Of a DNA stretch of 64,000 bases, positions 1 to 64,000 are shown piece after piece (the first letter of the stretch is position 1; every line of letters starts with the position of its first letter). The stretch is taken from contig CM046853.1 of the NCBI GenBank assembly GCA_025617745.1, forward strand, positions 17,217,174 to 17,281,173, read 5' to 3'. The notes beneath the pieces were generated by a model. That model did no database searches. It was not told the DNA's origin and worked only from the letters and a program-made list of their open reading frames with translations. The position numbers and the translations under genes are program-made. Source of the DNA: Heliocidaris erythrogramma. Taxonomy: Eukaryota; Echinodermata; Echinoidea; Camarodonta; Echinometridae.

Positions 1-599
1 TCAATAAGATCAGAGTATGTGATGGATTGGTTGGATGCATGGATGGTTCAAGTAGGTTGCAGTGTTTGATTGGTTTGATTATAGAGCAAGGGATGAATCA
101 TGTAGGTCTCTGTAGATATTCACCCTAGATTGCCCATATTGAGTCTGGAAATCATCTCTATTTGTATCTCTTTGGTGTGAAAATTGTGTTGAAAGTGTTT
201 CATTTTATGACCTATAACCTAATTCAGATTTTGTGTTATACCTAAAGTAGATTAATTCTGTACAAAAGAGATTAAAACTGTGCTTCATAGAATACTAATT
301 AAATATTAGTTTCTCCACAAAAAAAATTAAATATATATATATATATTTTTTTTTTAAATATGCTTTGTAGAATACCTGGTCTAGATTATGTTTTGTCTGG
401 AAGAGATCGGGAAAGACAATGTCCACATTAAGTAATTCGGTTCAGGATGTTTACATGTAGGTTGAACTTGGAAGTGTTGTCTTATTGAGATATTTTGATT
501 AATAGATTGACTGACTGATCAATTGATCAATTACTTTGTAGTCATTGATAGCTGAAATGGTGAAAAAAGGTATATTAATGGATATTTGATTAAATGAAT
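1..599. other. non-coding, probably intron or 5' flank of the LRRK2-like gene
   Basis: AT-rich sequence without a convincing exon. The first LRRK2-like exon that can be supported starts at 3347 and needs an upstream exon ending in phase 1, which I could not find between 1 and 3346. This stretch is therefore most simply intronic. Confidence 0.4.
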
Positions 600-1085
600 A
601 AGAGAGTGATTACTCAGAAATTGAGTAAGTGTGTCAGTGAGTAAGCGAGTGTACAAGTGAGTGATTAGTAAAACTTGTGTTAATGTATGAGTGACTAAGT
701 GAGTAAGTGTGTAAGTAAGTGAGTGATTAGTGAAACTTGTGTTAATGTATGAGTGACTAAGTGTGTATGTGTGAGTAAGTAAGTGAGTGTACAAGTGAGT
801 GATTAGTGAAACTTGTGTTAATATATGAGTGACTAAGTGAGTATGTGGGTGTGAGTGAGTAAGCGAGTGTACAAGTGAGTGATTAGTGAAACTTTTGTTA
901 ATGTATGAGTGACTAAGTGTGTATGTGTGAGTAAGTGAGTGAGTGTACAAGTGAGTGATTAGTGAAACTTGTGTTAATGTATGAGTGACTAAGTGAGTAT
1001 GTGTGTGTGAGTGTGTGTGTGAGTGAGTAAGCGAGTGTACAAGTGAGTGATTAGTGAAACTTGTGTTAATGTATGAGTGACTAAG
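600..1085. repeat. minisatellite, about 75-80 bp unit, about six copies
   Basis: The core 'gagtgattagtgaaacttg' followed by 'ttaatgtatgagtgactaag' recurs at spacings of about 75-80 bases. GTGA/GTAA-rich filler of variable length separates the cores. Open frames on the minus strand here (Thr/His/Ser/Leu-rich) are by-products of the repeat and not genes. Confidence 0.85.
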
Positions 1086-1102
1086 TGCGTTTGTTTAGCA
1101 TT

Positions 1103-1266
1103 ATGTCCGAGGACATTTTCGGACAGAGAACAAAAAAAAATCATGACAACAATGGTCCTCGGAAGGCGGACAATAGTCCTCGAACGTCGAACAATGAATT
1201 TATGCCTTATTCCGTCGACTGTCCGAGGACGAGTAACAATAGAGGAACAATAGTTGTCCTCGGAAG
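1103..1266. repeat. short inverted-repeat element (MITE-like)
   Basis: The sequence 'tgtccgaggaca' near 1103 and 'gtcctcgg' with 'gtccgagg' variants up to 1266 give several inverted copies of one motif. The block interrupts the GTGA-type repeat that continues on both sides. Target duplications are not clear. Confidence 0.4.
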
Positions 1267-1279
1267 TAAAGCCATGTAA

Positions 1280-3346
1280 ACGTGTGTGAGTATGTGTGTG
1301 TGTAAATGTGTATTATGAGCGAGTGAGTGAGCAAACCAGTCAGTGATTGAGTGATCAAATGAGATGTACTCCATGATACACGTATTAGAATATTTCTTCA
1401 TGATGCTTTTCTTAGTCTTGTGTTATATGTATTGTGAAATCTCTCTCTTGTGTCTTACTGGAAATTTCTAATTTTATCTAGATGTTTTGATGCGGCTTTA
1501 TTCCATGTACTATATACCAATGGGTCTATGGATGAGACTTAATCACAGTCTCCTACTCTACACCAAGTACATGTTGCCAAGAGTGCCAAGAGTGAGAACT
1601 CTCCTCCAATTTCCATCAGCTTCAGTCTTAACTATTTACTAACCAGTTTCTAAACCTGACCATTCCCACAACAAATTAACAATTGGGTTTGCATGCGAGC
1701 TTACAAGTAGATTTTGCTCATGTGCCTCACCTAAAGACATAAAATTGGCACCAAAGGTTCTGTAACTAAAAAAAATAATGCTTGATATGTCTGTTACCTC
1801 CTTTACAGTTATTGTTATTGGTAATATGCTAGCATGAGAAAATACATTATGCATGAGCAAATGATTATATGTTGTAAATTTATTTTTATATTGGCATTTC
1901 TTTTCGTATTGGTATATTCAGTATTTGCTGGTATTAATTTTGTTATTAATGAAACCATTATAACCTTTTTCTCTTTCTTCTCTGTCTCTCTCTCTCTCTC
2001 TCGCTCTCTTCTTCCATTCTCAAGAAAAATTTTAAGCTATTTTAACCATCATTGTTTGGGTTTAGTTCAATTTGATTGGGCTTCTTTGGAAAATTATTAA
2101 ACCTACTGCTTCTGTTTTCCATCTTTCTATTTGTTTTTTGTGGCTGTAAATTTCTTTCCTCTCTTCACTATCGTCCTCTGTGTGTGTGTGTGTGTGTGTG
2201 CGGTCTGTTTTTTTCTGTCTCTCTCTCTCTCTCTCTATCTTTCTATCTCTGACCTTCTCTTACATCTCTTCGTTACAGACTGTGCTTGGTGAAATTTTTG
2301 TGATTAAATTTTTTTGATCATTTTGTGTTTTTATGCCTGCATGTATTCATGTATTTGACATGGAAGTACCGGTAGTATATTTAAAAAATTGTGTGAGAAT
2401 TCAATGAAAAGTTTGGGGGAAAAATGGCTGCTGATGATGATAATGGTGATGATGGTGATGATGAGGAATGATGATGATCATGACCATGATTATTACATTT
2501 TTGTTATTTAATCAATTTAGACTTTATGTTTTGGGCCGACTGTCTTGTCCATATGCGTAGTCCCTTTTCTACCTGAAAATTATTTTTCAGAATTTATCAT
2601 GACAAGAAAATGAATATTTGATAAAATAGCTAATTCTTACTAGTATAATTTGCTTTGAAGAAAGACAAATTCATGATGAAATAATTTAATTTGGTGTGAT
2701 CAGCAATAGTTCACAGTTATTTTGTACAAATATGTAATGTGGGTATTTCAATAATTTGGAATACTTTCTTTTGTCTCATTGAATGATTACATAACGTGTT
2801 TACTACGGTGATCAGTAGCACAAGAGTAATGGTATAAGCCTATAGTTCAAGTATGATACATAGGTTATGCCATGAAAATAATTGTATGTCTGAAAAATAA
2901 GTTTTTAATTTTTTTTTTCTTTCTTTGACTTATTGCATTTTGGAATAGTGGTCTTAAACTTTTGCAAATGATGGTATGTCTGATTGTAGAACTACATGTC
3001 CATGTATAGTAAATTGCATGGAGGGGTGTAAAATAAATACAAATATATATGGATGACATACCTTTAGAACTACATGTATTTCTTAAGAAATAGAGATGAT
3101 TACTAGAGTGCTCAGCTAGGATTTTCCCCCCTTTTTTCTCTTCATTTTGTTGCATATTTAGAAACCATTGAAAAGATTGAATGGTAACTGTATAAACAGT
3201 TTTCAGGATGAATGAGTAGGAACAAACTAAAGTAATAACGAAGTTGATTAAAGACTGTGACAACTGTTTCATGTGCTTCATAATAATTGTGTATGTTTCC
3301 CATGATGCTGTCTACTTCTTAACTCACATTGTAATCTCTGCGACAG
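1280..3346. other. non-coding, probable intron
   Basis: AT-rich with a (TC)n tract near 1985-2010, (TG)n and (TC)n near 2178-2238, and a GAT-rich stretch near 2435-2480. No exon with conserved protein similarity was seen on either strand. Confidence 0.4.
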
Positions 3347-19060
<15,714 letters not shown>

Positions 19061-19790
19061 CTATCATACACTCTCCTCTAATGAGATAAAGATCCCACCA
19101 ACATTGACCACTAGAAGGGTTGATAGTTGTGTAGGGTCCATCGAAAATTAGCCATGATATATATTATTTACAAAGGTTTGTGTAAACTGAAAAACCAAAG
19201 AGGCAAATTTCACTTTTGAGACACTTAATAATTCCTTTGCTTGATACTTTGCAATATATATATATATTTTTTTCAAGCATTAGCAAAAACATACATGTAT
19301 ATTCACAGTTCAACCACTTTCAATCATGATTGAAAATGATGAAACAGTATATCTGACCTCTATGTCTGACCTCAGAAACAGTAGTTTTTATTTAAATTAT
19401 TTGGCAGGAAAGTAAATATGCAAACATTTCATGAAATGCCGTGAGGGAAATTATTGTTCTCTTGAGATTTCAGTAATGATTAATATTACTTCAATATGAA
19501 TGCAGCTAGAGAAAACATCAGAAGGTGCTTTCTTTCCCATCCAGCACAGTACTTTGATTTCAATTTTCCAGAAATGATCTGTTTTGTGCCATTAACCAAA
19601 TGAATACTATACCAAAACCAGGGTTAACTCAAGCTGGGCTGTATGGAAACAACATATAATACCAAAGTCAAACCTTATCAAACAGATAAAGTGCTATTGA
19701 ACATTAAGCGGAGAAAGATGCTTTTTATTTTATGCTGTATAGGAGAGATTCTGAAACAAAAATCTCAATTTAGCCCCATACATTGTTTCC
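19061..19790. other. probable 3' UTR and flank of the LRRK2-like gene
   Basis: AT-rich sequence downstream of the TAG at 19058-19060. No coding signal was seen. No poly(A) signal could be assigned with confidence before the transposon at 19795. An AATAAA near 20883 lies beyond it. Confidence 0.4.
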
Positions 19791-19794
19791 TTAA

Positions 19795-20740
19795 AGGAGA
19801 ATTATCCCCAGGCTTTTAAATATAAATAGGGTCATAGTGAATAAAATAACATTTAATTTGATATAAAAATCACCGATTTAGACCAACTGATGCCGTTGTA
19901 AGAGCAGAAAATAGAGACCACTTTTTACGATTTCTACTCCTACTGGCGGCGTCCATTTTCTCTAAATTTCCCATAAAACCTTGCGCGTGATGACGTAGGG
20001 GATGGAGAACTCACTAGCTAGTAGCTAGCTTGCATGAAGCGCGCGCTGCATATACACACGGTAAACATGGTGTATTGTCAAGCGTTCGGCTGTTGTAACT
20101 GTTCCAAGAAAACGATAGGGAAATCATTCCATCGGTTCCCAGACCCGCAGAAATGTCAGCAATTGTTCAAGCGTTGGGTGACCATATTGAACGTGGAAAA
20201 ATTCCAAGGAAAAGACTTCAAACTTGATCGGAAAAATGATGTGATCTGCAGTGATCATTTCACGGAGGCCGATTATCACGTAGATCTGCGGGCTAAGCTT
20301 ATGCCCGGGCGAATCGTATAATCAAGCTAGTGTGTCCTGGAACACGTTTTACTTACGATGATTATTTTACTCTAATAAATGTTTTTCATATATGATAGTT
20401 ACGTAGATAATATAAATTGATTTATTTAATTTAATTATGAAACTCTTGCGTAATTTATGTTATTATTAATAATAATAAACTCTTTTAAAAATAATGTTGG
20501 TGAACTATTGCGAGCCAATTACAATGCGCTACCGCCAACTCCATGCCCTACGTCACACAGCCCGATCGCACCGGGAACATGGCGACGCTGCTTTACTCTC
20601 GAGAACAATAAAAATCGGAGGATTCAATCGACAATTCCCATCCTCTCGATTCTCGAATATACAATGTTTTTACTTTATCAGAAACTGTTTAGAATTCTGT
20701 TTTAGGTCAATGATAAAAGTCTCGTGGGGATAATTCTCCT
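19795..20740 (+). mobile_element. Kolobok-like DNA transposon with THAP ORF, TTAA target site
   Basis: Perfect 16-bp terminal inverted repeats AGGAGAATTATCCCCA (19795-19810 and, inverted, 20725-20740) are flanked on both sides by TTAA (19791-19794 and 20741-20744). TTAA duplication with a THAP-domain protein is the hallmark of the Kolobok superfamily; piggyBac also targets TTAA but has no THAP domain. At 946 bp it has room only for a short ORF, so it is probably non-autonomous. Confidence 0.85.
20067..20321 (+). CDS. THAP-domain protein inside the TTAA transposon
   Basis: 84-aa protein that is almost entirely a THAP zinc-binding DNA-recognition domain. It starts MVYCQAFGC (first zinc Cys pair), then has FHRFPDP, the central Trp in KRWV, and ICSDHF with the second Cys and the His of the C2CH set. 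I chose the ATG at 20067 because THAP domains begin within a few residues of the first Cys; an in-frame upstream ATG at 20034 adds 11 residues. The C-terminal AVPTIF-type motif is replaced by LMPGRIV and a stop. No transposase catalytic domain follows, so this is either a truncated transposase N-terminus or a stand-alone DNA-binding or repressor fragment. It lies between the element's TIRs. Confidence 0.8.
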   Translation: MVYCQAFGCCNCSKKTIGKSFHRFPDPQKCQQLFKRWVTILNVEKFQGKDFKLDRKNDVICSDHFTEADYHVDLRAKLMPGRIV

Positions 20741-20744
20741 TTAA

Positions 20745-23571
20745 TGTGTAGGTGAAATTGTAGATATATATATATATATATATGTTGTAATATTTGTATG
20801 AGATTGCTTTCTTCTATGTTTTGCTTGCTTCTTCCATGTAGTCTTTTCATATTGTGCTGCATGTAAGCATTTCCATTCATTGAATAAATGCATGAATTTG
20901 TTGAAGTAGAACAAAATACCAGTTCAATTTCGTCTTGTTAAATTGTACTGATAATTGCATGCGAATGATTACAATTTTCTTGCTGCGTACAAGTTCGAAC
21001 ATAAACAAGTTTCCATGAAATCTTCGCATTCATATATCTTTTGTTTCATACATGTACTTGAAACACAATTTGTATGATTACAGCTTTATTTTGTTATTAA
21101 AGTACCACACTTTATACTTCCATTTAATCTGACCCAGTACCCTGCAAGTTTGTGAAGTTGCAGTTATCAAATTTCTTTTGCCTATTTGTACTTAATTGTT
21201 TTATGTTTGATGGTACATGTACATTAATATTGAGAAAGTTACTGTGTAAAATCATATCATTTATAGAAAATTGGAGGGATTATTTCTTCAGCTCCCTGTT
21301 TGTAAATAGAAACTATCCCTACTTCTTAAGTTACATATTTTATTGAACTATATATGATGCTTGTATATATTCAATAATTTGTATATTTGAAAGATGATAA
21401 CAATTGATTTTATTTTTTTATGTGAGCAATGTGCAATTAGAAATAAACAGTTGCAAAAATTACCTCAAACTGATATGCTATTACATTTTAAGCAAAGTAT
21501 TTTTATGCAGCAATTCAGCATTATCCGAATATACAAAATTTACTATTTGTAATTGTCTGATAATTGTAGAGTTTGCAGATTTTTTTAGTTTTTGGTACTA
21601 AATATAAATATACACTTTCATATACTGTTTGACTCTGTTGATAAAGTTGAGCTAAATTGATTGGTTTTATACTATAAGACGGACAAATACAATAGGATTA
21701 TTATTAACAGACCTCATACCCATATATAAAAGATGAAGAAATTTCATATTGATATTACGTGGCCTAGATTTTGTTGTACTCAATGTTTTGCTGTACAATT
21801 GCATGTTTTTTGCTCAACCAGTACACAGTCAATATATTTTTTGTTTATGTTTGTATAGTCTCCTTTTTCGTATGTGCTATTTCAAGACTTTTTAAAAACC
21901 CCAAGTCCTAGATCCGTGTTATTTCCCAAGTAAATAGTTCACTTGATATATCTGATGTATGGTTGTAAGAGTTTTACATCTGATATCTTGCTTGCAAACA
22001 TTCTTTTAGCCTACTGCATTTAAATTCAGCGTAATTGATGCCTTTTTGTTTGAATTCTCCTTAAAATTGAAAGTAGTATGTTCTTGAAATTAAAAATGAA
22101 TTTACGTCAAACAGTCTCCTATGCAGATAATGACTCCATGTCTTTCAGAATTAAGTTTTAGGGGTTAAAATTTGAGTGTTTAGGCTAGATGATAAATGCC
22201 TATTATAAATGCCTTTTAAATTCCTTTCGCATTATTTCTTAGCATCCAGTTTAATTTGGAGAGTATTTCTTTCTTATCGGTCATGTCTTTCATATCTTGG
22301 AAAGTGTAGATCTGTAGATAAAGATTGTATCTTGTTGTTATATTTTGAGACTACTGCTTAAATCTCTTTTTAATTCTCCATTTATTTGATATATGTATCA
22401 GATATGCACAAATGCCATTGTCATTTAAAAACAAAAAAATAGGGAGAAACCCTAAAATGTGACACCATGGAATATGTGGGGGGTTTTGAAATAAGAAATT
22501 GATATTTTAGTTATTTTTTCATATTTCCATTTTTGAAATATTTTTTACTGCTTTTAATGTCTGGGAATTTTCACCCACGAAATGCAAATTTTCATATTTT
22601 CCATATGTGAAATATGAATCTACTTTTCATACATGATTCATTTCATGAGCAACATGAACGCTATCAGAATTATTTTTGTGAATTAAGGTGCTGATGAATC
22701 AAATGTATTATTTATGATTTTTAACAGTATGTATTTTTGAAATTTTTCATACTAATATAACCATGTAAAATATGAATAGCTACTAATGTTTCAATCAGTG
22801 ACTTGCTTCTCTTGTAATTGAAATATAGGTTTCCAAGAGAATCTTTTATACTGATGACATTGCCAATGATATGCCTTACATCGCATATTTATTGCTTTCT
22901 GCCGCAAATACTTTTTCTTTCTGTGCCTACATGTATTTGAATCATAAATCGTGACAAATGCAAGGTTTTGCTTGCAGAGAATGATAATAAAGTGCATAGG
23001 TTTTCATTTAAATATTTTTTATTGCTGCAGTTTTGTTTGCATGATTATTTGATTTAGTGTTTAATGAAAGCGAATTTTGTTTTCTGTGAAGTTGATTTGT
23101 GGTGGTACCCTAGTCGTGTTGTCTATGCCAAGGTTCCATATATGTTGTTTGGTCCTTTGTGAAAAATAATTGTGATTGCCTGCTGAGAGTCAAGGCATTA
23201 ACTTGTATTACTATTCTTATTCTATTCTTGTTATTCTCCTTTTATTATTCTTTTTTCGTCTGTCTCCATTTTAATTCTTTAATGTGCTGTAGCTACCTTC
23301 CACTCCATCTCTATCCTTCTCTCTGTCTCTTCCCTCTTTCTCTCACTTCCATACTTATTTTTCTCTCTCTCACACACACACACCCACACACACACACACA
23401 CTCACTCTTGTCCTCCCCTCTCTGATTTTCTTTCTCTTCTCTCTTCTTCTCTCTCACTTTATTTTACGTCCTCTCTTTCTCTTTCTCATCCGATGGAATG
23501 CATCCCACAAACGTCTGTCTTCTGAATGCCATCATGTGATGCTACATGAATGTATGAATGCCATCATCTAG
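20745..23571. other. intergenic, no gene recognised
   Basis: AT-rich DNA with a short (TA)n near 20765-20782 and CT- and CA-rich microsatellites near 23310-23470. Small ORFs here are AT-biased and unlike any family I know. Confidence 0.5.
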
Positions 23572-25783
23572 GGGGGTTCCAAGTCGGTCTTATCTCCATC
23601 GCATGTTGTATCTCCATCTCATTCTTTATCACCTTCGCATGGTGAGCCTGGAAGCCCGATGTTTGGTATTGATATCCTTCTCAGACTCCAATCCCAGGTA
23701 CAATATTTATTCAGCAATCAAAACCAAATTCGAATGCAGGCTACACCAACTGCATTGACTTTTTAATATTACATTATTTTCCCTGTTTGTTAATATCCTG
23801 CATTTACACGTGGTTCTTATGAAGGATACTTGTTACATTATAATGTTATGTACGATAAGGCTTTTTTGACATACTGGAGCACTGTTCCGGGGCCTCTTGC
23901 GTAAAAAGTTGCGTTTCAGCCAAGCGCGCAAGTCCCAAATATGCGATCTTGTTTGAAAATCAAGTTGCAATTAATTTTTGAGTTGCATTTAAACTCGACT
24001 TTTCATGCAAGAGGTCCAGATGTTGATGTGCATGATGGCTCAGAGGCGTATCCAGGGCCATTTTGGGGCTTCTTGCCCAAATATTGCCTTTCCAGTTTCT
24101 AAAAAAAAAAAACTCCACTTTTTAATATATTTAAAATATATTTTAAAATATTATTTCGTCAACAAAATGCACAAGACAAGTCATAATTACGTATTTAGGC
24201 ACCTCGTTACCCGAACATGGTGTTTACCCAAATATCAGACAATTCAAAATCTTCAGGCGACAGCGACCCCCCCCCCCCCCCCCGACTGCCTCATCCCCCT
24301 TTGTCCAGCTAGGGGCCATAACACAAAGCTTTGCAATCAATTGCAAATTTGAAACAAGAATTCTGATTGGTTAATGGTCACCCTTTTGAACAGTATGCAT
24401 GCAACGAAGATCTTGACTGGCCATTGCCATCTTGCAAAATGTGTTCCCCCCCCCCACCCCATAAAGTATTTTTCCACAGGATATGAATGTCAAAAGTTCT
24501 GCCAGCCTCCCCCTCCTCAGACTATGCCCCAACGGGAATGGCTCCCCCCCCCCCACCACCCCCGGATCCGTGTATGGATGCTCATAATTTTATATACCTG
24601 TAAACTTGGAATGCAGTGTTCTTGAACGCAACCTGCAACTTCACAACGTGATTGAAATAATGTAGATTAACTGTACATGTATAGATACGTAATTTAATTT
24701 GATGTCGAATGCATTTTGTGAATATATAAAAACTTCATTCTTTTTGCAGGTTCTCTTCTGATTTCTCGTATTTCCTTCTGAGAACACAAGTAAGCATGTG
24801 TTATACTTCTACTGTCCTTTACTATCATTTTCATTTGACTTTTTTATTGCATCAGTCTCTTATTATTCTTCCTCTTCTATCCTATCAGATATCAGAAACA
24901 TACACGTGTAGCTCACTGTCCCAATCATGCAGTCCTCCCACTTCATACATGCGTGTTAATGGTGGTCCTGTATGAAAAAAGAACGTGTGTAGCACGCTGA
25001 TGAAATAGAATCATATTCACTACGAGGGGAAAGTAGTTTGCTATTGTAAGTATGAATTTTAATGATATAATATTATACTAATCATGACTAATATTTTGTT
25101 ATGCACGCTTCCATGGAAGGTATGCATTCACGAACCGCCTACGGTAAGTCATATATGACATTCCGTCTCGAGAACGGCAACGTTGTTATTCTAGAAATAT
25201 ATTAATTTCAATTCTTTTTTTTTTGGGGGGGGGGTGGAGATCACAACTTCTATCTCACAAATTGACGTTCCAAGATAACTTTTCACTTAAAATTCCTTGA
25301 GCTGCCTTCTGGACAATTTCCGCTCCCCAAAACAATGCTCAAATATTATTTGTCAGATTTAAAAAAATTATTTTACACCAGCTATTTAGATTGCAGTAAA
25401 TATTGAATCATCTGATATCCCCTGGAAATATTTAATTATAAGAACTGCAGTGTCAATGTTTTAATTTTCCGGAATATCGTCGTTCTTTTTTTTTCTCTCT
25501 TTTTGGTCTCATTCTCATTCTCTTCCTGAGATATTATCAAAAGGTAGCACGTGACTATATGAATTGTGTATGATTCACTTCGCTACGTGAGTTAGTTTGA
25601 GAATCCGACATCCAGTGAAATAGGAATTTATTATGACCTATATTTTTTATAGGAATGAATGTGGTTTATCCGCAGAAAGTATAACATACACAACCATTAA
25701 ATTCTAATAATCACGAATTCAATGTATCATCATTTTATACCATTAACAGGTGCACGAAGCTGTGGTGGTAGAGAGAAGATGAG
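23572..25783 (+). CDS. possible orphan 3' exons of an unrecognised gene
   Basis: A candidate exon at 23572-23697 reads in one frame as SVLSPSHVVSPSHSLSPSH and ends ILLRLQSQ before a donor 'cag|gtacaa'. It joins in phase 0 to 25751-25783 (VHEAVVVERR then TGA, acceptor 'attaacag'). A third candidate, 24770-24811 (FSSDFSYFLLRTQ), also joins in phase to 25751 but requires another frame of the first exon. The phase-0 start at 23572 does not match the last internal LRRK2-like exon. No homology is recognised, so this may be chance. Confidence 0.2.
23891..24015. repeat. small inverted-repeat element
   Basis: The sequence 'cctcttgcgtaaaaagttgcg' (from 23891) is inverted with few mismatches as 'cgacttttcatgcaagagg' (to 24015). 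It is MITE-like, and target duplications were not established. Confidence 0.45.
24250..24570. repeat. poly-C/poly-G-rich repeat debris
   Basis: Long C runs at about 24268-24283, 24447-24457 and 24543-24553 lie within sequence of the dispersed 'gaggcgtatccagg' type starting near 24040. Overlapping ORFs here are Pro-rich by-products. Confidence 0.45.
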
Positions 25784-26175
25784 TGATAAGCGGGAGATCG
25801 GCACTACCAGCAGACCAAAATCACTGGATACAATGCTAACCACATTCCACTGAATTCGATTCTCTTGAGCCGCATTATTCAGCCATTATTTATAACTATA
25901 TCTCCCCCAGTTTAAAAAAAAACACCACCTCTTATCAATTATTCACCTTTTACCCAACTCCTTCTGTGAAGATGTTAAGACTCGTTTATAAGGCACGTTT
26001 GAAATTAAAATTTTGTAGGAAGGGGCTCATGCATTATTTATATCATTTAAAAATATAATAGAACATCAGTGTGGCAATTTTACACATTATCCAATTCTGG
26101 AAGAATAGAGGAAATGGCTTTACGATTATATCAAGTAAATACATGATACAACATGTCAGTTCTCGTGCACGCAAT

Positions 26176-26285
26176 CATGGGCGTTAATCGTTACGTAACT
26201 CTATTCATCATGGGGGGGGGGGGGACGGCTATTGTGTCGTCCCCCCCCCATGATGAATAGAGTTACGTAACGATTAACGCCCATG
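26176..26285. mobile_element. 110-bp snap-back hairpin element with 8-bp target duplication
   Basis: A near-perfect palindrome with arms of about 43 nt that start CATGGGCGTTAATCG and end CGATTAACGCCCATG. G and C runs and a short loop sit at the centre. It is flanked by CACGCAAT at 26168-26175 and 26286-26293, consistent with a hAT-type insertion. Confidence 0.75.
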
Positions 26286-28616
26286 CACGCAATGGATCAC
26301 ATCGAGGGATTTACGTTCTATTCGTAAATTAATACTGGTTTCCTGTACTTATTATCATATCTGTATAACAAAATGCTATTACATGTGAAAGTGCAATACT
26401 GATTGAATAGATAAAATTATGATTGAATTATAGGTATAAAGTAGTAACAAGCAACTGAATTTATACTATACATGTCTCCTGTTTTTTACGAAAGTTAAAA
26501 GCGTCATAGGCATTGAGGTCATGATGTTTGTATGAGTTTATAAGTAGCTACAAGTAGGATTTCTTTGCGCAACTTATAAGTTACAATGAAATGTATAGTA
26601 AGCAGTCAACGAGTAGTTTGTTAATGTACCAACTGGTAAGTTATAAGTTACAAATTAATCACTAATCATATTTGTCCAGAATTATCTCATTGATGTCAAG
26701 TTTTAGTAAAATTTCAGATCAATATTAAGATCGCATTTCAAAGAGGGCTTTGTGCTTTGGCTGATATCGATATTGAAATTAATGTATTTAGCTGTGTTAA
26801 ATGCCATCTGAGTTCGGGTGGTAAAACTTACTCCAGAGAAACTTTCGGAAAGTAATTCTCAATTATTGAATTATATAATCATTGATTTGTCTGGACCAGT
26901 AAAATGGAGACAAAATTATGAAAATTTATAGAAAACCGTTCAGAACACGATCGCAAAGACTTTCGAGAAATTAACTTAAGGGCAGTTTCAATATTCTAGT
27001 GCATATCCCATATAAATCATATTCGAATTGCACAAAACGTCATTGCAATGTTCTCACATTTCAATATAGGTGAGGGACAAGGTTAATGAAAATGTCTTAG
27101 GTCGACTTTTCGAAGGTATGTGCGATGTTGTTTTAGATAGACTACAGAGACCGACATCCCATCTTTCTTAATTATCAAGCAGCGCATCAAAATAATTCTT
27201 TGGGGAGTTATGATAATCTCCTTTATTTTTGTTTTTAATTATTTTTTCTTTAATTAGATCGTACTCACCGTCACGATATCAGAACTCAACTGCGTTTAAT
27301 ATGTCAGGTATTACTCTTTGTAGTACGCTTAAGATACTAAAAAAAGTACACTATTCATATATAAGGTGATGAAATTGTGTAGGCAATGTATAAGCATGAT
27401 TGCTTGATTGAAAGATAATCAGATACTTAATAATGTATGCTATATTTATTTCGGTTGATTACGATGGAAGAAACACAGACAGGATATAGCTTCTAGCTGA
27501 AACAGATGCGAGTCACTATATTCTGAAATCTTAATTACAGCAGTTACAAAAATGATGTCTCAGTAGTACACACACGTGCAAAATATGTAAATGTTCGCCA
27601 GTGAGGCATTTAGTGTCGCATATTCATTTGTACAGTATAGTTGCAGTATTTATAGGCACACTAAAATTAATCTATACATGTAACTTATATCCTTATGTGT
27701 TGTAAACAATATGAAAATTATATTTTTGTATTAAACGTCACTTGCTCGGAAAGCCTTGGAAAACGCCAAAGAAGATAATTATAACTCCCTAAACAGCTCC
27801 CCACTGCTGTTTATCTTTACTTTTATATACTATTTATATACATTAAGCAGCAATATAAAAGAAATATTCTCTTATACAAAATAATTGTATTTCAATCTAT
27901 TTATTGTGCTTATTAATTATTTCACATGTTGAAAAGGCGGCTTTAGCATTCCTCCTGCTAAAAATAAATGGCGATATTATGCATTGCATTGCGTATCTGT
28001 GTCTTATTATTTAAAATTCTTCTTTGTTCCCTTTCATGCAATTATTAGATTTGATTTATCCTCATAATACAGTCAGGTAAATCTAATCAAATACAATAAA
28101 CATATTACAATATACTGATAGAAGACATAACGCACATCTAAGAGACAATAAACCAAAATGCCTCGTTAAGAATTTCAACAATCATCACAATATACGTAAG
28201 ACGGAAAGATACGAGGCCGATATAATGCCTGTAAATGATCCTCTCTTCAGATTTCTGCAATTGAAAGTCATACCGAGTATTATTTTACTATGTAATATAC
28301 ACACTGAACACTTACATTAATTCACCAACAACAACAACAACAACATTCAAAACATACATTATTTTGCTCTATTTAGTGAACACCACTCATACTTAGTTAA
28401 AATAGACTGCTACGTCCACTGCATGGCTTTCAATAAAGTGCCAGGCTATGGGTTAGAATGCCAGTCCGGATTTTTCTCTCCAAGACAAGGCATTTTAAAA
28501 TCTAAATTTCTCTCTTATAAAGTATACAGGTATGCACATGTACATGCAGGGAAAAAGCTTGGAATATTTCGAAGACTACCTTCCAGTGGCGGTAATATGA
28601 AAAGCTGCAAAAATAT

Positions 28617-28666
28617 AGATGTTAATAATAATAATAATAATAATAATTAATAATAATAATAATAAT

Positions 28667-28706
<40 letters not shown>

Positions 28707-28769
28707 GTAATAATAGTAATAATAGTAATAATAGTAATAATAATAGTAATAATAATAATAGTAATAATA

Positions 28770-28807
<38 letters not shown>

Positions 28808-28915
28808 TAAATAATAATAAAAATAATAATAAAAATAATAATAAATAATAAATAAATAATAAATAATAAATAATAAATAATAAATATAATTAATAATAAT
28901 TAATAATAATTATAA
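28617..28915. repeat. (AAT)n microsatellite
   Basis: About 300 bp of AAT/AATA/AGTAAT repeats followed by a short CAT tract to about 28940. The poly-Asn frames are not genes. Confidence 0.95.
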
Positions 28916-29608
28916 TAATCATCATCATCATCAACATCATCATCTCAGTTTTTTCTATAGACTGGTTTGTTTTTACTTTGTGTTTGTTTATTCTAGATTC
29001 GTTGTCTACTTAAATCGAAATTTAACCAGTGAAAGTGAAGTTTATACGTTTTAATGTGCTAGATATTCAAACATTTCTGAAAAAATAATAGCCCCTTGTG
29101 ATTTTTCAAAAGCAAAAAGCAAATTTACCCACTACTTTCACCTTTTGCACGGGTTATCGGTTATGCAATGCATTGGTATTAACATAATTATTAAACAATT
29201 CGTGCAAACGAGCTGGTTTTGCACCTTTTCATGATTTCGCATAATCGTGCTTTCATCTATTAATGAACCAAGTTTAACGAACGTAATAATCCATTCCATC
29301 TATGTATATAATACATGGTATCACAATAAATAATATTCTTTAAGAGGGAGTTCTCCCTGGTGTAGCATTCATGGGCTGCTAGTGATCCAGATTTATATAG
29401 CCGTGGTGGGGCACGATTCCGGGAAAAAAAATCTGACGAGAAAAGAAAATGATTATCAGATTTTGAGCTGTCTTTTGGGTGGGAAATTTAAAAGGGGGAG
29501 GGCACAATGTTCTTTCGTGTACTTAAGGTATGCCACGATTGATGTAACGGAAAAGAGCACGAGCTAGCCGGTGTTGGGGTGTTGCCCCTAAATCCACTAT
29601 CAAGTCAT

Positions 29609-30699
29609 TTACAACTCTAACAGTTGCGTATCATCGTCAGCATTGAAGTAGCTTTCTGTGAACTGCAAATCAGCGTCCTCCATTTGGCGCTGTCTTTCGT
29701 ATTTGGGCAAGAAATAAATCCTCTTGCTTATCCCCAGTTTCTTGATTCGAGGAGATTGGATGTTACCGATCCTAGCCACACGTCTGGTCACCTGTGAAAA
29801 TATCCATAAGAAACGCAGAGACTAATTAGGCTGAGATTGGTGATAATGACTTAGAGAGCATGATGATCAATAATCATTTTAGTCTCCTTCAGAAATAGAA
29901 TAATACTAACTGTAACTTTATAAAGCATTGCAAACAGAAGCCCAAAAAAAATCTTTCGCACAATTGCTACGTTTTTCAGCAAAATGTCAAAAACAAAGAA
30001 AACAAAGAAGGAAATGAAAGTGATGCTCAAACATTTTGAGAAAGTCGACCGACTATGGCAGGTAGGCAAACATTCTGCATAATACAGGCTACCACCATTT
30101 ACCAACAATTTTTCATTGTCATCTACATCACCATGAATATCATCAATTTCATCATCATCATCATCATCATCTTCATCATTTTCATCATCATCGCCATCAT
30201 TATCATGGTTGTCATGATCACCACCATCACAACCATCATCATCATGATCATCATCATGATCATCATCACCATCACCATCATTACACTATCATCATTGTCA
30301 ACATCATCATCATTATCAACATCATCAAGGTTCTATGCTGATCGGGGCAGGACGATTTCTCCGTTTGATAAGAAAAATAGTTGATTGATCCTCGACGCTA
30401 TAACTGTAGTTTTTTCTTTACCAGTCAGCATTTTACTGTTTTATTTCGGTGCTCTCTTCACACTAGAAAGTGAAAATTAATCCTATTTTAGGATGGGGAT
30501 CCACTGTGCTACATCATTGCGAAGCAAGTCACATGAATACTATGTAATTCACTGGTAAGATATAACTTTAGGAAGATGGTTGAGCTTACCCCAGTCATGA
30601 TACTATCCAGATTGTCTTTGTGAGCTCTTGCAAGGAGCTCTTCACACACGATCTGTATGAACCACGACCCGTTCAAACCCTCTCGGATCGAGCGATACT
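29609..30699 (-). other. small-subunit (p10-like) caspase exons
   Basis: 30590-30699 reads EYRSIREGLNGSWFIQIV and ends SIMTG. 29609-29791 continues VTRRVARIGNIQSP and ends with a Glu/Asp-rich tail before TAA. The GSWFIQ and the [LM]T-x-V-x-R-x-VA motif are those of caspase small subunits. The usual YF-like C-terminal strand is represented by KRIYFLPKY. Confidence 0.88.
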
Positions 30700-33600
30700 C
30701 TGCCCAAAATAATATAGACAACCAGAAGATATCAAGGAATATTTTGGGGTTAGTAAATGATGGCGATGTATACAGAAAGAAACAAAAATGTTCTAAAAAA
30801 AACAAATGAATTAAAGCACTGTATAAGAAACATTCAAAACAGAAATTAGATTGATTAAGGTTTCGCAGTATTATATCATTGCAACCGAATACCACCAGAA
30901 CTGGATTCATGAAGCGTATATTTATGATCGATGTATCAGTGATAAATCCAGGGGATGGCAGAGGGGGTATTTGCCCCCAGCCAAATTTGATGACTCTTAT
31001 TTCAATATCTATTTTTTTATATATACAGTCAGGGGCACTTGTTAGAAAGAAAAAGGGGAACTTTCATTAGTAAAAGGGACAAATATCAGAGAGAAAGGGG
31101 CCATTTTTTCAGAAATAAAAAGGGCACTTTTGGGGTACTTGAAAAAGTGGGGGGTGGGGGCTCTGTGTACAGTATTTGTAATAATGATTATAATCATTTA
31201 TTTATCATCACATTTTTGTTTTGTTTGTCATTACTTTTTGAGATATAAACACCACAACCCACCCCCCCCCCCCCCACCCCAGCCCCGTCAACTGTCAGGG
31301 AATCCTGGATTCCATGGGAACTGTGATAGACACAAAAATGTTTCTCATGTTCACGAAAAATCGGCTGCTTTTGCAGACACTAAAACTATTTCGTTAAGAT
31401 CATTCGAACCTTTCATGATGACTTGCAAGATGAATGAATCCGCATTCTCGATCAGGAACCCGTCTGTCTCGAGAAACGATTTGGGCGATGAGAACCCCAG
31501 CTTGACATCGGGACTCGATGAGCCGTCCTTCACATTTTTCATTTGTGGAAAGCTCATACCTGTAGCACCCCGTGGTTTGGGTTCTAAATTATGAAAAGTT
31601 ACGCCAAAAAGATATATGGTATAAGCTCTAATTATATGAATATAATTGCATTTCCATGTGTGACGAATAATAGAGGGACGGGACTTTTCATGAATGGATG
31701 AAAAGAAACTAACTTATTTACATTGCTTGAAAGGGAAAATGAGTTGGTAGGTTCAATTTGGATTTGATTTGCGCAGTCAATTGACCAAAGCTTAAATAAT
31801 GAAATTTACCGAATAATAATTTCAAATTGATAAATAATGAAAGGTGATGAAAATAACCTAAATGTCATGATAGTGAACATGAACTCCATATCTTGCCTTG
31901 TACTTATCACGTAAGGACAACTTTATCCTCTTTGACTACCACCTCGTACAAATTGGGCTATTTCTTTCACGGAATTCTTTGGATATAAAGCCTGAAAAGT
32001 TTAAGAAATGTTACATGTATAAAACTCCTCCACACAGACGGATTTTCCTGTCTACTACACTGTAGTACACCAAGGGCAACGACCTCAAAGGATATTATAG
32101 CCGGTAACTACTGTCAGACAAGCAGTGGCGTATCTATAGGGATTATGGCGCCCGGGCAAAAAAATGAAGTTGCGCCTCCCCCCCCCCCCCCCCCCCCCCG
32201 TGCCCAAACCTATCTACGTTATTGTACAAGCGAGGGAGCAAAACGACGGAGCGGCAATTTTTCTTTTTGTATTTTAACCCTAAAAACACAACTTCTTGCT
32301 CATGTTACCCAGGAAATTTTGCAACTGACCACTGCAGTTGAGCGGTAGAGCAGTTTGTACATTGATAAACGGTTTTCTATTCACTCCCTTCTAAAATTGG
32401 GAGCAAAATTAACGAAAACCCTTGAGAAATAGTCCAGGAATTTAGCAAGTCGACTGAAAGTTGAGATTTCTTTTAAATGTTGAACCTCTGCAAATGCTAT
32501 TTTACGCAGTTTATCCTATATTGGGGGCGCAATATTTAGCAAGATGCAGATAAAACTTACATGATAGCGAGTGAAGCAACAATTTCATCTTTATTTTTAA
32601 AATTTTGAACCCTTACGAGATCCTGAAAGAAAATAATTATGCGAGGGAGCAAAGCGACCGAACTTCATAAATTTTATTTTCATTTTAAATTCTCAAAAAC
32701 TGTATTGCTAATGCATTTACCCTGCCGATTGGGGGCGCATAATCCTTAAGGAATATGATTGTTTCTTCATTCCCCCTTTTTCTTTCTTTCTCTCTTTTGC
32801 CTTTTTTGGGCCCCTACAAGTACCGCCCGGGGGCACGTGCCCTCCTAGATAGGCCACTGCTGAAAAAGAGACAAGTATCCCGGACATTACACCTAGCTCC
32901 TATTTTTAATAGAGGACATATCACCAGGCTTCAGAGTAATAAATTTTGGGAATTTTTACTTGAAGGTGTACTTGCGTGATTGTTCTACCCGGGTGCAAAT
33001 TGTCAGATATAACTGTCCTAACTCCCAAGGGCCTGTAAAGGGATATTTCGTTAGGGAGAGTTGTTGGTGAAAAGTTGTCTTTACAAATCTTACTTTCTTT
33101 CAAACATTGGTAGAAGAAGATCTTGGGTTTGTCTTCTAGGGCAGGGCAATTCTTGGTTGAGAACTGGTCCTGGATGTAGTCTAGAGGTACGGCCTGGTCA
33201 TCTACTCCAAGGATGGCATGTTCGTTACCGAGGGCCATGACGACCACGACCACGGAGGTGTGTTTCCTTGTGATGCGAGTCTTCAGCCGGTCAATAGAAG
33301 ACACGATGCCCTAGTTTATTATATCCAATGTTGATAGAAAATAGAATCGCTATTTAACGGGAAATCAGGAGCTGATCATTTAAAAAAGCATCATTACACA
33401 AACTATATACAATTCGCAGATAGATAATCTTGACGGTGTTCCTGAGACAAAATTATTTGTTTAACTTCACTTTTGCATCGGGTTGCATCGGTCCCACTAA
33501 AAGCAGCCAACAGCCGCCAACAGCATAGTTGCAAACACGCCGAAAACAAACCCCGGAGCAGCCACAAGACAACCAAAAAGCTCCTTAAATATTACTAAGG

Positions 33601-36600
33601 CTATTCTAAATATTCTGGTACGAAATCAACAAAAAATAAGTTAGAGCACATCCGACCCGTGCCCCCCCCCTTGAAACCCAAGTGGCCTTAAGTACACAAC
33701 TCCAGGTTCCACCCCCTCCCCCTTGTGTTAATGATCCTTGATCCGCCCATGGGTGAGAGTATGTTTCAATATGGAGAAGATTCCGGGTAAAGGTTGCTGT
33801 CGGACGCTGTCTATTTTGGGTGTAATAATATTATTAATAATAATAAGATTAATTTATATAGCGCAGCTACTATTTGAATAATATACTCTATTGCGCTTTT
33901 GATGGAGACTCCTATATGATTACATTATATTACATACACAGCTAATCTGCTTAAAAGCCTATGAAAATAATTACAAGAGGAAGTTGGTTCCAGAGTTTTG
34001 GAGCAGCACAGCTAAATGCACAATCTCCAACGGTTGATTTTGTTTTGGCATTTATGCAGCAGTTTAAGAACCAGTTTGTCTTGTGAATTTCGTAAGTTAT
34101 GTGAATATGGATGCAATTTAAAGGATAATAATTCAGACACATAATTTGGGGCTTGACCATTCAAAGCTTTGTAAACATGCAAAAATATCTTGAATCTAAC
34201 ATGTAATAACATATTTGTGAGAATAAAGAAAATTTGAGGTGAAACGTTTTAGGATGAAGGAAGTGTATTGAGGATGTTTCAGGTGAAAAATTTAACATCA
34301 ACTTTTTTTTTCTTTGCATATGTTCATCACATCAACCTCTTTCCCTTGCAGATCTACACCCATAAACAAGTTCACTTGTAATGAGAAATTATCAAATTTA
34401 CTCTCACTTCATCAACACAAAAACAGACAAAGAAGCACAGAGATATAGATTCAGAATTAGAAATAAAGACGTACATGTACATGTAATACAGTTTTATTAA
34501 AAATTAACAATGTTCATACAAATAATAAACGACATTCTAAATATCAAATCAAAGGTGACAATGTATATACATGTATGTTGAACAGAACACTGAAAATGTT
34601 GGAAAAATGTGAATTTTTATGAAAATCAATTTCCAGAACAAAAATTGTTTTAAAATAACTCAACTCCATTTGTATCTGATTTTATTGCTGATGTATTACT
34701 TTCAATGCCCAATTACAATGAATAAATTCTGTAACAATTTTATATAAAACACTGTGGAATGTAAGAGAAAAGTAGAAAAACTAATTTAAGTTACAAATTT
34801 GATGCATTAATAATCACAAGTAGATCAAATAATCTGCTTAGATACATAAAAGGCTGAAAGGGAGACACTAATTTGAATAGTGGTTGCTTTGTTGGGCAGC
34901 AAAATTTGACTGATATGGATTTTTTTATTAACCTCTGACGTCCAAGCTGATTGCCAAAGTCAACTTGAAAAAAGAAAAATTTTACCCAGGTACATCTACA
35001 AGTATTTGTTATCTTATATCCTCTCTTGAAACACATAGGCCTGCAACTTTTAGTGAGACTGTCAGACAATCAAAGTCAATGTATATGAAACCAATGTTGT
35101 CTTTTATAAATACATGTAGAGTAATTATAAACAGCATGAATAATTTTATGAATAGTAATATTTAACTCTTGTTCAAATCTCCACTCTAATTTTGCAAGGC
35201 ATTTAACTTGTGTGCCCCCAGATGTAAAGAAACTACTGAAATTTCAGCCCTGATATATTTTACCAATGATCAATTTCCATGTGACTATAAACTCAAGTTA
35301 GTTCATTGATGTAAGACAAACATCAGTAGATGACATATCAATATTATTACTTCATACTTTTATAAACAAAAATACACACCAAAATAAACAACAAGTAATT
35401 GCTATTCATGAAACTATATGACCATTCCATATTATCATTGCATGACAATTGGTACTGCTTGTACAACTTCTTAATATAATCACAATCATTTAAAGATTGA
35501 AAGAAAACTATCATTAAGAAAGGGATGATAAAATCATCACAAATATAATATAACTCACTTGTATTACCAAGGACATTTGATGTTAATTCCAACAAATCTG
35601 TCAGATCTCTTCTGGTTCAGGATTCATCTCAAACGCACATAGTCATTGAAATAGCGCATGTTGAAATATGCCTGCTACAGATGTAGTTTCCTTTTTTTGC
35701 AAACACTAAACACTAGATCTCGAAAGATTAAATTGTCTGTACATTGTAGCCTACCAATCTTGCAATATCTCAGAGGCCAAAATGTAAGCTATCACTGATT
35801 TCTTCTATCCTTTCCAGAGCTAATTGTTGATTCTCTCTCAGCATCTGTATTTCATTTAACAATGATTTTTCTTTTGCAGAGAGTCTTTTGTGATTTGTCT
35901 GCGCTGCTCTCAACTTCTTGTTCATCAAATCCATTTGGTTATATATGATATCTAATTTTTGCTTCACATCTTTGGGGCACGTCATTACACTGTACGTGTG
36001 ATCATGTGTGAATTTATTCATCTTGGGTTTTTTTGACTTAGAAGCACTGGTATGTGAGGTGGTGGTATCTGGTGAAGGGGTTCTCGTGGTAGCGGAACCT
36101 GTGGTAGTGGTAGTGCAACCTGTGGTAGTACTTGTGGAACCTGTGGTAGTGTTGCTTGTATTCGTGTCATCAAGCTCCATGAACATGTATTTTTCAGGCA
36201 GTTCAGCGATTTCTGATGCCCTGGCGAGGTAAGAGAGAGTTCCAGACTTGGGAATATCCTGTACTTTTCCATCCTGAAATAGATGTAGAACAAAAAATAA
36301 TGTATGACTGAACCAAACTTATTATATCACAAATATTATGACATCACTTTCATGTAAACTGACCCCTGTAACCTAGCTTTTGCCTACCAACCTCCAAGTT
36401 ACAAGTTAATGCTTCAAACTTTCTTGGGGTAATATGTATGTAAAGAGACAAAGAAAAGTTATACATATACAAACGGGACAATCAAATTTGAAAGCATGGT
36501 CAGTAAGATTTATGCCAGGTTCAAATTGTAATGTAGGCCTACTTCAGGTTATACACTGGTTTCAATCTGTAGTATATTCAATAAACCAAACACGTACATG

Positions 36601-39600
36601 TACATGTTTTCTCGAATTTGCTTTTATGTATTTTCTCTTCTAATTACCTTTGAGAGGTGAAATGGGAAAATTGTTGGTAATGCTCGATTACGTAGTCTTG
36701 TTGTTTGTCCCGTGCGATCAAAGCATCTTTCATGAAAGTGATCGGAACACAAAACAGATGCTGGTGACGGAACCCAGTCTGGACCTCTGCCTATTCTCTT
36801 CACCCATTCCTTAATCAAATCAGGAGATCGAGCAGGAAACCTTTAAAATAAAAAATAAAAATTATAAGAAAATATACAGCCTTGGAAAAAATTATTAGAC
36901 CAAGCTTCTGTAATAAGTGTACTATAATACGCGGCTAAAGTCGTTATTATGCCCAGCTGCCATTAAATCCACCTGAACAGTGAATAATTAGTAAAGTTTC
37001 TTGATTTTCATTGTTGAAATTCAGTTATTTATAACAGAATAAACGCTATCGTTATCGATTCATAACTGAAAAAATTATCAGCAAGAAAGAGCGGGATCCG
37101 AACCCGGGACCTTAAACCCGAGTGCAGTGTAGAAAGGGAATACTCTGACAGTCTGACCAGACACCTTTACCACTAGACCACGAGCAATTGACAGCAAATC
37201 TGATCTTGCTGCACTATATACCTCCGCTCCATACAAATCCTATCCATACCTCCGTTCTGCTGTTTTTTTTATGTCCTAGGTAGGATTCTTGCCAATTTGA
37301 CGATTACTGGGCATATTAGCTATAATAGCCTAATATGCAAACAAAATTATAAATATGATTTGTCTTTGTATTCATTGAATGAATAAAAAAATTCCAGCAA
37401 TTACACCTTGCTTTTATGATATTTTATTTCCTTCTAACCACAAAAATAACACTCAGTAACCATTCTTGGTCTAATATTTTTTTTCCATGGCTGTACATGT
37501 ATGGATATTTGAGCACAGACAAAGTGATCAGAACTAGATCTAAAAACTTTTTAAAAAGTCTTGTTACTCATTTGCATCAGTTTTTTTCTGGCATTCTATC
37601 AAAATTCAAATCAAACTCTCAATATTAAATCTAAGGCCAAAGTCGTTATTATGCCCAGCCGCCATTAAATCCACCTGAACAAGTGAATTATAATTAGTCA
37701 AGTTTCTTGGTTTTCATTGTTGAAATTCAGTTTATTTATAACAGAATAAACACTATCGTTATCGATTCATTACTGAAAAAAATATCAACAAGAAAGAGCG
37801 GGATCCGAACCCGGATTCTTGCCAATTTGAGGATTACTGGGCATATTAGCTATAATAGCCAAATCTAAAATCAGACCAATAACAAGGTAGTTAGATTTTA
37901 TTCATCAACATGAACCTCTGATTGGTCTACTATTTATAGTCTATCAAGTATAACTAATACTAGACAGAAATAACCATCTGGTATGGGCAAAATCTTTAAT
38001 ATTACTGCCATTTGGAACCTGACACAGTCTCAGAGGAACAACCAATGATTACAGAGAGACTGAAGCTTTTGGTCTAAACTATTAGTAAAACATACATGAC
38101 TGAGACCAAGTGTAATTGAAACGGCTATTTTGACTTTCAAGTGTCACTTTAAAAAGAAGAAGAAATGAGAAAGGATGAGAAAGGAAGAAGAGAAAGAAGA
38201 GAAAGAAGAGAAGACAACAGAGAAGAAGAAAAAGCTGATGATGTCTCATGAAGAACATGAAGAAAAAGTATATTAAGACTCAAAAATAATATGAGGAACA
38301 AGAACATGAAGAAGGGAAATATGAAAAAAGGGAAATATGAAAAAAGGGAAATATGAAAAAAGTAAAAAAGAAGTGAAGAAAATATAAGAGGGTGAGAAGA
38401 AAAAAGAAATAGGCCTAGGCCCACATCATACGGTAGAAGGAGAAGAAGAAGAGGAAGAAGCACTTATACATGTACAACTACAAGCTTATCTGAAGATAAC
38501 CTTGTACTCCAGACTAGTTTTTACGGGTGAATAGGCTTCAATAGCTTTTGTGTGTATCAGCAGGCCCTTTTCTAGGCTAGATCATTCATACAGGAGAGGA
38601 AAATAATTATTCAAAATTTCACTTTCAAGTTTGAATCCCTACATTTGTGGCAAAGTAAGACTAAGACTAAGAGTTGAAGAGTCCCAGAATCAGGTAATCT
38701 AGCAAATTTAAGAAAATCAAATCTTGTTTAGATTTTTTAGAAATTTAGAGCAATTTTGTTGTCTGCTTTTGACTGCTGCAACAGTGAATGTTGGACACAG
38801 TCCCACATAGGCAAGGGCCTATGTCCTATGAGTATGAGTGAGGAAGAGAAAAAAAAGAAGACGAAGAAGAACTTCAAGAAGATGAAAAAGGAGAACAAAA
38901 AAATAAGAAGTAGAACTAGGCCTAGAACTAGAATTAAGAAGAAGAAAAAAAAGAAGAGGGGGGAGAGAAGAGGAAAAAGAAGAGGGGAAGAGAAGAGGAA
39001 AAAGAAGAAGAGGGGGAGGAGAAGAGGAAAAAGAAGAAGAGGAGGAGGAAAAGGAAGAGGAGGAGGAAAAGGAAGAGGAGGAGGAAAAGGAAGAGGAGGA
39101 GGAGAAGTTCTAAATGAGTACTAGTCATGCTAGTAGTAGTAGTAATAGTACATTACAAGACAACTGACGTCGTTTAAATCGAATGGGACTAGTATTGCCA
39201 TGATTGCCGAAAATTTTCGCAACCAATAGCAATAATGAAGGGTAACTGTTTGTTTCGAGACTTACTTGTGAAATGTTTTCTTGACTCCTTTAGCCGAACG
39301 ACTTCGACAACTATGTGCAGCACAAGAGGGCATTGTAAATCAATCAACTTCCAAGTCAAACGAATCTCAACTTCCGCTTCGAATGGGTCTTCCAAAATGG
39401 CGACTAAAATAGTTACACGCGCGCGAATACTGTCCGCTCATATAGCGCACGCTCAGGTCCACAAGTACACGCAAGCAGCACCTGATCAGTGGTGCGTATT
39501 GTGATAAATCATGCACTATTATATAAATATCATTGTAAATTTGTAACGTTCTTTTGTTGTTGCTGTTGTTGTTTTTTTAGGGGGGAGGGGATTTGAAAGA

Positions 39601-42600
39601 TACGGGAATATAGATATTGTATTTTTCCATTTCCCATTTAAAGAAGAGTGAGGGAAAAAAAATTATGTTATGGGGCAAAAATATAAAATAGGCTTGTATA
39701 CTTCCGAACGAAGTCTAAATGGTAATCTGGTCAAAAGTTTCGGTATACCCTGGATTTTGTGACATCAGTTTTTTATTTCCTATGTAATGATCTTCTCATT
39801 GCTCTCAAAAGCATTTTTAGAGGTTTGGATACTATAAAAAGACAATCTACATGTGTTTTGATAGGCCTACTTGTGTACTTTGCTTTCTCCCTTTCGATTT
39901 AACACAATAATATTGATGGAAAACTACATATAAAAATTATTAGAGATCCCCAAAATTTACCACAACTTGTTTTGGTTATAGCCTTTTAAATCAAATATAT
40001 TAACCATGTCCACAGTGGCCAAGTCCACCTCAATATCAAGTTGATTTGAATAAACAGAGTAAAATTAAACAAGCATAACAGTAAAAAATTCACTGAAATC
40101 GGATGTAAAATAAGAAAGTTATGGCATTTTGAAGTTTTGCATTATTTCATGAAACAGTGATATATATGCATAGCATGGGCGGTATGCAAATGAGTGAACC
40201 GATGATGTCACACACTCACTTTTCCTTATGTATTTTATTATATGAAATTTCAAATATTTCAATTTTTATAGATGTGATAATAAAGAATCCCTTCCTTGTA
40301 TGAAAATAAGTTACAATCATGATGATTTTACATGTTCCATATGGTGTCAAACCATGTTTACATTATTGAAGCAAAAAAATGAAATATATGATATTTCATG
40401 TAATAAAATGCATAAGGTAAAGTGAGTGCATGACATCATCGGTTCACATTTGCATACCGCCCAGGCTATATGCATATCACTGTTTCATGAAATAATGTAA
40501 AACTTCAAAATGCCATAACTTTCTTATTTTACATCCGATTTCAGTGAAATTTTTACTGTTATGCTTGTTTAATTTTACTCTGTTTATTCAAATCAACTTG
40601 ATATTAGGGTGGACTTGGCCTTTAACTGTAAATATCTCGGTCCGGCCAGAAAGGCAGCAACAGTCCAAAAATGTCTAAACGGCTGAGCTCACTTATAAGG
40701 CTGCATTTCCACGTTATATAGCACAATTTTTGTATCCACTGATCCTGCATCTATCATGCATCTTGAATAAATATGTTTCCGAGTTCACGGTTTGTGATTT
40801 TGTGTGAAATGTTCCCTGATTAAAGGCATTGTCGCATTGCTTGTTTGGGAAATCTGTTGTGGCATTCATGATGGTCAAATATCATCAATGTAGTATAACA
40901 CCAACTTAAACACCATGGCCCGTCTTCTGAACTCCGGTTTAACTTAAACCATGGTCTAAATGTGTGGTTTAACTATGGGCAGCAAAATGTGACACAAATC
41001 TCAAACAGTAGATATTCAATTTATCAGCATTTTTGGTACTCAAGCTTTTAAAAACTGTCTGGGAATGATAAGTAGAATATTTTTCTTGACCATTAAAGCA
41101 CGAGACCAGTATCCAGAAAACATAAGGAACATACAGTGTAAACACAGTTTTGACATTTTTGGCTACCCATAGTTAAACCACAGATTTAAACCATGGTTTA
41201 AGTTAAACCGGAGTTCAGAATACGGGCCCATGAAAACAGCTCTAGACAATTTAATTTCCACAATACTTCCTCATTCATTCCTAACACAAGCCAAACAATA
41301 TTATGTACCCATCCCTCAGTTTAGCACCTGCTCAATATCATCGCATGTTTTATACAATACCAACTCATAAACTCTCAATCACAATAGCAGATGCTATGTC
41401 AAAAATGCTCCAGCATTAGGCCTACAGGAAAAGAAAGGTACTGAAAATATGTTGTATATATTATATGAAAACACACGATGCTATTGTGAGAAAGTACAAA
41501 ACAGAGAGATATTTTACATACCCCGTGTATTTTGTTTGGCTTGTTTTAGGAGACTGATGATTGACTGACGATGTCATGTGAAGAATCAGACTCCAAAGGA
41601 TTTTTTAGGGGCGGGGCTTAGCAGGCAAAATAAAATAATTACAAAAAATATTTAAAAGTATAGGACACATATTCAGATCAAATGGTCGTAAATTTTGTGA
41701 TGCACAGAACAATACACATTATCAAAGATCAACATGTACTTGCATACTTTGGAAAATTCAAAGAATACTTCTTTTTCTTTCGATTTGGAAGAGAAAACTA
41801 CTCTATAATTGCATGTTGTATTGTCATTTTTCGTCAGTTGTTGGTATCATACCAAGCACCGTTAAAGTAAATCACATCTGGATGTATTATTATGTAAATA
41901 GTGCATGGTCTATAATAATGCACTATATTGGATTATGTGCATGACAAATATTTAATTATCCCGAGTGCAGTTTTGTTTCACAGAGGCCGCAGGCCGAGGT
42001 GAAATAGACCTGCACGAGGGGTAATTTAGTATTTGGAGTTCATATAGTCCAGTAATAATGGTGCATAAATAGAACGTGCACTCATTGTTATAGACAGTAA
42101 ATAGACCCCATCTGTAACTGTTAATGTGTATTACTTTGGCCCGTATAATCCCCGTGCAAAAATCAAAGTTATAATGCACGGTCGTGCGCTATAACAACAT
42201 TTTTGCACGTCACGTGGTACGAATCTAACCAATCACAGCTCGTATTATACATACACTATTTACTATAGAGTACCGAAGTGTGACGTCATATCGGCCAAGT
42301 TGTCAAGGTAGCTGGTTCTAAACAATTTTGTGCTAAACAATGGCGAAGTGATCACACCAGCGCCGAACACTGAGCTTGCCCTGCTGTAGCCGTTGCTTCA
42401 ATGACTTTGCGGTGAACCTCATGCGCGGGCTTGGTTGTTTAGAACCAGTAACCTGGACGACGAGCGAAAATGACGTCAGCACTTCGGTACTATATGACTT
42501 CGTGGTGAACCTCATGCGCGGGCTCTGTAGTTTGGAACCAGTATCCTGGACGACGAGCGAATATGACGTCAGCACTTCGGTATACTCTATAATAGTGTGT

Positions 42601-45600
42601 AAGATATGTGAAATTTATGCTCAAATCCGGCAGAAAGCATGAAATTTGGCATACAGGGGTATTTTGGGGCGCTGATTTCAAAAATTGCCGGCCCCCAGCG
42701 ATCTGACCACCCGGTCGGCCGCCATCTTGAATTTCAAAATGGCCGCCATTGAAAATCTTTAAAAACCGTTTTCTCGAGTTTTACAAGACCTGTGGCACAG
42801 AAATTTGGCATATAGAGGTATTTTGGGGTGCTGATTTCGAAAATTGCCGGCCCCCAGCGAGCTGACCACCGGGTCGGCCACCATCTTGAATTTCAAAATG
42901 GCCGCCATTGAAAAATCATGAAAAATCATTTTCTCGAGTTCTACAAGACCTGTGGCACGGAAATGTGGCAAATAAGGGTATTTGGGGGTGATGATTTCGA
43001 AAAAATTGCCGGCCCCCAGCGAGCTGACCACCGGGTCGGCCGCCATCTTGAATTGCAAAATGGCCGCCATGCCAATTCATTAATAATCCCTATCTTCAGT
43101 TCTAAATGACCTGTGGCACTGAAATTCGGTACACACTGGTATTTTGATATCACGAATTTAAAAAATGCCAGTTCCAATAGGTTTGACCACTGTGTTGGCC
43201 GAAATCTTGAATTCCAATACGGCCGCCATGATGAATAATTAAACATCATTATAGGCCAAGGTCTAGTCCTTGGCCTTAGTCAGATATAGGTACCACAAGA
43301 GGTGGCAAAACCTTTGTACTGCCATTTTGATTGTTAATCGAAGAAATGTGGATGAGCTAGGACAGCAAATCTAAATGAGAAGCTTTGTGAATATAAAGAT
43401 CCTTTGGGGGCAAAATCCAATAAAAAATCCAATATAAGCTGTCTGAATACAAAGACTAGCAAAGAGTATAAATGGGGATTCCCCTCTGAATACTCGCGCG
43501 TGATTGGCTAAAAGTTAAGGAGCCTTCATATTTCTAAGCAACTCACCCTGCAGAGTATGACAATAAAGTTCTTCAAGTCCACCATTTTATGATGGTAAGT
43601 TACCTTTATATTTCATATACTTAGAAAATTATTTAATTTATTACATTGACTCTGTGAACAAAGATGTTTGGCTGAGAGAACAATGAAATAAAATGATTTT
43701 TGTGAAATTATTTTGATAGAATTTTCTATTTAGTCCCACATGTTGAGTTTGGTGTTATAATATGTAACTGTAAGGGAGGGGAGGTCTATCATTATTTTTT
43801 CCTAATCAAAAACATTGTTCTTTTATAATTCCATTATAAATTGTTCCATTTATCTAATTACTTGATGAAAATAATGCATGGGTGAAGTATTCAGAATAAT
43901 ATCAAAACAGTTATCACAATTTTACATGCTTTGTACAGTTTAGATAATTAGTCTACGGTACCAGACCAAGTGAATGAAGGGACACTTATAACAAGGTGGT
44001 AAAAAAGCACATCTGTGGGGGAAAAAGGCAGGAATCCTTAAAAATTTCTTTATGAAAGCACAAATATTTTTAATCTTACTTTTGAAATGGCCGATCCAAA
44101 AAAAAAAAAAAAATCTTAAGAATACACTTGTGTTGTGATCACTAAGATTATCATGGTTTTTTTTTTTATTATTTTTTTAAAATCGAAATCTGATTTGTAA
44201 GTGTGCAAAAGCACTCATGTGTTTTCCTTTTTTTAAACATCTGAAGCTATGAGTATGATTTTACGATGTGTCTCAAAAAGGAAACCAAACTTTCATGATT
44301 GTTAGTAAGAAAATTATCAAATAAATAATTATGAAACTATTAATTCTTGAAAATATGACCTATTAGCATTCCGAAAATACCTTAATTAGGTTATTATGAC
44401 CAAGCATTACTGAATACTATTCCAAAAAAAAGTAGTGCAAAGTAGCAGAAGGTTCATTTCCACTGCACATCGATAGGCAAATTTTGAGTGTGTACCCTAG
44501 AACAATGGAATTGTGCATTTGCTTTGTCAACATTACTTTTAAAAAAAAATTATGTGTCTGAATTGAATGTTCTTAAATGTAAAGAAAAACACAGATTGTA
44601 TGACGTGAAGAAGTGGTGAGGTTTTTAATTTTCTTATTTTGTTGATTTTTTATTGTTCTTTGTCACGATTGTGTCAGCTGTGTATGTTCTAAAAACAATG
44701 GTGTTCAGTGATGTGTGGTCCTAGAAAGACCATCAAAGTTCCATATGAATATAAGCAGGATGTATTTCAAGAGATCTGATTTTTCTTGTCACTGATTTTA
44801 TGTTTTTATCCGGAAAAGACATTAAATTATTTTTTTTCTGATACACCCAGTTTTAGAATTTGGGTCATACGTTGATATCATTCAAAAAAGTGAACTAACA
44901 TCTTCTGTTATTCTTATCCTTTATTTTCTTCTTTTTTCTTCTTCTCCTTCTTCTTCTTCTACTTCTTCTTCTGCTTATTCTTCTTCTTCTGCTTATTCTT
45001 CTTCCTCTTCTTCTTCTCCTTGCCTTGCTTTTATTGAAAGTCCATTTTTTTTAGAATGGCCCCAGGCAAGTTTTGTATTTTTGTATTAGGCCAATAGATT
45101 ATTTTGCGGGGTACACATATCATATCCAAGTTTTACCAGAATGAGTAATCACAAGTAAAAAAACAAAACAAAAAACAAAAAAACAAGAACAAAATATTTC
45201 ATATATGTTCACTGTCCAAGTAGCAGTCTATGCATCCCTTTGATTTGTCTTATTGTTTTATCTTTTTTAGATTTGGTGTAGCCCATGGAGAAGACAATTA
45301 AGGGCTTTGCATGCTGGTCTCCAGTGAAACAAAATGAAGCTTCATTATTGCAGGTGAGTGGAAATTAAAATGAAATATGGAATGAATATAATATTCAAAT
45401 GTTCCATACTTTCTACCTATGTTTATACATCGATGAATTCTTAATTTACACAGGCATTGAACATAATTGTTTATTGATTCTCTTGTTGATGATTTAATTG
45501 AAGAATATACCATTTATTGTAACGTCATGAATATTTGGAACAGAATTGGTAATTTCAGTATGGCCACCCAGAGAAATTTTTTAATTCCATCTCTTGAGTT

Positions 45601-48600
45601 CAAAATGCTGCTTTGTGCTTGAATTTGTTGCAATGAGGTATTTCAACATATTAAATTCACTAATGGATAAATTTGAAATATCTTCACAAACATAATGCTT
45701 GCCCTTTTGAATTTCAATATGCTGGACAAGGCAACAAAAATGCAGTTGATTCAGTTTATTTGATATTTTATAAATTGAGCATGGTATATAATGATTTTTA
45801 AAAATTGCTTCAATGACTCCAATGTAATTAGCACTTTGTGGAAAAAAAATGATAAAAAGGAAAACTGTGTTTCACTGTGTTTCAATAACTCCAATATTAT
45901 TAGCAACTTTATGAAAAGTTTGAACTAATTTAAGTTCATTTTTTTCTGTAAACAATCAAATTTGTTCTGTTTGCACTTGTCTACAATGTAGAGCCTTGAG
46001 AAGTGAGCCATTTTGTCACTGGATACACATCAAGCTTTTCTAGTGAGAGCATGGGCATATACAGTCAGAGAGACAAGTTTTGGAGATTTTGAAGAACAAT
46101 ATCTTTTGTCCTGGAAATCGTAGTGCATGTAAGTATGAACTATCATCAACACATGTTGAATTGTTAATAATTTATTTTGGCAAGCCGGTACATTTTTTTT
46201 TGGAGAGAGAGAGAGGGGTCAAAAAGTGAAAAAGTTGGTTTTTGTCAACAAAAACGGTCGACCATGGCCATGATGGAATTAGAAAGGGTCGACTTTTACC
46301 TCCTCAAAATTTGACAAGCAAGCAAGAAAAATAAGGTTACCAGCTCCAAAAACAGTTGACATTTTCCTTTTTTTTAAATTTACTTTTGCGGGGTGGCGGG
46401 AGGGGCCCTGTTTGGTAGTGGCAGATCCAGGGGCCCGGACCCCCCCCCCCCAGGAAATAATGTGACATTTTTTAAAAAGACAATAGAAAAGTGTGTACAA
46501 TTTTTTTTTTCTTCTTTTTTTTTTTTTTGGGGGGGGACCCTCCCTGACGTCAAGGGGGGGGGGGGAGGGTGTGAAGAAAAAGTGAGCCCCCTCATGCCGC
46601 CCCCTCCCCTTACTGGTCAAGCCTGGATCCACTGCTGCTGTTTGGACTGTTAGAATAATAACTATCTGTGATGATATTATTAAAGTCCATAACAATAATA
46701 ATGATAATAAAAGAAAATAATGATAACAATAATAATGAATAACAATTATCGAAACAATTATAATTTATTGCATTATCTTTCTCTTTCAGATCAAATGTCA
46801 ACATCAGAGAAAGCACCGTCAACAATGGCAAGGCCAACAGACTGGAGCCTATGCGCTCTTTGCCAGGAATACTCAGAAAATGAACTACTCAGAGATGCCA
46901 GTAGAGCCAGCAATCAGTCAAGTCGAGATGTCTACGAGACTCTTGCCCAGAACCTCAGAACACTGAATGATGTAGGTGCTTTGCCTTGTGGGATAAACAT
47001 TTCCCGACTGGATGAAGGTTGCGGTATTGCAGAAACACTAGGTACTCATGCTGCCAAATGGCACAAGAGATGTTACAGGCAGTGTTGCAGTTATAATGTG
47101 GGTCGAGCTGAATCAAGGGCAAGGAAACGGGCTGCAGAAAATAAACTTGATGAGGAAGTTTTCTCACCTGTTAAGAAAAGACTAAGAACAAGTTTTGCAT
47201 CATCATCTGTAACACAAAGTGATGCTAGCACATGTTTCTTTTGCGATACAGTTATTAATAATGATCAAATAGTTCACAGGGTAGCAACACTAAATTTAGA
47301 TTCAAAAGTTCGAATGATGGCGACAGAACTGAGAGAAACAGAACTTCTAGCTAAATTATCAGTAGGTGATATGACAGCATCAGGTGCTGTATATCACAAG
47401 AAGTGTCTGACTGCCCTTCACACCCGATACAGATCATTTGTAAGGAAGAATGAAGTACAAGCCAGTTCAAATGAAACTATGCAACTAGAATCAGTAGCAT
47501 TGGCGGAACTGGTGTCCTATTTGGAAGAAATGAAGTGCACAGATGGTAGCTATACTGTGTTCAAGTTAGCAGATCTCGTAAAGCTTTATACAGAGCGTTT
47601 GGTGCAACTGGGAGGCGATGCGTCAAAGAGGATTAATTCGACTCACATTAAAGACAAGCTTCTGAGACAGCTTCCAAGTCTTGAGGCACATACAACCAAT
47701 CATGAAGTTCTTTTGTCATTCAAAGAGGACACTGGCGAAGCTTTACTGCATGCCTGTGGACAAAGCTCCGATGATGATGCTGTCATTCTTATGAGAGCTG
47801 CCCAGATTGTGCGCAAAGATATTTTCCAGAGGCAGTATCAATTTAATGGATCCCTTCTTGATGAATCATCTAACAACACAGCACCGTCATTGACAGCGTT
47901 GATGCAAATGATCCTTGCTGGTACAAACATTAAAAAACAGACTGCGATCAAGAAAGGTGTAAGTGTCCATGTACAATCCTTAAGCCAACTTGTCACATTC
48001 AACACCATCAAACGAGGCAGGTTGGAAACTGCAGCAGTACGTCACAATGTGGAGCGTGAAACATCTCTACCGCTTTACCTGGGTCTGCTCATTCATAGCA
48101 AAACAAGGAAACGGGATCTTGTTGATGTTCTTTTTCAATATGGTGTGTCTGTTTCCTATGATCGTGTCCTGCAAGTATCCACAGATGAGGCGAACAGGGT
48201 TATTGAAGTCTACGAAAAAGACCGTGTTGTGTGTCCAACCAAACTGCGAAGTGGGTTATTCACAACAGGGAACCTGGATAACATAGATCACAACCCATCC
48301 TCCGTATCCTCTCGAAGTTCATTTCACGGTACAGCAATTTCACTTACACAACATGTTTCACAGGATAATAGTGGTACGATTAGAAATCATGAGAACTTCA
48401 CTGCGAATGAGAAGAGTAAGCGTAGGAAAGTCATAACTGCCCTACCTACATCTTACAGTGATGTCCCTCCTGCAGCATTTCCATCTAATCAGCCCATTCC
48501 AAGAAAATCTAAAGGTCAGTCAACTCCAAATGTGTCGACCAGAATAGAGGACAAGGAAAGTCAATGGCTTTCTTTTGTACACAGACTGCACGAGAACGGA

Positions 48601-51600
48601 AGTCTAGAGAGTGAAGAGAACATATCCTGGGCAGCCTACATGGCGAATCTACAGGTTGGAGTTCCTCGACCACCTGCTATTACAGGACTGTTACCTATGT
48701 TCCGAGAGAGTGCTCATACATTGGCAATGGTGAAACATGGGATGAACTTAATCAAGCAGGCAACAGATCTAGTGAATCCGGGACAGGTTCCTGTTCTCAC
48801 AGTTGATCAACCTCTCTATGCTATAGCAAAGAAGATCCAGTGGACATGGCCAAGTGTATATGGCGAAGACAAGTTTGTGGTGATGATGGGAGGACTTCAC
48901 ATAGAGATGGCATTGTTGAAAGTAATTGGTGACTTCTTAGAAGGGAGTGGTTGGACGAGTGTGATGACTAATGCAGGTGTAACAACAGAAGCGAGAGCAG
49001 AAAGTCTTCAGAAAGGATCGCAAACTTCCAGGGCCCAATGGGCACACCAGGTCACTGCTGCGGCACTTTATTCTCTACAGCAAAGAGCATACGAAGACTA
49101 CCTCAAAACCTGTGCAAGTGAAGATATCAAATCATTCGATGCTTGGAAGCTCAAGATGGCCACAGATTACCCGCAGTTTTGTTACTGGAATAAAGTTCTG
49201 CAGTTGGAATGCCTTCTCCTTGCATTCATAAGATCACAGAGGGAAGCCAACTACATGCTGTACGTGGAGACCCTTAGGGCAATCATTCCATGGATGTTTG
49301 CCATGGATCATTACCATTATGCTAGATGGTTGACAGTGCATCTCACAGATCTCCAGGGGCTTCCAAACAATTCCATGAATACTCATCGTGCATTTGTCGA
49401 TGGGAAATTTGTCACTCAGAAGTCATCACACAGGTTCTCTGCAATAGCAAATGACCAGGTACATGAGCAGCAGAATGCCGTAGTTAAAGGTGATGGTGGA
49501 GTCATAGGAATTACTGAGAATGAAGCAGCTCTTCGCCGATGGATGGTGGCTGGTCCTGAAATAGCAAGAATCGTGAGTGAGTTTGAAGACCAGTTCCAGA
49601 GCCAGAAGGAACCTGATGTCCGTCACCATGATCAGTTACCTAGTGTGCAGAAATCCTTTGCATCAGATCTCAACAATTCAATCAGTTCGTTCGAGAAACT
49701 GGGGAACCCATTTGCCGAAGACACTAAAGATCTGTATGTGCTTGACACCAAGGTCATCATGCCTAATGAAGTGATAGCTCAACTACGATCTGTGGAGGAA
49801 ACTGGCAACAAACAATTCAATGCATTTGTAGAGAAGAGACTGAATGATTCTTCTGTCAGTTTCTATGACAACATTTCCAAGAACAATCTGGGACTGTTCA
49901 AATCCAAGCCCAAGAAAACACCTGCAAAGTCTCTGATGAAGATGACTAATATGAAAAGCAATGTTGAACTGTTCTCTCGAATGTACATTTCTTGTCAGGC
50001 AAGAGATGGTGATCTTGATGCATTCTTCGAACACGAATGTCACGGTTGGCCTCCGGCATTGGCTGAAGATATTAATACAATGCGCCCACCAACCAGCAAA
50101 GCCGATCTTGTGCCCTGTTTGGAAGCCCTTGTCCCATATCCTGAACGTCCTGATGAAACACCCGTTGCAGAAGTCTGCATTTTTGATGGGGCTGCCTTAG
50201 TGCATCAGCTGGATCCTAAGAAATGCAGTAGTGTGATCAGGACATTTGGTGATTATGCACAGAAACAGTTTCTTCCATACATTGCACGAAAGTTGAATGA
50301 GGAGACAGTAGTACGTGTTGACGTTGTGTGGGATACCTACAGATCGGACAGTCTAAAAGGAGGCACCAGGCTTGGTCGTGGAAGTGGCATACCACTCCAT
50401 GTAACTGAACAGACGTCGGTACCACATAACTGGAGCAGTTTTCTTCGTGTAAATTCTAATAAGAAGACATTGTTCAGTTTCCTTGCAGCTTCTCTTCAGA
50501 CGATGAATGTTCCAGATGGGAAAACACTTCTTACAACCCAGGGAGAAGAGGTAAAATCAAACCCTCATTCAGATGTGTGGCAGAACATTCAACCATGTAC
50601 ACATGAAGAAGCAGATACACGTATGGTGCTTCATGCTTGGCAGGCATATCAGCAAGGGTACCAAAGTATCATAATCCATGCAACGGACACGGATGTGGTT
50701 GTGCTGGCAATCGCAGTGGCAAGTAAAATGGATGGCATCGCGATGTGGTCGGCCTTTGGGCATGGAAAGAATCTTAGGTACATCGGTGCTCACACCATTT
50801 CAACAAAACTAGGCCCCGAACGCTCATGGGGACTTCTGTTCCTGCATGCTGTTTCTGGGTGTGATACCGTTTCTGCCTTAGCAGGGATAGGCAAGAAGAC
50901 TGTATGGGACATATGGATTTCCATGCCAAACTTGGGAGAGGTCTTCAATCGTCTCTCGAATGCACCAGTTGAAGTAACAAATGATGACATGGACATCATT
51001 GAAAGGTTTTTCGTTGTCCTGTACAGTAGAACTTCCTCTCTGAAGAAAGTGAACGAAGCACGTAAGCAGCTTTTTGCTCAAGGGAATCGGCAATTGGAGA
51101 ACATTCCACCAACAAAGGAAGCACTACGTCAACATGTGAAGAGGGCAATCTTTCAAGCAGGTCACATCTGGGGACAATCACAAAGTGCAAACCCAGAGCT
51201 GCCTTCGCCTGAAGATTGGGGATGGACGAAGGATGGTGATGATGGATGGCATCCATTTTGGACACTACTGCCAGAGGCGTCAAAAGGGTGCCGAGAACTG
51301 ATCAAGTGCAAGTGTAAAAAGCGGTGCACTGGAAATTGCAAATGTTTTGCAGCTAATCTGCCATGCACAGGACTATGTTTCTGCTTTGGGCAATGCTTCC
51401 GAGATGAGGAGTAGGAGAGGTACATTGGATGAGAACTTTGGGACCATTTTTATCGCTAAATCTGAATGACGGTAAAACTAGTAAGGGACTTTTTTCAGAT
51501 ATTCTTTTCCAGGTTTAAGCCTGTGAACACTTGAACTATAATATTTTTGTGCTTTTTAAGATGCTAGAGGCTTTTGTCATTTAGAGTCAAGAAAATGGGT

Positions 51601-54600
51601 TTATAATATTGTTCAGTGCTAAAAAATGTTGGTGGCCAAATGGTAATGGTGGCCAAACTTGAATTCAAAATGGCTGTCTTCTTATGGTTCATCTTACATT
51701 TCAATCAGTTCAACAATATCATTGGGTGGTATTCCGATAGCGCAGACTAAGTTAAGCCTGGCTTAACTTAGTCCACACTTTTATGGAGTGCCATTTGTTG
51801 CCCCATCCAAATTGCGTATAAATCATATTAATTCAGCGACGAAATGCCCAAACCAAGTTAATGTTGCAGTGACGTTAACGTGTTACCATGCACAAGTATG
51901 AACTTAATTTTCAGGAGGTCCTTTGGTAACATAATTCTGTCATAAATATTGATGTAGAAGTTGTAACATGGCATTCCATAGAAGCATGAACTAAAATTCC
52001 AGCTTAGTCTGGACTTAGTCCCAGCTTAAATTAGTGGAATACTGCCCATTGTCTTTAAGTTTTAAATGAAAATTCAAGGGTTACGCTCAGCCTTGGGCTA
52101 TTCAACATTCCAGTTTAGCAGCCATATCAAAATTTCATATTCCATATAAATAGGGGTTTCCTTGATATTACTCGTGTCGGCCATATTTTAATTAAAAATT
52201 GTGTTGATATTGTTCGTCAAATGTTTGACATGTACACACTTACACATTTACCATGAAAATACCTTTTGGTACCAAATTTTCATAACCACTTGTCATTTAA
52301 AACAGATCGAATTTCCGTGGCAGTCATATTATAATTTAAAGTGATGGGTATGATTTTCCGTATGTTCAATCGAATGGCGGCTATGATGATTTTTAGATAT
52401 TTTCTATCAGTCCATATTTGAATTTAGAATGTGAAAATACCCATTTCTACCTAGTTACAGCTAGTGCCACAGGTCATGTAAAAGTCGAGAAAACAATTTT
52501 TAATGATTTTTATGGCGGCCGACCCAGTGTTCAGATCACTGGGGCTGGCAATTTTTGAAATCGCGCCCAAAAATACTCTTGTGTGCCAAATTCCAGTGCC
52601 ATAGGTTATGTAAAACTCAAGACAATGATTTTTCATGAATTAGCATGGCGGCCATTTTGAAATTCAAGATGGCGGCCGAACCAGTCGTCAAATCGCTTGG
52701 GACCGGCAATTTTTGAAATCAGTGCCTCAAAATACCCCCATAGACAAAATTCCAGTGCTACAGGTCATGTAGAACTCGAGAAAAAGATTTTTCATGATTT
52801 TTCATGGCGGCCATTTTGAAAATCAAGGTGGCGGCCAACCCGGTGGTCAGATCGCTGGGGGCCGGCAATTTTTTAAATCAGCACCCCAAAATACCCCTAA
52901 ATGCAAAATTCCTGTGCCACAGGTCATGTAAAACTCGCGAAAACAATTTTTCATGATTTTTCATGGCGGCCATTTTGAAATTCAAGATGGCGGCCGACCC
53001 GGGGGTCAGATCGCTGGGGGTCGGCAGTTTTGAAATCAGCACCCAAAGAAACCCCTATATGCCAAATTTCTGTGCCACAGGTCATGTAAAACTCAAGAAA
53101 ACGATTTTTTATGATTTTTCATGGCGGCCATTTTGAAATTCAAAATGGCGGCCGATCCGGGGGTCAGATCGCTGGGGGCCGGCAGTTTTGAAATCAGCAC
53201 CCAAAGAAACCCCTATATGCCAAATTTCTGTGCCACAGGTCATGTAAAACTCGAGAAAACGATTTTTTATGATTTTTCATGGCGGCCATTTTGAAATTCA
53301 AGATGGCGGCCGATCCGGTGGTCTGATCGCTGGGGGCCGGCAATTTTTGAAATCAGCGCCCCAAAATACCCCAGTATACCAAATTTTATACTTTCTGCCG
53401 GATCCGAGCAACTCGACCATTTTTTGTTACATATCTGCCCTACTATAACATCTATCTTCTATCTATCTATCTATATATCTTCTATATTACGCTAAGGATT
53501 TGGGGCTTTTTTGGTTCAAATAAGCGCCTCCCCTGGCCCTTTCGGTCCCCAGTTTTGGTACCCGCGGGCGTGGAATGGTTCTTACTTCTTAGAGTGGTGG
53601 GAGGCACTTCTTAAGGGCTGACGTGCCGTCCATATTTCATAAATGCATTTTTAAACATTGAATTTGATATCAAATTCAGAGATGATATTAATTAAGAAGA
53701 AGATCCGCGGAAGGGGGTATAGGCTTTGGAGTTTAGGGTTTAGGGTTAGGGTTAGGGTTACGGTTTAGGGTTTACCTAACCGCACATTTGGGTGGTTGTC
53801 GCATAAGTCATTCCTATTATCAACAGCTGAATTGACATGAATGGGGAAATGGCCTTCATATACCGTTGGAAAGATGTCATTGTATATTGCCTCAATTCAT
53901 TCCCTTATATGACAGACTAAACCGATATGGAGACATTATTCAGGAGAGGGGAGGTGTAGGAGATCACGTCACTTAGGAATATTGGTTGCAACGGTGTAAA
54001 GAACGAGCTCCCCCCCCCCCCCCCAAAAAAAAAACAACAACAACAACAACAACAACAAACAACAACAACAACAAAACAACAACAACAAACAAAAACAAAC
54101 AAACAAACAAAACTATGATACGAATACGTATAGGATATTAATCCCTTCTCCCCTTGCGATGGGGGTGACGGGATGCCAATGGAAGGTGGGGAGGGGGAGT
54201 GGGGAGTAGTAGGGAAAAGTCAATCAGTCGGTCCTCCCAATACCCATATAAGGGGGCCATAATCCCCCTGGAAAAATAAAATGAAATAAATTTTTTTTCA
54301 TTGCATCCTTTACAGGGGACGTACTGCTAATTCATGGCCTTAATTTCTCTGAGTATTAAACCATAGAAACATGGCAAGATCAAATCGCTCCCTCTAAGCT
54401 CTATGCATGGATATACAATATGTAGGCCTACTACATAATTATATCCATATCATTTAGTCTTCATCAAGATTAAAATGTATTTTCTTCAGAACTCATGCAA
54501 GATTTGGATAAATAACACAAACTCACATGTTGTAAATACTTCTTGGTAAAAAAATAACACTTTACCCGACTTTTTTTTAAATTCACTTGATTATTGTGAC

Positions 54601-57600
54601 AAATATACGGCACGGTGATTAATCATAAACACAGCTAGCGCCCTTCACTATGAACACGATGACAAAGAGAGCGGACAAAATATACAGCTCCTCATTGTAC
54701 CTTCCACAATTGCTCTGATAGACAAAAGAACATCCCTTGATTGCTATTATGTAAAAGTATGTAGAACAGGTGTCATGTGCATATTGACATGTTCTACTTA
54801 TTTTACATAATAGCAATGAAGGGATGTTCTTTTGTCTACCAGAGCAATTGTGGAAGGTACAATGAGGAGCTGTATATTTTGTCCGCTTCTTTGTTCGCCA
54901 TGTTCATAGTGCTTGGATGTCCTCGGGCTGCTTCTGCTAGTAATATACATGTAGTAAACACGTAATGCACAAACAACCCTTTAGCACATTAATTTGATAG
55001 TTGATTTGATTTCATTTTGATTTCTTTTCCCGTTTCAAATAATCATACATGATACATGATCAATGATTAAACATAAAACAATAACTTTGTATATATTAAA
55101 TTAACAATACAAAAATACGGGTATTAAGAACAGTACAAAAATAATTTTCTCAAAAGGATCATTATTGACCTTGGATTGGTTGGTTGGTTTTATTTTCCGT
55201 ATAAAAAGATCATCAACACATACATATAAATATACATGTACAAGAATATATAAATCAAGAATTAAATCAAGAATTATAACAAAACAAAACAAAACAAAAA
55301 ATAAAACGGAAGGGCATGATGAGAACGCAAAGCTTGTGTGATGAATGCCCCAAAGACTTAGTTACATAATAGAATTTTGGTCAAACAAATTATAACAATT
55401 GGATAAATAGTGGCGAAAATTACAGACAAATTTACGGCATGCCTACATACATGTAGGTTTACAGGAAAAGAAAGGAGGGAGGGAGTTGTAAAATAAGAGA
55501 CAGGAAATAGAAGGGAGAGAGGGGCGTTACAGGCACATGTTCACAGGAATACATTAAAGGTTGAGTGTGTTATTTTTATTATTTTTTTAATTATTTGTTT
55601 GATATTAGACTTGACCTGTTTGCAGGGGGTGCCTATATGTAAGGCTATTATGTGGGGAATATACAATGAGGGAAAAAAACTCATCTCAAAATGCAGGGTG
55701 TACCAAAACTTTTGACCAGTACTTTATCATTAAGGTATGACATAATTTAAAAACAAAAGCAAACACCAAACAAACAAAAAATGTTCAAAAACTAAACAGA
55801 AAATAATATGGTACAAAGTCTATCTGAAAATTTGAAATGATCAAAGCGAATTCTCATCAGCAAAATAGTGGATACTCTAAGCAGGCACACCATAGTTGAA
55901 TGTTAGTGCAACGAATTTTTAGGAGGCCTAAAAAATGGCATGATGTTAAAGGTAAAAAATTAAAAAAATTGACCCCAAAGAAAATATTGGGAGGGCAAAC
56001 ATATCGTTTTGCCTCCACCAATAAATCTGGAGGTTTAAGGAAAAATTATGTAAAACTCGGGAAATACAAATACCTTCCATACAATGAAATATGAAAGGTA
56101 TTACACGATCAGACCTCAATTTCACCTAATTCTCTTATTTTCCCTGCTTCATGTAACCGTAGAGAAACTGGTAATTAATAGGTACTATTAGGCTGTCTTG
56201 CCCTCCTCCAAATCCGAAAAATAGATTGACGCCCTTGAGGGTGGGGGGAGGGGGTACGTACTACCTAAACATTTTATTCTGACCCCGAAACACGGGGTAT
56301 ATTATTGTGCCAGAACAAGTAATTAGCATGCTGTTTTTATGTCGATGAATTAAGTCATCTTGGATTACATCAATATAATATAAAAATAGCGTATTTGAAG
56401 GGGCAAGGGGTGCAATATTTACTCCCTACAGATATATTAGTTTACAAAACGAGTTTACCACTTGCTATTATGTTAATATCATGTCTGCCTCTCAAACCGG
56501 ATGATTAACTCTCTATTGTTAATACAGTTGTTATTTAAAATATTTGGAAAGGTACAATAGACCTGTTTACTAATTCCATGCATACTTTTTGAACAAAAGT
56601 TTCTCTTGTCGACTCAAAAGCTTGCCAGAGGCTTGCCCGACATAGCAACAACCAATGCATGCAAAATGGATTCCATCCATAGAGATGCTATTATGCATAG
56701 CAGGTGCCCTAAATAGTTGGTAACTAAGGATTCTGGAGAGAAACATGCATAAATTGAAATACATTAGTAAACAGGTCTATTGCCTCACTTTACCCTCTTC
56801 TCTTCATCCCTATTTCTCTCTGTATCTTCTTCTCTTTCTCTCTCTCATTATTTTTATCATTATATTTTATCTCAAAGGGCTTCATGCTGTCAAGCCTCGG
56901 CTTATTATGAAAACCCCCTTGTTTGATTTCTCTTTCTATAATCCTACTGTTAGCCTTGTAGTTTAAAATATATTAATGTCATGATGTTTTATTGTATTGT
57001 ATATCGCATAATTTGTATAACGTATGCATTCTATTATTTGATGAATTGAGAAATCAAGCAGAAATAAAGAAATCAAATCAAATCAAAATGATAACTTATT
57101 TTTCAATCATTATCAAGCGACTATTTCCAAGCAAGTTGTTACATAAATTGAGGACATATTTTCGCCGCGCTCGCAATGCGATGTCGCAAAACAATTATTA
57201 TTAATAGTCAGACGTATTTCAAACTTCAAAGCCATTCATTCTGCATTTACCGTCAAAAGTTGTGAAGAGGAGGCTACCTCAACAACAAATATAGGGTATA
57301 CACCTACTGACTTACACACTATAAACCACTGAGTTACTTATTACTTATAATATAGCCAGACAAACCCGAAATTAACTTAAAATCCAACGGCAGGCGCTAG
57401 GTCTGAATAATTTTCGTTTGATAATGAAAAAAAAAACACACTTACGTCAGATGTTAATCCCGTTTCGACCACCGATTCATAGCCGATCTCACGGAAGACA
57501 TGTTCTATGTTGGTCACATCGATGTCGGAGCCATCTTTTATTTTCATATCTTTAGAAATACTATGGTTGTTGATGATGAATACAATTCCTTTGTTACGTA

Positions 57601-60600
57601 AACCCATGTCGTAATTCTGTGGCCAATCAACAAAAGAATTCATATTTATTTGGCTTGTCATATAATAAAGAAAAAAAAAAATTATATTCTACGTCTCTTT
57701 CGAAAATACTATGATTTTTGTCATTATTTTATACAGATTACAAGATACATATTCATATCCGATAGAAATATCACAAAAATCACAAAATCAGTAAAAGCGA
57801 TATCATTAATGACAAGCAAGCCAAATGAAGAGCTCACTTTTTGCTGGTATCATGTGTATTCGAAAGGTATATTGGGCACATAAACCCCATTTTGCACTTC
57901 TATACATGGGGGAAGATAGATAGACACTGTACCTCATGCAGTTGCAGCTGCTTCTGGGTGGGCGTGGCTTCTTTCACGTAATGATTACGATAGTACCCGT
58001 TATTATCAGGATGAACAACAAGAACTGAAACAAAGAAGAAAATGACTTAATAACATAACTAATGAAGCTCAAAGACCAAAGACCTCATATTATAATTAAA
58101 TGCAACTTTTATGACCAAACCATTTGGGTCTCATGAACAGTTAGTATAAATAGTACCTCAATAGAAAGAGGAAAAAGTAGAAAACCGTCTCCTTCGTAGA
58201 TGAATGATAAAAACATCACATTTATTATTTTCTTTATTCTTCTTCTTCTTTTAGTTCAAAGGCTAAACTGAATGCGTAATAGACGGTACTGATGGTGCAT
58301 ATAATATAATTATTTTTGAAAGGAACAAAATATCACGCCCGAAAAAAATTAAACCTGAAATTCGAGAGAATATTACTTAACGTTGATACATTGCAGATTA
58401 CAAATTAAGATAAAATTAACAAATATTTTCAAGTTATAATTGATTTAAACAATTACATATTTTTTAATAATGTGAGTATATTATCCATGGGGAAAAGGTA
58501 TTGAAAGAATAGAAAGGACATAGATTTACATCATAACCTTTACGATAATTATCGTTCTCTATTTACCTTCTTGACTACGTTCTATGCCATTTTCAATAAT
58601 CCTGTTGTCCTGGCGAAAAAAGAGATATTTGAATGAAATAACAATTTGATAATACCAAACCATAATTCATAATTAATTTCATAAACGAAAAATATGTCCG
58701 TGTTTGGTAAACTATTTTATACTCTCTAATCTATCGACTTAAAATCAGCATCAAATCAGCAATAATTATTTTTTATTTGACTTCCTTTATATTTGCGTCC
58801 CTTTGGCCTATCATAATAAGAGGAAGTAAAAATACGATCCGCATCGCGACTTTGTACCTAGGTTACAGGGTTGCCTTTGACAGTGTATATAGATAATCAT
58901 TGTTTCGACGAGCAGAGCAGCGAGTAGAATATTGTTGTGCTGAGCTCTGTTATTGAAACTGAAATTGAAATTATCCTGTTTTTCTCAATCGAAAGAGGAA
59001 ACAAAACTCTAACACATATTAGCTCTAGATGGTGAAGCGAAATAATAATTCTTGGTAGCTTTGAGAAGATAGACATGCAATTTCTTTTCCCTTGTTTTTT
59101 CTTAGTCTTGATATATCACTTATTTAGCTTGTATAATTACATACATGATTATGGAAGTTGTGTATCCATTAACGTAGAATCCACTCATATAATTGTGTGT
59201 GTGTGTGGGGGGGGGGGGTCCCAACATTGGTAGAGTCAATTAAACAAAAAGGTTCGGCAACATTGATTCACCGTCAAAAAAAAAGCTCGAAAAAGATCTG
59301 AGTACTAAAAACTGAAAATAAGCATGGAGGACACCCCTCCTTAGGGGAGACGCCCGTGTGTGGATCCCAAAAGTCCTTTTAAATACAACTTGGTCCTTAC
59401 CTTCTTAGAGAGTGGAAAGATCTTTATTCCAAAAACCGCAAGGAGGGAGAGCAAGACAACTCCAGCAGGAATCGACAAGTAGATCAAGCGGTTCACACCT
59501 GCAGATTAAATGTTGGTATGCTGTAATATTGTTACCAGATTCAATTTGGACTCTAATGATTAATACAAAAAGAAAATCAAGTACATAAAATTATATTAAC
59601 GTGATATTCATGATGCAATGATGCAGGGCGAAATTATGTGTTTTGTAATTAAAAAACGTAACTACATTACTATTTGAAGGTTGCGTGGAGTACCTACTCC
59701 TTTATTATATACATAGAATAAAATTTTGTGTATTATTTGCTTCTAAAATATATGATAAGAGATAAAATATGACATACAAAATGGATGATACTATATTAGT
59801 TTGATTATCTCCTGTCAAACTATACACTCTTCATCATGCATCAACAGTGATAGCGAGGGTCCTGTGAAAAGAGGGGTATAGTGTGTACACTGATGTAGAG
59901 GATGGGTTCGTACCATCTTCTTTTGATAGTCCTATTCCCTTTCTTTCTTTATCTCTCTCTCGCTCTCTCTCTCCCTCTCCCCCCCCCTCTCTCTCTCTCT
60001 CTCTTCCTTTCCCTTCTCTCTTTCTCTTTTTCTTCCTCTTTCTCTTTCTTCTCACTTCTCTGCCAATCGATGCCGAGTGCAAGGCAGGTGCTACGAAAGC
60101 CATATTGCCCATGGAGATTCATTAGATATAACTTATATCTCTTTTAAAATAAGAATTCCTTTCAAGTATTGTTTGAAATATGAAAACGGAATAATTCCAG
60201 CCAGTGATATACCTACTTGTTCTTCCAATTGGTATGTTTGTCGCCGACTTTGAAGTTGCAGATGATGAAGTTGCAGATGATGAAGTTGCAGATGATGAAT
60301 AGACCGATGACGTCAGCGAAGAAGACAATAATGATGAGGGAGTTGATGGAGTCGTGAGATGTGAATGAGATGTTGATTCCTCAGGCACACCTTGACTGGT
60401 TCGAGGGATAGGTCTAGTTGATGGCATTCTGGAAGTTCCTCTATGTACAGGATGTTTATTGTCTGTATGGAAAAAAATATTAACGTCATAGTTTGAGTAT
60501 GTATTATAGGTTTCCCCGTTCAATTTCACAATTTGTTCAATCTATTTCACATTTCGAGCATTCGAATTCACAAACGATATGATCGCCATGGTACATGTAA

Positions 60601-61598
60601 ATTCAAATCCCGACAGATTGATGAGAGACAGATAAAAAGAAAGAAAAATGAATAAGCAAAGATAGATAAATGTGCATATAAATGAAAGAAATCATAAAGT
60701 TGACAGAGAATCTGTCTATGGTGCTCATCTTGCATTCTCTGTCTTTAAAAAATGAAATTACTCTAAAAACTATAAAAAAGAAGAAGAAGAAGGAAAGAAA
60801 ATGTATACATGAAAGAATTAAGAAATTTGACAGAGAATATGTCCATGATACGATACTCGTCTTTCATTCTCTGTCTATCAATCTGTATATCCACCTATCT
60901 TTCAATATATATTTCAATCTACCCTTTATCTATCTCTTTACCTGTCTATCAATCTAATAATGCATTTCCTTTGCTGATGAATAAATAAATAAATCCCATT
61001 CATAAATATATGAAGAGAGATTAAAATGTATGGCATATAAAGCTTAATAAAAAGCAAGTCTATTTCTTAAATAGAGGCAAAAAGACATAAATGTATACAA
61101 AGACATTTCGGCACAAGAGGCACACGCATGGACATCATTAAAAACCACGAAATCCGTGAAAGTTGATCAACGAATCTTTGATTTTAAAATGAATTCCTTA
61201 AAATGAAAGTGAATGCCCAAACAGGCCCCTCTGGGGTACTTTCTTAATTTGAATGCATGAACATTGAAATCTAATGCACGAAATTTGAAACCGTATAGTA
61301 CTAAAACGAATTCGTAAGAACGATCGCTAAGTTGAATACCCTGAAAATAAATCGAATGCGGATAAAGAAAAATGGAATGATATTAATTGAAATAATCGTG
61401 TCCATAAATGAATTTCAGTATTCATAAATTAATCCGCTTGTCTCGAAAAGAATTTCAATGACTCCATTCAAAATTTGAAAGACCGATATCGATCGTTAGA
61501 CGATAGTGTCTGAATTTGAATGCATCTAAATTAATTTGACTGACAAAAATATGAAATCGAGCGGGAAAACCTATACATCGATCTTCATAAATTTATTA

Positions 61599-61630
<32 letters not shown>

Positions 61631-63487
61631 TATTATTATTATTATTATTATTATAATAATAATAATTATTATTATTATTATTATCATTATTATAGTATTA
61701 CCATCATTAGTATCATTACCACTATTCTTATCATCATCGCTGTTGTGTCATTGTAATCATCATCATCATCATCATAATTATTGATAGTATTATAATAGTT
61801 GGATTTGAGGAAGCGCTTATCCTCGTTTTTTATAGAGTTGAAAACGAAGCATAATGGGTACATAATGTATCTCACTCTATGACGCAACCGATGTCTTATA
61901 ATGAATGTCTCGTTCTAAGTTTTGATATCTTGTTCAGATAAAACATATTTAAGGTCTGCAGAAGTGAATGTAATGTACCAAAGACATCTATACCTTGGCA
62001 TGATGGGACAGTGCCGTTAAATTCCGTGTTGCCACAGCAGACGAGGAATGCGTTACCGATGAGCGTCGTATCCTGGTGGGCGCACTGGAAGTCACAAACC
62101 GCGCAAGTGTTAACACTTGCTCCCGGAGGGCACGCCCCATTCGGGTTCACAATGCCTTGAGGATAGTTGGGCACGGTGCAGGGATCTTCAAAAGACATAA
62201 ATATGTATCTGATCACTTTAATTTTCATAATAATGTGGTCATATTTACTCAGGGTAGCCTCGTCAGTATGCAGTTACTGCTCTTCGTTCCTCTTGGTGCA
62301 CGCAGAGGAATATAAATCCACTAGTTCAATTGGGAGTCATATTTATTAGGGAGAAGCTCCTTGAGTTGAATCCATTCCAAATCATAGTGGAATTCACTCC
62401 AAAGTAAAGGTTGAATTACTCTTTAAGAATGGATTCCACTCTAACGAAGTGATCCCTACAATGACTCCCCAAGAAGTGGATTTCCACTATTCTTCATTTA
62501 AAGAGTGAGGGACTTGCAAGACCAGATATTACACCAGTATTGATACACCTGGGCCGAGAGGGACAAATGTGGGTAAAACACTTTGTCCAAGGATGTAAAC
62601 TCTGAGCAAGGATCGAACCCAGGACTTTAATACGAGTCAAGAGCCTGCACGAAAATACCACGCTGCTGCCTCTTTATACATCTACTACATTTTGCAATTT
62701 TGGAAATGCTTAAGTTGGTAGTCCTCTTAATATGTCTAAATCTTTGATAGATCTTTGGGGGTGTTGTTCTTGTGAAAGAAATGGCATTACGTACCCGGAA
62801 TTTTACCATTTCTTCTCAGGAGGTTGAATAGAGAAGCGAGCGACGCATCAACAGCTTCCCTTGTAGAAGAATATCCTTTAACAACGATAGACATTTTTGT
62901 TTCAACATCCTCAGCTAGAGCATCAAAGACGAGGAATTTTTTTAAAGTAAATATCCGGGAGTAACTTCTCCATTGTATCGCTCTGTGACAGAAAACGGTC
63001 TGTGAAAAAACAGGGGGAAGAAAATTCAGGGCATGATATTTACTAAACATCGAAATAATTCAAAATATTGATATTATAATAGTAAGACATCCTAATCAAA
63101 CTGACAAATTCAAATTTCAAAAACCAGAGATGTATATTATTCAAATTTGTAATACGTGTATACATGTATATACACTTTCATCCCCACTTTTTCTGCCTCT
63201 CTTTTAAGAAATAGATGTACATCGTTTGCCTTGTTGATATCTCTTTGTATTTCAAGACAAAATTTATTGAAATGTTATTGCACTTTCGCCCTGGACCGCT
63301 GTTCATCTTCCAGATAGTTCCCACCACTTCCAAAGAATCCATTTTTTGTAATGCCAAAATTAGCAAAATTAGAAACTGTAATGAACTTTAAAGTTAAAGC
63401 TGTTTTTAAGCGTTAGTAGTGTATACTTACGGTATCTTCGTGTTTATGTCCACCTACGAGTTCGTTCACAGTGAATTTTGTAATTTG
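29609..63487 (-). CDS. transmembrane CCP-caspase-like receptor (pseudocaspase), 3' part of gene
   Basis: Twelve phase-consistent minus-strand exons, 5' to 3': 63431-63487, 62795-62999, 61994-62185, 60217-60462, 59401-59498, 58567-58609, 57933-58024, 57446-57616, 33094-33310, 31410-31583, 30590-30699, 29609-29791 (TAA). They sum to 1788 nt, or 595 residues. Order: unrecognised N-terminal region, sushi/CCP-like domain, Ser/Thr/Pro-rich stalk, single transmembrane helix, cytosolic caspase fold. The caspase part aligns along its length with caspase-3: MGLRNKGIVFIINN, DGSDIDVTNIEHVF, LNGSWFIQIVCEELL, MTGVTRRVAR. The catalytic His is Leu (ALG for SHG) and QACRG reads QCLKE, so proteolysis is unlikely. 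The S1-pocket Arg in the SWRN segment is kept (SIRE); the other (R64) is Lys. Weak points are the 24-kb intron between the eighth and ninth exons and the non-consensus donor GTTCGA after 31410. The signal peptide is expected beyond 64000. Confidence 0.78.
30130..30335. repeat. (CAT)n microsatellite
   Basis: Irregular ATC/ATCACC repeat in an intron of the caspase-like gene. Confidence 0.9.
31410..31583 (-). other. intersubunit linker exon of the caspase-like protein
   Basis: It joins the end of the large subunit to the start of the small one. It holds several Asp residues, including LETD followed by Gly at 31462-31473, which resembles an initiator-caspase cleavage site. It ends ENADSFILQVIMK, which aligns without a gap to the caspase-3 segment beginning ADFLYAYST. 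The donor is non-consensus (G|GTTCGA), but phase and alignment length both fit. Confidence 0.7.
32123..32859. mobile_element. hAT-like non-autonomous element
   Basis: The left end CAGTGGCGTATCTA and right end TAGATAGGCCACTG form hAT-type termini. The interior has a poly-C run near 32178-32199 and no transposase. Flanks share AGACAAG, but the right copy lies nine bases beyond the terminus, so the duplication is uncertain. Confidence 0.55.
33094..33310 (-). other. large-subunit (p20-like) exon with degenerate active site
   Basis: It reads HTSVVVVVMALGNEHAILG where caspases have VCVLLSHGEEGIIFG, so the catalytic His is Leu. It ends KPKIFFYQCLKE where caspase-3 has KPKLFIIQACRG. The motif Gln aligns, but Cys stands at the Ala position and Leu at the Cys position. 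The acceptor at 33311 is poor in pyrimidines; phase 0 matches exon 57446-57616. Confidence 0.85.
33835..34230 (-). pseudogene. LINE reverse-transcriptase C-terminal remnant
   Basis: Reads FLHVYKALNGQAPNYVSELL in one frame (34050-34190), then shifts frame and continues TVGDCAFSCAAPKLWNQLP (to about 33970). This is the ALNG-AP-Y and AAP-LWN-LP signature of CR1/L2/Rex1-type LINE ORF2 ends. It is followed on the minus strand by an AT-rich 3' tail with 'atatagcgc'. It is broken and 5'-truncated. Confidence 0.75.
34231..35769. other. non-coding, partly 3' UTR/flank of the THAP gene
   Basis: AT-rich, with no recognisable ORF. Minus-strand AATAAA-like hexamers occur, but none could be assigned. Confidence 0.35.
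35770..39333 (-). CDS. THAP-domain protein with C-terminal coiled coil (three exons)
   Basis: 254-aa nuclear DNA-binding protein. Exons: 39266-39333 (starts MPSCAAHSCRSRSAKG, phase 2), 36648-36840 and 35770-36273 (TGA). The THAP domain (residues 1-87) has zinc ligands C4 and C9 and, in VLCSDHF, the second Cys and His. The conserved Trp is in IKEWVKRIG, and the AVPTIF-type motif reads ALPTIF. A Thr/Ser-rich linker follows (TTTGSTSTTTG), then a Lys-rich patch KSKKPKMNK. The last ~65 residues form a probable coiled coil (MDLMNKKLRAAQTNHKRLSA onward). Phase fits at both introns. It sits in the large caspase-gene intron on the same strand. The introns and intact frame suggest a host gene, but some THAP genes derive from P-type transposases. 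Confidence 0.85.
36933..37330. mobile_element. MITE carrying a tRNA-like segment (copy 1)
   Basis: Ends GGCTAAAGTCG and CTATAATAGCC are imperfect TIRs that share GGGCATA/TATGCCC further in. Flanks TAATACGC (36925-36932) and TAATATGC (37331-37338) match at seven of eight bases. It lies in the first intron of the THAP gene. Confidence 0.7.
37091..37185 (-). repeat. tRNA-derived sequence with A and B boxes
   Basis: On the minus strand it reads 'gctcgtggtctagtggta' (A-box-like) at the start and 'ggttcggatcc' (B-box) near the end, about 95 nt overall. The D-arm wording resembles tRNA-Glu. The stem pairing and length are not those of an intact tRNA, so it is called a pseudo-tRNA or SINE head. Confidence 0.6.
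37635..37860. mobile_element. MITE, internally deleted relative (copy 2)
   Basis: Matches copy 1 at both ends but lacks most of the tRNA-like interior. It is flanked by exact 8-bp duplications AAATCTAA (37627-37634 and 37861-37868), the size expected of hAT or P-type insertion. Confidence 0.82.
38150..38460. repeat. GA-rich (GAA/GAGAA) low-complexity tract
   Basis: Imperfect GAAGAA and 'gggaaatatgaaaaaa' repeats. ORFs on either strand are low-complexity by-products. Confidence 0.8.
38845..39112. repeat. GA-rich (GAAGAG)n low-complexity tract
   Basis: Polypurine tract in the first intron of the THAP gene, with a 15-bp sub-repeat GGAGGAAAAGGAAGA near its end. Confidence 0.85.
40017..40620. 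mobile_element. 604-bp palindromic MITE
   Basis: Termini GGCCAAGTCCACC and GGTGGACTTGGCC. The two arms, each about 230 bp, are nearly exact inverted copies (for example 'aatcggatgtaaaataagaa' against its complement near 40520-40545). Central spacer about 40240-40400. Target duplications are not evident. Confidence 0.8.
40917..41228. mobile_element. MITE with ~65-bp TIRs
   Basis: GGCCCGTCTTCTGAACTCCGG at the left is mirrored by CCGGAGTTCAGAATACGGGCC at the right. Trinucleotide CAT flanks both ends (40914-40916 and 41229-41231). Confidence 0.8.
42254..42597. mobile_element. MITE-like element with internal ~105-bp duplication
   Basis: Inverted termini 'ctatagagtaccgaagtg' and 'cacttcggtatactctat'. 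Inside, two copies of 'ggtgaacctcatgcgcggg...ggacgacgagcga' lie about 105 bp apart (from about 42412 and 42508). It abuts the left end of the large element. Confidence 0.6.
42642..43250. repeat. left terminal array, four ~160-bp units
   Basis: Units start near 42642, 42801, 42961 and 43122 with 'aaatttggcata'-like sequence. Each carries 'attgccggcccccagcga' and 'gccgccatcttga' except the last, which is decayed. Overlapping ORFs are by-products. Confidence 0.88.
43251..46794 (+). other. 5' region of the large element, possible non-coding exons
   Basis: Possible leader exons end at donors 'gatg|gtaagt' (near 43593) and 'gcag|gtgagt' (near 45352), before the acceptor 'tctctttcag' at 46781-46789. 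The region also holds a CTT-rich tract near 44935-45020 and a hAT-like MITE at 46416-46637. Otherwise it is AT-rich with no ORF of note. Confidence 0.35.
46416..46637. mobile_element. 222-bp hAT-like MITE
   Basis: Ends TAGTGGCAGATCCAGG and CCTGGATCCACTGCTG are flanked by identical CTGTTTGG at 46408-46415 and 46638-46645. G- and C-runs fill the interior. Confidence 0.75.
46795..51414 (+). CDS. large zinc-knuckle / FEN-like nuclease-signature protein of the putative transposon
   Basis: One uninterrupted 1539-aa frame. I start at the ATG at 46795, just after a strong acceptor (tctctttcag, to 46789); the frame is open 25 codons further upstream. Seen: two similar CxxC...HxxC motifs (C20-C23 with WHKRC at 89-93; C147-C150 with YHKKC at 200-204); a DNIDHNPSS motif at 495; then acidic motifs in FEN/XPG order: FDGAALVHQ (D1131), VDVVWDTYRSDSLK (D1176, D1180), HEEADTR (E1271, E1272, D1274), ATDTDVVVL (D1298, D1300), SGCDTVSALAGIGKKT (D1357 plus a helix-hairpin-like GIGKK); and a C-terminal Cys-rich segment (1505-1534, CKCKKRCTGNCKC) resembling CXC/tesmin repeats. 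I recall uncharacterised invertebrate proteins with the DNIDHNP motif but no named family. Likely role: nuclease or transposase of the element. Function is inferred. Confidence 0.8.
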   Translation: MSTSEKAPSTMARPTDWSLCALCQEYSENELLRDASRASNQSSRDVYETLAQNLRTLNDVGALPCGINISRLDEGCGIAETLGTHAAKWHKRCYRQCCSYNVGRAESRARKRAAENKLDEEVFSPVKKRLRTSFASSSVTQSDASTCFFCDTVINNDQIVHRVATLNLDSKVRMMATELRETELLAKLSVGDMTASGAVYHKKCLTALHTRYRSFVRKNEVQASSNETMQLESVALAELVSYLEEMKCTDGSYTVFKLADLVKLYTERLVQLGGDASKRINSTHIKDKLLRQLPSLEAHTTNHEVLLSFKEDTGEALLHACGQSSDDDAVILMRAAQIVRKDIFQRQYQFNGSLLDESSNNTAPSLTALMQMILAGTNIKKQTAIKKGVSVHVQSLSQLVTFNTIKRGRLETAAVRHNVERETSLPLYLGLLIHSKTRKRDLVDVLFQYGVSVSYDRVLQVSTDEANRVIEVYEKDRVVCPTKLRSGLFTTGNLDNIDHNPSSVSSRSSFHGTAISLTQHVSQDNSGTIRNHENFTANEKSKRRKVITALPTSYSDVPPAAFPSNQPIPRKSKGQSTPNVSTRIEDKESQWLSFVHRLHENGSLESEENISWAAYMANLQVGVPRPPAITGLLPMFRESAHTLAMVKHGMNLIKQATDLVNPGQVPVLTVDQPLYAIAKKIQWTWPSVYGEDKFVVMMGGLHIEMALLKVIGDFLEGSGWTSVMTNAGVTTEARAESLQKGSQTSRAQWAHQVTAAALYSLQQRAYEDYLKTCASEDIKSFDAWKLKMATDYPQFCYWNKVLQLECLLLAFIRSQREANYMLYVETLRAIIPWMFAMDHYHYARWLTVHLTDLQGLPNNSMNTHRAFVDGKFVTQKSSHRFSAIANDQVHEQQNAVVKGDGGVIGITENEAALRRWMVAGPEIARIVSEFEDQFQSQKEPDVRHHDQLPSVQKSFASDLNNSISSFEKLGNPFAEDTKDLYVLDTKVIMPNEVIAQLRSVEETGNKQFNAFVEKRLNDSSVSFYDNISKNNLGLFKSKPKKTPAKSLMKMTNMKSNVELFSRMYISCQARDGDLDAFFEHECHGWPPALAEDINTMRPPTSKADLVPCLEALVPYPERPDETPVAEVCIFDGAALVHQLDPKKCSSVIRTFGDYAQKQFLPYIARKLNEETVVRVDVVWDTYRSDSLKGGTRLGRGSGIPLHVTEQTSVPHNWSSFLRVNSNKKTLFSFLAASLQTMNVPDGKTLLTTQGEEVKSNPHSDVWQNIQPCTHEEADTRMVLHAWQAYQQGYQSIIIHATDTDVVVLAIAVASKMDGIAMWSAFGHGKNLRYIGAHTISTKLGPERSWGLLFLHAVSGCDTVSALAGIGKKTVWDIWISMPNLGEVFNRLSNAPVEVTNDDMDIIERFFVVLYSRTSSLKKVNEARKQLFAQGNRQLENIPPTKEALRQHVKRAIFQAGHIWGQSQSANPELPSPEDWGWTKDGDDGWHPFWTLLPEASKGCRELIKCKCKKRCTGNCKCFAANLPCTGLCFCFGQCFRDEE
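51415..52449. other. 3' region of the large element
   Basis: Non-coding. It holds the MITE at 51724-52047 and degenerate traces of the terminal-array sequence (for example 'ttcaaaatggctgtc' near 51665). Confidence 0.45.
51724..52047. mobile_element. MITE nested in the large element
   Basis: Ends GGGTGGTATTCC and GGAATACTGCCC. Inside each are inverted 'aagttaagcctggctt' / 'agcttagtctggactt' sequences. Trinucleotide ATT lies on both sides. Three-base duplications fit a Harbinger-type insertion. Confidence 0.65.
52450..53395. repeat. right terminal array, about six ~158-bp units
   Basis: The sequence 'gtgccacaggtcatgtaaaa' recurs near 52465, 52598, 52756, 52913, 53070 and 53230. Units carry 'catggcggccattttgaaa' and 'caagatggcggccga'. 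Orientation is opposite to the array at 42642-43250. Confidence 0.9.
53731..53774. repeat. short interstitial telomere-like repeat
   Basis: About seven TTAGGG/TTTAGGG-type units in a row, just outside the right end of the large element. TTAGGG is the usual metazoan telomere repeat. Confidence 0.75.
54015..54113. repeat. poly-C plus (AAC)n tract
   Basis: C14, A10, then AAC/AAAC repeats. The Cys/Val-rich minus-strand frame is a by-product. Confidence 0.9.
54646..54911. mobile_element. 266-bp palindromic MITE
   Basis: Arms of about 125-130 bp run from 'cactatgaacacgatgac' to 'gttcatagtg' with high complementarity and a short centre near 54770-54785. Trinucleotide CTT flanks both ends (54643-54645 and 54912-54914). 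Confidence 0.75.
56555..56782. mobile_element. 228-bp element with 20-bp perfect TIRs
   Basis: The sequence 'caatagacctgtttactaat' at 56555-56574 is exactly inverted at 56763-56782. It is non-coding, in the large intron. Target duplication is not clear. Confidence 0.65.
57446..57616 (-). other. first p20-like exon of the caspase-like gene
   Basis: 57 codons in phase 0 at both ends: NYDMGLRNKGIVFIINN, then KDGSDIDVTNIEHVFREIGY. This corresponds to the beta-1 strand, the R-S-G-T-D-x-D segment and helix 1 of caspases. Lys replaces the S1 Arg of that segment. Confidence 0.88.
57933..58609 (-). other. juxtamembrane cytosolic exons
   Basis: 58567-58609 (DNRIIENGIERSQE) and 57933-58024 (NNGYYRNHYVKEATPTQKQ) link the membrane helix to the caspase fold with matching phases. 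No CARD or DED is visible. Several Tyr and Thr residues could be modified, but that is speculative. Confidence 0.7.
59401..59498 (-). other. transmembrane-helix exon
   Basis: It reads VNRLIYLSIPAGVV, then LLSLLAVFGIKIFPLSKK: about 22 hydrophobic residues bounded by Arg on the outer side and Lys-Lys on the inner side. It joins the stalk exon in phase 1 and the next exon in phase 0. Confidence 0.82.
59940..60055. repeat. CT-rich microsatellite
   Basis: (TC)n with C-runs, in an intron of the caspase-like gene. Basic or Ser/Pro-rich ORFs across it are by-products. Confidence 0.9.
60217..60462 (-). other. Ser/Thr/Pro-rich stalk exon with 15-bp coding repeat
   Basis: About 81 residues dominated by Ser, Thr and Pro, as in O-glycosylated stalks. 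It contains three identical 15-bp units (60252-60296) encoding SSSAT. Phase 1 at both ends matches the CCP and transmembrane exons. Confidence 0.8.
60600..61590. other. intronic, no gene recognised
   Basis: AT-rich intron between the CCP and stalk exons, with GA- and AATA-rich patches. Nothing coding was seen. Confidence 0.5.
61593..61690. repeat. (TTA)n microsatellite
   Basis: About 100 bp of TTA/ATT repeats with a short inverted switch to AAT in the middle, in the same intron. Confidence 0.92.
61994..62185 (-). other. sushi/CCP-like domain exon
   Basis: A single exon, phase 1 at both ends as is usual for CCP modules. It reads PCTVPNYPQGIVNPNGACP, then CAHQDTTLIGNAFLVC, then TEFNGTVPSC. 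The spacing C...PN...G....G..V...C......L.G.....C...G.....P.C fits a sushi domain, but extra Cys residues make it divergent. Confidence 0.72.
62200..62794. other. intronic, no gene recognised
   Basis: AT-rich intron between the CCP exon and the unknown-domain exon. Contains several 'agtggaatccactc'-like short inverted motifs near 62385-62480. Confidence 0.4.
62795..63487 (-). other. N-terminal exons of unknown domain
   Basis: 63431-63487 (QITKFTVNELVGGHKHEDT) and 62795-62999 (ending REAVDASLASLFNLLRR, NGKIP). Both are in phase with each other and with the CCP exon. They should be extracellular. I do not recognise the domain. An alternative acceptor exists at 62914, but only the one at 62999 keeps the frame. 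Confidence 0.55.
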
Positions 63488-64000
63488 CTCTTTAAAGGTA
63501 AGAACAGAGAATGACGGCAGACAGTCATATTTTTTTTTTCAACAAACATACATTCATCCGTATCGGTAGCTTCAATACTTATCATTTTCATGCATTAGAA
63601 AGGGTAGCAAAGTCGGATTTTCTCAAAACGTAGAATTCTTGTTATATTTATTATTCTAAAGTTTCATCTATAACTTTGCATAGAAGGAAATTTGTTTGTC
63701 ACAGTTATTCAATACAGATATGATCGTTTGATCAAGAACATGACGATATATAGCCATATTAAAAAGTTCCACGAGTTGGATAATAATAATAAGAAGAAGA
63801 AGAAAGAACATGAAAACAATAAAGTGGTTCGCCATATGTATCCAACTGTTTATTTTTCCTTAACAAAATTTTCCTACCCGTGCCTCGGGTCTTCCTCAGT
63901 GTTAAGACAATGACAATATAATACAGATATATATATATATGATAAAAGAATTCTCCGTCACGGATAATGGTAAATATGTTAGAAAGAATCAGAAAAAAAG
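63488..64000. other. upstream intron of the caspase-like gene
   Basis: AT-rich, with no further exon identified on the minus strand. The start codon and signal peptide of the gene are expected beyond the window. Confidence 0.4.

Follow-up and report, generated by a model that had tools for sequence, protein, structure and literature searches.

Vertebrate death receptors rely on adaptor domains to recruit caspase-8 and FLIP(L). Complement receptors and selectins share with the protein described here the CCP (sushi) module, and we know of no CCP/sushi receptor or regulator that carries a caspase tail. FLIP(L) has both its catalytic His and its catalytic Cys replaced, is cleaved at the linker residue Asp376, offers no suitable site before p20, and forms a heterodimer that remains at the receptor complex (PMC7586951). 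Its likeness to the protein encoded in the window, by which we mean the whole 64,000-nt stretch of Heliocidaris erythrogramma DNA analysed here, extends over the caspase fold, the replaced dyad, the retained linker Asp and the missing site before p20; however, FLIP(L) is recruited through tandem DEDs, whereas the window protein has a predicted membrane helix of its own and no DED match in a Pfam scan (PMC7586951). A further precedent is a TNFR-transmembrane-caspase hybrid of amphioxus (Brafl1_82667), which was described in 2008 with cDNA support and keeps QACXG (PMC2575513). As presented there, it is likewise predicted to be transmembrane, with a recognition domain outside and a caspase inside, but its ectodomain is of the TNFR type, where that of the window protein, which has no TNFR match in the Pfam scan, consists of a CCP and a family-specific N-terminal domain (PMC2575513). 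The statement of the initial annotation that known caspases are soluble was thus incomplete, and, since the amphioxus protein came earlier, the window gene is to be seen as a variant of the receptor-caspase rather than as the first one; what is supported of the claim to a new kind of receptor is the combination of CCP, membrane segment and caspase fold.

Among the titles and abstract beginnings listed for the open-access literature, none describes a sea-urchin CCP-caspase receptor. The words transmembrane, sushi and CCP do not occur in an amphioxus caspase paper (PMC3196919), and in a survey of Paracentrotus cell-death genes sushi is absent and transmembrane is used solely for TNFRs (PMC6394757); the available parts of five other articles (PMC7836458, PMC10967218, PMC2246300, PMC11121540, PMC2779465) mention no membrane caspase. 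An echinoid caspase query also returned two leucine-rich-repeat/GTPase proteins with a caspase domain from Branchiostoma floridae (P0043 and P0044, 1336 and 1375 aa), one of which is named an MFHAS1 homolog by its source.

The window gene is modelled with 12 minus-strand exons that run from 63489 down to a stop codon at 29609 and are all joined in phase (Table 1), and the resulting model of 587 residues stays open throughout, without a stop or frameshift. This reproduces, from E1 at 63489-63431 to the stop, the 12 exons in consistent phase that the initial annotation had proposed with few coordinates; its ends (29609 and 63487) and its junction 57446/33310 fit our model, but the product is 587 and not 595 residues long. 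E1 is the least certain of the 12 exons, and the block of E1 and E3 aligns to residues 40-118 of P0002, an uncharacterized predicted protein of Diadema antillarum, with a z of 12.5. No signal-peptide exon was found for the window gene, and a signal-like run spotted by eye at about 63835 (MANHFIVFMFFLLLL) was omitted because it lacks a good donor that would join it to E1 in phase. The acceptor at 33310 is weak, with a pyrimidine fraction of 0.33 versus 0.50-0.94 at the other exons, and the donor of the linker exon is non-consensus, as are the corresponding donors of the paralogs.

Table 1. Features of the window gene, in window positions, listed from the 5' end of the gene.
Feature	Positions	Strand	Evidence
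Tentative exon E1, start of N-terminal ectodomain (QITKFTVNELVGGHKHEDT)	63431..63489	-	splice sites, phase, E1+E3 alignment
Exon E3, family-specific N-terminal extracellular domain	62795..62999	-	z 12.2 to P0002 53-118
CCP/sushi exon, six aligned cysteines	61994..62185	-	z 16.8 to P0002 120-179; z 18.8 to P0035 166-227
Ser/Thr-rich stalk exon	60217..60462	-	open and in phase; Ser/Thr-rich stretch equally placed in P0032-P0037
Transmembrane exon; predicted helix LIYLSIPAGVVLLSLLAVF at about 59487-59431, basic residues next	59401..59498	-	hydropathy and P0035 alignment
Juxtamembrane exon 1 (RIIENGIERSQE)	58567..58609	-	with juxtamembrane exon 2 aligns to P0002 389-436, z 14.9
Juxtamembrane exon 2; PDNNG (58010-57996) where P0002 has PDVDG	57933..58024	-	
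First p20 exon, caspase profile 1-48	57446..57616	-	Pfam; z 28.1 to P0002; phase-0 end at conserved intron position
24,135-nt intron with mobile-element-like DNA	33311..57445	-	position and phase as in 13/13 readable loci
Second p20 exon (p20-b); His->Leu 33232-33230, Cys->Leu 33103-33101	33094..33310	-	Pfam E 2.7e-10
Inter-subunit linker and p10 start; LETD site 31473-31462	31410..31559	-	donor phase common to paralogs
p10 exon 1 (GSWFIQ...)	30590..30699	-	with linker exon z 25.2 to P0002
p10 exon 2 and stop codon	29609..29791	-	z 11.3 to P0002 705-731; Pfam up to profile position 231

Joined, the model contains one complete Peptidase_C14 domain (Pfam E 9.1e-30, profile positions 2-230 of 233), and the caspase pieces scanned apart cover positions 1-48, 53-127 and 158-231, the first of them, the p20 start, scoring 20.1 bits and thus slightly below the Pfam cut-off of 21.4. 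Sequence comparison with the PDB matches this caspase to chains of CED-3, caspase-3 and caspase-8. The Kyte-Doolittle maximum is 2.42 over 19 residues, in the sole segment of the model above threshold, which follows the Ser/Thr stalk, precedes the caspase and has an equally placed counterpart in ten homologs. The transmembrane exon and the exons following it align to residues 364-430 of P0035 (z 9.4); the P0002 alignment of this block begins just past the helix, which is therefore placed by hydropathy and by P0035.

The CCP of the window gene has six aligned cysteines and no Pfam match when scanned alone. In whole-protein scans, the Sushi domains of P0002, P0003, P0008 and P0009 lie above the Pfam cut-off and those of P0032, P0033, P0034, P0036 and P0037 below it, and P0035 has none; scanned alone, the first CCP of P0002 and that of P0033 both pass. 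A CCP profile matches the chains of CR1, CR2, MCP, DAF and factor H, a result that overstates the resemblance of the window's own module because three rows of the profile are Diadema CCP2-4. The N-terminal domain exon gave no Pfam match, and its profile yielded three PDB matches at E 0.4 or worse, none of them convincing. A structure predicted for P0002 from ten rows had a mean pLDDT of 37.8 and was set aside.

Relatives with the same plan occur among the gene predictions of other sea urchins, several of which are named isoforms. The CCP-to-end part of the model protein retrieved seven proteins, six from Diadema antillarum (among the 7998 candidates sharing most words), of which P0002 and P0003 hold Sushi and caspase domains within a single chain. 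P0003 in turn added P0008 and the D. setosum protein P0009, the 22 remaining matches being CCP proteins without a caspase label, and its caspase half retrieved 21 proteins; those with the same plan include predictions for Strongylocentrotus purpuratus and for two species of Lytechinus. The plan is thus shared by predicted proteins of Diadema, Strongylocentrotus and Lytechinus: an N-terminal domain (seen in models that are not cut short), one or more CCP modules, one transmembrane helix and a cytosolic caspase. The domain order of the window gene, from N-terminal domain (where the model is not cut short) and CCP through helix and juxtamembrane region to the caspase, recurs in LOC105439692 (S. 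purpuratus), LOC121408581 (L. variegatus), LOC129263184 and LOC129280876 (L. pictus), and the uncharacterized Diadema proteins P0002, P0003, P0008 and P0009, of which the last four have three to four Sushi matches against the single CCP in the window. In the Strongylocentrotus and Lytechinus proteins, as in the window gene, CCP and helix are separated by a Ser/Thr stretch. A further Diadema antillarum protein, P0001 (769 aa), in which caspase, N-domain, CCP and caspase follow one another in one chain, was not counted, being probably a fusion of two adjacent receptor genes merged by annotation.

Nine overlapping blocks that together take in 11 of the 12 exons (the stalk was left out) align to P0002 in gene order with z of 11.3-29.7, and every block exceeds its 300 shuffles. 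Against P0033 and P0035 the N-terminal blocks score weakly (z 3.5-5.0; E3 alone 4.2-5.0), E1+E3 against P0033 just equalling its best shuffle, and E3 and the transmembrane-plus-juxtamembrane block against P0033, as well as E3 against P0035, falling below theirs. N-domain, CCP, juxtamembrane region, p20 and p10 are thus homologous in the family and stand in the same order in the window gene, which we file as a member by descent, to judge from its sequence, and not as an active protease. The homologs bear out the claimed order of N-terminal region, CCP-like domain, Ser/Thr stalk, one helix and full p20/p10, and the paralogs described below that of N-domain, CCP and caspase. The architecture, with N-domain and CCP outside, one predicted helix and the caspase inside, is very probable, and the protein would be a type I receptor at the cell surface.

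Comparisons within the 1.06-Gb genome point to further members. At loci K and L (contig C11), matches to the N-domain, the CCP, two p20, the linker and two p10 exons are ordered on one strand, the evidence here consisting of N-domain, CCP and caspase exons; the membrane helix is shown for the homologs of other species. Locus K has a p20 exon that shares 80.6% identity with the Lytechinus protein P0033, and the window CCP exon finds its best matches elsewhere in the genome in the corresponding exons of K and L (E 7.3e-8 and 1.4e-7) among 60, mostly ordinary CCP exons that rank below them. Five more members of the family (A, B, C, I and J) are preceded, at a distance of 4.6-12.6 kb and in the same orientation, by matches to the N-domain or the CCP. 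That of J is strong (E 1.7e-8) and one of the two of A reaches E 0.0036; the second of A, like the ones at B, C and I (E 0.27-0.59), is supported by where it lies. For such weak matches, the chance expectation is about 0.018 in one search and 0.008 in the CCP-exon search, an estimate that uses 20 loci and a 15-kb limit picked after the matches were seen, with the starts of C and F set by hand. When short upstream pieces from ten paralog loci were scanned for the transmembrane exon, four candidates appeared, in A, D and F, and none was accepted; the scan is not specific, since the window yields four as well, the accepted helix among them.

Some neighbouring observations concern the wider set of caspases. 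The pairs at C4:8.13/8.77 Mb and C13:9.56/10.10 Mb have equal or near-equal scores and lie about 0.5-0.6 Mb apart, and may be either recent duplications or unmerged haplotypes. P0038, a caspase-6-like protein of Lytechinus pictus (507 aa), has four hydrophobic segments before its caspase, as judged by hydropathy only, and a PDVDG juxtamembrane motif; it may represent another type of membrane caspase within this clade. P0038-like loci of the H. erythrogramma genome lie at C13:9.56 Mb (L018, L054) and C13:10.10 Mb (L019), with a p20 exon 82% identical.

The claimed completeness of the p20/p10 homology holds for the fold; what had been missed is that both catalytic residues are replaced. The window reads MALGNE, with ALG at the SHG position, and YQCLKE, with QCLKE at the QACRG position, so that His and Cys are both Leu, whereas the sea-urchin homologs keep SHG and QACRG, as do all 16 paralog loci compared in the same genome (QSCRG in F); these were found by similarity to motif-intact caspases, and dead copies could be under-sampled among them. 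The p20-b exon ends four codons and one nucleotide after the Q in the window and in the paralogs alike, and because this distance is shared the QACRG match is ungapped and the Cys is Leu, for which reason we reject an alignment that would keep the catalytic Cys at the price of a one-residue gap. A Lys of the window aligns with an Arg position of its relatives, which, by caspase-3 numbering, we take to be the S1-pocket Arg. With His and Cys both Leu, the window copy is not expected to work as a normal protease, and its sequence makes it very probably catalytically dead.

The linker has fared differently from the dyad, in that its LETD site is kept exactly and is identical in P0002, P0003, P0008 and P0009. 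All linkers examined carry an initiator-type Asp site (LETD, IETD, VDTD and similar), those of the same genome having been found with a pattern requiring the acidic-x-Asp form, which did not capture the linkers of G-J, M and N. An Asp just before the juxtamembrane Gly (mostly PDVDG) is present in 13 of 17 rows, a count that leaves out P0036, whose model has no juxtamembrane exon; it is absent in the window (PDNNG) and in loci I, G and M. A lost dyad, a retained LETD and a frame that is open and constrained would make the window protein a pseudo-caspase receptor, FLIP(L)-like in its logic, and to a model in which it forms heterodimers with active members of the family we assign a probability of roughly 0.48.

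The lost dyad would also be found in a receptor-caspase gene that, catalysis once gone, is heading towards a pseudogene with no current function, and the long p20 branch, the 24-kb intron with its mobile-element-like DNA, the weak acceptor at 33310 and the missing signal-peptide exon would suit such decay. Against it stand the 587 codons that run over 12 exons without stop or frameshift, the retained splice phases and LETD site, and amino-acid constraint in the face of saturated synonymous sites: between the p20-b exon of the window and those of six paralogs, pS is 0.73-0.83 and pN 0.39-0.46 (71-72 codons), compared with a pN of 0.04-0.29 among the six, which suggests that the window copy has changed more than its motif-intact kin, but not freely. 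When the 71-codon p20-b exon was taken by neutral simulation to 60% amino-acid difference, 14% of 500 runs remained free of stops (mean 1.98 stops), a test that is modest alone, since it covers 71 of the 587 codons, all 587 of which are open. A p20-b tree of 32 rows, which uses one exon of about 73 residues and in which the intact motif of the homolog rows is there by construction, these having been excised by their QxCxG motif, separates the window and 28 other rows of the echinoid clade from three outgroup rows (97/98); the window branch is long (1.64), its position inside the clade is not fixed by the tree, and the tree tool cautioned that long branches may have been joined falsely. Decay thus appears the less likely reading, and the window gene is probably a functional regulator or scaffold rather than debris.

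Functional need not mean coupled to active caspases, as a receptor could employ its inactive caspase fold as a scaffold that binds partners in signalling or adhesion, independently of active paralogs. Retention of fold and membrane helix alongside loss of the catalytic residues would fit this, as would the fact that no active paralog was found close to the window gene. The inter-subunit LETD site has been kept, however, and it would be useful mainly if another caspase cuts there, for which reason we consider an independent scaffold distinctly improbable.

A further objection would be that two separate genes have been joined, one for CCP and transmembrane segment that stops near 57446 and one for a caspase that begins near 33310. 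In each of the 13 loci (A-I and K-N) where both flanks of the break could be read, as was done by eye, p20 is interrupted in phase 0, 11 codons past the conserved [EQ][IL]GY, just as in the window, and no second p20-start match exists within the window at E 0.01; the claimed 57446/33310 join is thereby backed. The intron is long, its 24.1 kb comparing with gaps of 0.4-7.3 kb between p20 matches in 15 other loci, and part of this excess is mobile-element-like: arrays of a 159-nt repeat at 52539-53385 face inverted copies at 42618-43250. Between these arrays lies a 1567-codon stop-to-stop open frame (46711-51414, plus strand) with a cysteine-rich end and no Pfam match, and, as the inverted arrays flank it, the whole is likely to be a single mobile element, about 10.8 kb long. 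The same intron contains, on the strand of the caspase gene, an open frame with a THAP domain (36842-36624) and a Thr-rich, probably coiled-coil one (36318-35770), which we propose to be a nested host or transposon-derived gene; another THAP open frame lies elsewhere in the window (20025-20321, plus strand). A THAP-like frame on the same strand within the 24-kb gap is what one might expect between two genes, but the first p20 exon sits on the CCP side with the remaining p20 across the junction, and it is mainly the family's intron position and phase, the single p20-start match and the prediction of the homologs as single proteins that lead us to reject the two-gene reading as very improbable. 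That the copy is still a protease, using the Cys of QCLKE that adjoins the lost position one residue ahead of the usual place, is scarcely credible given that the His is Leu, that the Arg position we presume to be S1 aligns with Lys, and that the anchored exon end makes the Cys a Leu without a gap.

Returning to the FLIP-like heterodimer model, one can picture how motif-intact members of the family would act. A ligand would cluster their ectodomains and bring the attached caspases together, upon which these would dimerise and cut one another at the LETD-type linker, so that, with clustering driving dimerisation and mutual cutting, receptor and initiator caspase would be one molecule; cleavage at the candidate site between Asp and Gly of PDVDG (PDVD/G) may then let them leave the membrane. 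The window protein, with fold and linker site but no His/Cys dyad, would either form a heterodimer with an active paralog, to which it lends its fold, or block that paralog, and, because the candidate release site reads PDNNG, it would stay fixed at the membrane. Its role may lie in immunity or cell death.

Taken together, recognition, membrane anchoring and caspase apparently reside in one chain, and motif-intact and dead versions of it occur in one genome. We tentatively suggest, as a possibility that leaves considerable room for doubt, that sea urchins may possess a hard-wired death-receptor family, combining recognition and initiator caspase in one molecule, and that a membrane-fixed pseudo-caspase receptor evolved within it as its regulator, convergent with FLIP(L) but without adaptor or death domains. 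If true, this would represent a second way, testable in sea urchins, of linking recognition outside the cell to the activation of caspases, and control by pseudo-caspases would have originated independently here.
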